Assembly: GCA_903845215.1 (NCBI GenBank)
Contig: CAIMWI010000012.1
Coordinates: 42,385 to 106,384 of the forward strand
DNA from: an uncultured Rhodobacterales bacterium
Lineage (GTDB): Bacteria; Pseudomonadota; Alphaproteobacteria; Rhodobacterales; Rhodobacteraceae
Length of the DNA stretch: 64,000 bases
Reading direction: 5' to 3'
Both the position numbers and the translations under genes were made by a program. How positions within the stretch are numbered: position 1 is the first letter of the stretch; each line of letters starts with the position of its first letter. Positions 1-64,000 of the stretch are shown in pieces. The notes under the pieces were generated by a model. That model was not told the DNA's origin. It saw nothing but the letters and a program-made list of their open reading frames with translations, and did no database searches.

Positions 1-258
1 CGTCTCGCCGCCTGCTATGTTATCAAAGGCCTCGAACCCTGCATTGCGCATCACGGTGACGCATAGAAAATCCATCAAAACCGAACGGATGCGCGGATAA
101 GAGATCAGCTTGCGGCAGTCGATATAGGTCGGCGATGGCAAACCGCTTGCCAAAGTAAAAGGGGTGGCCGCGTTGAAATGCACAGCGCCAATTTCCAACA
201 ATGCGCGCGCCGTCAGACGGGCGATTTCTGTCTGTGATGGAAAATTGGCGGGGATCAT
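1..258 (-). CDS. pyrE: Orotate phosphoribosyltransferase, N-terminal part (cut by window edge)
   Basis: OPRTase joins orotate to PRPP to give OMP in pyrimidine synthesis in the cytoplasm. The 86 codons seen start at an ATG (258-256) with [15 protein letters not shown] and contain the family's substrate region, [19 protein letters not shown], followed by RSVLMDF. The C-terminal half with the PRPP loop lies beyond base 1, so the gene is partial because of the window and not because of damage. It follows pyrC on the same strand after 26 bases, so the two pyrimidine genes are probably co-transcribed in the order pyrC-pyrE. The identification rests on the N-terminal motif and the pyrC neighbour. 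Confidence 0.88.
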
Positions 259-284
259 GGGCTGCTCCGAAGGTTGTGGAAAGG

Positions 285-1325
285 TTACGCCTGCACTTGC
301 CAGTGCACAGCAAAGCCGGGGTCAAAGACGGTGACAGGCCCGGCTTGTGACAGAATTTTAGTTGGAAAGACGGTCGGTTGGGCTGATTTGATCAAAGTGA
401 TCTGCGCTTCATTCTGCGGCAGGCCATAAAATGCGGCACCATTTTGGCTGGTGAACGCCTCTAGCTGGTTCAGAGCGCCCTCTTGTTCAAAGATATGCGC
501 CAAAAGCGGCATGGTATTGGTGGCCGTAAAGCACCCTGCACAGCCACAGGCATGTTCTTTCAAGGCGTCCACATGCGGTGCGCTGTCGGTTCCCAAAAAG
601 TAGCTGGCATGACCCGATGTTGCCGCGCGCAGCAGGGCCTGTCGATGCTTTTCGCGCTTGGCGACGGGCAGGCAGTAGTAATGGGGTTTGATGCCGCCCA
701 CCAAAAGGTGGTTACGGTTCAAGATCAAGTGGTGGGTTGTGATGGTCGCCGCAAGGTTTGGGCCTTCTGCCGCATAGCTCACGCCCTCTTGGGTCGTAAT
801 ATGCTCCATCACCACCCGCAACTGTGGCAAACGGCGACGCAAAGGGTCTAACACGGTGTCGATAAACACGGCTTCGCGGTCAAAGATATCGACCTGCGGT
901 GTTGTCACCTCGCCATGGGTGCACAGGGGCAGGCCTATGTCGGCCATCTTTTCTAACACGGGCATAACTTGGCCCAAGTCGCGCACCCCGCCGTGCGAAT
1001 TCGTCGTCGCGCCTGCGGGGTAAAGTTTGACCGCCTTGATCAGCCCAGACGAATGAGCCCTTGCCACATCGGCCGGATCGGTCGTTTCGGTCAGATACAA
1101 AGTCATCAAGGGTTCAAACTGCGCACCCTTGGGCAAAGCAGCCATAATGCGGGCGCGGTACGCTTCGGCCTGCGCCATCGTGGCGATGGGGGGGGCCAAA
1201 TTCGGCATAATGATCGCCCGCGCAAAATCGCGGGCCGATTCTGGTGCCACGGCGGCCAGCATAGCCCCGTCGCGCAGGTGCAGGTGCATGTCGTCTGGGC
1301 GGCGTAGGGTCAGGCTTTTGATCAT
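285..1325 (-). CDS. pyrC: Dihydroorotase
   Basis: Catalyses the reversible cyclisation of carbamoyl aspartate to dihydroorotate, the third step of pyrimidine synthesis. The 346-residue product has the size of the short PyrC class (E. coli type). The metal-binding HLHLRDG motif lies at about residues 14-20. Later metal-site regions are also visible: [14 protein letters not shown], which holds the lysine that is carboxylated in this family, CTHGE, ITTHH, and FLGTDSAPH with the catalytic aspartate. The ATG at 1325 gives the usual N-terminus (xxSLTxRRPDD); a purine-rich GGGGG sits very close before it. It is followed by pyrE. Confidence 0.95.
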
Positions 1326-1653
1326 CCCCCTGCCCTAGCCCAAAGCCGGCTTGATTTCCAGTGGGATTGCACCGCCGAACCGGGTGGATGGCCCCAAGAT
1401 TGACCGATGCCATAGCCAGCAATGCGCGATGTGGCCGTGGCTAACGATAGACGGCCCTATGCCAAACGGCTTGCGCAATCGGTGTTACACAAGCACGGCG
1501 CTTTCACGCAGTAGGGCCGGAAATCTGGTCTTTTATGCCTCGGACGGCGCCATGCTATCGCATATCAGCCTGCCTTTGTGGCAAATCTGCGAAGTGGATC
1601 GAGACTGCGTTGGCAGGTTTGCCGATTCGCGTGCAAACTTAAGGGATAAGTAC
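1326..1653. other. Intergenic region between divergent pyrC and OmpA-like gene
   Basis: This 328-base spacer separates two divergent genes and must hold promoters for both. It stays open in the OmpA reading frame for about 100 codons, but a clear signal peptide begins only at 1654, so the open frame is not treated as coding. No RNA gene, repeat or known operator was recognised. A Shine-Dalgarno-like AAGGGAT lies just before the ATG at 1654. Confidence 0.5.
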
Positions 1654-3732
1654 ATGAAGCGACTGATCAATCTTATGACGGCCCTGTCCTTGGCGCTTTA
1701 TGTCGTGCCACCCTTTGCGGCCCAAGCACAAGATTATCCCGTGGCTTTGGTGGGTGACATCCAAGTTATCTGCCTGCCCGACGCGCAGGCCCTGTGCCCA
1801 GAGGGGGCGTTTTGCACGATCCTAACCGGCCCTGACACCTGTCAAATGGATGCCGAGCAAGCCTTTGGGAATAAGGCCGCAGCAGATCAAGCAGCAGCGG
1901 ATCAAGCGGCCGCAGATCAGGCAGCGGCAGACCAAGCGGCAGCAGACCAAGCGGCAGCAGACCAAGCAGCGGCAGACCAAGCGGCAGATCAAGCAGCGGC
2001 AGACCAAGCCGCCGCAGATCAAGCGGCAGCAGATCAAGCAGCGGCAGACCAAGCGGCAGCAGATCAAGCAGCGGCAGACCAAGCAGCGGCAGACCAAGCA
2101 GCGGCAGATCAAGCAGCAGCAGATCAAGCAGCGGCAGACCAAGCAGCGGCAGACCAAGCAGCGGCAGACCAAGCAGCGGCAGACCAAGCAGCCGCAGACC
2201 AAGCAGCGGCAGACCAAGCAGCGGCAGATCAAGCAACAGCAGACCAAGCGGCCGCAGACCAAGCAGCGGCTGACGCGCAAAGTTTGCAAACCGTGTTGGT
2301 GGGCGAGCAGCCAGTCGTTTGCTTGATCACTGCCGACAGCCTTTGCCCCGAGGGCGCGTTTTGTATCACTCCTTCCACCCCAGACTCCTGTCAGGCCGAT
2401 GCGGAACAGGCCATTCTTCTTCAAAACCAAGCTGATCAGGCTGCCCTTCCTGAAACGCAGGTTGCAGAACAGGCTGCTGCGCAGGATGCTGAAGTTATCG
2501 CCGCCGCCGAAGCCGCCCAGCAGCAGGCCGAAGCCGAAGCAGCAGCCGATCCAACCCTCGTGCCCGTGGAAGCTTTGGTCGTAGAACCGCAAGCCGTAAG
2601 TGCCTTGGCCGAGGTTTTGGCAGAACCCCAATCGCCCACGCAAGATGCGGTGGAACCCACGGTGGCGGTTGCCGCCGCCACCGAGCCTGTTGATATCATG
2701 ACGCCACCGCAAGCGGATGCCCCGCCACCCGTGGGCGTTACGGTCACGACAGAAACCGTGACAAAGACCGTGACGCGAACGTCCTCACAAGAGTTTCAAT
2801 CCGCACCGGTGAAGATCGGGACTGATAAGAAATCGCATCTTTCGGATCTGGAAAAGGTCGGCTTGGTGGCTTTGGGCGCCTTGGTGATCGGGGCTATGAT
2901 CAATGACAACCGCCAGCAAGTTGTCTCCAACAGTGGCGACCGTGTGGTGGTGCGCCAATATGATGGCAGCTATATGGTCTATAAAGACGACGACGTCTTG
3001 CTGCGCCAACCGGGTTCAACCGTGACCACGCAAACTTTCCGCGATGGCTCCACACGCGTGATCGTTGTGCGGCCCGATGGCAGCCAGATTGTCACTATAC
3101 GCGACGCTTCAGGCCGGGCTTTGCAACGTGTGGCCTATGACCGCCTTGGCCATGCGACTGTGTTGATTGACGATGTGCAACCCGAAGTCTGGGTGGATGT
3201 GCGCGATCTGCCACGCCCGCGCCCGATACGCGCCACAATCGAGCTAGAGGACCAAGACGCCGCCCTGCGTGCAGCCTTGGCGGCTGCGGATGCCCAAGAG
3301 TTGGGGCGCAAATTCTCGCTTCGGCAAATTCGCACCATTCCCCAAGTGCGCAATCTGGCCCCCACGTTCAACCTAAGTGGCATCACTTTCGCCTCAAACT
3401 CAGCGGCAATTGATCCAAGCGAGGCTGCAAAGTTGAACAAATTGGGCACCTTCATCACAGACCGCATTGCTGAAAACCCCGGCGAGGTGTTCTTGATAGA
3501 AGGCCACACCGATGCCGTGGGCGCAGCGGCGTCCAACCTTGCCTTGTCAGACAGGCGGGCGGAATCGGTGGCCAAGGCCTTGACCGAATACTTTGCGGTG
3601 CCGCCAGAGAATTTGGTCGTCCAAGGCTATGGGGAGGCCGAACTTTTGGTGCAATCGCAAGGGGATGAACGCGCCAACCGCCGTGTCGCGGTGCGCATGA
3701 TCACAGCGCTATTGCAACAGGCCGCACGCTGA
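1654..3732 (+). CDS. OmpA-family envelope protein with AAADQ repeats
   Basis: A predicted exported protein of 692 residues. The start at 1654 is chosen because it has an AAGGGAT ribosome site and opens a typical signal peptide (residues 1-26, ending FAAQAQ). A four-cysteine module follows (Cys 40, 48, 54, 63, with CPEGAFC). Residues 75-207 are about 26 tandem AAADQ pentapeptides. A second copy of the cysteine module has identical spacing (Cys 223, 231, 237, 246). Then come an Ala/Gln/Glu-rich stretch, a hydrophobic segment (VGLVALGALVIGAMI), a region of short beta-like repeats (YDGSYMVYK, RPDGSQIVT), and a C-terminal OmpA peptidoglycan-binding domain with GHTDAVG and a final NRRVAVRM. The C-terminal domain is secure. 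The job of the repeat and cysteine parts is unknown; a periplasm-spanning spacer is an inference. A terminator follows. Confidence 0.85.
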   Translation: MKRLINLMTALSLALYVVPPFAAQAQDYPVALVGDIQVICLPDAQALCPEGAFCTILTGPDTCQMDAEQAFGNKAAADQAAADQAAADQAAADQAAADQAAADQAAADQAADQAAADQAAADQAAADQAAADQAAADQAAADQAAADQAAADQAAADQAAADQAAADQAAADQAAADQAAADQAAADQAAADQATADQAAADQAAADAQSLQTVLVGEQPVVCLITADSLCPEGAFCITPSTPDSCQADAEQAILLQNQADQAALPETQVAEQAAAQDAEVIAAAEAAQQQAEAEAAADPTLVPVEALVVEPQAVSALAEVLAEPQSPTQDAVEPTVAVAAATEPVDIMTPPQADAPPPVGVTVTTETVTKTVTRTSSQEFQSAPVKIGTDKKSHLSDLEKVGLVALGALVIGAMINDNRQQVVSNSGDRVVVRQYDGSYMVYKDDDVLLRQPGSTVTTQTFRDGSTRVIVVRPDGSQIVTIRDASGRALQRVAYDRLGHATVLIDDVQPEVWVDVRDLPRPRPIRATIELEDQDAALRAALAAADAQELGRKFSLRQIRTIPQVRNLAPTFNLSGITFASNSAAIDPSEAAKLNKLGTFITDRIAENPGEVFLIEGHTDAVGAAASNLALSDRRAESVAKALTEYFAVPPENLVVQGYGEAELLVQSQGDERANRRVAVRMITALLQQAAR
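1876..2274 (+). repeat. 15-bp tandem array encoding AAADQ
   Basis: Twenty-five full 15-base units, one 12-base unit (1981-1992, AADQ) and a final partial unit (2263-2274) run in frame inside the OmpA-like gene. Units differ mainly at synonymous third positions (gcg/gca/gcc, gac/gat); one unit reads ATADQ (2233-2247). Because the unit length is a multiple of three, other frames on both strands also stay open across the array and make spurious open frames. Copy number is likely to vary between strains. Confidence 0.95.
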
Positions 3733-3778
3733 CCCAATCGGGGCTTTTGGTCGGTGCTCGGGTTATCAAAACGCAAGG

Positions 3779-3803
3779 GGGCCGCTGGTGCGGCCCTTTC
3801 TTT
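3779..3803 (+). terminator. Rho-independent terminator after the OmpA-like gene
   Basis: A perfect 7-bp stem, GGGCCGC with GCGGCCC, closes a TGGT loop and is followed by TTTCTTT. It lies 46 bases after the stop codon of the OmpA-like gene and ends that transcript before alr. Confidence 0.85.
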
Positions 3804-4003
3804 GGTAGGCACAATCGTCAGTGCCAAAAGCAACTGTCGCTTGGCCAGGCCAGCGCCACCCAAGAATGCAACCCGATACACATTGCCAGACCAAAGGCTG
3901 ACCCTGCGCATCTTGACACTCTGTCCGTGCAAAAGAGCAGCCCTCGCCAGAGATGTTTTTCTTTTTCTCTTGACCCTACGCCCCTGCCTGTCAAAAGCCC
4001 GCC

Positions 4004-5050
4004 ATGGCTGTAGCAACCTTGACCCTTGATCTTGCCGCTTTGGCTGCCAATTGGCGGGCATTGGACCGTATGTCTGCCTCTGGGGTTCAGACGGCAGCGG
4101 TTGTGAAGGCAGACGGCTATGGTCTTGGCATAGAGGTTGTGGCGCGCTGTTTGGCGAAGGCCGGCGCGCGGCGGTTTTTTGTCGCCGCCGCCGAGGAAGG
4201 CCAACGCGCCCGCGAGGCTTTGGGGGCGGGGCCGCAGATTTGCGTGCTGTCGGGGCATATGGCGGGTGATGCGGGCTTGATCCGCGACTGTGACCTTACG
4301 TCCATGTTGAATTCGCTTGATCAAGTCACGCGCCATTTGGAATCGCTGCCTGGCCATGGGTTTGGCATACAGCTTGACACCGGCATGAACCGGCTAGGGA
4401 TGGAACTGGCCGAGTGGGAAGCCGTGGCGCCTTTTGTGCTGGAAGCGGGGCCTGATCTGCTTATGTCGCATCTGGCCTGTGCGGATGAACCGCATCACCC
4501 GATGAACGCGCATCAACTGGCCAATTTCCACGCCATGACAGACGGCACCGGTGTGGCACGCAGCCTGTCTGCCACGGGCGGCATTTTGTTGGGGCCGGCC
4601 TTTCACTTTGATCTAACCCGTCCAGGCATTGGCCTTTACGGCGGAAACCCCTTTAAGGCGGCACACCCTGTCGTGGCACTGTCTTTGCCCGTGATCCAAA
4701 CTCGGCGCGTTTCTATAGGGCAAACAGTGGGCTATTCAGCCACATGGACAGCCACGCGTCCCAGTCTGATTGCCACAGTTCAAGGTGGCTATGCCGATGG
4801 AATTTTAAGATCTTTGTCTGGCCGTGCCACGCTTTGGGCGGGGGATGTGCCCTGCCCTGTTGTCGGGCGTGTGTCGATGGATATGATCACCGTTGATGTC
4901 ACCGACCTGCCCCATATGCCCCAAACCCTTGACCTGATCGGCCCGCACCAAAGCCTGGACCATTTGGCCGAAGTGGCTGGCACGATTGGTTACGAGATTT
5001 TAACCCGTCTGGCCGCAAGGCTAGACCGCCACCTGATCGGAACCGCGTGA
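4004..5050 (+). CDS. alr: Alanine racemase
   Basis: PLP enzyme that interconverts L- and D-alanine, supplying D-alanine for peptidoglycan. The 348-residue product has the PLP lysine in [10 protein letters not shown] (Lys35), the barrel motif [11 protein letters not shown], the region GIGLYGGNP, and the second catalytic tyrosine in QTVGYSATW. The C-terminal beta domain contains GRVSMDM. The ATG at 4004 gives the normal start just before [12 protein letters not shown]. The stop overlaps the ATG of the MlaE-like gene, so cell-wall precursor supply and envelope lipid transport genes are translationally coupled here. Confidence 0.96.
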
Positions 5051-5829
5051 TGATCGCCCTGCGTCTTGCCCAGATAGGCCGCCCCGTTCTGGCCGTTCTG
5101 GCGGCTTTTGGCCGCGTGACGCTGTTTGGCTTTGACACAATCCGCCACCTGCTAAGTCTGCCGTTTTACGGGCGCGAATTTGGCCTTGCTTTGGTGCAAA
5201 TCGGATGGTTCTCCTTGCCGGTCGTCGGCCTGACAGCCTTTTTCACAGGCGGCGCATTGGCCTTGCAAATCTACTCTGGTGGCGCGCGGTTTAGCGCCGA
5301 GGCGGTGGTTCCCCAGATCGTCGCCATTGGTATGGCACGGGAATTGGGGCCGGTTTTGGGCGGTTTGATGGTGGCCGCGCGGGTTGCCTCTTCGATCGCG
5401 GCTGAAATTGGCACGATGAAAGTGACCGAACAAATTGACGCCTTGGTCACGCTGTCCACCCATCCCATGAAATACCTCACCGTGCCGCGTGTGCTGGCCG
5501 CGACGCTGGCTGTGCCGTTGCTGGTGGCCGTGGGCGACAGCATTGGTATTTTTGGCGGCTGGTTGGTGGGGGTGGGTACGCTGGGCTTTAACCCATCCAC
5601 CTACCTGAAAAACACCACCGACTTTCTGGAATTTTGGGATGTGGCCTCGGGCCTGATCAAGGGGGCTGTTTTCGGCTTTATCGTGGCACTGATGGGGTGC
5701 TATTTCGGCATGAATTCTGGGCGTGGCGCGCAGGGGGTGGGGGCGGCCACCAAGGCGGCTGTGGTGGCGGCTTCTGTGATGATTTTGGCTGCCAATTATG
5801 TGCTGACGCGGATGTTTTTCACATCATGA
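5050..5829 (+). CDS. mlaE: MlaE-family ABC transporter permease
   Basis: Inner-membrane permease of the MlaE/YrbE family, which moves phospholipids between inner and outer membrane in the Mla system. About 259 residues with five or six hydrophobic segments. The conserved central region is visible: PVLGGLMVAARVASSIAAEIGTMKVTEQIDAL, here with the family's AAEIGTM-x-V-x-EQIDAL signature. The start is the ATG at 5050, whose A is the last base of the alr stop; a GTG three bases earlier is the alternative. It overlaps mlaF by ATGA. No MlaD, MlaC or MlaB gene follows in this window. Confidence 0.9.
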   Translation: MIALRLAQIGRPVLAVLAAFGRVTLFGFDTIRHLLSLPFYGREFGLALVQIGWFSLPVVGLTAFFTGGALALQIYSGGARFSAEAVVPQIVAIGMARELGPVLGGLMVAARVASSIAAEIGTMKVTEQIDALVTLSTHPMKYLTVPRVLAATLAVPLLVAVGDSIGIFGGWLVGVGTLGFNPSTYLKNTTDFLEFWDVASGLIKGAVFGFIVALMGCYFGMNSGRGAQGVGAATKAAVVAASVMILAANYVLTRMFFTS

Positions 5830-6572
5830 TCACTTTATCCGGCGTGAAAAAATCCTTTGGCCCCAACCACGTTCTGCGCGGAGTGGATATGACCATCGCG
5901 CAGGGACAAAGCCTTGTCATCATTGGCGGGTCTGGCACGGGCAAGTCGGTTTTGCTGAAATGCGTGCTGGGTTTGGTGACGCCAGATGCAGGAACCATCA
6001 CGCTGGATGGTCAAGATGTTCGTCGCACTGATCGCGACGCGTTTCTGGCGCGGTTTGGCATGTTGTTTCAAGGCGGGGCATTGTTTGATTCGATGCGCGT
6101 GTGGGAAAATGTCGCCTTTCGCCTGCTGCGCGGGGCCAAAGCCATGCCCAAGGATCAGGCCCGCAGTGTCGCGATTGAAAAACTGCGGCGGGTTGGGCTA
6201 AGCGAAAGTGTCGCCGATCTGTTTCCGGCAGAGTTGTCGGGGGGGATGCAAAAGCGCGTCGGTCTGGCCCGCGCGATCGCAACCAATCCGGACGTTATCT
6301 TTTTTGACGAACCCACCACAGGACTTGATCCGATTATGTCTGGCGTGATCAACGCACTGATCCGCGAGATTGTGGTCGAGATGGGATCAACCGCCATGAC
6401 CATCACGCATGATATGTCTTCCGTGCGTGCGATTGCAGACCAAGTGGCGATGCTGCACGACGGGCTGATCCGATGGAGCGGACCGGTGGCCGATATGGAC
6501 ACCGCCGAAGACCCCTATTTGCAGCAGTTCATTCATGGCAGGGCCAAAGGCCCGATCGCAAGCCTGCGCTAA
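5826..6572 (+). CDS. mlaF: MlaF-family ABC transporter ATPase
   Basis: Cytoplasmic ATPase partner of the MlaE permease, 248 residues. Walker A is GGSGTGKS (residues 34-41), the Q-loop is at MLFQGGALFDS, the signature is ELSGGMQKRVGLARA, and Walker B is VIFFDEPTTGLDP, followed by the switch histidine in TITHDM. The start at 5826 overlaps the mlaE stop by four bases (ATGA). LFQ-GGALFDS and LSGGM are typical of the MlaF branch and not of importer ATPases. The gene ends five bases from the convergent cckA. Confidence 0.92.
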   Translation: MITLSGVKKSFGPNHVLRGVDMTIAQGQSLVIIGGSGTGKSVLLKCVLGLVTPDAGTITLDGQDVRRTDRDAFLARFGMLFQGGALFDSMRVWENVAFRLLRGAKAMPKDQARSVAIEKLRRVGLSESVADLFPAELSGGMQKRVGLARAIATNPDVIFFDEPTTGLDPIMSGVINALIREIVVEMGSTAMTITHDMSSVRAIADQVAMLHDGLIRWSGPVADMDTAEDPYLQQFIHGRAKGPIASLR

Positions 6573-6577
6573 GGTGC

Positions 6578-8884
6578 TTATTGCAACTGGGCTTGCACGG
6601 TGGCTGTCAGATCACCCAGCGAAAAAGGCTTGGGCAGGAACACCGAATTGGGAATGCGCGCCTGATCCTCGGACAATGCCTCTTCGGCATAGCCGGACAT
6701 GAAGATAACCTTGACATGGGGGCGATCTTTTAGCGCATGGGCCACCCAGGACGGGCCATCCAGCCCTGGCATGACAACATCGGTGACGAAAAGATCAACA
6801 TGCAAGTTGGGGTCTGATAGCGTGGTTAACGCGTCTTCGGCGGTTGGGGCCTCTAGCACGGTATAGCCGCGCAACCGCAAGGCGCGGCTGGCAAAGGCGC
6901 GCACGGGGGCCTCGTCCTCGACCAGCAGCACCACGCCTTCCCCTTGACGCAACACAACTTTTTTCACTGGTACGTCAGGCGTCTCTACCGGGCCAAGGTG
7001 CAATGGAAAGTAAAGCTGGAATTCTGTGCCCTGCCCCAGAATGGAATCGACAAAGATATATCCGCCCGATTGCTTGACGATACCGTAAGCCGTTGACAGG
7101 CCCAGTCCCGTACCCTCGCCCAGCTTTTTGGTGGTGTAGAAGGGTTCGAAGATCTTGGTCAGCAGATCTGCCGGAATGCCCGTTCCTGTGTCAGACACAG
7201 TGATCACGGCATAGTCTGCCGCCGGTACGGTGGCGTTATCGCGGATCAGGGGTGTGGCAAGCGTGACGGCATGGCTTGTGATCTTGATCGTGCCCCCATT
7301 TGGCATCGCATCGCGCGCGTTCACCACAAGGTTGATTAGCACCTGTTCCAATTGGCGTTTATCGGCCCTGATCGCGCCAAGATTATGCGCATGGGTCAAC
7401 AGCATCTGCACCCTTTCACCGACCAAACGGTTCAACAGATGCGCAAGGTCAGACAGCAGGTCTGCCAGATCCAACCTTTCCGGTTTCAGCGTTTGCTTGC
7501 GCGAAAAGGCCAGCAATTGATTGACCAAAGCAGCTGCGCGGTTGGCGTTTTGGTGAATTTGCACCAAGTCTGCATAATCGGTGTCTTCGCGCATATGACG
7601 CAACAGCAGCAGATCGCAATGCCCCGAAATGGCGGTAAGCAGATTGTTGAAATCATGTGCCACGCCACCCGCCAATTGGCCTATGGCCTGCATCTTCTGG
7701 CTTTGGGCAAACTGTGCTTCCAGCGTCTTGAGCGCGGTTGCATCTTGCAACACCGCCAAAACGCGGCGCTCTCCTTTTTCAGAACTGCGGCGCAGGGTAA
7801 CTTGCAAGTACACCTCACCCGCAAGCCCACTTGCGCGCAAAACTTCTGTTCGCGTTGGGCTGCGATCTTGAACGATGTCGTCCAGCCAATCCGCCACAGG
7901 GCGGCCCAAACCCTCGAACAATTCGTGAAACATCGCCCCTTCTGCCGCCGTTCCCTGCAGAATGCCGCGCGCTGCTGCATTGGCCACGATCAATCGCCCT
8001 TTGGCGGAAAACTTTACCAAAGGCACCGGCACAGCTTCAAATTCGGCCAAAGGCAAAGCCAAGGGCGGATCGCCAAGACCAGGCAACAGATAGATCTCGC
8101 GCTGGGCTTGGGGGCCTGCCAGTTCCGCCATCAGCGCGCGGATTGGGCCTTTTGGGGTTGCAACCTCGACCACGTCGCCCGGGTTGGCGCAGATCGGTGC
8201 AAAAATCTGGTCCAGTGTTTCGGGCATTTGGCCCAACAATTGTGTGGCCGCAGTGTTGGCGTACAGCACACCACCCTGGGCATTGGCGGTCAAGATCGGC
8301 AAGCTTAACAGATCCGCCGCAAAAGGTGCTTCGGGGCCGGCCTGCAGATTTTCCAGCCGCCAAACAAACTGATCCGCAGAAATTTTATGGACACATAAGC
8401 GCAAAAATCCTCCACCAATGGCGACCTGCTCTTTGGCCCAGCCCTCACGGCTTGTGCGGCACTGCAAGCGAAAAATCACCGCGGATGGCGATGCAAAATG
8501 TTGCTTTAGCGCCGAAAACAACGCCGCGCCATTCGCCACGCCAAACAAATCCGACGCGGCTTGGTTCTGAAGCAAGATAAGGCCCTGCGCATCTGCCACA
8601 ACACAAGGCACCGGATCTTGGCCGATAACGCGCCCAAGATACAAAGCTTCGCGGGCCGCATCGCGGCCCATGGCGTTTTGGCGCAGCTTTAACCCGATGA
8701 TCAAAAAGCAAAAGGTCAAAGCTGCACTGCCCGCAGCTGCCCGCAGAATGGCAGAAGGGGCTGCCACAGATAAAACAGCGCTGATCAAGCCTGCAGCCAG
8801 CAACCACGATGCAGGTTTTAGCCAGTGGTTCCGTGACGGCGTCTTTTGGTGGTCATCCCTGCAAGCGATCACCTTAGCCCCCAA
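6578..8884 (-). CDS. cckA: CckA-type hybrid sensor histidine kinase
   Basis: Membrane hybrid kinase of the CckA family, which in alphaproteobacteria feeds phosphate through ChpT to CtrA and CpdR; neither partner gene is in this window. Up to 768 residues. Two hydrophobic segments lie near the N-terminus (about residues 26-66), followed by PAS-like regions, the HisKA H-box [14 protein letters not shown], a HATPase domain ([37 protein letters not shown]) and a C-terminal receiver with the phosphoacceptor in [12 protein letters not shown]. The [10 protein letters not shown] box followed by a C-terminal receiver is characteristic of CckA. The start is uncertain: 8884 is a TTG, and a GTG at 8872 lies behind a GGGGG ribosome-like site. 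Confidence 0.9.
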
Positions 8885-8996
8885 TGGGAATCACAATGCC
8901 TTACAATCACGTCGAAAGGGTTAAATCTGCCTTAACAAACACGCGGAGTTTGCACTGAGCGGACTATTTTTCAACTTAAAAGGGTGTGGGTGAACG

Positions 8997-10145
8997 CTAG
9001 ACACGCGTTAGGGTTGCCAAGAAAAAGCCATCCCCACCTTCAATCGGCGAAAACCGCTTTTGGGTTTTGCCAAGCCAGCCTGTATGCTGGGCTAAAAAGG
9101 CCGCAACCCGCGCCTCGTTCTCTTCGGTCAAAAGTGAACAGGTGACATAGGCCAATGTGCCACCATGCCGAACAAGCGGGGCCGCCATATCCAAAATCTG
9201 GGCTTGCAGCGCGCAAAGTTCGGCCAGTCGCGCTGGGGTCAAGGCCCATTTGCCAACCGGATCGCGCCGCCATGAACCAGAGCCTGAACAAGGCACATCC
9301 GTCAGTACGATATCGTAGGGCTTGGTCTCGGCCGGCTGGGCAGTGATCAAGATGCGTTGGCCTGCGCGGGCCGCGCGGGTTGGCAAATCGGCCATACGGG
9401 CAGCAAAGGCGTCATGCGCCCATACTTTTGCGCCCCGTGCTGCCAAAGCCAAAGCCTTACCGCCGCCCCCTGCACAGTAATCTAAAACCTTCATATTCGG
9501 CGTCAGATAAAGACTTGCGACAACCGCTTGGCTAGAGGCATCTTGCAATTCGACAAGACCCGTCTGGTAAGCCTTACTGGATTGAATTTTCCGTGCGTTT
9601 TCGGTGACTTCCAGGCCGGTATGCACCCAACTGACCGGCTGGGTTTCTATCGCGTCTTCGGCAAGAACGATCCGCGAATCTTCGCGCGTGATACGGGCCA
9701 GATTGACGCGCAAAAACACCGGCGCACGGTGTTGCAGGGCTTGCAAAATCGGCTCAAATTCTGCGCCAAGCGACGCTTGCAGCTTTGGCCCCAGCCATGG
9801 CGGGCAATCCAAAGCGTCAAAACCGCTTGGAACTTGGCCCTCGTCTTGCGCCATTACTTTTGCGGGGGCATGTCCTTCGCCGGTGAACAAGGCGTCTATA
9901 TCCCCGCCCAAAGCCCGCAATCCGCCCAAAGCCAAGCCGCGCCCGGTTAACCCACCCCCATAAGCGGCAAAAGACGCCCTGCACCGCAGCGCATCATAAA
10001 CAAGATCACGGATCGACGCCCTATCCCCCGACCCTGCAAAGCGGTTTGCTCGTCCCCAATTGGTCAGCACGAATTCAGCGGATTGGCCCAAAAGGATCTG
10101 ATCCAAAACGTCAATCGCGGCAGAGATGCGGGCAGCAGGCGTCAT
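8997..10145 (-). CDS. RsmB/NOP-family RNA (cytosine-5-) methyltransferase
   Basis: SAM-dependent enzyme predicted to methylate a cytosine in rRNA. In 382 residues it has an N-terminal RsmB-like region (SAEFVLTNWGRANRF), the SAM-binding motif DYCAGGGGKALALA, the motif IV TDVPCSGSGSWRRDP with the release cysteine, and motif VI YVTCSLLTEENE with the catalytic cysteine. Both catalytic cysteines of the m5C family are therefore present. It could be RsmB itself or a paralogue; the exact target base cannot be read from sequence. It lies 42 bases after guaB on the same strand and may be co-transcribed with it. Confidence 0.88.
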   Translation of the reverse strand: MTPAARISAAIDVLDQILLGQSAEFVLTNWGRANRFAGSGDRASIRDLVYDALRCRASFAAYGGGLTGRGLALGGLRALGGDIDALFTGEGHAPAKVMAQDEGQVPSGFDALDCPPWLGPKLQASLGAEFEPILQALQHRAPVFLRVNLARITREDSRIVLAEDAIETQPVSWVHTGLEVTENARKIQSSKAYQTGLVELQDASSQAVVASLYLTPNMKVLDYCAGGGGKALALAARGAKVWAHDAFAARMADLPTRAARAGQRILITAQPAETKPYDIVLTDVPCSGSGSWRRDPVGKWALTPARLAELCALQAQILDMAAPLVRHGGTLAYVTCSLLTEENEARVAAFLAQHTGWLGKTQKRFSPIEGGDGFFLATLTRV

Positions 10146-10187
10146 GGCGGCAAGCTCCTAATATGGCGATTTTGCGCCAACATGCCC

Positions 10188-11687
<1,500 letters not shown>

Positions 11688-11744
11688 TCACTTCGCGTGC
11701 GAAATGGCAAGGGTGTTTGGCTGAGATTTGCGAAAGGGCGGGCG

Positions 11745-12440
11745 ATGCGGGTGGCTATTGTGGAAAATACCAAGATCACCCACCACGGGCAGGTCGGCGT
11801 GGCCCTGCATGAGGTGGCGGCCTTGGTGGATGTGTACCGCCCGTTTCGCGATGGGGTCTTGCCGGAAGTGGGAAGTTTTGATGCCCTGATCAGCTTTGGG
11901 GGCGAGCAATCAGCACTGGACGATCACCTGCACCCCTACCTCCCCCGCCTTGGTGCGCTTATGGCGGAAAGCTCGGCCGCAGGTGTGGCGGTCTTGGGCA
12001 TCTGTCTTGGCGCGCAGGTGTTCGCACGCGGATTGGGCGCACAAAACCACCTTGGCACGGCACAAGAATTCGGCTGGTGTGCGATCACCTTGCAGCCAGC
12101 AGCACGGCTTGATCCGGTTCTGGGCACCCTACCCGATCAGTTTGATAGTTTCCAATGGCACTCCGACACGTTCACTTTGGCAACCGAATCGGTTCACCTA
12201 GCCACATCACCCGTTGCAGGGGTGCAATGCTTTCGTCACGGCCGCGCCGGCTACGGCATGCAATTCCATTTTGAGGCTTCTTGCGCTGTCGCCCGCGACT
12301 GGGCCCGCACGTTCCCCGCATTAAGCGAAAAGATGCACCCCGGTTGGGCCCAGGTTCTGCCCCAACGCGAACGCACCCAAGGTGCCCAAGCCGATGCCCA
12401 CGGCCTCGCCCTCGCCCGCGCTTGGGTTAAACTTATCTAA
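11745..12440 (+). CDS. Class I glutamine amidotransferase-like protein
   Basis: A free-standing GATase1 domain of 231 residues, related to the amidotransferase part of GMP synthase. The nucleophile cysteine is in VLGICLGAQVFARGLG, and the His-Glu pair is in MQFHFEAS. No synthase domain is attached and none is adjacent, so the ammonia acceptor is unknown; many such proteins are annotated only as GMP synthase-like, and some are gamma-glutamyl hydrolases. The ATG at 11745 starts MRVAIVENTK after a GGGCGGGCG purine-rich stretch; a longer frame from 11697 looks non-coding. It is convergent with the PhyH gene. Confidence 0.78.
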   Translation: MRVAIVENTKITHHGQVGVALHEVAALVDVYRPFRDGVLPEVGSFDALISFGGEQSALDDHLHPYLPRLGALMAESSAAGVAVLGICLGAQVFARGLGAQNHLGTAQEFGWCAITLQPAARLDPVLGTLPDQFDSFQWHSDTFTLATESVHLATSPVAGVQCFRHGRAGYGMQFHFEASCAVARDWARTFPALSEKMHPGWAQVLPQRERTQGAQADAHGLALARAWVKLI

Positions 12441-12463
12441 AACTTGCCAGAATCCGATATAAT

Positions 12464-12516
12464 CCCCCGCACCCCCCCTTTCATATTTGCCCAAATATCC
12501 CACGGGGGTGCGGGGG
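12464..12516. repeat. Intergenic element copy A with 13-bp inverted repeat at a convergent junction
   Basis: CCCCCGCACCCCC (12464-12476) and its exact inverse GGGGGTGCGGGGG (12504-12516) flank a loop that carries the shared 23-base core (12479-12501: TTTCATAT, one variable base, then TGCCCAAATATCCC counted with overlap of the listed copies). It lies between the ends of the amidotransferase gene and the PhyH gene. The hairpin could end transcription in both directions. Related copies are at 14500, 28527 and, more weakly, 54339. Confidence 0.75.
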
Positions 12517-12538
12517 TGTGAAACCCCCGCTCTCACCT

Positions 12539-13330
12539 TTAGCCGCCAAGCAGCACGGGAAACCAATCCTCGCGCAGCCTTTGCCCCGCCACCATCGCAT
12601 GCCCCGGAAACGGCGGAGAGGTTTTTCCCGGCCGTTCAACGTAACGTGCGTCTTCGCCCACCAACCGCAGCGAAAAGGCGCGCCGTCGGGTGCCTGCCAC
12701 ATTGCCACGCGCGCCGTGCAGCGTGCGGTAGTCAAAGGCCACAGCATCCCCCGGCTCCATCGGCCATTCCAAAATGCGCATCCCTTCGGCATCAGGATCG
12801 GGGACGGGCATATATTTGTCAGGATCGGGATAAAACGATGTGTCTGACAGCCACCGCTTGGGCAAAACCTCTTTAGGCCATAGATGACTGCCCGCCACAC
12901 AGCGCAACGAGGCATCGCTCACAGGGTCAACCGGGCTCCAAAAGCTAATCGTCTGACGCCCTTCGACGAAGTAATAGGGTCCGTCTTGGTGCCATGGTGT
13001 GGGTTTGGCCGTGCCGGGTTCTTTGACCAGCACATGATCGTGAAACATCTGAACCCGCGAGCTTTGCATCAGATGCGCGGCGACACGGGCCACATCGGAA
13101 TTATAGATCACATCGCAAAATTCTGGAATGCGCTGCCAGTTGCAATAATCGTCAAAAAATCGACCCGCTTCTCCGGGTTTAAGGTTTTCCGCCCCATAAG
13201 GGCCCGGTTCGGCCATGTTCCGCTCGATCCCTGCGGTGATCTGTGGCACCCAGTTTTTCCAAAGGCCCTTGACCAAAACAACCCCGTCGCGCTGAAACGC
13301 TTCGACCATATCTGCGGTAACTGTGACCAT
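12539..13330 (-). CDS. Phytanoyl-CoA dioxygenase (PhyH) family protein
   Basis: Predicted non-haem Fe(II)/2-oxoglutarate oxygenase of 263 residues. The iron ligands are visible as WHQDGP (His114, Asp116) and LHGARGN (His205), and a downstream arginine in FSLRLVGED could bind 2-oxoglutarate. The start at 13330 has a strong GGAGG seven bases before the ATG; a longer open frame upstream of it is not supported. The substrate is unknown: the family hydroxylates lipids, phosphonates, ectoine and other small molecules. It stands alone, divergent from glk, and is followed by intergenic element copy A. Confidence 0.85.
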   Translation of the reverse strand: MVTVTADMVEAFQRDGVVLVKGLWKNWVPQITAGIERNMAEPGPYGAENLKPGEAGRFFDDYCNWQRIPEFCDVIYNSDVARVAAHLMQSSRVQMFHDHVLVKEPGTAKPTPWHQDGPYYFVEGRQTISFWSPVDPVSDASLRCVAGSHLWPKEVLPKRWLSDTSFYPDPDKYMPVPDPDAEGMRILEWPMEPGDAVAFDYRTLHGARGNVAGTRRRAFSLRLVGEDARYVERPGKTSPPFPGHAMVAGQRLREDWFPVLLGG

Positions 13331-13519
13331 GTGATCCTCCAAACTTTGCCTGACAGTCTTGGCACGGGTGGCCTGGGGTTTCAAACCCTCTCTGCGGGGC
13401 GCAAAATGCCGCATTCGGGCGCGATTTGGTCTTGTGTCTAGGGGGGTGAAAAGGCCAAAAGATCGGCAAATCTGACCTTGCGGCCCAAGCACAGCGGCCC
13501 TGACTGAAAAAGGTGACCC

Positions 13520-14482
13520 ATGACAGCTATCCTCGCCGATATCGGCGGCACCAATACCCGCGTGGCTTTGGCCGACGGATCTGTGGTGCGGCCCAATTCG
13601 ATCGCCAAGTTTGCCAACGCGGGGTTTGACAGTTTGGAGCCGATCCTGACGCGCTATTTGGCCGAGGCAGGCATCGCAAGCGTCGAAGGCGCTTGTATTG
13701 CTGCGGCAGGCCCCGTGCGCAATGGCGTGGCCGAGATGACAAACCTGTCTTGGGTGATCGACCATGCCCAACTGACCCGCGCCACAGGGGCCAAGCAGGT
13801 CGCCATTTTGAACGATTTGCAAGCGCAGGGTCAGGCCCTAAGCCATATTGCCCCCAGCTATTTGCGATCGGTCGTCGCAGGGTCTGCCGTGCCCAATGCC
13901 GCGATGCTGGTGGTGGGTTTGGGGACGGGCGTGAATGCAGCACCCGTGCACAACACGCCTTGGGGGCGCGTGGTGCCCCCGTCGGAATGTGGCCATGTCT
14001 CGATGCCCATCCGCACGGCCCGCGATCTGGCACTGGCCCAGTTCATTGAAAGCTATGGCCCCGAAGCGCATGGCTTTGCTGGCGTCGAAGATGCGCTGGC
14101 GGGGCGGGGTTTGGAACATGTCTATGCCTTTGTCACGCAAGAGGCGGGAAAACTGAACGCTCAAACTTCGGGCCAGATCATGGCGGATTTGGGCAAAGCC
14201 GATCCCTTGGCGCGCGAAGCGGCCAAGCTTTACATTCATATCCTTGGATCAACCTTGGGCAATCTGGCCCTAACCCACCTGCCCTATGGCGGTATTTTCT
14301 TGATCGGCGGAATGGCGCGTGCCCTAACCCCCTATATGGCCGAAATGGGCTTGGCCCAGTCGCTGACCGACAAGGGCCGTTTTGGCACTTTCCTGTCCAG
14401 TTTTCCGGTTTGGGTGGTTGAGGATGACTATGCTGCCCTGACGGGTTGTGCCGCTTATCTTGCCAATGGCGGGCAAGGCTGA
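13520..14482 (+). CDS. glk: Glucokinase
   Basis: ATP-dependent phosphorylation of glucose at position 6. The 320-residue protein belongs to the bacterial Glk family and not the ROK family: it has LADIGGTNTRVAL at the N-terminus (phosphate loop), AILNDLQAQG with the catalytic aspartate, GLGTGVNA, and PSECGHVSMP. The ATG at 13520 has GGTGACCC before it. A 189-base spacer separates it from the divergent PhyH gene. It is followed by intergenic element copy C and the convergent esterase gene. Confidence 0.92.
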   Translation: MTAILADIGGTNTRVALADGSVVRPNSIAKFANAGFDSLEPILTRYLAEAGIASVEGACIAAAGPVRNGVAEMTNLSWVIDHAQLTRATGAKQVAILNDLQAQGQALSHIAPSYLRSVVAGSAVPNAAMLVVGLGTGVNAAPVHNTPWGRVVPPSECGHVSMPIRTARDLALAQFIESYGPEAHGFAGVEDALAGRGLEHVYAFVTQEAGKLNAQTSGQIMADLGKADPLAREAAKLYIHILGSTLGNLALTHLPYGGIFLIGGMARALTPYMAEMGLAQSLTDKGRFGTFLSSFPVWVVEDDYAALTGCAAYLANGGQG

Positions 14483-14499
14483 CGTCTTCGCCTCCGGCG

Positions 14500-14522
14500 G
14501 GGATATTTGAGCACATATGAAA
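14500..14522 (-). repeat. Intergenic element copy C
   Basis: GGGATATTTGAGC followed by ACATATGAAA is the inverse complement of the core found at 28542-28564, differing at one of 23 positions. It is preceded by CCTCCGGCGG, as in the other copies. It sits between the ends of glk and the esterase gene, again a convergent junction. Confidence 0.75.
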
Positions 14523-14544
14523 ACAGTTGCGGCAGCGCGGGTCT

Positions 14545-15207
14545 TTAGCGTGGCAAAGTTTGTTGCAGAAAAGCCAAAGCCGTCGCAAGCCCATCTTGGG
14601 CGATTGTGTGGCCTGACCCTTGCATGACATGGGCATAGGTATCAAAACCAGCCGTCGATAAGGCATTACAGGTGGCCGTCATCTCAAAGAATGGCACCAC
14701 GTCGTCTTGATCACCGTGCAGCACAAGAACCGGAGGTTTGACGACCGCCTCGCCTGCCAGACGTTCTGGCTGCAGCAACTGGCCGGATATGGCTATGACG
14801 GATGCAAAGGGTGACGTGCGGCGCGGGGCCATATGCAGGCTAAGCATGGCACCTTGCGAGAAGCCCACCAAGCCAACAGCTTGCGGTTCCAGACCTTCAT
14901 AAGCCATACGCTGATCGACAAAACTGGCCAAATCAAGGGTTGACCGCTCTAATCCAGATGCGGCCTGTGCTGGGGTGGAACCGTCAAATCGGGGGATGGG
15001 AAACCACTGGCGCCCAAAGGGCGCACCGGGCAAACGCTCGGCGGCATCGGGGGCGACAAAGGCCGTATCGGGCAGGTGTGGGCCAAGCACATCGGCCAAG
15101 CTGAGCAGATCTGACCCATCAGCCCCATAGCCATGCACAAAGACCACAAGGCTTTTGGCTGTGCCTGAGAGTGCCGCCTTACGGCCGAATCGAAGAACTC
15201 TGCTCAC
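14545..15207 (-). CDS. Alpha/beta hydrolase, carboxylesterase/phospholipase type
   Basis: A 220-residue cytoplasmic serine hydrolase of the Abhydrolase_2 (acyl-protein thioesterase/carboxylesterase) family. The oxyanion region is VVFVHGYGADG, the nucleophile elbow is GFSQGAML, the acidic residue is in LHGDQDDVVPF, and the catalytic histidine is in GSGHTI. The start is a GTG at 15207 that overlaps the stop of the upstream glycosylase gene by GTGA, so the two are translationally coupled. The physiological substrate is unknown. Confidence 0.87.
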   Translation of the reverse strand: MSRVLRFGRKAALSGTAKSLVVFVHGYGADGSDLLSLADVLGPHLPDTAFVAPDAAERLPGAPFGRQWFPIPRFDGSTPAQAASGLERSTLDLASFVDQRMAYEGLEPQAVGLVGFSQGAMLSLHMAPRRTSPFASVIAISGQLLQPERLAGEAVVKPPVLVLHGDQDDVVPFFEMTATCNALSTAGFDTYAHVMQGSGHTIAQDGLATALAFLQQTLPR

Positions 15208-15845
15208 GTTATCCCCTCACGACGTTTTGCCACGCGGTAGTAAGACCAAAGCGCGCGCGCGGCAACCGCGCGCCAGGGGCTCCACCGTTGGGAAAGATCC
15301 GCCAGCGCCTTGGCCGTGGGGCGAAGGGGCAGAACATAGGCCAGCCTTACCGCTTCTTGCAGCGCAAGATCGCCGCTGGCAAAGACATCGGCGCGGCCAA
15401 GAGCAAAGATTGCATAGATTTCGGCCGTCCATTGGCCGATGCCTGTCACCGCTGTCAGAGTGGCGATAACTTCGGCGTCCGGGCGCAGCCGCAGCGCGTC
15501 GTAATCAATTCTCGCCTCGGCCAGCGCTTTCACATAGCGCGCCTTTTGCCGCGACAGGCCCAAGGCGCGCAAGTCCGCCTCTGGCGTAGCGGCCACAGCT
15601 TGGGCTAGCGTCAATCCTGCCGCCTTGAGACGCGCCATCAACGCTTGGGCCGAGGCGGTGGAAACCTGTTGTCCCAAGATCGCATCAAGAAGCGCGCCAA
15701 ACCCTTCGGGTGCGTGCCGCAGTGGCAATGGACCGGTTTGCAACAGGATCTGCCGCATGACCGGATCATGGGCGGACAGCCAATCCGCGCCTTCGGTCAG
15801 GCAATCGGGTCCCTGAATGATCCGTCGGGTTGGGGGCTGCGTCAT
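15204..15845 (-). CDS. DNA-3-methyladenine glycosylase II (AlkA type)
   Basis: Base-excision repair enzyme that removes alkylated purines. The 213-residue protein has the helix-hairpin-helix-GPD fold: TAVTGIGQWTAEIYAIFALG is the hairpin, and the catalytic aspartate lies in FASGDLALQEA. It lacks the N-terminal Ada-like or TBP-like domain of E. coli AlkA and matches the short form common in alphaproteobacteria. It is the first gene of a two-gene unit with the esterase. Confidence 0.87.
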   Translation of the reverse strand: MTQPPTRRIIQGPDCLTEGADWLSAHDPVMRQILLQTGPLPLRHAPEGFGALLDAILGQQVSTASAQALMARLKAAGLTLAQAVAATPEADLRALGLSRQKARYVKALAEARIDYDALRLRPDAEVIATLTAVTGIGQWTAEIYAIFALGRADVFASGDLALQEAVRLAYVLPLRPTAKALADLSQRWSPWRAVAARALWSYYRVAKRREGIT

Positions 15846-15944
15846 ACGGGTTTACCTGCATGATCCGATTTTCCAAGACAATCGGTGTTAGGGGCCAAAT
15901 TTCGCCCTTGCTGTGCCGTTCGGCCTCGCTTACGCCTTGCGCGC

Positions 15945-17168
15945 ATGGATAATACCCTTTCCGTTCAAGACAACGACGGACCGGCCCGCCGCAATGTGCT
16001 GGTGCTGGTGGCAGCCCAAGCGATTTTGGGCGCCCAGATGCCGATGATCTTTACCGTTGCAGGCTTGGCTGGCAAGCAATTGGCCCCCAATGCCTGCCTT
16101 GCCACACTGTCCATCAGCGTCATGGTGATCGGATCGATGCTATCGGCCAATCCGTTATCGGCTTTGATGGCACGATTTGGACGGCGTGCAGGATTTGTAG
16201 TTGGGGCACTTGGCGGGGCTTTGGGGGGTGCCGTTGCGGCTTATGGTCTGTCGATCGCCTCTTTTCCGCTGTTTTTGGTGGGAGCGTTTCTGTCGGGCGT
16301 CTACCAATCCTCGCAAGGGTTCTTTCGGTTTGCCGCAGCGGATAGCGCGTCCGATGCCTTTCGACCCAAGGCGATATCTTGGGTCATGGCTGGGGGCTTG
16401 CTTTCTGCCGTGGTGGGGCCGGAACTGGTGAAGGTGACGGCACAAAGTATGGCCGTTCCTTTCTTGGGCACCTATCTGGCCGTGATCGGGTTGAACGCGG
16501 TCGGTGTCTTCTTGTTCGTCGGGCTGAAGATCCCAAAACCCACGCAGCGCATGGGTTCGGCGGGGGGGCGTTCGCGCATGGAAATGCTGCGGTCGCCGCG
16601 GATTTTGGTCGCGGTGATTGTGGGCACGGTGTCTTATGCGCTAATGAATCTTGTCATGACATCCTCGCCGTTGGCGGTGGTCGGTTGCGGGTTTCACACC
16701 GCTGATGCGGCCAATGTTGTTACAGCACATGTGCTGGCCATGTTCATACCATCGTTTTTCACCGGCCACCTGATCGCCCGCTTCGGGGTAGAGCGGGTGA
16801 TGGCTATTGGCCTTGTGATCCTTGCCAGTGCCGGCATCGTCGCTATGGCGGGTGTACAGCTAGAGAATTTCTACCTTGCGCTGATCTTGTTGGGAATTGG
16901 CTGGAACTTTGGCTTCATCGGCGCCACGGCGATGCTGACGGGCGCGCATAGCGTGGAAGAACGCGGCCGGATGCAGGGGTTGAACGATTTTCTGGTCTTT
17001 GGCGGCGTCACTTTGGCCAGTTTTTCGTCAGGCGGGTTGATGAATTGTTCGGGCGGATCAGTGCAGACAGGGTGGCAGGCGGTGAATCTGGCCATGTTGC
17101 CGTTCTTGGTATTGGCCGGAGGGGCGCTGATTTGGCTGGCCCTGCGGCCCAAAGACCGCACCCTTTAG
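15945..17168 (+). CDS. MFS transporter
   Basis: A 407-residue major facilitator with about twelve hydrophobic segments. Features include the loop 2-3 motif MARFGRRAGFVVGALGGA (a motif A variant) and the second-half equivalent IARFGVERVMAIG. The start is taken at 15945 (MDNTLSVQDND), directly before the soluble N-terminus and first segment; a longer frame from 15885 has no clear support. The substrate cannot be inferred. The gene is divergent from the AlkA-type gene and is followed after 58 bases by the DsbA-like gene. Confidence 0.85.
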   Translation: MDNTLSVQDNDGPARRNVLVLVAAQAILGAQMPMIFTVAGLAGKQLAPNACLATLSISVMVIGSMLSANPLSALMARFGRRAGFVVGALGGALGGAVAAYGLSIASFPLFLVGAFLSGVYQSSQGFFRFAAADSASDAFRPKAISWVMAGGLLSAVVGPELVKVTAQSMAVPFLGTYLAVIGLNAVGVFLFVGLKIPKPTQRMGSAGGRSRMEMLRSPRILVAVIVGTVSYALMNLVMTSSPLAVVGCGFHTADAANVVTAHVLAMFIPSFFTGHLIARFGVERVMAIGLVILASAGIVAMAGVQLENFYLALILLGIGWNFGFIGATAMLTGAHSVEERGRMQGLNDFLVFGGVTLASFSSGGLMNCSGGSVQTGWQAVNLAMLPFLVLAGGALIWLALRPKDRTL

Positions 17169-17226
17169 GCCTTGACCACCTTAGCCCATGGGATGACACA
17201 GGGCCAAACATGAAAAAGCGGATATC

Positions 17227-17886
17227 ATGGTAAAGCTCGACATCTTCTCAGACCCGGTGTGCCCTTGGTGCTATCTGGGCAAAGCAAACCTAGATCGCGC
17301 CTTGGCTGCGCACCCCGAACACGCCTTTGAGATTGAATGGCATCCGTTTCAACTGAACCCACAGATGGTGGCCGAAGGCGTGCCAAAGCGCGATTACTTG
17401 GCAGCCCGATTTGGCGGTGTGCAAAAACTGGCCGAGATTCACCAGCGCCTTAAGGATACGGCCGCCGAGTCGGGGGTTGTGATCGACCCCGACGTGCCCC
17501 AACGCATTCCCAATACGCTCAACGCCCATCGGATGATCCACTGGGCGGGGTTGGAAGGGCGGCAAGGGGCGATGGTCACGGCTATCATGCGGGCCTACTG
17601 GGTGCTGGGGCGTGACATTGGCGATCCATCCGTTTTGGCCGATCTTGGGGCCGAGGCGGGGTTTGACCGGGCAGTGGCCGCGCGCTTGCTGGGTTCTGAT
17701 GCGGATCTAGACCTGATCCAACAGCGCGAGGCGCATTCGCGCGCCCGTGGCGTGAATGCTGTGCCAACCTTTTTGATCGCCGGCCAATATGTGCTCTCGG
17801 GGGCGCAAAAGCCCGAGATGTGGGGCCAAGTGATTGAAGACTTGGCGCGGTTGGCCCAAGACGCCGATGGCAAGCCCGATGCTTAA
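17227..17886 (+). CDS. DsbA-family (FrnE-like) oxidoreductase
   Basis: A 219-residue thioredoxin-fold protein with the redox motif CPWC in FSDPVCPWCYLGKA and the cis-proline loop in GVNAVPTFLIAGQYVLSGAQ. No signal peptide is visible, so unlike true DsbA it should act in the cytoplasm, as FrnE and 2-hydroxychromene-2-carboxylate isomerase relatives do. The ATG at 17227 is the first in frame before the strand-forming LDIFSD. The 3' end overlaps the next gene by eight bases, suggesting one operon with the Bcr/CflA-like transporter. Confidence 0.88.
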   Translation: MVKLDIFSDPVCPWCYLGKANLDRALAAHPEHAFEIEWHPFQLNPQMVAEGVPKRDYLAARFGGVQKLAEIHQRLKDTAAESGVVIDPDVPQRIPNTLNAHRMIHWAGLEGRQGAMVTAIMRAYWVLGRDIGDPSVLADLGAEAGFDRAVAARLLGSDADLDLIQQREAHSRARGVNAVPTFLIAGQYVLSGAQKPEMWGQVIEDLARLAQDADGKPDA

Positions 17887-19075
17887 ACCCCTCTCACAGC
17901 GCGAGTTTGTGGCCCTTAACGCCATGCTTTTTGCCACTGTGGCACTATCGATCGATGCAATGCTGCCTGCCTTACCTGCTATTACAGCAGCGCTTAGCCC
18001 TGACGCACCCAATCTGGCGCAATTGGTGGTGACAAGCTTTGTCTTGGGCATGGGGATTGGCACGCTGATCTCGGGCCCCTTGTCTGACGCTTTTGGGCGC
18101 AAACCCGTGTTGATCGGCTGTGCAACGCTGTATCTTTTGGCAACGTTTCTGTGTTTTGCGGCGCCGTCTTTGGAAACGCTGCTGATTGCGCGGGTCTTGC
18201 AGGGGGCGGGGGCAGCTGGGCCGCGGGCGGTGGGCACCGCGATGATCCGCGATCTGTTCAAAGGCCGTGACATGGCAAGGATCGTGTCCTTTGTCATGAT
18301 GATTTTCACCTTGGTGCCTGCGGTGGCCCCGCTTTTGGGCAAGGGTGTTATGGTGGTGGCCGGGTGGCGCGAGATTTTCTTGGTCTTTATGGTGTTCGCG
18401 CTGGTGGTGAACTTGTGGCTCGGCCTGCGCCAGCCTGAAACCTTGGCGATCGGCGCGCGCCGCGCTTTAAGCTTGGGCTTGCTGTGGGATGCCGCAAAAG
18501 AACTTGCCCGCCACCGCGTGGCGCTGATTTCAACAGCCTGCCAAACGCTAACCTCAGCTTGCCTTTTTGCCACGCTGTCGTCGATTCAAGGGATATTCGA
18601 GCAGTATTTCAACCGCGCCGCAGGGTTTCCTTTGTGGTTCACGCTGATCGCCCTTTGCGCGATCAGCGGGTCGTTTGTGAATTCGCGCATTGTGGTGCTG
18701 GTGGGGATGCGTAAGGTGCTGGTCGCGACCTATATTGCCCAAGTGTCTTTGACCTTGGTCATGTTATCAGCCCTTGCCAGCGGCGGGTTAGGCGCTCTTG
18801 CCTTTCCAGCGTTTCTGATCTGGGCCATCGGCATTTTTGCGATGATGGGGCTGACGATGGGCAATCTGAATGCGCTGGCGATGGAAAATCTGGGCCATAT
18901 CGCAGGCTTCGCCTCATCTTTGATCACGGCCATTTCCACCGTGGCTTCGGTTTTACTGGCGATTCCGGTGGGTCAAGCGTTCGATGGCACCCCCCTGCCC
19001 TTGCTTAGCGGGGTTATGGTGTTTTCCAGCTTGGCGCTGATCCTGATTTTGGCAGTGCGCAAAGGCCCTGCGTGA
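17879..19075 (+). CDS. Bcr/CflA-family MFS drug efflux transporter
   Basis: A 398-residue inner-membrane transporter. The N-terminal signature of the Bcr/CflA group is clear: SIDAMLPALPAI, then GPLSDAFGRKPVLIG (motif A), ARVLQGAGAAGPRAVGTAMIRDLF, and later MMIFTLVPAVAPLLG. About twelve hydrophobic segments are present. The ATG at 17879 lies inside the end of the DsbA-like gene (eight-base overlap), which fits the start before LKPLSQREF. The substrate is unknown; relatives export sulfonamide, bicyclomycin or florfenicol. Confidence 0.9.
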   Translation: MLKPLSQREFVALNAMLFATVALSIDAMLPALPAITAALSPDAPNLAQLVVTSFVLGMGIGTLISGPLSDAFGRKPVLIGCATLYLLATFLCFAAPSLETLLIARVLQGAGAAGPRAVGTAMIRDLFKGRDMARIVSFVMMIFTLVPAVAPLLGKGVMVVAGWREIFLVFMVFALVVNLWLGLRQPETLAIGARRALSLGLLWDAAKELARHRVALISTACQTLTSACLFATLSSIQGIFEQYFNRAAGFPLWFTLIALCAISGSFVNSRIVVLVGMRKVLVATYIAQVSLTLVMLSALASGGLGALAFPAFLIWAIGIFAMMGLTMGNLNALAMENLGHIAGFASSLITAISTVASVLLAIPVGQAFDGTPLPLLSGVMVFSSLALILILAVRKGPA

Positions 19076-19087
19076 CGCTTATCCATT

Positions 19088-19116
19088 AGCGCGCGAAGAT
19101 TCGAACCAAGCGCGCT
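19088..19116. terminator. Hairpin between convergent genes
   Basis: AGCGCGC (19088-19094) and GCGCGCT (19110-19116) form a perfect 7-bp stem between the ends of the Bcr/CflA-like gene and the penicillin acylase gene. There is no clear T-run, so termination is only a possibility. The loop contains ATTCGAACC, which on the minus strand resembles a tRNA T-loop. Confidence 0.4.
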
Positions 19117-19132
19117 TAGGCGTTCCCCCGTT

Positions 19133-21601
19133 TTAGGGCGTTGGCATAAGCCGGGTGATGCCGACGGCCCCCGCACGGGCCAGTTGCGGATCCAGCGTCA
19201 TGGGCAGATATTCGCCGCGCCGCCACAGTTCGGACAAATCATCGTAATGGCCTGACATAGGGTGACCACTTTGCCCCGTGGCAATGATAAAAACCGAGCT
19301 TTCTGGATCGGCAAAATCATAAACGCCGCGGTAACCACCGCCATGGACATTCTCGTAAGGGTAAGCCCCCATGCCGCGCGTTTGGCCGCGCATCAATGTA
19401 TTGTCACCGCCACTGGTGCTTTGGCGGATGTTGACAAAGTAATGCAAGACCGGAACCTTGCCCAGAACCGGGTGATCATGCAGCGCTTGATGCGCATCGC
19501 CCCAGCGCCAGCTTTCGATTGCAGGTCCATAGGTTTCCGACAGCGTCAGCAAAGCGTCATCCAAGGCCGTCTTGGCAATCTCGGAACAGCTTTCCACAGC
19601 CACCGATTGCACCACATCGCACCACAAGGATGCACCTTGGGTGTCACGGTAAACGCGTTCGATGAAATCGGGGTTCACATGGGTGATCACGTCAACCAAG
19701 GGCCCAATTTCGTCGCGGGTCAAATGGTCTTGCAGACTGCGCAGCCAAGCTTCGGCAATCAGGGGTTCGGGCAGATGTTCGTTTTCTTCACCGTTCCACC
19801 GCGCCAACAAGGCCAGCGCGTCTTGTCGCATCCGGTCTGGCGTGCCAAGCGGGGCGGCTTCGCCGGTGAACCAAAGATCTTTGCCGATCAAGGGCAGCAA
19901 GGTGCGCAATGTGGGCGAGACGGTGTCCAACTGCGCCTCGATAAAGCTGTCGCGGGTGTGAACCTCGCGGGTTTTCATCAGGGCCAACCAGCGTTGGATG
20001 CGCTGTGTGTCGCCCCATTCGAACGAGACATGGTTGGGAAACGGCCGATCAATGATCTTGTTGTTGGTATTTCCCAAAAGACCCGATGAGGGGTTTTTGA
20101 CGACGGGATTGTCGGCATAGGGAAAAAACCCTTCCCATCGGTTTTGGCCCTGCCATCCTGCGGCGGGCATTCGGCCTTGGGTTTCATGGGCAGCGTTGCG
20201 TTTGGGCATCCGGCCAATCATTTGCAGCGCGATCGTCTTGTCATCAACCAGCATCAGATTTTGCGACGGGGCAACAAAGCCTTGCGCTGCCGAAATCGCC
20301 GCATCGACCGAATGGGCCCGCATGACGGCCAAGGCAGCCGACATCGAGGTGTCAGCCCCATCCAGCGCTGTCCATTCCAAAGCCGCCAAAGCCCCTGTGG
20401 GGGTGACGGTTCCCAGATCATAAAAGCTGGCCGGCAAGATCGGCCCGGCCTGCGACCAAAGCTGCGTAATGGTGACCGGCGCTTGCCCCTTCACCGTGAT
20501 GATCGTGCGCGAGGTTACGAAATCTTTTGGCCCCTGTGGGGTTAGGTATTGATCTGGATTGTCGGGATTGACCCGCTCCATCACGACATCTTGGTCGTCC
20601 AGATAAGACGAGGTCAGCCCCCAGCCCAACAGCTCGCTTCGGCCCAGCAAAACCAAGGGCATGCCCGGAATAGTGGCACCGATCACATCGCCGCTGGAAA
20701 GGTGCAACCGCGCCAGATACCAAATCGACGGCGCGGTAAAATCCAAGTGCGGATCATTGGCAAGCAATCCCCCCCCCGCCGCTGAACGATTGGCCGCAGC
20801 AGCCCAAGCATTCGACGCCCCCGCCATTCCGGCCGAGGGGAAGGGCGAAAGAGGCTGGTCAAGGTCGGCCATGCGCTGCGGGATCTGCCCGGGTATCACG
20901 CTGGGCATCACAGCCGAGTATTGCGGCAGGGCCATAATGCCCTCTCCAGGGGCGTCTGGCAGAATGTCGCGAAGCTGATCAGGCGATAGGGTTAACGACA
21001 AACCCGCGCGCAGAACTTCGTTGTCAAGATGGCCCGACAATTGCAACGCCATCAGCTTTAGGATGGCAATCGAATCGGCCGGTGCCCAAGCGTCAATTTC
21101 TGACGAAAACAAAAAGAATTCCGGTGCGCCGCGCCCCAAAGCGCCCTTGTTCACCTGATCAATCCAAGAATTGACACCCGCAGCATAGGATTTAAGCGCC
21201 GCCGTCGTCTTGGCATCTTGGGCGGCGACCGAAGACAGGGCGAGGTTGTAAAGATCCAACCGACGGATCAATTCATCGGTGCGCAGGGTTTCAGGGCCAA
21301 AGATTTCAGACAAGCGCCCCTGCACCGTGCGGCGCAGCATAGACATTTGCCACAGGCGATCTTGGGCATGGGCAAAACCTAGGGCAAAATAGGCATCTGT
21401 ATCGTTGGCCCCAAAAATATGCGGCACATCGGCATTGTTGCGCACAATTTCCACCGGCGCGGCAATGCCTGCCACCGTCCAATTCGCGTTGTAATCGGGC
21501 AAAGAGCGCGAGATGAAGTAATAGGCCACAGCCAGAACCAAACCGCACAAACACAGCACAAACACCAAGCCGCGCAGGGTCCATTGAAAGGCTTTTAACA
21601 T
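19133..21601 (-). CDS. Penicillin acylase family Ntn-hydrolase
   Basis: An 822-residue precursor of the penicillin G acylase/acyl-homoserine-lactone acylase family. An N-terminal hydrophobic anchor (about residues 10-30) targets it to the periplasm or membrane. The alpha part includes VPHIFGANDTDAYFALGFAHAQDRLWQM. The predicted autocleavage site leaves Ser263 in GASNAWAAA as the N-terminal nucleophile, and LLANDPHLDF follows. C-terminal family signatures such as GGDNTL are present. Substrates could be beta-lactams, N-acyl homoserine lactones or other amides; sequence alone does not decide. It is a single gene with a 133-base spacer to the divergent dehydrogenase gene. Confidence 0.9.
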   Translation of the reverse strand: MLKAFQWTLRGLVFVLCLCGLVLAVAYYFISRSLPDYNANWTVAGIAAPVEIVRNNADVPHIFGANDTDAYFALGFAHAQDRLWQMSMLRRTVQGRLSEIFGPETLRTDELIRRLDLYNLALSSVAAQDAKTTAALKSYAAGVNSWIDQVNKGALGRGAPEFFLFSSEIDAWAPADSIAILKLMALQLSGHLDNEVLRAGLSLTLSPDQLRDILPDAPGEGIMALPQYSAVMPSVIPGQIPQRMADLDQPLSPFPSAGMAGASNAWAAAANRSAAGGGLLANDPHLDFTAPSIWYLARLHLSSGDVIGATIPGMPLVLLGRSELLGWGLTSSYLDDQDVVMERVNPDNPDQYLTPQGPKDFVTSRTIITVKGQAPVTITQLWSQAGPILPASFYDLGTVTPTGALAALEWTALDGADTSMSAALAVMRAHSVDAAISAAQGFVAPSQNLMLVDDKTIALQMIGRMPKRNAAHETQGRMPAAGWQGQNRWEGFFPYADNPVVKNPSSGLLGNTNNKIIDRPFPNHVSFEWGDTQRIQRWLALMKTREVHTRDSFIEAQLDTVSPTLRTLLPLIGKDLWFTGEAAPLGTPDRMRQDALALLARWNGEENEHLPEPLIAEAWLRSLQDHLTRDEIGPLVDVITHVNPDFIERVYRDTQGASLWCDVVQSVAVESCSEIAKTALDDALLTLSETYGPAIESWRWGDAHQALHDHPVLGKVPVLHYFVNIRQSTSGGDNTLMRGQTRGMGAYPYENVHGGGYRGVYDFADPESSVFIIATGQSGHPMSGHYDDLSELWRRGEYLPMTLDPQLARAGAVGITRLMPTP

Positions 21602-21734
21602 CGCAAAAATAGTCCTTTGACGTCAGGCGGGCTGGGCAGGTGACTGGGTTAAAGCAGGTCCTGTGCTTGACGCGCCCTGCGGAATGATCCTCTAGTCCAA
21701 AGCACAACGGCGCACAATTGGCGAGGCGGATAGG

Positions 21735-22598
21735 ATGGCAAAACTGGCGTTTTTGGGCTTAGGCGTGATGGGGTTTCCCATGGCAGGGCATTTGGTGGCC
21801 AAGGGGCACAGTGTCACCGTTTACAACCGCACGCCGGCCAAGGCCAAGCTTTGGGTTGAAAAATTCGGCCAGACCAGTGCCCCGACCCCCGCTTTGGCAG
21901 CCGAGGGGGCCGAGGTGGTGATGGCCTGCGTGGGCAATGACGACGATCTGCGCGCTGTGTGTTTGGGTGAGACTGGGGCTATTGCGGGCATGAAGGCGGG
22001 GGCGATCTTTGTTGATCACACCACTGTGTCGGCCGAAGTCACGCGCGAATTGGGCGCCTTGGCAGGCGCGCAGGGCAATGGGTTTATCGACGCACCTTTA
22101 TCGGGTGGTCAAGCGGGGGCAGAGAACGGGGTTTTGTCCATAATGTGCGGTGGGCTGCCCGATATCTACGCAAAGGTAGAACCCATCTTGCAAAGCTATG
22201 CCCGCATCTGCCGCCTTTTGGGTGGGCCAGGTTCGGGGCAATTGGCCAAGATGATGAACCAGATCTGCATCGCGGGTCTGGTGCAGGGCTTGGCCGAGGC
22301 CTTGGCCTTCGGGCAAAAGGCCGGGTTGGATGGGGCTGCGGTGGTTGAAGTGATATCTCAGGGCGCTGCGGGCAGCTGGCAAATGGTCAACCGGCACAAA
22401 ACCATGTTGGACGATAAGTTCGACTTTGGCTTTGCCGTGGATTGGATGCGCAAAGATCTTGGCATTTGTCTGGCGACGGCAAACCAGATTGGCGCAAGCT
22501 TGCCCGTAACAGCCTTGGTCGACCAGTTTTACAAAGACATCCAACGCATGGGTGGGCAGCGCAACGACACCTCTAGCCTGATCCGCCGCCTGAAATAG
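21735..22598 (+). CDS. NAD(P)-dependent oxidoreductase, 3-hydroxyisobutyrate dehydrogenase family
   Basis: A 287-residue beta-hydroxyacid dehydrogenase. The Rossmann motif is GLGVMGFPMAGHL at residues 7-19, the substrate motif is FIDAPLSGGQAGAENG, and the catalytic lysine lies in GSGQLAKMMNQI. The TPAKA segment after VTVYNR suggests NADP-type recognition, though this is an inference. The product could act on 3-hydroxyisobutyrate, tartronate semialdehyde or succinic semialdehyde; no pathway neighbours help. The ATG at 21735 directly follows AGGCGGATAGG. Confidence 0.88.
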   Translation: MAKLAFLGLGVMGFPMAGHLVAKGHSVTVYNRTPAKAKLWVEKFGQTSAPTPALAAEGAEVVMACVGNDDDLRAVCLGETGAIAGMKAGAIFVDHTTVSAEVTRELGALAGAQGNGFIDAPLSGGQAGAENGVLSIMCGGLPDIYAKVEPILQSYARICRLLGGPGSGQLAKMMNQICIAGLVQGLAEALAFGQKAGLDGAAVVEVISQGAAGSWQMVNRHKTMLDDKFDFGFAVDWMRKDLGICLATANQIGASLPVTALVDQFYKDIQRMGGQRNDTSSLIRRLK

Positions 22599-22601
22599 CC
22601 A

Positions 22602-22620
22602 GATGGGTCAAAGGCCCATC
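22602..22620. terminator. Short hairpin between convergent genes
   Basis: GATGGG and CCCATC form a 6-bp stem with a seven-base loop, a few bases after the stop of the dehydrogenase gene and before the end of the SYLF gene. A short TTTT follows eight bases later on the plus strand. A modest terminator candidate. Confidence 0.4.
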
Positions 22621-22639
22621 CGTACTTTTCGAAATCGCC

Positions 22640-23206
22640 TTACGGGATGATGCGGCTGTATTTCACGCCTTGCAGCGTAGCCCCAGCGATCAAGCCCTGC
22701 TGACCGAAGATCAAAGCCACAACAGGGTCAAGTTCGGTCGTGTCTTTGCCGATGGATGCGCCTTGCGCCGGTGTTGCATATTCAACCCCTGCCCCAGCCG
22801 CCCAACCATTGCTAGAGCGGAACTTTTGCAACGCATCTTCGGTGAGAAAGAAAATCGCATGGGCATATTGCTGTGCGCCCACTTGAAAGCCGAACGAGGC
22901 CGAGGTGGCGGAATAGTAATCCACCGTCATTCCATTGATCTGCAACGCCCCGCGCCCATAGGCGCCACCAAAGCCAAAGCCCGCTTCGGTCACAAGCGGC
23001 ATATACAAAACCCCCTTGGCATTTGCGGTCAAAGACTGCGCGCCGGGATAACGTTCTAACAGATAGGTTTTAGACGATTCGACGCGCGCGTCGATCGTTT
23101 CGGCGGCGTTTGAATTTACACCATTGCCCATGATCGCACTGTCACAAGCCGCCAGCCCCAAAGATGACGCGCCCAACACCAAAAAAGTCCGTCGAGAAAT
23201 AGCCAT
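22640..23206 (-). CDS. SYLF/YSC84-domain lipoprotein
   Basis: A 188-residue predicted lipoprotein. The signal sequence MAISRRTFLVLGASSLGLAAC ends in a lipobox (LAAC, Cys21), after a twin-arginine-like SRRTFL. The rest matches the SYLF (YSC84, lipid-binding) domain: AKGVLYMPLVTEAGFGFGGAYGRGAL, SATSASFGFQVGAQQYAHAIFFL, and a final GLIAGATLQGVKYSRI. The start at 23206 is chosen because GAGGCG lies six bases before the ATG. The family binds phosphoinositides in eukaryotes; the bacterial role is not clear. It is monocistronic. Confidence 0.85.
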   Translation of the reverse strand: MAISRRTFLVLGASSLGLAACDSAIMGNGVNSNAAETIDARVESSKTYLLERYPGAQSLTANAKGVLYMPLVTEAGFGFGGAYGRGALQINGMTVDYYSATSASFGFQVGAQQYAHAIFFLTEDALQKFRSSNGWAAGAGVEYATPAQGASIGKDTTELDPVVALIFGQQGLIAGATLQGVKYSRIIP

Positions 23207-23466
23207 GATACGCCTCATATTGCCTGGGGTCTGTAGCCCCTTGTTTGCAGAATAACAGGCTAAGCGCCCTTCGCCAAGCGCCCTGCTTGTGCGCGTTGGA
23301 ATAACGCTTGCCAAAACAAACGCGGTTCGATGAAGCAAGGCGCGTGCAAACGATACCGCTTGCTTCACGGTGACGTCAGCACATGCCGCAGACAAATCCC
23401 AAGACCCAAAGCCGAAAAATCACACAAGGGATCGCAAGTTTGCGCCATCAGCGGCAATGGCCCACA

Positions 23467-24474
23467 TCACGCCTTGCCCGCACGGATCGCCCGCGCCGCG
23501 TCGACGGCGAAATAGGTCAAAACCCCGTCACACCCGGCGCGGCGAAAGGCCATCAGGCTTTCAAGCATGACCTTTTCGCCGTCAATCCAGCCATTCAGCG
23601 CCGCCCCCTTGATCATCGCATATTCGCCCGACACCTGATAGGCATAGGTCGGCGCGCCAAAGGTGTCTTTCACGCGGCGACAGATATCCAGATAGGGCAT
23701 GCCGGGTTTGACCATCACCATATCGGCCCCCTGCATCAGATCACGTTCGACCAAGCGCAATGCCTCGTCAGAGTTGGCGGGGTTCATCTGGTAGGTTTTC
23801 TTATCACCCTTCAGCGCACCCGTGGCCCCCACAGCATCGCGGAAAGGGCCGTAAAAGGCGCTGGCATATTTGGCGGCATAAGACAGGATCGCGACGTTTT
23901 GGTGGCCCGCAGCCTCCATCGCTTGGCGAAGGGCACCGATGCGGCCATCCATCATATCTGACGGGCCTAGGATATCTGCGCCCGAGTCGGCTTGGGCCAA
24001 GGCCATCTTGACCAAGCACTCTACGGTTTCATCGTTCAAGATCACGCCGTCTTGCACCAACCCGTCATGGCCGTTGCTGTTATAGGGGTCTAGCGCCACA
24101 TCGGTCATCACGGCAATGTCTGGGACGGCGGCTTTGATGGCGCGGATGGCGCGGTTGGTCAGGTTGTCGGGGTTCCACGCCTCTTCGCAGCCGGGGGTTT
24201 TGACCTCGGGCTTGGTATAGGGGAACAGGCAAATCGCAGGGATACCAAGGCTTGCCGCTTCTTGGGCCGCTTCAACCAGCAGATCAACTGAGCGGCGAAC
24301 GACGCCGGGCATCGAGGCGATGGTTTGCGTCACACCGTGTCCATCGCAGACAAAAACTGGCCAGATCAGATCATTGACGGACAGCGTGTTTTCCTGCGCC
24401 AAGGCCCGAAGCGGCGCAGATGTGCGCAGCCGGCGAAAGCGGGCGGCAGGATGGGGGGCGGAAATCGGACGCAT
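23467..24474 (-). CDS. hemB: Delta-aminolevulinic acid dehydratase (porphobilinogen synthase)
   Basis: Condenses two 5-aminolevulinate molecules to porphobilinogen in tetrapyrrole synthesis. The 335-residue enzyme has both active-site lysines, in SYAAKYASAFYGPFRDA (Lys202) and VMVKPGMPYLD (Lys256). The usual zinc-cysteine region reads TDVALDPYNSNGHDG (from residue 124), with aspartate and alanine in place of the cysteines, so it should not need catalytic zinc; relatives of this type use magnesium or no metal. The start at 24474 has GAGGG before the ATG. It is monocistronic and divergent from the gene upstream of mfd. Confidence 0.96.
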   Translation of the reverse strand: MRPISAPHPAARFRRLRTSAPLRALAQENTLSVNDLIWPVFVCDGHGVTQTIASMPGVVRRSVDLLVEAAQEAASLGIPAICLFPYTKPEVKTPGCEEAWNPDNLTNRAIRAIKAAVPDIAVMTDVALDPYNSNGHDGLVQDGVILNDETVECLVKMALAQADSGADILGPSDMMDGRIGALRQAMEAAGHQNVAILSYAAKYASAFYGPFRDAVGATGALKGDKKTYQMNPANSDEALRLVERDLMQGADMVMVKPGMPYLDICRRVKDTFGAPTYAYQVSGEYAMIKGAALNGWIDGEKVMLESLMAFRRAGCDGVLTYFAVDAARAIRAGKA

Positions 24475-24558
24475 AGAACCCTCTAAAACGGCTTGCAGCT
24501 TTGTCACTTGCCTGACATGGAATAACCAAAGTCTCAAGACCTCTGAGGGAACGACGCG

Positions 24559-25083
24559 GTGAGCTTGTACAAATTGAGTGTCGAGTTCCTCGACCTTCGA
24601 TCCTTTTCAAACCTGTGGTACTGGATTGCCGTGTTTGCCGTCTGGGCAAAAGCCATAGGTTGGGGGCTGGGCGTGCCCTATGACATGGTGCGCAAAGCGC
24701 GCCGCGAGGGCGGGCAAGCGCTGTACGAATTAGAGGTGATGGCGCGGATCACCACAGGTCGAATGTTGGCAACTTCGCGCGGCTTTGGGCCTTGGCTGGT
24801 TGGCATGGTTAGCTTTGGGGTCACATCTTTGGCGCTTTTGGGCTTTGTTTATCACTCTGGATTGGCCGAGGCGGTCTTTTGCCTGTTCGCGCCGATGTGC
24901 GGCTTGGGGTACCTGTCTTTGCGCGCTGCCCTGCGGGTGGAAGCGGGCGAAGGGCAAGGAGAGCTGTTGTTAGCGCTTTTGACAGCGCACCGCAGATCGG
25001 CGCAAGCTTTGGCAAGCTTGGCTGTGGGGGCCACGATTTTGCTGGGCCTATACGACAAAGCCCACTTTTTTAGCCCCATCTAA
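24559..25083 (+). CDS. Uncharacterised small membrane protein upstream of mfd
   Basis: Product of 174 residues with about four hydrophobic segments (near residues 18-38, 78-100, 105-125 and 150-168). The N-terminus reads LSVEFLDLRSFSNLWYWIAV, and a positively charged cytoplasmic stretch VRKARREGGQ follows the first segment. The start is a GTG at 24559 behind GAGGGA. The stop lies two bases before the mfd start, so the two are almost certainly co-transcribed. I do not recognise a characterised family; close relatives in Rhodobacterales seem to carry only vague names. No function is assigned. Confidence 0.75.
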   Translation: MSLYKLSVEFLDLRSFSNLWYWIAVFAVWAKAIGWGLGVPYDMVRKARREGGQALYELEVMARITTGRMLATSRGFGPWLVGMVSFGVTSLALLGFVYHSGLAEAVFCLFAPMCGLGYLSLRAALRVEAGEGQGELLLALLTAHRRSAQALASLAVGATILLGLYDKAHFFSPI

Positions 25084-25085
25084 CG

Positions 25086-28000
25086 ATGGCCGATCGCATC
25101 ATTCTGGGCGGCGCGCCCGAGGGCTTTGACGCCAAGCTTTTGGCCCGTGAAGCAGCACGAGGCCAACCCGTGATCCACATCGCCCGCGACGACCGCCGGA
25201 TGGAGGCGATGCGCGCCGCCTTGGCCGTTTTGGCCCCCGCCAGCGTGATCTTGGAATTTCCGGCTTGGGATTGTTTGCCCTATGACCGCGTCTCGCCCAA
25301 TCCTGATATCGGCGCACGCCGCATGTCGACATTGGCAGCCCTTGCGGCGGGGGTTCCGCGGCCCTTCGTTCTGCTGACAACAATGAATGCCGCAACCCAG
25401 CGCATTCCGGCCCGCGATGTGCTGGAAACCGCCTCTTTTGCGGCCAAACTGGGCGACCGCGTGGACGAGGCGCGCTTGAAGCGGTTCTTGGCCAATATGG
25501 GCTTTTCGCCTGTGTCCACTGTGGCAGAACCTGGCGATTACGCCCTGCGCGGCGGGATTGTCGATATCTTCCCCCCCGGTCGCGGCGGCCCCGTGCGTTT
25601 GGATTTCTTTGGCGACCAGTTGGACGGTATTCGCCGCTTTGACCCAGCCACCCAACGCACCACGCAAAAGCTGACGGCGGTGGAATTCGCAACCATGTCA
25701 GAAGTGTTGCTAGACGATGCCGCCATCGCGCGCTTTCGCCAGAACTACCGTGCGGAATTTGGTGCGGGCGGATCGGATGATCCGCTGTATGAAGCGGTCT
25801 CAGCCGGACGCAAGCACCAGGGCATGGAACATTGGCTGCCCTTCTTTCATGCCCGCCTTGAAACGCTGTTTGATTATATGCCCACCGCCTCGGTGATCTT
25901 GGACGACCAAGTCACCGCGGCCCGCCTGTCACGCTGGGAAGGCATTGCCGACCAATACGATAGCCGGTTTGAGGCGATGACAACCAAGGGTCGGTTGGAC
26001 ACGGTCTATAAACCCTCGGCCCCGGGGCTTTTGTATCTTGACGATGCGGCGTGGGAACAAGCCTTGGCCCCCCACCGCGTTTTGCAACTGTCCCCCCTGC
26101 CCCAATCCCCCGGCCCGGGCGTTCTGGATGCCCAAGGCCGCATCGGGCGCAACTTTGCCCCCGAACGCCAACAAGAAAACGTCAGCCTGTTTGGCGCCTT
26201 TGCCGACCATCTGCGCGCCTGTCTGAAAGACAGCCACGTCGTGATCGCCTCGTATTCTGACGGGGCGCGCGAGCGGTTGAAAGGGCTGTTGGAAGACGAA
26301 AAGATCAAGACCCTCAAAGAGATCAAAGATTTCCGCGATATCCCCGACGGGCGCGGCGGGCTGTTCTTGGTGATCTGGCCGCTTGAGGCAGGCTTTCGCG
26401 CCCCCGATCTGACGGTGATCTCGGAACAAGATGTCTTGGGCGAACGCATGGTCGGCAAACCGCGCAAAAAGCGCAAAGCCGACAATTTCCTACGCGAGGT
26501 CGACACCCTGACCCCCGGCGATCTGGTGGTGCATGTCGAACACGGCGTGGGGCGCTATCTGGGGCTGGAAACGATCACCGCCCTTGGCGCACCGCATGCC
26601 TGTGTGGCGCTGGAATATGCCGAAAACGCCAAGCTGTATCTGCCGGTTGAAAACATCGAACTTCTCAGCCGCTACGGCCATGAAGAGGGCCTGCTAGATC
26701 GTCTGGGTGGCGGCGCGTGGCAGGCAAAAAAGGCCAAGCTGAAAGAGCGTATCCGCGAAATCGCCGACCGTTTGATGCGGGTTGCCGCCGAACGCGCCCT
26801 GCGCCACGCCCCCATTCTGGAAGCCCCCCATTCCATATGGGAGGCCTTTGCCGCCCGCTTCCCCTATACCGAAACCGATGACCAGTTGTCCGCCATTGCC
26901 GATGTGGTGGCCGATCTGGAAAAAGGCTCGCCGATGGACCGCCTGATTGTCGGCGACGTCGGCTTTGGCAAGACCGAGGTCGCGATGCGCGCGGCCTTTG
27001 TGGCAGCCCTTTCGGGGCAACAGGTGGCAGTGATCTGCCCCACAACCTTGTTGGCGCGTCAGCATTACCGCAGCTTTGCCGAACGCTTTCGCGGCTTTAA
27101 CATCTCGGTCAAACCCCTTTCGCGCTTTGTGGGCACCAAAGAGGCCAATGCCACGCGGGCCGGTCTGGCCGATGGCAGCGTGGATATCGTGGTGGGCACG
27201 CATGCGCTGTTGGCCAAGGGCGTCAGCTTCAACCGGTTGGGCCTGATGGTGATCGACGAAGAGCAGCACTTTGGCGTCAGCCATAAAGAGCGCCTCAAAG
27301 AGATGCGCTCGGAAATCCATGTGCTGACCCTGACCGCCACCCCCATCCCGCGCACGTTGCAACTGTCGCTGACAGGGGTGCGCGACCTGTCGATCATCGC
27401 CACCCCACCTGTCGACCGGCTGTCGATCAGAACCTATGTGTCCGAGTTTGACTCCATCACCATCCGCGAAGCTTTGCTGCGCGAACATTACCGCGGCGGG
27501 CAAAGCTTCTATGTCGTCCCCCGCATCAGCGACCTGCACGATATTGAAGATTTCCTCAAAACCCACGTGCCCGAAGTGACCTATTGCATCGCCCACGGCC
27601 AAATGGCGGCGGGCGAGTTAGACGACCGGATGAACCAGTTCTACGATGGCAAATATGATGTGCTTTTGGCCACAACCATTGTCGAATCAGGTCTGGATAT
27701 CCCCACCGCCAACACGATGATCGTGCACCGCGCGGATATGTTCGGTCTTAGCCAGCTGTACCAAATTCGCGGCCGCGTCGGGCGTTCCAAAACCCGCGCC
27801 TATGCCTATCTGACAACCAAACCCCGCGCGCCCCTGACACCACAAGCCAGCAAACGCCTGCGCCTGCTTGGCAGCCTTGATACCTTAGGCGCAGGGTTCA
27901 ACCTTGCCTCGCATGACCTTGATCTGCGCGGTGCTGGCAATTTGCTGGGTGAAGAGCAATCGGGCCATGTCAAAGAGGTGGGCTACGAACTGTACCAGCA

Positions 28001-28526
28001 GATGCTGGAAGAAACGATCGCAAAGATCAAATCGGGGGAATTGCAGGGCCTGTCGAAGCTTGACGATTCGTGGTCGCCCCAGATCAATCTTGGCGTGCCT
28101 GTGATGATCCCCGACAGCTATATCCCCGATCTTGACATCCGCCTTGGCCTGTACCGCCGCCTGTCTAGCCTTGCCACCAAGGTTGAACTCGAAGGCTTCG
28201 CCGCCGAACTGATCGACCGCTTCGGCCCGATCCCTAAGGAGGTGAACACCCTCATGGTGATCGTGCGCATCAAAGCCCTGTGCAAAAAGGCCGGCATGTC
28301 GCGGCTGGATGTCGGGCCCAAAGGGGCCACGGTGCAGTTTCACAACGACAAATTCGCCAATCCCGTAGGCCTTGTCGAATTCATGAAAGCCCAAGGCCCC
28401 GCCGCGCGCATCCAAGGCAATAAGATCGTGCTTATGGGCGAGATGAAGGGCGAAAGCGACCGCATCAAAGCGGCCTTTGCCATTGCCAAAGACTTGGCCG
28501 AAAAGGTCGTCAAACCCAAAGGCTAA
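25086..28526 (+). CDS. mfd: Transcription-repair coupling factor
   Basis: ATP-dependent translocase that removes RNA polymerase stalled at lesions and recruits UvrA. The 1146-residue product has a UvrB-like N-terminal part (EFPAWDCLPYDRVSPNPD, FPPGRGGPVRLDFFGDQLD), the RNA polymerase-interaction domain (LTPGDLVVHVEHGVGRYLGLE, near residue 475), and helicase motifs: VGDVGFGKTEVAMRAAF (Walker A), VIDEEQHFGV (DEEQ box), LTLTATPIPRTLQ, and QIRGRVGRS. The C-terminal TRCF domain follows (VPVMIPDSYI). Length is normal. It follows a small membrane protein gene by two bases and ends in intergenic element copy B. Confidence 0.97.
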   Translation: MADRIILGGAPEGFDAKLLAREAARGQPVIHIARDDRRMEAMRAALAVLAPASVILEFPAWDCLPYDRVSPNPDIGARRMSTLAALAAGVPRPFVLLTTMNAATQRIPARDVLETASFAAKLGDRVDEARLKRFLANMGFSPVSTVAEPGDYALRGGIVDIFPPGRGGPVRLDFFGDQLDGIRRFDPATQRTTQKLTAVEFATMSEVLLDDAAIARFRQNYRAEFGAGGSDDPLYEAVSAGRKHQGMEHWLPFFHARLETLFDYMPTASVILDDQVTAARLSRWEGIADQYDSRFEAMTTKGRLDTVYKPSAPGLLYLDDAAWEQALAPHRVLQLSPLPQSPGPGVLDAQGRIGRNFAPERQQENVSLFGAFADHLRACLKDSHVVIASYSDGARERLKGLLEDEKIKTLKEIKDFRDIPDGRGGLFLVIWPLEAGFRAPDLTVISEQDVLGERMVGKPRKKRKADNFLREVDTLTPGDLVVHVEHGVGRYLGLETITALGAPHACVALEYAENAKLYLPVENIELLSRYGHEEGLLDRLGGGAWQAKKAKLKERIREIADRLMRVAAERALRHAPILEAPHSIWEAFAARFPYTETDDQLSAIADVVADLEKGSPMDRLIVGDVGFGKTEVAMRAAFVAALSGQQVAVICPTTLLARQHYRSFAERFRGFNISVKPLSRFVGTKEANATRAGLADGSVDIVVGTHALLAKGVSFNRLGLMVIDEEQHFGVSHKERLKEMRSEIHVLTLTATPIPRTLQLSLTGVRDLSIIATPPVDRLSIRTYVSEFDSITIREALLREHYRGGQSFYVVPRISDLHDIEDFLKTHVPEVTYCIAHGQMAAGELDDRMNQFYDGKYDVLLATTIVESGLDIPTANTMIVHRADMFGLSQLYQIRGRVGRSKTRAYAYLTTKPRAPLTPQASKRLRLLGSLDTLGAGFNLASHDLDLRGAGNLLGEEQSGHVKEVGYELYQQMLEETIAKIKSGELQGLSKLDDSWSPQINLGVPVMIPDSYIPDLDIRLGLYRRLSSLATKVELEGFAAELIDRFGPIPKEVNTLMVIVRIKALCKKAGMSRLDVGPKGATVQFHNDKFANPVGLVEFMKAQGPAARIQGNKIVLMGEMKGESDRIKAAFAIAKDLAEKVVKPKG

Positions 28527-28564
28527 CCCCCCGCACCCCCCTTTCATATGTGCCCAAATATCCC
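28527..28564 (+). repeat. Intergenic element copy B, abutting the mfd stop
   Basis: Directly after the mfd TAA comes a CCCCCCGCACCCCC tract, then the 23-base core (28542-28564: TTTCATATG then TGCCCAAATATCCC) and CCGCGGAGCG. The C-rich tract and core match copy A at 12464-12501 almost base for base, although the flanking genes are unrelated. It lies at the convergent mfd/hflX junction. Confidence 0.8.
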
Positions 28565-28599
28565 CCGCGGAGCGTCCACCGCCAGCCCCGCGCGCAGGT

Positions 28600-29943
28600 C
28601 TATAAGGCCGCAAACCGCGCTTCTTGCCGCGGTGTCCATCTCAGATGCAACTGCCACCCCGCGTCGTCTAACTGCTCTTGCACCACCACACCTTCCGCCT
28701 GAAGCCACGCATATTTGCGCCCTTCGGCAAAGGGCAGCACCAAGTCCGTCTCGGTCTTAGCCTCATCAAAGGCGGCAGAGATGGCGTCCAGCAGGGCGGG
28801 CAGCCCCTCGCCCGTCAGGGCCGAGATGGCGTAAACATTGGCGCGGTTAGACAGGTTGGCGTCCAAAGCAGCGCGCGCTTCGGGGGTGACAAGGTCAAGC
28901 TTGTTCCAAACCTCGATCTGCGGCGTGTCGGCCGATACGCCAAGCGAGGTTAGAATATCCGCCACATCCGCCGCCTGTTCGGCCGTTTCAGGATGCGAGA
29001 TGTCGCGGACATGGGCGATCAAATCGGCTTCTAGCACCTCTTCCAGCGTGGCGCGAAAGGCTGCGACCAAGGCCGTCGGCAGGTCAGAGATAAAGCCCAC
29101 CGTATCAGACAAAATCCCCTTGCGCCCCGACGGCAGGGTGATGCCGCGCATGGTGGGATCAAGCGTTGCAAACAGCATGTCCTTGGCCAGAACCTCGGCC
29201 CCCGTCATGCGGTTGAACAGGGTTGATTTGCCCGCATTGGTATAGCCCACCAAGGCCACAATCGGAAACGGCACCTTGCGGCGCGAGGCGCGGTGCAGTT
29301 CGCGGGTTTTGACCACCTGCGCCAATTGACGTTTAAGCTTGATCACCTCGTCATCAATGGCGCGCCTGTCGGTTTCAATCTGCGTCTCGCCCGGCCCGCC
29401 CACAAAACCAAACCCGCCGCGCTGGCGTTCCAAATGGGTCCAAGCCCGCACAAGGCGTGAGCGTTGGTAAGACAGGGCGGCCAGTTCCACCTGCAACACC
29501 CCTTCGCGGGTGCGCGCGCGGTCGGCGAAAATCTCAAGGATCAACCCCGTGCGGTCCAAAAGCTTGACGCCCCATTCCTTTTCCAGATTGCGCTGTTGCA
29601 CCGGGCCCACGGTGCCGTCGACCAGCACCAGATCAATCTTTTCGTCTTTCAGAAGGGTCTTGATCTCTTCCACCTTGCCCGTGCCAAACAGCAGGCCCGG
29701 CGCCACTTTCGACAGGCGCACAATTTGCGCGCCGATCACATCCAATCCGGGAAGCGCTGCAGCCAAAGACACAGCCTCGGCCAGCCCGTGTTCGGGCAGG
29801 CGGCGTTTGCGGTCAGTTTTGACGGCAGGATGCAACACATAGGCGCGGGTCAGCGCCTCGGCTGTGTCATGCGTACCGCGCGGCGGGCGCGGGTCTTTGG
29901 GCAGATCGAAATCGTCTATGCCCTCGTCGGGCTGGCCGCTCAC
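28600..29943 (-). CDS. hflX: Ribosome-associated GTPase HflX
   Basis: GTPase that binds the 50S subunit and splits stalled ribosomes in relatives. The 447-residue protein has the N-terminal HflX domain with the GTG-K-EEI region (residues 87-94), the linker signature [13 protein letters not shown] (about 182-194), and the G domain with G1 GYTNAGKST (233-241), G3 DTVGF and G4 NKLD. The start is a GTG at 29943 that overlaps the hfq stop as GTGA, so translation is coupled to hfq, a widely conserved order. It ends the ntr-hfq-hflX run. Confidence 0.94.
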
Positions 29944-30173
29944 TCTTCGCCTTCGTAAAGGCTGATAGGGCCACCGGGCATGATGGTGGAAATGGCGTGT
30001 TTATACACCAACTGGCTTTGCCCATCGCGGCGCAGCAAGACGCAAAAGTTGTCAAACCACGTGATCATGCCTTGCAGTTTCACGCCATTGATCAAGAAAA
30101 TCGTGACCGGCACCTTGGCCTTGCGCACATGGTTCAGAAAGGCGTCTTGTAAATTTTGCTTGTCGGCAGCCAT
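29940..30173 (-). CDS. hfq: RNA chaperone Hfq
   Basis: Sm-like hexameric RNA chaperone for sRNA-mRNA pairing. The 77-residue protein begins [18 protein letters not shown]. It has the Sm1 motif ([15 protein letters not shown]) and the diagnostic Sm2 YKHAISTI. The C-terminal tail is very short ([12 protein letters not shown]), as is usual in alphaproteobacteria. The start at 30173 is the ATG directly before the conserved N-terminus; longer frames lack support. It sits between ntrX (116 bases upstream) and hflX (overlapping). Confidence 0.97.
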
Positions 30174-30289
30174 TTTTCTAGCCCTTGTTTTTGTCGTTTG
30201 GTGGGTTGGATTTCGCATCTGTGCTGCCCGCAAAGGGGCGCGCCAACCACAGACCAAGTATGGCCCTGCCCGAGCGCAGATTCCAGCGG

Positions 30290-31678
30290 TTAATTCTCGT
30301 CCTCGTCTTCGCCACCCTTGGCAGATGACACAACGCCCAAAGACTTTAACTTGCGATGCAAGGCTGAGCGTTCCATACCAACAAAACCTGCGGTTTTAGA
30401 GATGTTTCCGCCAAATCGGTTGATTTGGGCCAAAAGATATTCGCGTTCAAACACCTCTCGGGCCTCGCGCAGGGGCAAGTTGGCAATGGCCCCACCGATC
30501 ACATAGCTGCCACCCGAATCACTGGGCGCTTCCTGGCCTGGCAATTCATGCACCATAATCGGCCCTGCCCCATCGCCCAAGATTAAAACCCGCTCGATGA
30601 CATTTCGCAATTGGCGCACATTTCCCGGCCATGTCATGGTTTGCAGCAAGGCTTCTGCATCCGGCGACAGGTGGCGCAGGGTTAACCCTTGGCTGCGATG
30701 AAACATGTCAATGAAATGTGCCGTCAGTTCGGGAATATCCTCGCGCCGTTCTTCCAAAGAGGGCACTTGGATGGGAACCACGTTCAAGCGATCATACAAT
30801 TCTTGCCGAAACCGCCCAAGATCTATTTCGCTGCGCAAATCACGCGAGGTGGACGAAATCACCCGCAGATCAACCCGCACTTTCTGCGCACCCCCAACAC
30901 GGGTGAATTGCTGTTCGGTTAAAACCCGCAAAATTTTGGATTGCGTCCCAAGCGGCATATCTGCCACTTCATCAAAATAAACCACGCCGCCATGGCCTTG
31001 TTCAAGCAGGCCCTTTTCAACACCCCGTTCGGGCGTTTCACGGCCAAAAAGCACTTCTTCCATACGCTCCGGTTCGATCGTGGCCGAGGATACGGTCACG
31101 AATGCCGCCGAGGCGCGGGCAGAATTGCTGTGAATAAACCGCGCAGCCAGTTCTTTGCCCGAACCGGCAGGGCCGCTTAACATCACACGGCCGTTGGATT
31201 TTGTCACTTTATCCAACTGCGATTTCAACAGCTTAAAGGCAGGGCTTGAACCAAGCATGTCCGAAGATGTCACATCGCGCCGCCGCAGATCGGCGTTTTC
31301 GCGCCGCAAGCGCGAAGTTTCCATCGCGCGACTGACCACCACCATCAATTGGTCAATGTTGAACGGCTTTTCAATAAAATCGTAAGCCCCCTGCTTGATG
31401 GCCGCTACCGCGATTTCGATATTGCCATGGCCCGAAATGATGACCACTGGCACATCGGGATTGTCACGTTTGACAGATTTTAGAATGTCGATCCCATCCA
31501 TACGGCTGTCTTTCAGCCAGATGTCCAAAATCATCAACGAAGGCACCTCTTCATTGATGGCCGTCATGCAATCGTCAGAGTTCCCTGCCAACCGGACGCT
31601 ATAGCCTTCGTCCTTTAAAATATCTCCGATCAGGTCACGGATGTCTTTTTCATCGTCAATGATAAGGATATTGGTCAT
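30290..31678 (-). CDS. ntrX: Nitrogen regulation response regulator NtrX
   Basis: 462-residue AAA+ response regulator paired with NtrY. The receiver has Asp52 in MILDIWL, and the AAA+ Walker A is [10 protein letters not shown]. The usual GAFTGA loop for sigma-54 contact is absent: LFGRE is followed by TPERGVEKG and then [17 protein letters not shown]-terminal Fis-type helix-turn-helix ends the protein ([26 protein letters not shown]). Like other rhodobacterial NtrX proteins it may work with the housekeeping sigma factor or as a repressor. The start overlaps the ntrY stop by ATGA. Confidence 0.95.
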
Positions 31679-33951
31679 GCTTCCCCTCGGCCCGATTGGG
31701 TTTGGCTGCGGCCGGATAGTGATTTGGTGCGCGTGGCATGGGGCAGGCGAATCTCTGCCATGGCCCCTGCGGTTGTGTTGCCTTCAAAGACGGGTGCGTC
31801 GATCAAAACCAACGTCCCGCCATGTTCTTCGATGATCTTTTTCACAATTGGCAATCCCAAACCCGTCCCTTTTTCGCGCGTGGTGACATAGGGCTCAAAC
31901 AGCCGAGAGCGGTCAGGGGGCAATCCCGTGCCATTGTCGGCAATGCGGATCACCGAAGTCCCATCACGAGATTCAAGGCTGACGCGAATTTCCGGCACAA
32001 AGTTGGGATCTTGGGATTTCGCCCGCTTTTCTTCAATGGCTTCTCCGGCGTTCTTGATCAGGTTTGTCATGGCTTGCCCGATCATGGTGCCGTCAAGTTC
32101 AATCATCACCGCACCATCTGGCAACGTGCTGCGGAAGGTTACGTCGGGCTGGCCATTTTCTTGCAGCATGATGGCAGCCTTGACCAAAGCTTTCAGATCC
32201 GTCTCGCGCCTGTCAGGTTCGGGCATGCGGGCAAATTTCGAGAATTCGTCCACGATCCGACGCAAGTCGTTGGTTTGGCGGATGATGACATCGGCATATT
32301 GCTCTAATTCTTCTGGGTCGCTGACTTGGGTGCGGTATTTGCGCCGGATGCGTTCGGCAGACAATTGAATGGGGGTAAGCGGGTTCTTGATCTCGTGCGC
32401 GATACGGCGCGCCACATCGCCCCAAGCCGCCATCCTTTGGGCCGAAACAAGATCTGTGACGTCATCAAACGCCACAACAAACCCCTCAACGCCGCCATCC
32501 GCGCCGTGCCGTTCGCTCATCCGCACCAGCAGGCTTTCCAATTTACCACGCCGCGAAAGGCGCACTTCCTCTTGCAAAACGGCACCTGTATCGGTTTGCA
32601 ACCGATCAAAAAGCGCCGACAGTTCAGGGGCGACTTGGCTCAAGGTGACATCCAAAGCCGGTTCGGCGGGCAAATCCAGCATCCGCATTCCGGCGCGGTT
32701 GACAAATTCCACCCGTCCGGCGGCATCCAAACCGATCACCCCCGCCGTGATGCTGGACAAAACCGAGTCAAAAAGCCGTCTGCGCCCTTCGGTTTGGCTG
32801 TGGCCTGCCATCAAGGCCTCGCGTTGGTTTTTCAACTGGCGGGTCATCTGGTTGAAAAGGCGGCCAAGCATCGCGATCTCGTCATCGCTTTCTTCTTCGG
32901 TCACCTGAACGTCCAGATCCCCTGCCCCAACACGTTGCGCCGCCCCCGCCAATCGCCCCACAGGCCGCGCCAAACGCTCGGCAAACACCAATCCACCCCA
33001 AATGGCCGCAATGATCAAAATCACCGCAAATCCAAGGTATAAGAGGCCAAAGTTAAACAAAACCTTGCCACGTTCGCTTTCCAACTGCTGATACAGCGTG
33101 GCGGTTTGCTGGGTTTCATCCAGCAACCCCAAAATCTTGCCATCAACCCTGCGCGAGACATAAAGCAAGCGGTCAGGAAATGAAGCCAAGTTCACCAAGG
33201 CGCGCAGTTCCGAATTGGGCCAGTCTTGAATCAAGACCACCTCGCCCGCTTTTGCGCGCATGATTTGCGCAGCGGTGGGTTTTTCAAAATCAAAGAGGTA
33301 GCTTTTATCGCCCCTGATTTTCAAAACACCCGTCGCGGTGATGACGTAAACCTCTTTCAAACCGCGCTGGATAGACCCCTGACCTGCCACCAATACCGGT
33401 CGCATAGCCCCGTCATCGGCCTGCGGGTTTTGTTTTTGAACCCCTTCCAAAATCTGCGCCAAATCCTGCGTGTCTTTTGTAAGGGTTGTGCTTTGCTCAA
33501 CCTCATAAGCCTCTGCCGCCTCAAGTGAGGCGCCCACGACAGACCGAACCCGATCTGAAAACCAGCCCTCAAGCCCGATATTCACCGTTAAAACACCAAA
33601 CACCGCGACAAGAACCGTGGGAATCAGCGCCACAATGGCAAATACCCCCGTCAGGCGCAGGTGAAGGCGCGATCCCGCCGATTGGCTGCGCCGGTCGGAT
33701 ACCATCTGCACCACGCGCCGCAAAACCAAAGCTGCCAGCACCAGCACATAGACCATGTCGGCCAGCAAGATCAGTCGCAGGCTTGGCGAGGATGCACCTT
33801 GGTTCAAAGGCCCCAGCGCCAAAAAGGTCGCCACCGCCAGAACGGGGCCTAAAAACACCAGCCCCAGCGTCAAACCGGTCTGCACCTGTCTGATCCGGCT
33901 GATCCGCGACACGGTATTTGGCCATGTCGAAATGATACTCTCTTGATCCAC
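31675..33951 (-). CDS. ntrY: Nitrogen regulation sensor histidine kinase NtrY
   Basis: 758-residue membrane sensor. Hydrophobic segments lie near residues 25-45, 55-75, 90-115 and 300-325, with a periplasmic sensor region between the third and fourth. A HAMP domain follows (RLARPVGRLAGAAQRVGAGDLDV), then a PAS domain (GVIGLDAAGRVEFVNRAGMRML). The H-box is [21 protein letters not shown] and the ATP-binding part has NLIKNAGEAI, DNGTGLP and GTGLGLPIVKKI. It should phosphorylate NtrX, whose gene it overlaps. A 95-base gap to ntrC could hold an internal promoter. Confidence 0.95.
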   Translation of the reverse strand: MDQESIISTWPNTVSRISRIRQVQTGLTLGLVFLGPVLAVATFLALGPLNQGASSPSLRLILLADMVYVLVLAALVLRRVVQMVSDRRSQSAGSRLHLRLTGVFAIVALIPTVLVAVFGVLTVNIGLEGWFSDRVRSVVGASLEAAEAYEVEQSTTLTKDTQDLAQILEGVQKQNPQADDGAMRPVLVAGQGSIQRGLKEVYVITATGVLKIRGDKSYLFDFEKPTAAQIMRAKAGEVVLIQDWPNSELRALVNLASFPDRLLYVSRRVDGKILGLLDETQQTATLYQQLESERGKVLFNFGLLYLGFAVILIIAAIWGGLVFAERLARPVGRLAGAAQRVGAGDLDVQVTEEESDDEIAMLGRLFNQMTRQLKNQREALMAGHSQTEGRRRLFDSVLSSITAGVIGLDAAGRVEFVNRAGMRMLDLPAEPALDVTLSQVAPELSALFDRLQTDTGAVLQEEVRLSRRGKLESLLVRMSERHGADGGVEGFVVAFDDVTDLVSAQRMAAWGDVARRIAHEIKNPLTPIQLSAERIRRKYRTQVSDPEELEQYADVIIRQTNDLRRIVDEFSKFARMPEPDRRETDLKALVKAAIMLQENGQPDVTFRSTLPDGAVMIELDGTMIGQAMTNLIKNAGEAIEEKRAKSQDPNFVPEIRVSLESRDGTSVIRIADNGTGLPPDRSRLFEPYVTTREKGTGLGLPIVKKIIEEHGGTLVLIDAPVFEGNTTAGAMAEIRLPHATRTKSLSGRSQTQSGRGEA

Positions 33952-34046
33952 AACCCGACCCTAGCTGGCGCAGGCTGTACATTTGCCCGCCCTATCTTCA
34001 GTGGCCTCAGGTCTGCGACCCAGAAGACACACAAGATGTGGCTTTA

Positions 34047-35417
34047 TTACATCAGCTTGCGGCGGCGTGTCACGCGGATATCCAGATCCGTGATCTTCTT
34101 ACGCAAGGTGTTGCGGTTTATTCCCAAAAGGTCAGCACATTTGGCTTGATTGCCCGCCGTGGCATCCAGGGCTATTTCGATCAAGGGCAGTTCGATCTCG
34201 CGCAAGATCCGGTCGTAAACGCCGTTTGGGGGCAATTGACCGTTGTGCAAATCAAAATAGCGCTTCAGGTGCCGCGCCACGGATTGCGACAGCTTTTCGT
34301 TTTCCACAGCCCCCGCACGGGCAGGTTCCGTTGCCTGCGGCCCGCCCAGAACGAATTCCAGTTCGGCGGCGCTGATATCGGGTTCAGAAGAGGTGACAAG
34401 CAACCGCTTCAGAACATTCTCCAATTGGCGCACGTTGCCTGGCCATGGGAAGGCGCGCAAAATATTGTGGGCGGGCTGGGATATTTTGCGCGTCATTCCC
34501 ATGTCGCGCTCGGCTCTTGTCATGAAGTGATCGGCCAAAAGGGGAATGTCTTCGACCCGTTCCCGCAAAGGCGGCACGTTGAAAGACACCCCACCCAAGC
34601 GGTAGAACAGGTCTTTGCGCAGCCGCCCTTGTTCAACCCTAAGCGCCAGATCCACCTGCGAGGTGGCCAATACGCGTGGGGCGTGATCATCGGCCACATC
34701 CAGCATGCGCACCAGACGGGCTTGGCCGTCATCATCAAAATCAGCCACTTCATCCACCAGCAAGGTGCCACCCCGTGCCTTGGCCATAAGCGTTGCGATG
34801 CCATCAACGCCGCCCAGATCGGCGGCCTGTGCTGTGACAAAAGGCTGGCTACGCCGATCAGAGAAATCGTGGATGGCGCGTGCGATCAGGCTTTTGCCTG
34901 TGCCCGACTCGCCCGTAATCAGCACCGGCAGATCGGTGTTCATCACCTTGGCGACCAAGCGGTACAACGCCTGCATCGCCGCTGTTCGCCCGACCAAAGG
35001 CAGATCATCCCCCGGTTCGCGCACTGGGTTCACCACGGCCGCAGCCACCCTGCGCTTTGAATCCAAAGCACGGGCGCAACGTTTCATCAGATCAGGCAGA
35101 TCAAAGGGTTTGGGCAGGTAATCAAACGCCTCGGCCTCGGCCGCTTGGATGGCCGTCATGATGGTGTTTTGTGCCGAAATCACAATGACGGGCAGGCCCG
35201 GACGAATGCGGGTGATGCGAGGCAATGTTTCTAACCCGTTGCCATCGGGCATGATCACATCCGAGATGACCAAATCACCCTTCCCCTCTTCCACCCACCG
35301 CATCAGTGTCATCAAGCTAGACGTGGCATGCACCTTGCATCCTGCGCGGGTCAACGCTTGGGTCAGCACGGTGCGGATCGTGCGGTCGTCATCGGCGACC
35401 AAGACAGTGCCATCCAT
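34047..35417 (-). CDS. ntrC: Nitrogen regulation response regulator NtrC
   Basis: 456-residue AAA+ response regulator and partner of NtrB. The receiver phosphoacceptor is Asp53 in [11 protein letters not shown]. The AAA+ domain has Walker [11 protein letters not shown] and Walker [13 protein letters not shown], but no GAFTGA loop: the stretch between them is shortened ([21 protein letters not shown]). The C-terminal Fis-type helix-turn-helix reads [19 protein letters not shown]. The Rhodobacter capsulatus NtrC lacks the same loop and activates sigma-70 polymerase, so the same mode is inferred here. It follows ntrB by one base. Confidence 0.95.
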
Positions 35418-35418
35418 T

Positions 35419-36504
35419 CTAGCTCTCCTTCAGGTTGTCTTTGGGGGCAAGGGGCAGGGAAATGCGAAAAACGGTGCGCCCGGGCGAGGATTCGGCCCCG
35501 ATCAAACCGCCGTGGTCGGTGATAATTTTTGACACAAGCGCCAAGCCCAGCCCCGTGCCATTTTCGCGGCCCGAGACAAAAGGTTCAAATATATCGGCCG
35601 CGATGTCGGGGGGAATTCCGGGGCCGTCGTCAATGATCTCGATTTGCAAGGGCAGGCGGGCACCAGAGCCATCTTTGCGCCGCAAGCGCAGCGACAGATC
35701 ATAAAAGGTGCGCAAACGGATCCGGCCCTGACGGCCGCGGCTGGCTTCGACGGCATTTTTGATCAGGTTTAAGAAAACCTGCATCAACTGGTCAGGGTCA
35801 GCCCATGTGGCGGGAAGAGAGGGGTCGTAATCCTCCACAATCAGCATATGGCTGGCATAGCCCATCAGCGCAGACCTGCGGGCCCTGTCCAAAGCGTCAT
35901 GAATATTGACAGCCCGCGCATCAGGTGGACGCAGATTGCCAAAGTGTTCAACCTGTTCAAGCAGTTTCACAATGCGGCGGGTTTCTTCAACGATCAAATC
36001 CGTCAACTCGCGGTCTTCGGGCGAAAGGTTCATCGACAAAAGCTGGGCCGCCCCCGATATGCCCGCCAAAGGGTTCTTGATCTCGTGCGCAAGCATTTCG
36101 GCCATGCCGATGGCCGACTTTGCCGCAGCCGAAGCACTGCGCGTGCGGCCGATGCGTTCGGCCATGACCCGCGGCGAGATCAGCAGCAAAATTTGCGACG
36201 GATCGTCTTGCAGCGGGGCCAATTGCAACAAGCAGTGCGGCAAGGTGCGTTCGGTCGTGGTAAGCGTGACATCGTTGATATTGACATCCGATTGGTTGGT
36301 GCGCGCCCGCGCTAAAGACTCGTCCAAGGACACATCGGCTTTCAGCTTGTCGGTTAGGCTGTGGTGCAACAGGCTTTTGGACGAAGTGTTCAGAAAGGTT
36401 TCTGCCGCAGGATTGGCGGCAACGATGGTGTTTTGCGCATCGATCAGCAGCGCGGGCATCGGCAAAGAGGCCCAGATGGCATTGAAAGGTGATTTGGAAT
36501 TCAT
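35419..36504 (-). CDS. ntrB: Nitrogen regulation sensor histidine kinase NtrB
   Basis: 361-residue soluble histidine kinase/phosphatase for NtrC, controlled by PII proteins in relatives. An N-terminal PAS domain ([22 protein letters not shown]) is followed by the H-box [22 protein letters not shown] and the HATPase motifs [17 protein letters not shown] and [13 protein letters not shown]. No membrane segment is seen. The start overlaps the dusB stop as ATGA. The dusB-ntrB-ntrC order is conserved in alphaproteobacteria. Confidence 0.95.
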
Positions 36505-37499
36505 GCCGCGTGCCTTTCGCCATTTGCGAAAATCTGACCAATCAAATGCAAAACCTGTGCGGGACTATGAATGACCAAAAGCGTCTCGCGGTGTTGGGCC
36601 AAGCCGGCGGCTTCTAGATACCAGCCCAGGTGCTTGCGTGCGCAGCGCGCCCCCAAGTCTTTGCCGTAAAAGGACAGCATCGCCTCGTAATGGCCACACA
36701 CAAGTGCGGCCAAATCCGCCCCTTGCGGCACGATCGGCGCGGGGGTTTTGTACAATTCATGGGCAATTTGTGCCAAAACCCAAGGGGCGCCCTGCGCTCC
36801 GCGCCCGATCATCACGCCATCCGCCCCCGATTGGCGCAAAGCCTCACGCGCGGTGGTGGCATTGATGATGTCACCATTGGCAATGACGGGGATGGTGACG
36901 GCCTCTTTCACAGCGGCAATCGCCGCCCAGTTGGCGCTGCCTTTATAAAGCTGGCAGCGGGTGCGCCCATGCAGCGTGATCATCGCAATCCCGGCCAGTT
37001 CGGCCCGCCGCGCAAGATCTGCCGCATTCAAGCTGGTATCATCCCAGCCCAGCCGCGTCTTCAGCGTGACAGGCACATCCACCGCCGCGACCACCGCCTC
37101 GATCACCTTCAGCGCAAGATCAAGATCGCGCAGCAACGCCGCCCCACAGGCCCCCGTGGTAACGCGCTTGGTTGGGCAGCCCATGTTGATGTCGATGATC
37201 TTTGCGCCCTGCCCTGCCACAAAGCGGGCAGCTTCAGCCATCCAATAGGGGTCGCGGCCCACCAATTGCACAGCGCTTTGCTGATCCATCCCCACTTCAT
37301 CCACTGTGGCGCGCGCGCGCATTTCGGGATGGTCGCGCATCACCTCGGCAGAGGCCACCATTTCTGACACCACCAGCCCCGCCCCAAAGCCCGCCACAAC
37401 CCGACGCCACGGCAAGTCCGTTATTCCAGCCATCGGCGCCAAAATGACAGGGGGCGCCAAAATGACAGGATGGGTCAGGGTGATTTGGCGATCTGGCAC
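36501..37499 (-). CDS. dusB: tRNA-dihydrouridine synthase
   Basis: Flavoenzyme that reduces uridines in the tRNA D-loop. The 332-residue protein (NifR3 type) has the FMN-binding start VILAPMAGITDLPWRRVV, the catalytic cysteine in INMGCPTKRVT, KTRLGWDD, TLHGRTRCQLYKGSANW, and NGDIINATTA. A direct 18-base duplication near the 5' end (37435-37470) encodes PVILAP twice, so this protein carries six extra residues before the barrel. It is the first gene of the ntr run and overlaps ntrB. The upstream 237-base spacer to ispDF should hold the operon promoter. Confidence 0.94.
   Translation of the reverse strand: MPDRQITLTHPVILAPPVILAPMAGITDLPWRRVVAGFGAGLVVSEMVASAEVMRDHPEMRARATVDEVGMDQQSAVQLVGRDPYWMAEAARFVAGQGAKIIDINMGCPTKRVTTGACGAALLRDLDLALKVIEAVVAAVDVPVTLKTRLGWDDTSLNAADLARRAELAGIAMITLHGRTRCQLYKGSANWAAIAAVKEAVTIPVIANGDIINATTAREALRQSGADGVMIGRGAQGAPWVLAQIAHELYKTPAPIVPQGADLAALVCGHYEAMLSFYGKDLGARCARKHLGWYLEAAGLAQHRETLLVIHSPAQVLHLIGQIFANGERHAA
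37435..37470. repeat. 18-bp tandem duplication inside dusB
   Basis: GGCGCCAAAATGACAGGG and GGCGCCAAAATGACAGGA lie head to tail and differ only at the last base. Read on the minus strand they encode PVILAP twice in a row. The near-identity suggests a recent slippage event that kept the reading frame. Confidence 0.9.
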
Positions 37500-37736
37500 A
37501 GGGTTTCCTTGTCGAATTGCCCCTTCCTATTGCGATTGCCACGAAAGCTCAAAGGATTGCAGCTGAATTTTCGCCTTAAATTCAGGCATCGCTTAAATTT
37601 TAGGCGTATTGGGCAAGCCAAGCGAAAGTCTTGGAATTTTTCCTCGCCCAAAGAGCGGATCCATTCTTTGCAGATCGCTAGGTTCGAATTCCATCCCGCC
37701 AAAATTTGGTCTAAACCGGATCGAAAGGTTGGATAG

Positions 37737-38867
37737 ATGACAACAGCAGCGATCATCGTGGCGGCTGGCCGTGGCCTTCGGGCAGGCGGCGGACTGGCCA
37801 AGCAGTGGCGCGCCCTGGCCGGGCAGCCTGTGGCTGGCCATGCTTTGGCGGCCTTTGCGGGCATGGCGCGGGTCTTGGTCATTCACCCCGACGACCGCGC
37901 TTTGGCCGAAAGTGTGGCTGATGGCGCGCGGATCGTGGAAGGCGGGGCCACTCGGGCCGCATCGGTGCGCGCAGCGCTTGAGGCTTTGTCGGATCAAGGC
38001 ATCACCAAAGTGTTAATCCATGACGCCGCCCGCCCTGCCGTATCGGCAGACTTGATTGCCCGTGTTTTGACAGCCCTTGACCACGCCCAAGGCGCTGCCC
38101 CTGCGCTGCCTGTGACAGATGCCTTGTGGACGGGTGCCGAAGGCCGCGTGACAGGCACGCGCGATCGCAGCGGCCTTTTTCGCGCCCAAACCCCGCAAGG
38201 CTTTGACTTTGATGCCATCTTAAAGGCCCACCGCGCCCATCAAGGCGATGCGGCCGACGATGTCGAAGTGGCCCGTGCCGCAGGTTTAACGGTTGTCATG
38301 GTTCCAGGTGATGAGGCCAATCAGAAACTGACCTTCCCCGGCGACTTTCTGCGCGCCGAGCAGGCTTTGCAAAAAACAGGAGCGCGCATGGATGTGCGAA
38401 TGGGAAACGGCTACGATGTCCATGCCTTTTGCGAGGGCGACGCGGTATGGCTTTGCGGCGTAAAAGTACCGCATGGCAAGGCTTTGCTGGGGCATTCTGA
38501 TGCAGATGTGGGCATGCATGCGCTGACCGATGCGATTTATGGCGCGCTTGCGGCGGGGGATATCGGGCAACACTTCCCGCCCTCTGATCCGCAGTGGAAA
38601 GGTGCTGACAGCCAGATCTTCTTGAAACATGCCGCCGACTTGGCCCGCAGCCGCGGCTTTGCTATCACCAGTGCTGATGTAACGCTGGTCTGTGAGCGCC
38701 CCAAGATCGGCCCTCATGCCGCGGCCATGCGACAAGCCTTGGCGGCCATTATGGGCATGGAGGTTGACCGCGTCAGCGTGAAGGCCACAACCTCCGAACG
38801 CTTGGGCTTTACCGGGCGTGAAGAGGGCATCGCAGCACTGGCCACCGCTGTCTTGGTGGCCCGATGA
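37737..38867 (+). CDS. ispDF: Bifunctional IspD/IspF of the MEP isoprenoid pathway
   Basis: A fusion of 2-C-methyl-D-erythritol 4-phosphate cytidylyltransferase (IspD, residues 1 to about 217) and MECDP synthase (IspF, about 221-376). The IspD part shows [12 protein letters not shown] with a KQW variant of KQY, and LIHDAARP. The IspF part shows GNGYDVHAF with the metal ligands Asp227 and His229, [28 protein letters not shown], and [17 protein letters not shown]. The fusion is typical of alphaproteobacteria; IspE is elsewhere. The stop overlaps pgpA by ATGA. Confidence 0.96.
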
Positions 38868-39379
38868 GCCGGCTTTTGGTGATATTCTTCGGTGTGGGCC
38901 TTTTGCGACCTGCGCCGGGCACTTGGGGGTCGGCTGCGGCGCTGTTGTTGGGCATGGGCATTTTGCAGCTTGGCGGGTTTCCATCCCTAGTTCTGGCAAC
39001 GGGGCTGGTTACAGCTTTGGGCTTTTGGGCCTGCGGGGTGGAACTGCGCCCGGGCCAAGATCCGTCCGAGGTGGTGATTGACGAAGTGGCTGGCCAGTGG
39101 GTGGCGATGTTGTTCACAGCCTTTGCCTTTTGGGCGCGCGGCTTTCCGACCACGGGGTTTTGGAGCAGCGGGCATTTGGGATTGCTGCCTTGGCCAGCTT
39201 GGGTATTTCCCTTTGCGCTGTTTCGCCTGTTCGACATTTGGAAACCTTGGGTCATCGGGCGGGCCGACCGACGCAAAGATGTGGCGGGGGTGATGCTGGA
39301 TGATCTTTGGGCCGGCCTTTTTGCGGGCATCACCACGGTGATCTTGGCAGCACTTTATTACGCAACGCTGCTGGTATGA
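38864..39379 (+). CDS. pgpA: Phosphatidylglycerophosphatase A
   Basis: Inner-membrane enzyme that dephosphorylates phosphatidylglycerol phosphate. The 171-residue protein has the family motifs [26 protein letters not shown] (catalytic acidic residues), [10 protein letters not shown] and [13 protein letters not shown], and four hydrophobic segments. It is coupled by ATGA overlaps to ispDF before it and to the CinA-like gene after it, forming a tight three-gene unit. Confidence 0.93.
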
Positions 39380-39846
39380 CCGTTCTGGCCCAGATACTGG
39401 CCGCAGCACGCCATTTGGGCCTGCGCATCGCCACAGCCGAAAGCTGCACCGGTGGGATGGTCGCCGTCGCATTGACCGATCTGCCCGGATCGTCAGATAT
39501 CTTCGACTGCGGCTTTGTCACCTATTCCAACCAAGCCAAGGTACGATTGCTAGGTGTAAGCGCGCAAAGCCTAAACACCCACGGCGCCGTCAGCGAGGCT
39601 GTGGCGCAAGAGATGGCGGAAGGTGCCTTGGCGCGGTCGGGTGCGGGGCTGGCCATTGCCATCACAGGCATCGCAGGGCCGGGCGGATCGGGCGTAAAGC
39701 CCGAAGGCCGCGTTTGCTTTGGCTTGGCCCGCCAGCACCAGCCCACCCATGTGGAAACACAAGATTTCGGCCCCCTTGGGCGCGAAAAGGTGCGTTTGGC
39801 GGCCCGCGACCATGCTTTGGGCCTGCTGGCGCGGGCGCTGGTGTAA
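39376..39846 (+). CDS. pncC: CinA C-terminal domain protein (nicotinamide-nucleotide amidase, PncC)
   Basis: A 156-residue stand-alone CinA C-terminal domain, predicted to deamidate nicotinamide mononucleotide in the pyridine nucleotide cycle. Conserved stretches are TAESCTGGMVAVALTDLPGSSD, the FVTYSNQAK motif with tyrosine and lysine, GAVSEAVAQEMAEGA, and AITGIAGPGGSGVKPEGRV. The N-terminal MoCF-like domain of full CinA is absent, as in E. coli PncC. The ATG overlaps the pgpA stop (ATGA). Genes annotated cinA in this position usually encode this short form. Confidence 0.92.
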   Translation: MTVLAQILAAARHLGLRIATAESCTGGMVAVALTDLPGSSDIFDCGFVTYSNQAKVRLLGVSAQSLNTHGAVSEAVAQEMAEGALARSGAGLAIAITGIAGPGGSGVKPEGRVCFGLARQHQPTHVETQDFGPLGREKVRLAARDHALGLLARALV

Positions 39847-40004
39847 TCTGTTTTCTGACTTTATCGGGGCACATCGGGTGAATTTCTGCCCATAAATTGG
39901 GCCATTTATAAAATGTACACAAAATGGGCGGCTCTGACGGGCTCTGATGCTTTTCACATCACCCAAACCACGCCATGAGCCCCCCATTTAAGGGAGCCAC
40001 CGCC

Positions 40005-41180
40005 ATGAATGCCGCCGATACTGCGTTTGTTCTGATGTCCACCGCGCTGGTCTTGTTTATGACCCTGCCCGGCTTGGCAATGTTTTACGGCGGACTGGTG
40101 CGCGCGCGCAACGTGCTGTCGGTGTTTACCCATTGTTTTGCCATCGCAGCCTTGGCGTCTTTGGTGTGGTTGGCTGTTGGCTATAGCCTTGCTTTTACGC
40201 CGGGCACCTACTTGGGCGGGTTCGAACGCGCTTTCTTGCAGGGTGTTACAAGCGACAGTTTGCGCGGCACACTGCCCGAAACTGCCTTTTTCGTCTTTCA
40301 AATGACCTTTGCCATCATCACCCCCGCGCTGATCGTCGGGGCCTATGTTGAACGTGTGGGGTTTGGGTTTGTCCTGCTGTTTTCGGCGCTTTGGCTTTTG
40401 GTCGTCTATGTGCCTGTCACGCATTGGATCTGGGGGGGTGGGTTCTTGTCTGACGGCGGCATCTTTGGCGCTGTCGGCACGCGTGATTTTGCAGGTGGCA
40501 TTGTGGTGCATGAAACGGCCGGAATTGCCGCATTGATGCTGGCGATCGCCATCGGGCCGCGCAAACATCGCACAACTCCGCCCCATTCTCCGGGGATGGT
40601 GATGATGGGGGCGGGAATGCTTTGGGTGGGCTGGTTTGGGTTTAACGGCGGTTCTGCCTTGGCTGCGAATGGTCAGGCTGCCATGGCGATCACAGTCACA
40701 CATATTTCTGCCGCCTCTGCCGCTTTGACATGGGCGCTTTACGAAAAGATCAAATTTGGCCGCGTTTCCACGGTTGGCTTGGTGACAGGCACTGTTGCAG
40801 GCTTGGCTGCGATCACCCCTGCTGCTGGCTATGTGGGCCCCATCGCGGCAGTGGTTATTGGCGCCGTAGCAGGTGTTTTGTGCCAAGAAGCGGTGGTTTT
40901 GGTGAAAACGCGCTTGGGCATCGACGATACGCTGGATGTTTTTGGTGTGCACGGCATTGCGGGAATTTTCGGGACGCTGATGGTGGCCGTGTTTGGCGGC
41001 GGCACTTGGGTCGCCCAGCTGGGCGGACTTGCGGTGGTTGGCCTTTGGACGCTTGCCGCCACTTGGGCTGTGATCAAAATCTGTGCCCGTATCACCGTGC
41101 TGCGCGTTGATCCCGAAACCGAGGCGAACGGGCTAGACCTGACGGCCCACGGCGAACGTGCCTACGAGATGAACTCTTAA
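40005..41180 (+). CDS. amt: Ammonium transporter
   Basis: 391-residue Amt/Rh-family channel protein with about eleven hydrophobic segments. Recognisable parts are LPGLAMFYGGLVRARN in the first helix, the aromatic and histidine pore residues in VVHETAGIAALMLAI and VFGVHGIAGIFGT (the twin histidines), and GWFGFNGGSALAANG. The ATG at 40005 with AGGGAG before it is preferred over one at 39975. No glnK/glnB gene adjoins it, which is unusual for amtB operons. The closeness to the ntr genes suggests nitrogen control, but no NtrC site was recognised upstream. Confidence 0.94.
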   Translation: MNAADTAFVLMSTALVLFMTLPGLAMFYGGLVRARNVLSVFTHCFAIAALASLVWLAVGYSLAFTPGTYLGGFERAFLQGVTSDSLRGTLPETAFFVFQMTFAIITPALIVGAYVERVGFGFVLLFSALWLLVVYVPVTHWIWGGGFLSDGGIFGAVGTRDFAGGIVVHETAGIAALMLAIAIGPRKHRTTPPHSPGMVMMGAGMLWVGWFGFNGGSALAANGQAAMAITVTHISAASAALTWALYEKIKFGRVSTVGLVTGTVAGLAAITPAAGYVGPIAAVVIGAVAGVLCQEAVVLVKTRLGIDDTLDVFGVHGIAGIFGTLMVAVFGGGTWVAQLGGLAVVGLWTLAATWAVIKICARITVLRVDPETEANGLDLTAHGERAYEMNS

Positions 41181-41183
41181 CCC

Positions 41184-41651
41184 TTACGCATACAGCGCCA
41201 TGGCCCGCGCCTCAAAGGCGCGCACAACACGGGTCATGGCTTCGCCAAATACCAAACCAATGACACCACCCAAAATCGGATTGCGAAATTCGAAATCCAC
41301 GTCAAACGTCACTTTGCATGAACTTGGCCCCTGATCGCCGGGCGCAAAGTGCCAGACCGACCTTAGATCGCGCAGCGGCCCGTCAAGATATTGCGTCAAG
41401 ATCTGGCCCTGCATGGGCAGCAAAGTCACCCGAGAACCGAATCTTTCGCGAAACAGTTTGAACGAAATCACCAAATCCGCTTCCATCACTTCGGCCAAAG
41501 GATCCTCATGGCCCGCAAGCGGTTGACGTGACCGGATCCTTGCTGCCGCCGTCCAGGGCAGAAATTCTGGATAGCGCGCGACATCTGCCACCAAATCAAA
41601 CATCTGTTGCGGGCTGTGGGGCAGAAGCTTTTCTTCGTGATGCGTCGTCAT
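41184..41651 (-). CDS. COQ10/RatA-like START-domain protein
   Basis: A 155-residue member of the polyketide cyclase/dehydrase (START) family, closest to COQ10 and RatA. Motifs are HSPQQMFDLVADVARYPEFLPW at the N-terminus and KVTFDVDFEFRNPILGGVIGLVF near the C-terminus. COQ10 proteins bind ubiquinone and help respiration; RatA was reported to inhibit ribosome association, and sequence does not separate these. The ATG at 41651 with GGGCAGT is chosen over the start at 41672. The gene ends three bases from the convergent amt. Confidence 0.88.
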   Translation of the reverse strand: MTTHHEEKLLPHSPQQMFDLVADVARYPEFLPWTAAARIRSRQPLAGHEDPLAEVMEADLVISFKLFRERFGSRVTLLPMQGQILTQYLDGPLRDLRSVWHFAPGDQGPSSCKVTFDVDFEFRNPILGGVIGLVFGEAMTRVVRAFEARAMALYA

Positions 41652-41745
41652 ACTGCCCTTTCCACAAGCCACGGGGCGCTTTCGCTCTTGCCACGGACCC
41701 TGCCCTGCATTTGAGTGGGTTAACGATTAAAATCAAGAGGGGCCC

Positions 41746-42285
41746 ATGGGCGAACGTCCTTATGTGATCGACCAGATGATCTCTGCCAAATCCATTGCCG
41801 CACGGGTGGAAGAGTTGGCCGCCGACATCACCGAGTATTTCAAAGGCACCGATAAATTGGTCGTGGTGGGCCTGCTGCGGGGATCGTTTGTCTTTATCGC
41901 AGACCTTGTGCGCGAATTGGGCCTGCCGGTCGAAGTCGATTTTCTGGAAGCCTCGTCTTACGGCGATTCGATGCGTTCTAGCCGCGAGGTGCGGATTTTA
42001 AAGGATATTCGCGGCGAAATTGCCGGCCGCGATGTGCTGGTCGTGGAAGATATCGTCGACACAGGCTTTACATTGCACCATGTGCGCAAAGTTCTAGAAG
42101 CGCGCGAACCGCGGCGCTTATGTGTCTGTGCGCTGCTGGACAAACCCTCGCGCCGCGAGGTTGATGTGAAGGCCACTTGGACGGGATTTGAAATTCCCGA
42201 TGAATTTGTGGTGGGCTACGGCATTGATTATGCGCAGCGCAACCGCAACCTGCCCTATATCGGAAAGGTTCGTTTTACCGAATAA
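41746..42285 (+). CDS. hpt: Hypoxanthine phosphoribosyltransferase
   Basis: Purine salvage enzyme that makes IMP or GMP from hypoxanthine or guanine and PRPP. The 179-residue protein has the PRPP motif [17 protein letters not shown], the flexible-loop region [17 protein letters not shown], and a C-terminal [20 protein letters not shown]. The ATG at 41746 follows AGAGGGG. It is divergent from the COQ10-like gene and followed after 24 bases by a cytochrome c gene, possibly in one transcript. Confidence 0.94.
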
Positions 42286-42309
42286 GGCCCGCAAAAACAG
42301 GAGACTGCC

Positions 42310-43200
42310 TTGCCCCGTCTGCTGCGCACCTTAGCTCTACTTGGCCTGATAACGGCAACACTTGGTTGGTATGCCACCAAGCCCGCCTTGCGCGAGACGG
42401 CGTCTTTGATGACATTGACGGGCAACAGGGCCAACGGCGAGGTGATCTTTTGGGCCTCGGGTTGCGCGTCTTGTCATATGGCCCCGGGCGCTAAGGGGGC
42501 TGATCAGCTGGTTTTGGCGGGGGGAATCGCCCTGCCAACGCAATTTGGCACATTTTATGCCCCCAATATCTCTGCTGATCGCGAAGAAGGGATTGGCGGG
42601 TGGTCGATCGCAACATTTGCCCATGCGCTGCAAGATGGTGTGACCCCTGAGGGCGAACACGAATACCCCGCCATGCCCTATGCCGCCTATGCCAAGATGG
42701 AACCGCAGGATCTGGTCGATCTGAAAGCCTTCATCGACTCCCTGCCCGCCTCGTCCATACCGAACAAAGACCACGAGCTTTCCTTTCCCTTCAACATCCG
42801 GCGTAGCTTGGGGGTTTGGAAATTGTTTGCGGGCGATACCGATTATGTTGTGACAGGCGATTTGACCCCCGAAGTCACCCGTGGCCGCTATATCGCCGAA
42901 GCCTTGGCCCATTGCGGCGAATGCCACACGCCGCGCAATGAATTGGGCGGGCTGAAACGGTCCAGCTGGTTGGCGGGATCCGTGATCGACGATGGCCGCA
43001 CCAAAGTGCCCAACATCACCTCGGCCAAGCTAGATTGGTCAGATGCAGACATCTTCACCTACCTTACCACCGGAGCGACCCCAGAGTTCGACTTTGCCGG
43101 CGGGGCTATGGCGCATGTGGTGGACAACATGAGCCACCTGCCCGAAAGCGATGTGAAGGCGATTGTGGCCTATCTGAAAGCTGTCCGCCCTGTGCCGTGA
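42310..43200 (+). CDS. Dihaem cytochrome c
   Basis: A 296-residue c-type cytochrome with two haem sites, CASCH (Cys52, Cys55, His56) and CGECH (Cys202, Cys205, His206). The N-terminus (LLRTLALLGLITATLGWYA) is a signal or anchor. Likely axial methionines lie in the MPYAAYAKM and MSHLPESDVKA regions. The arrangement matches cytochromes that serve alcohol dehydrogenases or thiosulfate pathways, but no partner dehydrogenase adjoins. The start is a TTG at 42310, accepted because CAGGAGAC lies five bases before it and no better codon is in frame. Confidence 0.87.
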   Translation: MPRLLRTLALLGLITATLGWYATKPALRETASLMTLTGNRANGEVIFWASGCASCHMAPGAKGADQLVLAGGIALPTQFGTFYAPNISADREEGIGGWSIATFAHALQDGVTPEGEHEYPAMPYAAYAKMEPQDLVDLKAFIDSLPASSIPNKDHELSFPFNIRRSLGVWKLFAGDTDYVVTGDLTPEVTRGRYIAEALAHCGECHTPRNELGGLKRSSWLAGSVIDDGRTKVPNITSAKLDWSDADIFTYLTTGATPEFDFAGGAMAHVVDNMSHLPESDVKAIVAYLKAVRPVP

Positions 43201-43221
43201 AACCGCACCACGTGCCCGTTC

Positions 43222-43291
43222 AAGAATGACACGCCTAGGCCATTCTTATTTATGTGGCTGCAGTTGTTCGTGCGGCTAGCAACGCCGCACG
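43222..43291. terminator. Two hairpins between the convergent cytochrome c and lipA genes
   Basis: First hairpin: AAGAATG (43222-43228) with CATTCTT (43241-43247), followed on the plus strand by ATTTATG. Second hairpin: CGTGCGGC (43269-43276) with GCCGCACG (43284-43291), loop TAGCAAC. They sit between the two stop codons and could end transcription from both sides. Neither has a long T-run. Confidence 0.4.
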
Positions 43292-43335
43292 GCCGCCAAG
43301 GCGGTTAAGATGTCACAGGTTGAAGGGGGGCAGAG

Positions 43336-44289
43336 TTAAGCCTGCCCCAGTTTTTCCAAGCGATTGGCCCGCAGGCGGGCGAAATCGTCGCCCGCGTGAT
43401 AGCTGGAACGGGTCAAAGGCGTGGCTGACACCATGCTAAACCCCTTGCCCCAAGCCGCGGTTTCATAAGATTTGAACTCGTCCGGTGTCACAAAACGGTC
43501 AATGCGGTGGTGCTTGGGGGTGGGTTGCAGATATTGCCCCACCGTCAGAAAATCGACATCGGCGGCGCGCATGTCATCCATCACTTGCAAAACAGCCTGC
43601 CGATCTTCGCCCAACCCCACCATGATGCCCGATTTGGTGAACAGGGTCGGGTCAAGCTCTTTGACCTTTTGCAACAGGCGCAGGCTGTGGAAATAGCGCG
43701 CGCCGGGGCGGACCTCGGGGTAGAGGCCGGGCACGGTTTCTAGGTTGTGGTTGAACACATCGGGGCGCGCGGCTACCACCGTTTCAAGGGCAGAGGGCGG
43801 GCATTTAAGAAAATCGGGGGTCAAAACCTCGATCGTCGTGTCGGGGGATCGGTGACGGATGGCGCGGATGGTCATGGCAAAGTGCTCTGCCCCGCCATCT
43901 TCCAGATCGTCGCGGTCAACCGAGGTGACAACAACGTGTTTCAGCCCCAGTTCAGCCACAGCATGGGCCACTCGGCCCGGTTCAAAACTGTCCAGCGCCT
44001 TGGGTTTTCCCGTGGCGATGTTGCAAAACGAACACCCACGGGTGCAAATCTCGCCCATGATCATCATCGTGGCGTGGCCTTGGCTCCAGCACTCGCCCAC
44101 GTTGGGGCAGCCGGCTTCTTCGCAGACGGTCACCAATTTCTTATCGCGCAAAATGTCGCGGGTTTGTTTGTAGCCTTCGGATGTGGGGGCTTTCACCCGG
44201 ATCCAATCCGGCTTTTTGGGTTGAGGATTGTCTGCGCGATGCGCCTTTTCGGGGTGGCGTTCTTCGGGCAGCGTCAGATCGCGGGACAT
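43336..44289 (-). CDS. lipA: Lipoyl synthase
   Basis: Radical-SAM enzyme that inserts two sulfurs into octanoyl groups on the E2 and H proteins. The 317-residue protein has the auxiliary cluster motif [14 protein letters not shown] and the radical-SAM motif CTRGCSFC, followed by NIATGKP. The C-terminal [10 protein letters not shown] contains the serine that binds the auxiliary cluster. I choose the ATG at 44289 ([10 protein letters not shown]) because GGAGAG lies just before it; 44319 and 44301 are alternative starts. No lipB is adjacent. Confidence 0.95.
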
Positions 44290-44450
44290 CACACTCTCCA
44301 TACCAGACGATGCAGCCATAGCCTTTGCAGCGGTTAAAGAAAAGTTGTTGTGAAAGGGAAGTCAAACCACCATCACAAAACCACGGGTCAGACGGGGCTT
44401 GCAGCGCAGATTGTGCAATTATTTGCCCCTTAAACTCTGGATTGGGCTTT

Positions 44451-44463
44451 GATAGAGCCTATC
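44451..44463. promoter_or_regulatory. Palindrome in the lipA/katG spacer
   Basis: GATAG-AGC-CTATC is a perfect 5-bp inverted repeat 108 bases before the katG start. Oxidative-stress regulators such as OxyR bind ATAG/CTAT half-sites, but the usual spacing is longer (seven bases), so this is only a candidate operator. Confidence 0.3.
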
Positions 44464-44540
44464 TTACCAGAACGCGCAGATTGCTGCTTTGGCAGGCCCT
44501 TTGGTTCATGCTTTGGCGGCAAGCTTGCTGTGCGAGATAA

Positions 44541-46760
<2,220 letters not shown>

Positions 46761-46779
46761 TCGCTGATACATCACGATC

Positions 46780-46810
46780 AAAGGGGGGCCAGCGTGCCCC
46801 CCTTTGTTTT
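46780..46810 (+). terminator. Rho-independent terminator of katG
   Basis: AAAGGGGGGC pairs perfectly with GCCCCCCTTT (10-bp stem, loop CAGCGT) and is followed by GTTTT, 19 bases after the katG stop. The A-rich left side would also allow some termination of the opposite strand. Confidence 0.88.
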
Positions 46811-46819
46811 GCCCCTGCC

Positions 46820-47968
46820 CTAGCCGATGCGCGGGCCTGCTTTGCCATAGGTTTGGTCATAATGCCTTGCCAATCGCTGCAAAGCGATGCGCAGCACGAT
46901 TTTGCCAGACCGCGCAGCCCAGCCCATGCGTTGTTCGGCAGCCTCGATCCCTTCTAAAAAACAGCACACCCGCAGCGCCACGTCGCCTAGCCCCGGCCCC
47001 AGATCGCGCAGGGCTGCAGCCACGCGATCACGCGCCGCACGCGGGCCTTCGGCCATGCCCGCATCGCCGCGAAACCCGCCACGGTCGCCAGAGGTTAGAA
47101 ACCGATCCCAATTCTGCGCCACACGCGGGCCCATTTGCGCCAATTCGAAATCTTCACGCAATCGGTCGGCGGCGCTGACCAGATCGGGAGTTAGAAAGGC
47201 CTGCCCGTCTTTGTCTTTGCGCCGCCCCAAAACCGCCACGGGGTTTTCGGCCAGATTATAGCGCAAGCGCCGCGGGCCTTCGGGGGTGGGGATGTCTTTT
47301 TCATCCCAGTCGCGGTGCTGGTTGGCAAAGGGCATTGCGGCTTCGGCCAAGCCTGCGGGGGCATCCTCGACAAAGCGTTTAAGCGCCATGCGCCCGACGT
47401 TTGACAGCTCATACGTCGCGACCCGCCCAGATTTGCGCAAAGATATCCAGTCTTTCACCACAAAAGCTTGGGCAAATTTGCGTTCCACCACGCCGGTGCG
47501 CGCGGTGCGCCCGTCGGGAAATTCGCGCATCACCACGGCGCGTTCCAGATCGGGGGCAATGGCCAAAACCGCCCCCGGTTCGGCCAATCGTCGCAACACG
47601 CGCCGGCCTTCATGCAGGATGGCGGCTTCGTCAATGGGCGGGGATGGGGCGCGCAGGGCAGCGGACATGGCTTCCTCCATAGGGGGTTGGGCTAGGTGAT
47701 CTAAGGCTTCATCCAGCAAAGGATCATCGCGGCGGGTTTCATACCGGCGCACCAGCCGTAGGATGGTTGACGCATGCAGCCCATCCCGCCGCGCCAAAGC
47801 CCGCAACGACAGGCCACTGGCCGTGTGATCCAGATACAGGCGCACCGCATCCGGTAACCAATCGGGCAGGGTCAAGGGCAGGCTCAGGTTGGAACGCATG
47901 GCAGGGTCCGACTGCGGGCCCAAGGGCTGCAGATTTGAAAAGGGATTTTGGTCAAATCTGACGGGCAT
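46820..47968 (-). CDS. Helix-turn-helix protein of the DUF6456 type
   Basis: A 382-residue protein found conserved in Rhodobacterales. The N-terminal part has a helix-turn-helix-like stretch (GLSLRALARRDGLHASTILRLVRRY, split at DGLHAST). A middle winged-helix-like part follows (FVVKDWISLRKSGRVATYELSNVGRMALKRF). The C-terminal DUF6456-like domain has AFLTPDLVSAADRLREDFELA, MGPRVAQNWDRF and CCFLEGIEAAEQRMGW. A DNA-binding regulator is the likely role; targets are unknown. It is divergent from a small DUF6477-like gene, with a 158-base shared spacer. The family name is from memory and not from a search. Confidence 0.78.
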   Translation of the reverse strand: MPVRFDQNPFSNLQPLGPQSDPAMRSNLSLPLTLPDWLPDAVRLYLDHTASGLSLRALARRDGLHASTILRLVRRYETRRDDPLLDEALDHLAQPPMEEAMSAALRAPSPPIDEAAILHEGRRVLRRLAEPGAVLAIAPDLERAVVMREFPDGRTARTGVVERKFAQAFVVKDWISLRKSGRVATYELSNVGRMALKRFVEDAPAGLAEAAMPFANQHRDWDEKDIPTPEGPRRLRYNLAENPVAVLGRRKDKDGQAFLTPDLVSAADRLREDFELAQMGPRVAQNWDRFLTSGDRGGFRGDAGMAEGPRAARDRVAAALRDLGPGLGDVALRVCCFLEGIEAAEQRMGWAARSGKIVLRIALQRLARHYDQTYGKAGPRIG

Positions 47969-48126
47969 TGCTTACCGAAAGGTTAAAATGAACTGTATTT
48001 TCTGATTATTGTCGCGAAATCTTAAACAAAGTGGAAAGGAACGCGCGGTCAAAATCTGCAATCCGCAACACCCATGTCGCGCGGGGCAAGATGGCATTCC
48101 AACGCTTTTACACCGGAGTTGCCACC

Positions 48127-48417
48127 ATGACCGATTTTCGCGCCCTGTTATCCGAACTGCGCCGCCCGCAAATGCTGATCCGTGCCGCGCGTTGCGGTCT
48201 TTGTGACTATCGGCGCGACCGCGACCTGCGGCGTTTGTTGCAGGGGCAGACGGCCACGCCCAGCCAAGCCGTGCCAAGATTGTTGAGTGAAGAGCAACAG
48301 ATCGAAGCCACCCGCACCGCCGGCGACGCCGCCTATTCCATCGCCCGCCACATCGAGGTGCTGATCGCCCTGATGGCCGAAGTGCGCCTGTTGCCGCGCA
48401 CAGGGATGCAGGCATAA
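48127..48417 (+). CDS. Small DUF6477-like protein
   Basis: A 96-residue basic protein beginning MTDFRALLSELRRPQMLIRAARCGLCDYRRDRDLRRLL, rich in arginine, then SEEQQIEATRTAGDAAYSIARHIEVLIALMAE. It resembles the small DUF6477 family of Rhodobacterales, function unknown. The ATG at 48127 has GGAG ten bases before it and fits the family's usual start; a longer frame from 48031 is not supported. It stands divergent from the DUF6456-like gene and has its own terminator. Confidence 0.7.
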   Translation: MTDFRALLSELRRPQMLIRAARCGLCDYRRDRDLRRLLQGQTATPSQAVPRLLSEEQQIEATRTAGDAAYSIARHIEVLIALMAEVRLLPRTGMQA

Positions 48418-48421
48418 CAAA

Positions 48422-48455
48422 AAAGGCCCGCGCCGATTGTACGGCGCGGGCCTTT
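48422..48455. terminator. Bidirectional terminator
   Basis: A perfect 14-bp stem, AAAGGCCCGCGCCG with CGGCGCGGGCCTTT around an ATTGTA loop, lies between the stops of the DUF6477-like gene and the convergent MttB-family gene. A-rich on the left and T-rich on the right, it can serve both strands. Confidence 0.9.
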
Positions 48456-48471
48456 GATAATCAGAGCCGTC

Positions 48472-50016
48472 TTAGACAAACATATCCGGCATGGCCGCCT
48501 TGCGGGTGACGACATAGGCGTCAAGCTCTTCTTGCTTGCCCTCGTCCAGCGCGGGTTGAACGTAATCGCCCAGCATCTTTTTGACGCGCTCTGCCGCCAA
48601 AGTCTGCGTATCGCGCGAGCCCTCTTCGGCCCAAGTCTCGAAAGGTTTGTAATCGAATAGGTCCGAACGCCAGAAGGCAGTTTTGAAATTCGACTGCGTG
48701 TGTTCGCAGCCCAAGAAGTGACCGCCCGGGCCCACTTCGCGCAAAGCGTCCATCGCTTGGCCGTTGGTATCCATATGGATGCCCTGCGCCAGATGGTGCA
48801 GCGTGCCCAACTGGTCGGCGTCCATCACGAATTTCTCGTAGGACGAGACCAAGCCGCCCTCCAGCCAACCGCAGGCGTGCAGCATAAAGTTCACACCGGC
48901 CAAAAGCCCCATGTTCAAGCTGTTGGCCGACTCGTAAGCCGCCTGCGCATCGGGCAGTTTTGACCCGCAAAACGCCCCCGCCGAACGATAGGGCAGCCCC
49001 AAGCGCCGTACCAATTGACCTGTGCCATAGGTGATATGGGCAGCCTCAGGTGTGCCAAAGGTCGGCGCGCCAGAGTTCATGTCGATCGAGGTCACAAATG
49101 CCCCCGCAATCACCGGTGCTCCGGCGCGCACCAGTTGGGAATAAGACACGCCCGCCAAAACCTCGGCCAGAACCTGCGTCAGGGTGCCTGCCACAGTCAC
49201 CGGGGCCATAGCGCCGCCGACGATAAAGGGCGACACGATAGCGGCTTGGTTGGCTTGGGCGTAAACTTCCAAAGCGCCCATCATGATGCCGTCAAAGGTC
49301 ATCGGCGAGTTGATGTTGATCAGGCTGGTCATAACCGTGTTTTGGTCAACAAAGGCGTCGCCAAACAAGATCTTGGCCATAGCCACCGAATCGGCCGCGC
49401 GTTCCGGGGCTGTCACTGACCCCATAAAGGGCTTGTCCGACAGCGTCATATGGGCATGCAGCATATCCAGATGGCGCTTGTTCACCGCGATGTCGGTCGG
49501 CTCGCAGACCGTACCGCCCGAATGGTGCAGCCATTTCGACATATAGCCAAGCTTCACGAAATTGCGAAAATCCTCGATCGTGGCATAGCGCCGCCCGCCA
49601 TCGGCATCGCGCACAAAGGGCGGGCCGTAAACCGGGGCCAGCACCAGATTGCGCCCGCCAATTTCGACGTTGCGCAGCGGGTTGCGGGCGTGCTGGGTGA
49701 AGCTGCTGGGCGCGGTTGAACAAAGCTTGCGCGCCAGACCCCGCGGAATATGCACCCGCTCGCCCTTCACATCGGCACCAGCATCGCGCCAGCGCTGCAA
49801 GGCGGCGGGGTTTTCGACGAAATTCACGCCAATCTCTTCCAGAACGGTTTCGGCGTTCCATTCGATGATCTGCAGCGCTTCTTCGTTCAGGATCTCGAAA
49901 TTGGGGATGTTGCGCTCAATGAACTTGGCGGTTTCAAAGGACACCGCTGTCCGTTCGGCGCGCCGTGTGGCCCCGCCACCGCCCCGCACCCTGCGCCCTG
50001 CACCTGTATCGTTCAT
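48472..50016 (-). CDS. MttB-family (trimethylamine methyltransferase-like) protein
   Basis: A 514-residue member of the MttB superfamily (COG5598), whose archaeal members move a methyl group from trimethylamine to a corrinoid protein. There is no internal in-frame TAG, so this is a non-pyrrolysine member; such proteins in bacteria include glycine betaine and proline betaine methyltransferases. Visible stretches are LNEEALQIIEWNAETVLEEIGVNF, KLGYMSKWLHHSGGTVCEPTD and GPGGHFLGCEHTQ. No corrinoid protein, corrinoid-activating enzyme or methyl-H4folate enzyme gene adjoins. The substrate is unknown. It is divergent from guaA. Confidence 0.85.
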   Translation of the reverse strand: MNDTGAGRRVRGGGGATRRAERTAVSFETAKFIERNIPNFEILNEEALQIIEWNAETVLEEIGVNFVENPAALQRWRDAGADVKGERVHIPRGLARKLCSTAPSSFTQHARNPLRNVEIGGRNLVLAPVYGPPFVRDADGGRRYATIEDFRNFVKLGYMSKWLHHSGGTVCEPTDIAVNKRHLDMLHAHMTLSDKPFMGSVTAPERAADSVAMAKILFGDAFVDQNTVMTSLININSPMTFDGIMMGALEVYAQANQAAIVSPFIVGGAMAPVTVAGTLTQVLAEVLAGVSYSQLVRAGAPVIAGAFVTSIDMNSGAPTFGTPEAAHITYGTGQLVRRLGLPYRSAGAFCGSKLPDAQAAYESANSLNMGLLAGVNFMLHACGWLEGGLVSSYEKFVMDADQLGTLHHLAQGIHMDTNGQAMDALREVGPGGHFLGCEHTQSNFKTAFWRSDLFDYKPFETWAEEGSRDTQTLAAERVKKMLGDYVQPALDEGKQEELDAYVVTRKAAMPDMFV

Positions 50017-50198
50017 GATCCATCTCCGAAAGGTTTGGCCCTATATGGCGGGAATGCCGGGGCAAAGGGCCCATGTTTGCGCCGCTTACGCTCCAAAACC
50101 GACATGGAGGAAGATCGGAAACGACCTGTTTTGCGGTAGAGCTTTGCGAAAAGCACGCCGCCCCTTGCAAGGTTGGCCCCCAAAAGCTAATCGGGCGC

Positions 50199-51758
50199 AT
50201 GACCCAAGTGCATGACAAACTTTTGATCATCGACTTTGGCTCTCAGGTGACGCAGTTGATTGCGCGGCGCTTGCGAGAGTTGAATGTTTATTGCGAAATC
50301 CACCCGTTCAATAAGATTGACGGGGCGTTTTTGGCCAACTTTGCGCCCAAAGCGGTGATTTTGTCAGGCGGGCCGGCCTCAGTTTACACCGAAGGTGCGC
50401 CGATGCCACCGGCGGGGCTGTTTGACTTGGGCGTGCCGATCTTGGGCATTTGCTATGGCCAACAGGTGATGATGCATGTGCTGGGCGGCCATGTCGAAGG
50501 CGGACACGGCACTGCGGAATTTGGGCGCGCCTATGTGACGCCCGCCGCTGACAGGCTTGATCTGCTGGACGGCTGGTTTACCCAAGGCGACGAGCAAGTC
50601 TGGATGAGCCACGGCGACCATGTCAGCCGCATCGCACCCGGGTTTAAGGTCTACGGCACCTCACCCAACGCGCCTTTTGCCATCACGGCAGATTTAAATC
50701 GCCGCTTTTTCGCCGTGCAATTTCACCCCGAAGTGCACCACACCCCCAAAGGCGCCCAGCTTTATGCCAATTTTGTAAAACTTGCGGGCTTTAAGGGCGA
50801 CTGGACGATGGGGGCCTACCGCGCTGAAGCCATCGCGAAAATTCGCGCACAGGTGGGCGATGCCAAGGTGATTTGCGGGCTGTCCGGCGGGGTTGATTCG
50901 TCAGTTGCTGCCGTACTGATTCACGAGGCGATCGGGGCGCAGCTGACTTGCGTGTTCGTCGACCACGGCTTGCTGCGGTTGGGCGAGGCCGAGCAGGTCG
51001 TCGCCATGTTCCGCGACACCTACAACATTCCGCTCATCCATGCCGACGAAAGCGCGCTGTTTTTGGGCGCTTTGGAGGGCGTGTCTAACCCAGAGGTCAA
51101 ACGCAAAACCATTGGCCGGCTGTTTATTGACGTGTTCCAAAAGCACGCCCATGCTGTGGGCGGGGCGAAGTTTTTGGCACAGGGCACGCTTTATCCCGAT
51201 GTGATCGAATCGGTGTCGTTCAGCGGCGGTCCTTCGGTGACGATCAAATCGCACCATAATGTCGGTGGTTTGCCCGAAAAAATGGGGCTAAAGCTGGTCG
51301 AACCCTTGCGCGAACTGTTCAAAGACGAGGTCCGCGCCTTGGGCCGCGAATTGGGTCTGCCTGCGTCGTTCATCGGCCGACACCCCTTCCCCGGCCCCGG
51401 CCTTGCCATCCGCTGCCCCGGAGAGATCACAACCGAAAAGCTTGACATTCTGCGCCGCGCCGATGCCGTATACAACGACCAAATCCGCAAACATGGGCTG
51501 TATGATGAGATTTGGCAGGCCTTTGCCGCGATTTTGCCGATGAAAACAGTGGGCGTGATGGGCGACGGGCGCACCTATGACTTTGCGCTGGCGCTGCGGG
51601 CTGTTACCTCGGTTGATGGGATGACGGCGGATTACTACCCTTTCACCCATGACTTTTTGTCAGAAACCGCGACGCGGATCATCAACGAGGTCAAGGGCAT
51701 CAACCGGGTGTTTTACGATTGCACATCAAAGCCGCCGGGGACGATTGAACTGGAGTGA
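50199..51758 (+). CDS. guaA: GMP synthase (glutamine-hydrolysing)
   Basis: Aminates XMP to GMP. The 519-residue protein has an N-terminal glutaminase with the nucleophile Cys85 in [11 protein letters not shown] and the His-Glu pair in [10 protein letters not shown]. An ATP pyrophosphatase domain follows with the PP-loop [17 protein letters not shown], then the dimerisation domain ending KPPGTIELE. The start at 50199 ([16 protein letters not shown]) is the usual one for the family; the longer frame from 50073 has no support. guaB, its pathway partner, lies 39 kb away. After its stop the base composition becomes sharply AT-rich. Confidence 0.97.
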
Positions 51759-51894
51759 AGTCTTAAAATTGCTTAACATTTGAAGTACAGAAATTTCACC
51801 TAAGTTTGGAGCGTTCAAATTCACCTTGGATTTTCTAGATTTTTTACCCTTTGATACATATTAGATAATTTTGAAATGTTGTATAGGAACGCCG

Positions 51895-52536
51895 ATGCCC
51901 CACTTTTCGCCGAAATGGAAAATTAGCTATACGTCCGTGCCGAAGAATGCCTGCACATCAATTAAAAATATGTTTTATTATATGGAAAACAAAGAGAATT
52001 TTGTGAATTCAGTGAGAAATGGTTCGGTTTTTCACATACACAACTTTTACGGGTGCCGAGCATTTAACCCAAATGAACCGCTCAATGCGCAGTCCTACTG
52101 GAAATTCGCCGTTGTGCGCGACCCTTTGCAACGGTTGGTTTCTTGCTATCGCAATCGTGTCCTGCACCATCATGAACTTGATGAGAAGTTCATTGCTGCA
52201 AATTTTGTGAAAGAAGGCGCGCTTCCAAAACCGTCTCTTGAGGTATTTGTCGAACGGTTGGAACTTTATTGCAGAGCTTCTGTCAGCATAGCGCATCATA
52301 CCAAACCCCATGTGTTTTTTCTGGGGTCTGATCCGCACCGTTATGACCGTTTGTTTTCAATGGGAGAATTGCCTTTGCTCGTCACTGAATTACAAGAAAG
52401 AACGGAATTGGATTTGCACTTGAAGTTGGAGCAAAATCTTGGCCCCAAGATGAGCGTGGCCGATCTTAGCCCGAATGCCGCTGACAAATTGCGCGCATTG
52501 TATAGGAAGGATTATGATATTTTCGATTTCCGATGA
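51895..52536 (+). CDS. Sulfotransferase-family-like protein in an AT-rich patch
   Basis: A 213-residue protein resembling carbohydrate sulfotransferases (Sulfotransfer_2 type). The start of the chain holds a PAPS 5'-phosphosulfate-loop-like SVPKNACTSIKNMFYYM, and a 3'-phosphate-like FAVVRDPLQRLVSCYRNRV follows, both typical of the family. The ATG at 51895 has TAGGAAC before it; a TTG at 51871 is the alternative. Codon use is clearly more AT-rich than the neighbours, and the flanks (51759-51894 and 52537-52750) are AT-rich too, which suggests transfer. The acceptor could be a surface glycan; no glycan genes adjoin. Confidence 0.75.
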   Translation: MPHFSPKWKISYTSVPKNACTSIKNMFYYMENKENFVNSVRNGSVFHIHNFYGCRAFNPNEPLNAQSYWKFAVVRDPLQRLVSCYRNRVLHHHELDEKFIAANFVKEGALPKPSLEVFVERLELYCRASVSIAHHTKPHVFFLGSDPHRYDRLFSMGELPLLVTELQERTELDLHLKLEQNLGPKMSVADLSPNAADKLRALYRKDYDIFDFR

Positions 52537-52626
52537 CTGCTGAAAATTAAACGGTTCGAGTCGTTCCTTACAATATCTCGACCGTGTGGCGTTAATGCTT
52601 TATTCGTGAGCGTCAAAGTTGCCATC

Positions 52627-52659
52627 CACTCAACTGGATGAGTTAATCTTAGTTGAGTG
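52627..52659. repeat. Inverted repeat downstream of the sulfotransferase-like gene
   Basis: CACTCAACT (52627-52635) and AGTTGAGTG (52651-52659) form a perfect 9-bp inverted repeat with a 15-base loop, in the AT-rich gene-free 52537-52750 stretch. It has no T-run and is not a clear terminator. The rest of that stretch shows weaker inverted repeats (near 52692 and 52733) but no recognisable gene. Confidence 0.6.
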
Positions 52660-52750
52660 ATGACCTTGGACCATCAGCTAACTTAAGAACGCTGGCTTCT
52701 AAGACAGCCAAGCTTATCCAGCCTCCGTTTGCGATTTTTCTTGCAAAAAA

Positions 52751-53227
52751 TCACTCTCCGCGCACCGCCGCCTCAATCGCGGCTATGTCGATCTTTTGCA
52801 TCTCCATCATGGCCGCAAAGGCGCGTTCGGTCGCAGGACCGCCCAACGATAATGCCGCAGACAGCGCCTTGGGTATAATCTGCCATGATAGGCCCCAAGC
52901 ATCTTTGCACCAACCGCATGCGCTGGGGCTGCCACCAGAAGCCAAAATGGCGTTCCAGATCCGGTCGGTTTCGGCCTGATCCTTGGTTTCGATCTGGAAG
53001 GAAAACGCCTCGCTGTGGGCAAAGCGTGGGCCGCCGTTCACGCCGGTGCAGAGCAGGCCGCAGATCGTAAAGTGCACCAGCAGCACTTGGCCTTTTTGGC
53101 CGTCGGGAAAATCACCAGGGGCGTGGGTTATGCCTGTCACGCGGCTATCAGGAAAGGTTGCGGCATAAAATTGTGCGGCAGCTTCGGCCTCTTTGTCATA
53201 CCACAGGCACAGGGTCGCTTTTGACAT
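52751..53227 (-). CDS. VOC-family (PhnB/3-demethylubiquinone methyltransferase-like) protein
   Basis: A 158-residue protein of the vicinal oxygen chelate superfamily. It begins MSKATLCLWYDKEAEAAAQFYAATFPDSRVTGI and has the PhnB-type region SFQIETKDQAETDRIWNAILASGG and DAWGLSWQIIPKAL. The active metal or substrate site cannot be assigned. Relatives are often misnamed 3-demethylubiquinone methyltransferases; no ubiquinone genes adjoin. It is divergent from the alcohol dehydrogenase gene. Confidence 0.83.
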   Translation of the reverse strand: MSKATLCLWYDKEAEAAAQFYAATFPDSRVTGITHAPGDFPDGQKGQVLLVHFTICGLLCTGVNGGPRFAHSEAFSFQIETKDQAETDRIWNAILASGGSPSACGWCKDAWGLSWQIIPKALSAALSLGGPATERAFAAMMEMQKIDIAAIEAAVRGE

Positions 53228-53345
53228 GGCATCCTCAGTTAAACGATCAAGCGCCTTTGGGTATGGCCAGCGGTGTCATGGGTCAACCCGCAAGTGCCTT
53301 GACGGGGCCGCCCATCTTGGGCGTGATAAGGCGGTGGAGGTTCAT

Positions 53346-54335
53346 ATGCACGCAGTTCGACTATATGGCACGGGCGATCTGCGCCTGACACCGGGCGACA
53401 CTCCAGAGCCGGGCCCGGGGGAAATTGTGATCCGTATCGAGGCTGCAGGCATCTGCGGCACCGACAGGCATCTGTTCAAGGGGGAATTCCCAAGTGCCCC
53501 GCCCGTGACACTTGGCCACGAATTCAGTGGCATCATCACGGCGATTGGCAAGGGGGTTGACCTGCCCTTGGGTGGGCGGGTTGCTTGTGATCCAAATTGC
53601 CCCTGCGGTGCTTGTGGGTTTTGCCGCGCTGGAAAACCCAACCTGTGTCCGCAAAACCGTGCCATTGGCATTCATGTTGACGGCGGATTTGCGACCTATG
53701 CCAAGTTTCCGGCCAACCGCGCACATGGTTTGCCCGCCAGTCTAAACCCCCTTTTTGGCGCCTTTTGCGAACCCTTGGCCTGCACGTTGCACGGGCTTGA
53801 TCTGGGTGCCCCCCGTCCGGGTGAACGCGTGGTTGTGTTGGGTGGCGGCGTAATCGGTTTGTTGGCCGTGCAGTTGGCCAAACTTGCTGGGGCCGAGGTG
53901 ATGCTGGTCACCCGCCAAGCCGCCAAAAGGCGACTTGCCGAAGAACTTGGCGCGGACTTTACGGCCGAAACGCTGGACGCCGCCCACACCCTATGGCCGA
54001 ACGGCGGCAGCCTTGTGCTGGAATGTGCGGGCGTGCCTGAAACTGTAGGTTATTCCCCCATTCTTTGCACACCGGGCGGTCGGGTGGTGATTTTGGGCGT
54101 TCTGCCGCAGGGAACAAAAGTGGCCATCGAACCCTTCGACCTGCTTTTTCGTGAAATCAGCCTGATCTATTCCTTCTTGAACCCGTTCACACAAGGGCGC
54201 GCCGCAAACCTGATCGCGCGTGGCATAATCCAAGTCGCCCCGCTGATTTCGCGCCAACTTACCCTCAATGAGGCCGTCCAAGCCATATCACAGCCGCCTT
54301 TGCCAAAGGATGTCAAAGTACTAATCCTGCCTTAA
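53346..54335 (+). CDS. Zinc-dependent alcohol dehydrogenase (MDR family)
   Basis: A 329-residue medium-chain dehydrogenase. Catalytic zinc ligands appear as CGTDRH and GHEFSG. The structural zinc cysteines lie in CPCGACGFCRAGKPNLC. The Rossmann motif is VVVLGGGVIGLLAVQLA. The sequence resembles sorbitol, xylitol or threonine dehydrogenases; the substrate is undetermined. The ATG at 53346 with GGAGG is preferred, because the upstream frame overlaps the divergent VOC gene and lacks dehydrogenase features. It is followed by an MFS exporter gene after 116 bases, possibly a separate transcript. Confidence 0.88.
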   Translation: MHAVRLYGTGDLRLTPGDTPEPGPGEIVIRIEAAGICGTDRHLFKGEFPSAPPVTLGHEFSGIITAIGKGVDLPLGGRVACDPNCPCGACGFCRAGKPNLCPQNRAIGIHVDGGFATYAKFPANRAHGLPASLNPLFGAFCEPLACTLHGLDLGAPRPGERVVVLGGGVIGLLAVQLAKLAGAEVMLVTRQAAKRRLAEELGADFTAETLDAAHTLWPNGGSLVLECAGVPETVGYSPILCTPGGRVVILGVLPQGTKVAIEPFDLLFREISLIYSFLNPFTQGRAANLIARGIIQVAPLISRQLTLNEAVQAISQPPLPKDVKVLILP

Positions 54336-54338
54336 GAC

Positions 54339-54361
54339 TTTCCCACTTACCCAAACATCCC
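54339..54361 (+). repeat. Degenerate copy D of the intergenic element (weak)
   Basis: TTTCCCACTTACCCAAACATCCC minus its central variable bases matches the core of copies A-C at 17 of 23 positions, including TTTC at one end and CCCAAA-x-ATCCC at the other. It lies four bases after the dehydrogenase stop, but at a co-directional junction. It could be chance. Confidence 0.35.
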
Positions 54362-54451
54362 CCAAGGTCAAAAGAGGGCGTGGCGCATCACTTCCCTCTT
54401 GCGCGCAGGGCAGGCCAACGCCATGGTCCGCGCGCAATGGCTTGGTGATTT

Positions 54452-55702
54452 ATGTCTAACACGCCCCTCCTTTTCCTGTCCCGCCACAAGGATTATCGGC
54501 GCTATTTTCTGGGCATGATCCCGATCCAATTTGGCACCCAGATCGAAGCAATCACCTTGGCTTGGCAAGTCTATCACATCGCCCGCCAAACCCGTTCGAT
54601 CGAGGAAAGCGCCTTTATGGTCGGCATGGTGGGCTTGTGCCAATTCCTGCCCATGTTCGTGCTGACGCTTTTTGCGGGCAATGCCGCAGACCGCTATAAT
54701 CGCAAGGCCATTGTGATCTGGGCCTTGCTGGCCGAGGCTTTGGGCGTGGTGGCATTGACCGCCCTGTCGTTGCAACCTGATCCGGGCCTGATGCCGATCT
54801 TTGTGATTGCAGGCCTTTTTGGGGCGGCGCGGGCGTTTTTGTCGCCTGCCGCCTCGGCGCTTGTGCCCATGCTGGTGACGCGTGACGATATGCCTGTTGC
54901 GATTTCCTTTTCGACGACGATCTGGATGACCAGTGTGATCGTGGGCCCCTTTATCGGCGGCCTGTTGATTGCGGGGTCCATCCCCTTGGCTTACGGGGTT
55001 GCCGCATTGACCTACGGGATCGGCATCATCCTGATCCTGTCTATCCGCGCCAACACCACGCCCGAACGTCAAACGGGGCATCCCATCACCCTTATCATCG
55101 AAGGTTTGGCCTATGTGTGGCAAAACAAGGTGGTTTTTGGGGCCATTTCCTTAGACCTGTTCGCTGTGCTTTTGGGCGGGGCCACGGCCCTTCTGCCCGC
55201 TTTTGCCACCGATATCTTGCACGTCGGCCCCATGGGCAACGCCCTTTTGCGCATGGGGCCCGCGGTGGGCGGTTTGGCCATGTCGACCTATCTGACCTTC
55301 CGCCCGATCAAACGCAAAGCCGGGGTCAAGATGTTCCTTGGCGTTGCAGCCTTTGGCCTATCGACCGTAGTCTTTGCCTATTCGCGCTCGCTGCCGCTGT
55401 CTTTGCTGGCTTTGGCGGTGTTGGGGGCGGGCGATATGATTTCTGTCAACGTTCGCCATACGCTTATCCAGATTGTCACACCTGACCATATGCGCGGGCG
55501 GGTTTCGGCTGTGTCGGGTCTGTTCATTTCGGGATCTAACGAATTGGGAGAGTTCGAAAGCGGCGTCTTGTCGCGCTTTGTTGGCCCGGTGATGGCTGCG
55601 GCCTTCGGCGGCATTGGCACGATCATTGTGACGGGCGTTTGGGCTTGGATATTCCCAGCCTTGCGCCGCGCCGACAAGCTTGATGGCACACCCCATGGCT
55701 GA
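54452..55702 (+). CDS. MFS exporter, EntS-like
   Basis: A 416-residue transporter of the MFS_3/enterobactin exporter type. It begins with a short cytoplasmic stretch (LSRHKDYRRYFLGMIPIQFG), then FAGNAADRYNRKAIVIWALL (motif A-like loop) and about twelve hydrophobic segments. The late stretch IQIVTPDHMRGRVSAVSGLFISGSNELGEFESG is characteristic of this branch. The substrate is unknown and no siderophore genes adjoin. Its stop overlaps the start of the broken EamA gene by eight bases. Confidence 0.87.
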   Translation: MSNTPLLFLSRHKDYRRYFLGMIPIQFGTQIEAITLAWQVYHIARQTRSIEESAFMVGMVGLCQFLPMFVLTLFAGNAADRYNRKAIVIWALLAEALGVVALTALSLQPDPGLMPIFVIAGLFGAARAFLSPAASALVPMLVTRDDMPVAISFSTTIWMTSVIVGPFIGGLLIAGSIPLAYGVAALTYGIGIILILSIRANTTPERQTGHPITLIIEGLAYVWQNKVVFGAISLDLFAVLLGGATALLPAFATDILHVGPMGNALLRMGPAVGGLAMSTYLTFRPIKRKAGVKMFLGVAAFGLSTVVFAYSRSLPLSLLALAVLGAGDMISVNVRHTLIQIVTPDHMRGRVSAVSGLFISGSNELGEFESGVLSRFVGPVMAAAFGGIGTIIVTGVWAWIFPALRRADKLDGTPHG

Positions 55703-56567
55703 CGCCCGCCTGTCCAAGGCTGCGGCGTGGATGATGGGATCGGTTGTCTCTTTCTCGCTGATCGCGATTGCGGCACGCAATGTTGAAACCGTGCATGACA
55801 GTTTCGAGGTTCTAACCCTGCGATCTGCTGTCGGGTTTTGTTTGGTGGTGATCGTGGGCCTGATGACAGGCCGCCTGCACGAGGTGTCAGCCCAACGCCT
55901 TTCTGGTCATGCCTTGCGCAATATCGTGCATTTTGCGGGGCAGAACCTGTGGTTCATTGCCATCACCCTTTTGCCTTTGGCGCAGGTTTTTGCGATAGAA
56001 TTCACCTCGCCGCTTTGGGTGATCTTGCTGTCTCCGATTTTTTTGGGCGAAAGGCTAACAGGCTTGCGGCTTGGCGCTGCAGCTTTAGGATTTGCAGGAA
56101 TTTTGATTGTGGCCCATCCGGGCGCGCAAAGTTTGAATTTGGGCGTGCTAGCGGCGGCAGGGGCGGCGGTGGCCTTTGCTGCGGTGTCGATTATGACCAA
56201 ACGGCGTACGCGCGGGGTAAGCGTGATTGGCATTCTATTCTGACTGACCCTGATGCAGTTTTTCTTCGGCTTGATCGGCGCAGGGCTAGATGGGCACATC
56301 ACCTGGCCCACCAGCCAAACCCTGCCATGGCTGATCTTGATTGGGATCTGCGGTGTGGCCGCACATCTTAGCCTGACCTCTGCCTTGTCGCTGGCCCCTG
56401 CTGGCTTTGTTGCACCGATCGACTTTCTGCGCTTGCCATTGATCGCGCTCATCGGGGCGCTGTTTTACGCAGAACCTTTTGATCCCTTTGTGCTGTTGGG
56501 CGGCGCTGTCATCTTTGCAGGCATCTTGTTGAACATTCGCGCACAAGGGGCACTGCCCGCCCCCTAA
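55695..56567 (+). pseudogene. EamA/DMT transporter interrupted by one in-frame TGA
   Basis: Read from MADARLSKAAAW at 55695, the frame encodes a drug/metabolite transporter with ten hydrophobic segments, but a TGA at 56241-56243 stops it after 182 codons (GVSVIGILF, stop, LTLMQFFFGLIG). The same frame then continues without a stop for another 107 codons to 56567 and supplies the second EamA half (AHLSLTSALSLAPAGFVAPIDFLRLP). A Trp codon TGG at that place would restore a normal length of about 290 residues. TGA is used as a stop elsewhere in the window, so recoding is unlikely. Either a recent nonsense mutation or a sequencing error is the explanation. Confidence 0.88.
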
Positions 56568-56638
56568 AGCGCAGGTTTCAGGTGGTAAACCCCTATACCC
56601 CGCGAAACAGTGGCGCAAACAGCAAAAAGGCCCCAAAC

Positions 56639-57562
56639 ATGCCCACGCCTATCCCGCAACGCCACCTGAGCCTGAAAGGGTGGAGCTTGCTTTTGATGCT
56701 TGCCCTGATTTGGGGTGGGTCTTTTACGGCCAATCATGCGGCTTTGGCCCAAATGCCTGTGGCGACGGTGGTGGCGTTTCGCGTCGCGGGGGCGGCGCTG
56801 GTTTTGTGGGCCTATACTGGCTTGGCGCGTTTGCCTGTGCCTAAAACCTGGGCCTTTGCCCGCAGCGCCGTGATTTTGGGCGTGTTTAACAATGTTGTTC
56901 CCTTTAGCCTGATCGTGTGGGGACAGACCCATATTGCTTCGGGACTTGCGGGTATCTTGAATGCCTCGACCGCCCTGTTTTCAGTGCTGGTTGCAGCGGC
57001 GTTTTTTCCAGACGAACGCTTGGGCCCACGTCGGCTGTTGGGGGTGATCATGGGTTTGGCGGGTGTGGCCGTTGTGATCGGCCCAGATGCCTTGCAACAT
57101 TTTGATCTGACTTCCTTGGGTCAACTGGCCATTTTGGGGGCGGGACTGTCTTATGCGGGGGCCGCAGCCTTTGGCCGTCAGGCCCTGCGCGGCATCAGGC
57201 CGGAGGTGGGGGCTGCCGCCATGCTTACGGCTTCCGCGTTGATCATGGTTCCCACGGCACTGGTGACGGGCGGGGTGCCCCCCCTGCCCCAAGGACAAAC
57301 GCTGATCGCCCTTCTTTACCTTGCCCTGATCGCATCGGCCTTGGCGTACCGGCTATTTTACACCATCTTGCAAGAGGCAGGCGCTGGCAATCTGGGCCTA
57401 GTTACCTTGCTAATCACACCCTTTGCCATTCTGTTTGGGGCAGTTTTGTTTCACGAAACCTTACCATCACATGCTTTTGGCGGGCTGGCCCTGTTGATGT
57501 TTGGCTTGGTCGTGCTGGATGGGCGGCCCCTTGATTGGCTGACGGCGCGATTTTCTGCGTGA
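56639..57562 (+). CDS. EamA-family DMT transporter
   Basis: A 307-residue transporter with ten predicted transmembrane segments in two EamA repeats. Typical features are LMLALIWGGSFTANHAALAQMPVATVVAFR at the start and SGLAGILNASTALFSVLVAAAFFPDERLGPRRLLGVIMGLAGVAVVIG at the end of the first half. The second half repeats these. The ATG at 56639 has AAAAAGG before it. It follows the broken EamA gene after 71 bases and is clearly a different subfamily, not its duplicate. The substrate is unknown. Confidence 0.87.
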   Translation: MPTPIPQRHLSLKGWSLLLMLALIWGGSFTANHAALAQMPVATVVAFRVAGAALVLWAYTGLARLPVPKTWAFARSAVILGVFNNVVPFSLIVWGQTHIASGLAGILNASTALFSVLVAAAFFPDERLGPRRLLGVIMGLAGVAVVIGPDALQHFDLTSLGQLAILGAGLSYAGAAAFGRQALRGIRPEVGAAAMLTASALIMVPTALVTGGVPPLPQGQTLIALLYLALIASALAYRLFYTILQEAGAGNLGLVTLLITPFAILFGAVLFHETLPSHAFGGLALLMFGLVVLDGRPLDWLTARFSA

Positions 57563-57673
57563 AAGGTGCAGAACTTCGCGTTAAACAAAAAGAAACCGGG
57601 TGCCATCACCAAGGCGCAAAAATTCCACGCGGGGCTGGGGAGGCAAATCCCCCGGCTTTGGCCATAGGACCGA
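57563..57673 (+). promoter_or_regulatory. Possible structured leader of the P-loop-metA-ppk2 operon
   Basis: The 111-base spacer before the operon shows nested pairing: CGCGT (57578-57582) with ACGCG (57627-57631) around a GGTG-CCAT-CACC hairpin (57599-57610), then GCTGGGG with CCCCGGC (57634-57656) as a separate hairpin. Unpaired A-rich stretches lie between. This could be a cis-acting leader for a methionine operon, but it did not match the SAM riboswitch consensus forms I can recall. Speculative. Confidence 0.3.
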
Positions 57674-58558
57674 ATGTTTATGCTGTACAAATCCGCCCAA
57701 GATTATCGCCAGGCCGCCCATAAGCAGGTCATGCTGTTTGGCATGTCAGGCTTGGGCAAAACTTACTTGGCAAATATGATGCGCGGATCGGGGTGGTTTC
57801 ACTACTCGGTCGATTACCGTATCGGCACACGTTACATGGGCGAATATATTGCTGATAATTTCAAACGCGAGGCGATGAAAATCCCTTTGCTGCGTGAATT
57901 GTTGATGACGGATTCGGTGTATATCGCCTCGAACATCACCTTTGAAAACCTAGCCCCTTTGTCGACCTATCTGGGCAAACCGGGTGATCCGGCCAAGGGT
58001 GGCTTGTCCTTGGGCGAATATCAGCGCCGTCAGGCCCAACATGCCAAAGCCGAGGTCGCAGCGATGCTGGACACCACGCGCTTTATTGACCGCGCGCAAG
58101 ACATCTATGGCTATCCCCATTTCATCTGCGACACCTCTGGGTCGATCTGCGAAGTGGTGAATGGCGATGACCCCGATGATCCTGTGCTGCGCGAAATTGC
58201 CGATCATTTGCTGCTGGTTTGGATCAAAGGGTCTGATCAGCACCGCGATGAATTGTGCCGCCGCTTTGACCGCGCGCCAAAACCCATGTTTTACCGCCCC
58301 GCATTTCTGATGCAGGTCTGGCATGAATTTCTGGCGCAAGAAGGCTGCGGCCCCCATGAGGTTGACCCCGACGCCTTCTTGCGCTTTGGCTATTCCCGCC
58401 TGCTGGACAGTCGCCAACCGCGCTATGCGTCAATGGCGCGCTGGGGCATCACGGTCACGGCAGAAGACGTGGCCCATGTGAAATCTCCTGCCGACTTTGA
58501 TGCGTTGATCGCGCACAGCCTTGATCAACGCGCCTTTGATCCCACCGCCGCCGTCTAA
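57674..58558 (+). CDS. Uncharacterised P-loop ATPase/kinase-like protein upstream of metA
   Basis: A 294-residue soluble protein with a Walker A-like loop, GMSGLGKT, near residue 23-30 in QVMLFGMSGLGKTYLANMM. Further visible stretches are FHYSVDYRIGTRYMGEYI, a NITFENLAPLSTYLGKPGDP segment, FICDTSGSICEVVNGDDPDDPVLREIADHLLLVWIKG, which could hold a Walker B-type strand, and the C-terminal FRLPAFLMQV-like part. It has no signal peptide. I do not recognise a characterised family. It is 18 bases before metA and so likely shares its transcript. The ATG at 57674 has AGGACC before it; another ATG lies at 57680. Confidence 0.72.
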   Translation: MFMLYKSAQDYRQAAHKQVMLFGMSGLGKTYLANMMRGSGWFHYSVDYRIGTRYMGEYIADNFKREAMKIPLLRELLMTDSVYIASNITFENLAPLSTYLGKPGDPAKGGLSLGEYQRRQAQHAKAEVAAMLDTTRFIDRAQDIYGYPHFICDTSGSICEVVNGDDPDDPVLREIADHLLLVWIKGSDQHRDELCRRFDRAPKPMFYRPAFLMQVWHEFLAQEGCGPHEVDPDAFLRFGYSRLLDSRQPRYASMARWGITVTAEDVAHVKSPADFDALIAHSLDQRAFDPTAAV

Positions 58559-58576
58559 CACCACCAAAGGTTCCCG

Positions 58577-59497
58577 ATGCCCATCACCCTGCCCCAAACC
58601 TTGCCCGCCTTTGACGTTTTGCGTGCCGAAGGGGTTATGGTTATGTCGCCCGACCGGGCCGCGGCCCAAGACATCAGGCCGCTGCGGATTGGTCTTTTGA
58701 ACCTGATGCCGAAAAAAATCCAAACCGAAACGCAATTCGCACGGCTGATCGGTGCCACACCCTTGCAAATCGACTTTCACCTGATCCGGATGAGCGAGCA
58801 TCAAACCAAAAATACCGCCGCCGAACACATGGAAACATTCTACCGCCCCTTCACCGAGGTCGAGGCCAGTGGAGAGAAGTTTGACGGATTGATCATCACA
58901 GGCGCACCCATCGAACATTTGCCCTTTGAAGAGGTGACATATTGGCGCGAACTGATGCGCGTGATGGATTGGACACAGACCCATGTCCATTCAACCTTTG
59001 GTGTCTGCTGGGGGGCTATGGCGATGTTGTACCATTTCCATGGCATCCAAAAACATATGCTGCCCGCCAAGGCCTTTGGCTGCTTTACCCAGCAAAACAT
59101 GGCCCCGACCTCGCCCTATTTGCGCGGATTTAGCGATGATCTGGTGATCCCTGTATCGCGTTGGACAGAAGAGCGCCAAGACGAGCTTGACGCTGCTGGC
59201 CTGCGCACCCTTTTGGGCAGCACACAGACTGGGCCCTGCTTGGTCGAAGACAGCCGCCACCGCGCGCTGTATATCTTTAACCATTTTGAATATGATAACG
59301 AAACACTCAAACAAGAATACGACCGCGATATCGCGAATGGCACGCCGATCAATGTGCCGGCCAATTATTACCCCGACGACGACCCCACCCAAAAGCCACG
59401 CAACCGCTGGCGCAGCCATGCCCATCTGCTTTACGGCAATTGGGTGAACGAACTTTATCAGACCACATGGTTTGATCTGGCCAAGATTGGCACATGA
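58577..59497 (+). CDS. metA: Homoserine O-acyltransferase (MetA family), predicted acetyl type
   Basis: Acylates homoserine in the first committed step of methionine synthesis. The 306-residue protein has the catalytic cysteine Cys144 in [10 protein letters not shown] and the His-Glu pair in FNHFEYD (His236, Glu238). The substrate-binding stretch is [17 protein letters not shown]. In [13 protein letters not shown] the residue equivalent to E. coli Gly111 is Glu113; in this family that glutamate marks acetyl-CoA and not succinyl-CoA use. So the enzyme is probably homoserine O-acetyltransferase despite the MetA name. It lies between the P-loop gene and ppk2, overlapping the latter by ATGA. Confidence 0.93.
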
Positions 59498-60372
59498 CGC
59501 AAATGCCCTTACCCTTCGACGGCGCCATTTCCCACTATCTGAACACCCAAGCCCCCAAAGAGGTGCGCCGCGCGATCGAAGAGGCCGACAAGGACGAAAT
59601 CCTGTCAAAAACCTACCCCTACCGCAGCGAGATGGCACGCTCAGACTACAAAACACACATGGCCGATCTGCAACTGCAAATGGTGCGGATGCATTATGAC
59701 CTTAAAGCTAAAGGCAAAAGGTTGGTGGTGGTGTTTGAAGGGCGCGATGCGGCTGGCAAAGGCGGGGCGATCGAAGAGATGCGGGTAAACCTAAACCCGC
59801 GCGTTGCCAAGCTTATTGCCCTTGCCAAACCCACCGAACGCGAAGCCGCGCAATGGTATTTTCAGCGCTACATCGACCAGTTGCCCGCCAAGGGCGAAAT
59901 CGCCCTTTATGACCGCAGCTGGTACAACCGCGCTATTGTGGAACCGGTCTTTGGCTTTTGCAGCGAAGCCGATCGCGCGAAGTTCTTTCGCCAACTGCCT
60001 GAATTTGAACGGATGATCACTGAAGAAGGGATTGTTTTGGTCAAGCTTTGGCTAGAAGTGGGCCGCGTCGAACAGTTAAAGCGGTTCTTGGATCGCGAAA
60101 AAGACCCGCTGAAACAATGGAAACTCAGCCAAATTGACATCGACGGACTGCCAAAGTGGAACGAGTATTCGATGGCCATTGCCCAAACGATGCAACAGTC
60201 TGATTTTCCATATGCGCCTTGGACCGTGATTTTATCAGACGATAAACTGCGTGCCCGAATTGCTGTCATGCAAACCGTGTTGCTGGCTGTGGCCTATGAC
60301 GGCAAAGACAACAAAAAAATTGGCGCGATAGACGAAAAAATCTGCGGCGGCCCTAAGTTGTGCGGCCTTTAG
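59494..60372 (+). CDS. ppk2: Polyphosphate kinase 2
   Basis: A 292-residue PPK2-family enzyme that transfers phosphate between polyphosphate and nucleotides. The Walker A is [11 protein letters not shown] (residues 81-91) and the Walker B is [19 protein letters not shown]; the lid region contains [16 protein letters not shown]. Length fits the single-domain class. It starts at ATG 59494, overlapping the metA stop. Whether it favours GDP, ADP or AMP cannot be read reliably. The placement behind metA is unusual. Confidence 0.93.
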
Positions 60373-60448
60373 TTCAAGGGGCGCAACGGGTGCAAGTGTG
60401 GGCTTCCCCCCCCTGCGCGCTTATTTCTGCCGAGATAAAAACTTAAGC

Positions 60449-61549
60449 TCAGCGGAATAGAACCAATGCCCCCGGGCTCCATCCAACGCGGGTGCGGGTG
60501 CCGATGTCAAGCACGGGTCGGCCAAAGACGTTGCGCATCGAAAGCCGCACTGGCGCCGAGGTGCCATCAAGCAGCACATCATAATAGGTCATATCGCCGT
60601 AGTAGACGACCTCTTCCACAGTGGCCATGGTTTCGCGGTCGCTGGGCTGTTGGCCGTCGAACAATAGGGTGGCGGTTTCAGGGCGAAAACCAATCGTGGC
60701 GCCGTTGGCACTGGGGGAACCTGTCACCTGCTTTTGGGCATCTAGCTGCAAGCGACCAAAACCTTGCACGTCAACCTCAACCAGACCAGCCGCTTCGGAA
60801 AGAATATTTGCACTCAGAAAATTCATCGTCCCGATAAAGTTTGCCACGGCGCGGGTTTTGGGCAGGCGGTACAGGCGTTCAGGGCTGTCAAGCTGGGCAA
60901 TTTGCCCTTCAAACATAACGGCGATGCGGTCAGACATCACCAATGCCTCTTCTTGATCATGGGTGACCAAAATAAAGGTGATGCCAACCTGACGCTGCAG
61001 CCTGATCAACTCTACCTGCATGTTTTCGCGCAGTTTTTTGTCCAAAGCCGACAAAGGTTCATCCAGCAGCAGCACTTTCGGCTTCAAAATCAACGCCCGC
61101 GCCAAGGCAACACGCTGGCGCTGCCCGCCCGACAGCGCATTGGCCGCCCGGCCGCCGTAACCTGAAAGTCCAACCATCGCCAAGGCTTCATCCACCGCAC
61201 GGGCCTTATCGGCGGCAGACCGAGGGTCTTTGCGCAGACCAAACCCCACATTCTGCGCCACGGTGAGATGGGGAAATATGGCGTAGCTTTGAAACACCAT
61301 ATTGGTTGGGCGCTGATTGGGCGGAACCGCAGCCACATCTTTGCCATCAATCAGCACCACGCCCGACGAGATGCCTTCAAACCCGGCAATGGTGCGCAAA
61401 AGCGTGGTCTTACCACAGCCAGAGGGGCCAAGCAGTGAAAAGAACTCTCCGGCTTGGATCGTCGCACTGATGCCGCGCAAGGCGTGATAATCGCCGTAAT
61501 ACTTTTGCACATCTTGAAATTCGATCATGGTGGGTTTGTCAGATGTCAT
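60449..61549 (-). CDS. potA: Polyamine-type ABC transporter ATPase (PotA-like)
   Basis: A 366-residue ATPase of the spermidine/putrescine importer family. Walker A is LGPSGCGKTTLL, the signature is ALSGGQRQRVALARAL, Walker B is KVLLLDEPLSALD, and the switch histidine is in VTHDQEEAL. The C-terminal TOBE domain follows from about residue 280 (TIGFRPETATLL). It is the last gene of potB-potC-potA on the minus strand and overlaps potC by ATGA. Substrates could be polyamines or related compounds. Confidence 0.93.
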   Translation of the reverse strand: MTSDKPTMIEFQDVQKYYGDYHALRGISATIQAGEFFSLLGPSGCGKTTLLRTIAGFEGISSGVVLIDGKDVAAVPPNQRPTNMVFQSYAIFPHLTVAQNVGFGLRKDPRSAADKARAVDEALAMVGLSGYGGRAANALSGGQRQRVALARALILKPKVLLLDEPLSALDKKLRENMQVELIRLQRQVGITFILVTHDQEEALVMSDRIAVMFEGQIAQLDSPERLYRLPKTRAVANFIGTMNFLSANILSEAAGLVEVDVQGFGRLQLDAQKQVTGSPSANGATIGFRPETATLLFDGQQPSDRETMATVEEVVYYGDMTYYDVLLDGTSAPVRLSMRNVFGRPVLDIGTRTRVGWSPGALVLFR

Positions 61550-62352
61550 AGGAAGCCTCCGCTATCTTTAACTCCGGTCCGTGCAAGACCGCGCCGGCGA
61601 AAAAACTCGGCCAAGGCCAAAAGGATGACAGATACCCCTACAAGGATCGTGCCCAAAGCCATGATATTGGGCACATTTTTAGGAGAACGCAGTTGCCCGT
61701 AGATAAAGGTCGACAACAAAGGTTCGCCCGACCCTAAGAAGTTCGCAACAATAAACTCATCCAAAGAGATCGTAAAACAGATCAACATAGCTGAGATTAT
61801 TCCAGGCATCACCAAGGGCAGAATGATCAGGCGGAAGGTTGAAAAAGGCCCTTCGCCCAAATCATAAGCGGCCTCTTCCAAGGATTTATCCAAAGATTGG
61901 AAGGCAGAGGTTAGGATGGCCACCGCAAAAGGTGTACAGACCAAAACATGGCCCAAGATGATGGTGAACAACGACAACGGTATGCCAACCGACAACAACA
62001 CCACCAGCAACGCCATGGCCATGATGATTTCCGGCAAGACCATTGGCAGCATGATCAAGCCCATCAAGGGGGCCGCTGCTTTGAACTGGTACCGCGTGTT
62101 GGCACGCGCGGCGAGTGTTCCAAAAATCGTCGATAACACGGCCGTGGCACCCGCCACCAACAGTGAATTCTTCAGCGCCTTTGCCAAAACCGCATCGTTC
62201 CAGACATTGTGAAACCACTGTGTTGTGAACCCCTGCAAGGGGAATGCCAAAGCTGTGGAATCGTTAAAAGCGAAGATCGGCAAAATCACAATCGGGCAAT
62301 AAAGAAACAAAAGATAGCCGAGTGTGTAAATCCGCAGGACGGGAATTTTCAT
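61546..62352 (-). CDS. potC: Polyamine-type ABC transporter permease (PotC-like)
   Basis: A 268-residue inner-membrane permease with about six hydrophobic segments. The EAA coupling loop reads EEAAYDLGEGPFSTFRLIILPLVMPGIISAML, followed by FTISLDEFIVANFLGSG, typical of PotC. It is coupled at both ends by ATGA overlaps to potB and potA. Confidence 0.92.
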   Translation of the reverse strand: MKIPVLRIYTLGYLLFLYCPIVILPIFAFNDSTALAFPLQGFTTQWFHNVWNDAVLAKALKNSLLVAGATAVLSTIFGTLAARANTRYQFKAAAPLMGLIMLPMVLPEIIMAMALLVVLLSVGIPLSLFTIILGHVLVCTPFAVAILTSAFQSLDKSLEEAAYDLGEGPFSTFRLIILPLVMPGIISAMLICFTISLDEFIVANFLGSGEPLLSTFIYGQLRSPKNVPNIMALGTILVGVSVILLALAEFFRRRGLARTGVKDSGGFL

Positions 62353-63287
62353 TTCTGTCCTTTCAAATATCGCCGGTTCAGCAGCAAAAAGACCACCGAT
62401 ACCAAGCCCACCACCAGCATAGCCGTCACAGCGATGGCTGATCCCAAAGTGCGGTTGTCAGCCTTAAGCATCTGCTTTTCGATCATATTGGCAATCATCG
62501 GGATCTTCCCGCCCCCAATCAGGTTTGGCGTGACATAATCACCGATGGTCGGGATAAAGACGATCAGAACCGCCGCAATCACGCCGGTCATCGACAAAGG
62601 CAATGTGACGCGCAAAAACGTGGCAAAACGCGTTTCGCCCAGATCTTGGCCGGCCTCTAGCAAGGACCGGTCAATTTTTTCAAGCGCAACATAAATCGGC
62701 AAAATGGCAAAAGGTGCATAGGCGTGGGCCAAAGTAATCACCATGGCTTGGATGGTGAAGCTCATCTGCAAAGGATCCGAGATAATGTGCAGCCCTTCCA
62801 AAGCCGAGTTGATCACCCCCGTTCGACTGATCATCACGTTCCACATAAACACGCGGATCACATAAGATGTCCAAAACGGAATGGTGATCATAAACAGCCA
62901 AAGCGGCTTTCTAGATGCCTCGACATTGAAGCTGACGAAATAGGCGACAGGATAGGCCAAAAGCACCGTTGCAGCCGTCACCAACATCGATACGATCAAA
63001 GATCGCGCCATTAAGGTGCGCACGATAGGATCGCTCCACGCCCCCAGATAACCTTCTGGGGCCATCGTCCCATCGGCCAATTGCGAGTGGCATTCGCCAA
63101 TGTAGTTGCACAGCTGAAAGCGCGGGATGACCGTTAGGTAGCCGTCGGTCATCACCGAATAAACCAATGTCGCCGCCAAGGGCGCAGCAAGAAGCAAAAT
63201 CGCAAACACCGCCGTCGGGCTGATCAGGGCCAACCCCGAGGCGGCCTGCGATCCCCAAAACCTTGGGCGATTTAACGGTTCAGACAT
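62349..63287 (-). CDS. potB: Polyamine-type ABC transporter permease (PotB-like)
   Basis: A 312-residue permease with about six hydrophobic segments. The coupling loop is EAGQDLGETRFATFLRVTLPLSMTGVIAAVLIVFIPTIGDYVTPNLIGG, the standard PotB signature. The stretch near residues 50-70 with two cysteines (FQLCNYIGECHSQ) is a larger periplasmic loop. The start is the ATG at 63287; a GTG at 63290 is the alternative. It is the first gene of the unit, and no potD-like binding protein gene precedes it in the window. Confidence 0.92.
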   Translation of the reverse strand: MSEPLNRPRFWGSQAASGLALISPTAVFAILLLAAPLAATLVYSVMTDGYLTVIPRFQLCNYIGECHSQLADGTMAPEGYLGAWSDPIVRTLMARSLIVSMLVTAATVLLAYPVAYFVSFNVEASRKPLWLFMITIPFWTSYVIRVFMWNVMISRTGVINSALEGLHIISDPLQMSFTIQAMVITLAHAYAPFAILPIYVALEKIDRSLLEAGQDLGETRFATFLRVTLPLSMTGVIAAVLIVFIPTIGDYVTPNLIGGGKIPMIANMIEKQMLKADNRTLGSAIAVTAMLVVGLVSVVFLLLNRRYLKGQK

Positions 63288-63418
63288 CACGCACCCTGTG
63301 GGCCAAATATGTGGTCATCCCTAGAACAATCACCTTGAGGGCGACATGACAAGCCCCATGATAGGGCAAGTTCGCTAGCAACCCCCGCAAAAGCCGAAGA
63401 TTTAGGCCGCAATAAATG

Positions 63419-63446
63419 AAAAAGCCCCGCATTGCTGCAGGGCTTT
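63419..63446 (-). terminator. Rho-independent terminator of the 63551 gene
   Basis: Read on the minus strand, AAAGCCC-x12-GGGCTTT is followed by a TTTTT run. It lies about 105 bases after the stop of the small gene at 63551-63985 and separates it from potB. Confidence 0.75.
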
Positions 63447-63550
63447 GATCGTTGCAGTTGAAAGCGCTTAACGCTTAGCTATTCGGAACCATTATAAGCA
63501 TATGTTATTGCTTAGGTATTAAATTCCGCATAATTTCTGCTGTAAAACTG

Positions 63551-63985
63551 CTATTTCCCCTTTGCCTTGAACACCAGTTTTCGAAGCCCAAGAGCAGTGG
63601 AAATCTCAGCATCCAACTCACCAGCAAGCACTGCAATACGCACCTTGCCAAGCACTTCTGCCACCTCTTTTGTCGAAGCTAATTCGATGGCGTTCTTGCC
63701 TTCAGCCAGCTGCAAAACTTTTGCTCCGTAACGGATTGTGAGCAGCACCTTACCGCCCTCAGTTTCATCCCACCAGCGTTGTATCCGCACAGCCTTGCTC
63801 GTCAGTTCTTCCTGCCCTGCAGCGTTCTTGACCCACACAGACCTGATGGGGCGATACGTAGCATCAGCACACAGCTTCACCTGTTGATCGATCTTACCCG
63901 CCAACTTCATGCGACGAGCAACAGTTGGATTGCTCTGCGGCTTTCCATCATATTGGGTCAGCGTCAAACTTGAAAAATAACTCAT
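63551..63985 (-). CDS. Uncharacterised small protein
   Basis: A 144-residue soluble protein, lysine- and alanine-rich, starting MSYFSSLTLTQYDGKPQSNPTVARRMKLAGKIDQQVKLC after a GGGAG ribosome site. It has an aromatic stretch RIQRWWDETEGGKVLLTIRYGAKVLQL and ends with LGLRKLVFKAKGK. It recalls the DUF6641 family of small proteins found near accessory elements, but this is from memory only. Its codon use and spacer look less GC-rich than the neighbours. No function is assigned. Confidence 0.7.
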   Translation of the reverse strand: MSYFSSLTLTQYDGKPQSNPTVARRMKLAGKIDQQVKLCADATYRPIRSVWVKNAAGQEELTSKAVRIQRWWDETEGGKVLLTIRYGAKVLQLAEGKNAIELASTKEVAEVLGKVRIAVLAGELDAEISTALGLRKLVFKAKGK

Positions 63986-64000
63986 ATTGCACTCCCTTTC

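Follow-up and report, generated by a model that had tools for sequence, protein, structure and literature searches.

Background

DNA uptake sequences are free-standing signals, generally present in 1,000 or more copies per genome. BIMEs offer an example of gyrase docking, and TTF-I and Reb1, which are eukaryotic and polar, are terminator proteins that bind downstream DNA. Uptake sequences in the terminators of Neisseria and Pasteurellaceae are described as short species-specific dialects found at gene ends and in inverted pairs (Kingsford 2007, PMC1852404), and in REP elements the hairpin is described as bearing a conserved motif, GTAG or CGTC, on one side (PMC3733652).

The element described here was identified in a 64,000-nucleotide stretch of an uncultured Rhodobacterales genome (the window). 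With REP and BIME repeats and their RAYT transposases it shares extragenic palindromes in many copies, singles as well as inverted pairs, and lineage-specific sequences; it differs in a linear conserved tag beyond the hairpin, set off by a free triplet, and in inheritance at the same sites. Like intrinsic terminators, it places a GC hairpin beside an AT-rich run beyond stop codons, but its T run is weak, its orientation is random with respect to genes, and its conserved tag lies past the expected RNA end. Short dialects at gene ends and inverted pairs recall uptake sequences, whereas the tag is nearly always within the element, copies are far fewer, and the hairpin is a separate module. If a protein site lies next to a release element where genes end, it would act much as TTF-I and Reb1 do, from which their eukaryotic origin and polarity set it apart. 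The element is thus counted among the broad kind of extragenic palindromic repeats, with a reader system that may be new. Among the matches listed in a literature search, which left subscription journals mostly aside, no description of it was found.

Copies in the window

An earlier note on this DNA had placed a repeated 23-base core at three convergent gene junctions. The three cores (copies A, B, and C) were confirmed at these places, whereas 100 dinucleotide-shuffled versions of the window gave 0 matches, and according to our own gene calls they lie between the convergent stop codons 12440/12539, 14482/14545, and 28526/28600, respectively. By Pfam, the junction genes encode an amidotransferase and a PhyH protein (A), a glucokinase and a carboxylesterase (B), and an Mfd-like TRCF protein and an HflX-like GTPase (C). 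The features are as follows:

12464..12478, minus strand: G-rich 3' flank of copy A, GGGGGGGTGCGGGGG, common to copy C
12479..12501, minus strand: core of copy A, with GGGATATTT at 12501-12493, the free triplet at 12492-12490, and the tag CAAATATGAAA at 12489-12479
12502..12530, minus strand: class-2 hairpin of copy A, predicted by folding, GCGGGGGT-TTCAC-ACCCCCGC at 12530-12510, then a second C tract, ACCCCCGT, at 12509-12502; the stems covary across copies
14484..14504, plus strand: class-1 hairpin of copy B, predicted by folding, GTCTTCGCC-TCC-GGCGGGGAT, including the family-wide CCTCCGGCGGGG
14500..14522, plus strand: core of copy B, GGGATATTT, the free triplet GAG at 14509-14511, and the tag CACATATGAAA at 14512-14522; orthologues known
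28527..28541, minus strand: G-rich 3' flank of copy C, GGGGGGTGCGGGGGG, abutting the stop codon of the plus-strand gene
28542..28564, minus strand: core of copy C, with GGGATATTT at 28564-28556, the triplet GGG at 28555-28553, and the tag CACATATGAAA at 28552-28542
28565..28574, minus strand: short hairpin of copy C, a class-1 variant, CGCTCCGCGG
54339..54361, minus strand: fourth copy, decayed, GGGATGTTTGGGTAAGTGGGAAA, with the hairpin lost

In the aligned sense, the full cores read GGGATATTTGGGCAAATATGAAA (A), GGGATATTTGAGCACATATGAAA (B), and GGGATATTTGGGCACATATGAAA (C), and follow the formula GGGATATTT, three variable bases, CANRTATGAAA. Copies B and C differ by one base, as had been reported, while A and B differ by two bases rather than one, and A and C by one. 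The ending GCCCAAATATCCC that had been given for all copies is not found in B, which reads GCTCAAATATCCC, and the C-rich tract CCGCACCCCC assigned to A and B belongs to A and C. A CTCCG-like tract does accompany B and C, in the form of a CTCCG hairpin; copy C is preceded by the class-1 variant CTCCGCGGGG, and A carries another kind of hairpin, with loop TTTCACA. The G-rich flank GGGGGGGTGCGGGGG of copy A and its C tracts can pair, on folding, into a longer stem that encloses the core. The weak copy at 54339-54361 proved genuine, as the relative G006 carries an intact element at the orthologous junction (locus L251). A sigma-70-like match within copy A (TTCACA-17-GATATT) was discarded, since its spacer varies in length along with the stem. 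No Rfam family matched within the window at its gathering score.

Copy number and distribution

The source genome (G000) is a 2.97-Mb draft, 93% complete, in 88 contigs. It contains 63 cores when 3 mismatches are allowed, compared with 0 for the reversed control, which bears out the earlier view that the repeat exceeds chance, and the looser pattern GGGATATTT-N9-TGAAA gave 120 matches with up to 2 mismatches (control: 6). In a collection of 84,980 species genomes, which may omit the source genome, the exact core occurred in only four draft genomes (71 stretches), labelled Rhodobacteraceae, Rhodobacterales, or Pseudorhodobacter antarcticus. Among 41 genomes searched for the core with up to 3 mismatches, it was present in 15 of the 16 from the genus, source included, and in one of the 25 others, there as one weak match.

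Patterns built on the hairpins reached further. The class-1 form CCTCCGGCGGG(RN)TATTT-N8-ATGAA was found with up to 2 mismatches in 111 of 149 Rhodobacteraceae genomes (reversed controls: 0), and the class-2 form, at the same tolerance, in 39 of 100 genomes. The class-2 repeat unit measures about 70 bases, and copies at many places are mostly 93-98% alike, with one at 88%. The highest count per genome in these searches was 158; in draft genomes, contigs sometimes break at the repeat. The cores in the window are best described as one dialect of an element that is Rhodobacteraceae-wide.

Hairpin module

Copy A has a class-2 hairpin, copy B one of class 1, and copy C a class-1 variant; a class-3 hairpin, CCGGGGCGCTGCCCCGG plus ACCCC, was found elsewhere. 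Stems were evaluated in 173 elements from the source genome, G006, and other relatives, 49 of them assigned to class 1 by pattern. In the 124 non-class-1 elements, 80.6% had 6 or more Watson-Crick pairs in a stem upstream, compared with 4.8% of flanks and 6.1% of shuffles. The 55 class-2 elements comprised 23 distinct versions, which were anchored on the loop and hence not selected for pairing: positions 1-7 each pair in 19 to 22 of the 23, switching among C-G, G-C, T-A, and A-T, whereas pairing at position 8 is limited to 6 of the 23 versions. The covarying hairpin is followed by an AT run of only (A)TATTT. Nine inverted pairs of elements were present in G094, and in six of them the free triplets were identical between the arms.

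Two-part core and tag dialects

The complete layout is a GC hairpin, GG(GA/AG)TATTT, three free bases, and a tag of about 11 bases. In the listed copies of about a dozen genomes, each genome has one version of the tag or a few, and genera differ in the tag they use, examples being GACACATGAT, AACAGAAGAA, AGCAAAAGAT, ACCCAAAGAA, and GAACAATGAA. Genome G041 is more mixed: its 15 listed copies include four or more different tags. In G123, for which 800 kb were sampled around listed copies and at spaced places, all 34 of 34 elements carry the tag AGCAAAAGATG, and the triplet takes many values.

Several genomes hold two or more dialects, each bound to the dinucleotide preceding TATTT. In the source genome, GA occurs with CANRTATGAAA at 58 sites and AG with CCAAGATGAAR or CCTCGGTGAAR at 23, with 0 crosses and 2 GA sites that carry neither tag; the linkage held in 31 of 31 rows for G162 and in 28 of 28 for G094. 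Since the same hairpin classes precede both dialects in the source genome, the hairpin is treated as one module and GA/AG-TATTT-triplet-tag as another. The spacer was exactly 3 bases in 57 of 57 GA and 34 of 34 AG matches of the source genome, 69 of 69 in G006, 33 of 33 in G123, and 34 of 34 in G162, none showing another of the lengths tried (0 to 8), most of these loci having been retrieved by patterns that already fix a 3-base spacer.

Short lineage dialects, more than one of them in several genomes, together with gene-end positions and inverted pairs, would also suit a DNA uptake sequence housed in terminators, as in Neisseria or Pasteurellaceae. Tags are nearly all inside the element, however: at least 69 of the 72 CANRTATGAAA matches of the source genome lie within one (reversed control: 2), as do at least 67 of 78 listed tags in G006, 11 being outside an element list that allowed at most 1 mismatch and held 100 of 112 matches. 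With 72 tags in the source genome, and a maximum of 158 element copies per genome rather than 1,000 or more, the tag was not assigned to the uptake sequences, and this origin seems exceedingly improbable. The remaining 3 of the 72 tags may be chance matches or unlisted degenerate copies.

Conservation at orthologous sites

Orthologous junctions were read for copies A, B, and C. At the B junction, CCTCCGGCGGGGATATTT and TATGAAA are common to all five species, around the spacers GAG in G000, GGG in G004 and in G005, AGA in G006, and, one base longer and thus of 4 bases, TTTG in G014 (locus L165). The A junction holds a class-2 element in G000, G004, G014, G002, and G008 and a class-3 element at the same place in G006; in G005 its 28-base gap contains no element.

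Over 43 orthologous pairs from G000 and G006, GGGATATTT showed 1.6% differences per site and the triplet 23%. Within the tag, positions 13-14 differed by 1.2%, positions 15-16 by 52%, and positions 17-23 by 2.7%; in the immediate up- and downstream flanks differences rose to 60%, with flanking alignments 85.8% identical. The search pattern limits mismatches at 14 of the 23 positions and leaves positions 10-18 unrestricted, which makes the contrast within them unbiased. The two shifted positions had changed in 21 and 24 of the 43 pairs. Correspondingly, among the 72 tags of G000, CACATATGAAA accounts for 44 and CACGTATGAAA for 1, whereas among the 78 tags listed for G006 (114 in total) they account for 7 and 34, respectively. 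The 52% difference at positions 15-16 is a genome-wide dialect shift, and because the same two bases changed at many unlinked sites, we take it as the mark of a signal that is read in trans.

Elements of G006 were mapped to the window by both flanks. Copies A, B, and C are common to both genomes, locus L251 corresponds to the decayed site at 54339, and the elements at L052, L209, and L252 have no counterpart in the window. Turnover between G000 and G006 thus does occur (75 of 112 G006 elements examined).

The large number of dispersed, nearly identical copies, their inverted pairs and lineage-specific sequences, and the near-identity of the class-2 units would also be expected of a selfish mobile element, REP/REPIN or MITE-like, that had spread recently enough for its copies to be alike. 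The Y1/RAYT transposase family (PF01797) was, however, not found in the source genome, a draft of 93% completeness, nor in 19 of 20 element-bearing genomes, source included, with one match in G075. A conserved GTAG or CGTC end motif was not seen by eye in the aligned copies among the matches listed, and on these two grounds the element was not placed in the REP/RAYT group. Moreover, shared sites keep the core while the inner triplet drifts, and site-specific stems are inherited at their own sites, as seen between G006 and the window. Recopying or gene conversion as the source of uniformity was rejected because the triplet between the fixed halves varies and copying would have carried it along and homogenised it. 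Altogether, a mobile origin is regarded as quite unlikely, and the pattern of constraint is what selection at each site by a reader acting in trans would leave, rather than recopying. Conservation at orthologous sites, genome-wide dialect change, and two dialects tied to GA or AG can be seen directly in the sequences.

Position and orientation relative to genes

Genes were called with our own codon-usage script, which assigned 90% of the window as coding. Placement was scored in five element sets (source genome GA, source genome AG, G162, G094, and G123) for 178 sites that were outside genes and had both neighbours called; left out were 7 GA sites inside a gene and 7 with a missing neighbour, 4 AG sites inside genes, and 1 inside site each in G162, G094, and G123. 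The sites comprised 75 convergent junctions, 10 divergent ones, and 93 co-directional ones, of which 46 have the hairpin on the side of the upstream stop codon and 47 are reversed. Gene 3' ends thus account for 168 of 178 assigned sites, in agreement with the gene-end location proposed earlier. The claim of convergent junctions held in part: these are over-represented (p=0.013 in the source genome, p=3e-10 in G123), but they are not the sole location, as 93 of the 178 sites are co-directional. An initial test on the 34 window junctions of at least 50 bases showed no convergent enrichment (p=1.0), in contrast to the larger samples. Divergent junctions were avoided (5 of 62, p=0.00014, in the source genome; p=0.0007 in G123). 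Deviations per copy were lowest at convergent sites (0.11), similar in the two co-directional orientations (0.55 at +/+ and 0.47 at -/- sites), and highest at the five divergent sites (0.8).

Both members of inverted pairs are counted among the 178 sites, which favours a balanced ratio; once pairs less than 200 bases apart were removed, the source genome's GA set stood at 16 to 15. Of 20 +/+ sites, 5 have a start codon only 9-20 bases past the tag, and 3 of the 7 GA sites scored inside a gene likewise lie 9-20 bases before a start codon. Orientation relative to the replication arms was 12:5 against 5:12 in G123 (p=0.04; convergent sites only, 7:3 against 3:6, p=0.18). In G162, 33 of 46 neighbouring elements were alike in orientation (p=0.0045, among 100 of 158 matches listed), a signal absent from G000 (29 of 57) and G006 (23 of 48). 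An orientation that follows the replication arms is not general.

These data bear on a one-way intrinsic terminator, in which a GC hairpin and the weak U tract AUAUUU would end transcripts in the free triplet. The (A)TATTT directly after the hairpin, a triplet located where RNA release would be expected, a predicted fold of copy B of -11.9 kcal/mol on the sense strand compared with -6.2 kcal/mol on the antisense strand, and the proximity of sites to stop codons agree with it. Yet orientation is random to the gene, wrong-facing and right-facing co-directional sites (47 to 46) being equally conserved, which disfavours a one-way terminator and led us to reject a sense-only one; the tag beyond the triplet is conserved and lineage-specific although transcripts would stop short of it, and some copies sit 9-20 bases ahead of a start codon. 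We consider this explanation unlikely. The covarying hairpin and the 3'-end placement would also suit a signal at the RNA level, with the tag read in mRNA 3' ends by an RNA-binding protein or a small RNA, but half of the co-directional copies give the mRNA the complement of the tag and conservation is undiminished, which makes this reading very improbable.

Orientation-free placement past stops, the avoidance of divergent junctions, inverted pairs, and a site apparently read as DNA are all consistent with a gene-end docking site for a nucleoid or topology protein, much as gyrase docks on BIMEs, without direct effect on the polymerase. Alone, such docking leaves the constant, covarying hairpin beside the tag unexplained, and the docking protein is putative; it is likewise judged unlikely. 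In terms of sequence alone, the element is characterised by its anatomy, copy number, gene-end place, random orientation, conserved stem, and free spacer.

Proposed function

Our preferred reading, held tentatively and at somewhat less than even confidence, is that copies A, B, and C represent a family-wide hairpin plus GGGATATTT-NNN-CANRTATGAAA located past stop codons in either orientation, where a lineage-specific protein on the duplex would form a leaky two-way barrier to polymerase and the hairpin would guard the 3' end of the mRNA. The reader of the tag is probably a protein. Since copies are equally well conserved whichever way they face the transcript, and half of the co-directional ones could not serve as an RNA signal, we infer that it recognises duplex DNA and not RNA. 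The earlier note had suggested bidirectional termination, a role in mRNA 3' ends, or a protein-binding site; a dedicated recognition site gains support from the free 3-base spacer amid constraint, the dialect shift in trans, and the linkage of tag and dinucleotide, and the association with gene 3' ends was retained.

A protein docked on 20-odd base pairs would slow a polymerase arriving from either side, and the transcript of a polymerase already beyond the hairpin would have a stable stem as its 3' end, either at once or after trimming. The putative reader would thereby slow RNA polymerase, and the hairpin would shield the RNA. The barrier would have to be leaky because the five +/+ copies and the three scored inside genes closely precede start codons. 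Such start codons just beyond the tag are hard to reconcile with a firm stop and count against a barrier, as does the antisense orientation, in which the tag is the first part that the gene's polymerase reaches and the hairpin the second. The origin of new sites requires some copying process, which also counts against the preferred reading, as do the 4-base spacer in G014, the several tags of G041, and the listed G006 tags that fall outside listed elements.

Implications

A broader proposal, put forward with still more reserve, is that the hairpin and a two-part DNA address mark gene ends in Rhodobacteraceae, each dialect having its own predicted DNA-binding reader, and that address and reader co-evolve, dozens of unlinked sites switching together. 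This would constitute an undescribed gene-border system. To our knowledge, transcript ending in GC-rich alphaproteobacteria is poorly mapped, and a family-wide, dialect-bearing gene-end element would offer a concrete handle on it, namely a defined 23-bp site with tens to more than 100 natural copies per genome in both orientations. The natural dialect variants could be used for isolating the reader and for testing whether the element acts in transcription ending or in chromosome organisation, and the fixed halves around a free triplet would provide a clean case of dispersed sites shifting together in trans.

Gene order at junction C

The features around junction C, the convergent gene junction that holds copy C of the element, are as follows.

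19075-19133: convergent junction, one boundary of the inverted segment
~19150-28525: segment inverted relative to several congeners, e.g., G010
25086-28526: mfd-like gene, its 3' end adjoining junction C
28542-28564 (-): copy C, at junction C, the other boundary of the inverted segment

Both inversion breakpoints are gene-end junctions, and elements are present there in the congener G006. A different inversion lies close to the same segment in the relative G005. The product of mfd clears RNA polymerase that has stalled; the position of junction C at the end of the mfd-like gene is probably a coincidence.

Placement and orientation of copies

In eight copies (L003, L022, L060, L066, L074, L075, L077, and L097), the tag end extends into the following gene's ribosome-binding region, 9-20 bases ahead of the start codon. 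Copy A contains a promoter-like match, TTCACA-17-GATATT (12494-12522 (-)), which is formed by the hairpin loop together with the core. Adjacent elements favoured the same orientation in G162 and G123, two other genomes of the family, with 33 of 46 neighbours alike in G162 among the matches listed, and this perhaps follows the replication arms; shared orientation was not seen in G000 (the genome of the window) or G006.

Within G000, 59 zero-mismatch copies were listed, and six of them lie at most 64 bases from a contig end (contigs C12:27, C13:15, C19:9, C23:22, C61:42, and C88:32). The element therefore probably disrupts short-read assembly, which would make its copy counts lower bounds.

Plasmids and viral contigs

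The class-2 unit, the form of the element with the kind of hairpin seen in copy A, was found on 15 plasmid records (hits H1-H15) of Paracoccus (13 of the 15), Gemmobacter, and Cereibacter. No annotated feature underlies 13 of the 15 matches; of the other two matches, one is on a record without annotation and one lies beneath a gene. The class-1 form occurs on 45 viral contigs of IMG/VR (L330-L374), a number of which measure 13.7-14.5 kb. One of these loci, L346, carries genes for a terminase, a portal, a major head protein, and a giant tail protein, the content to be expected if the locus were a gene-transfer-agent cluster and not a phage.
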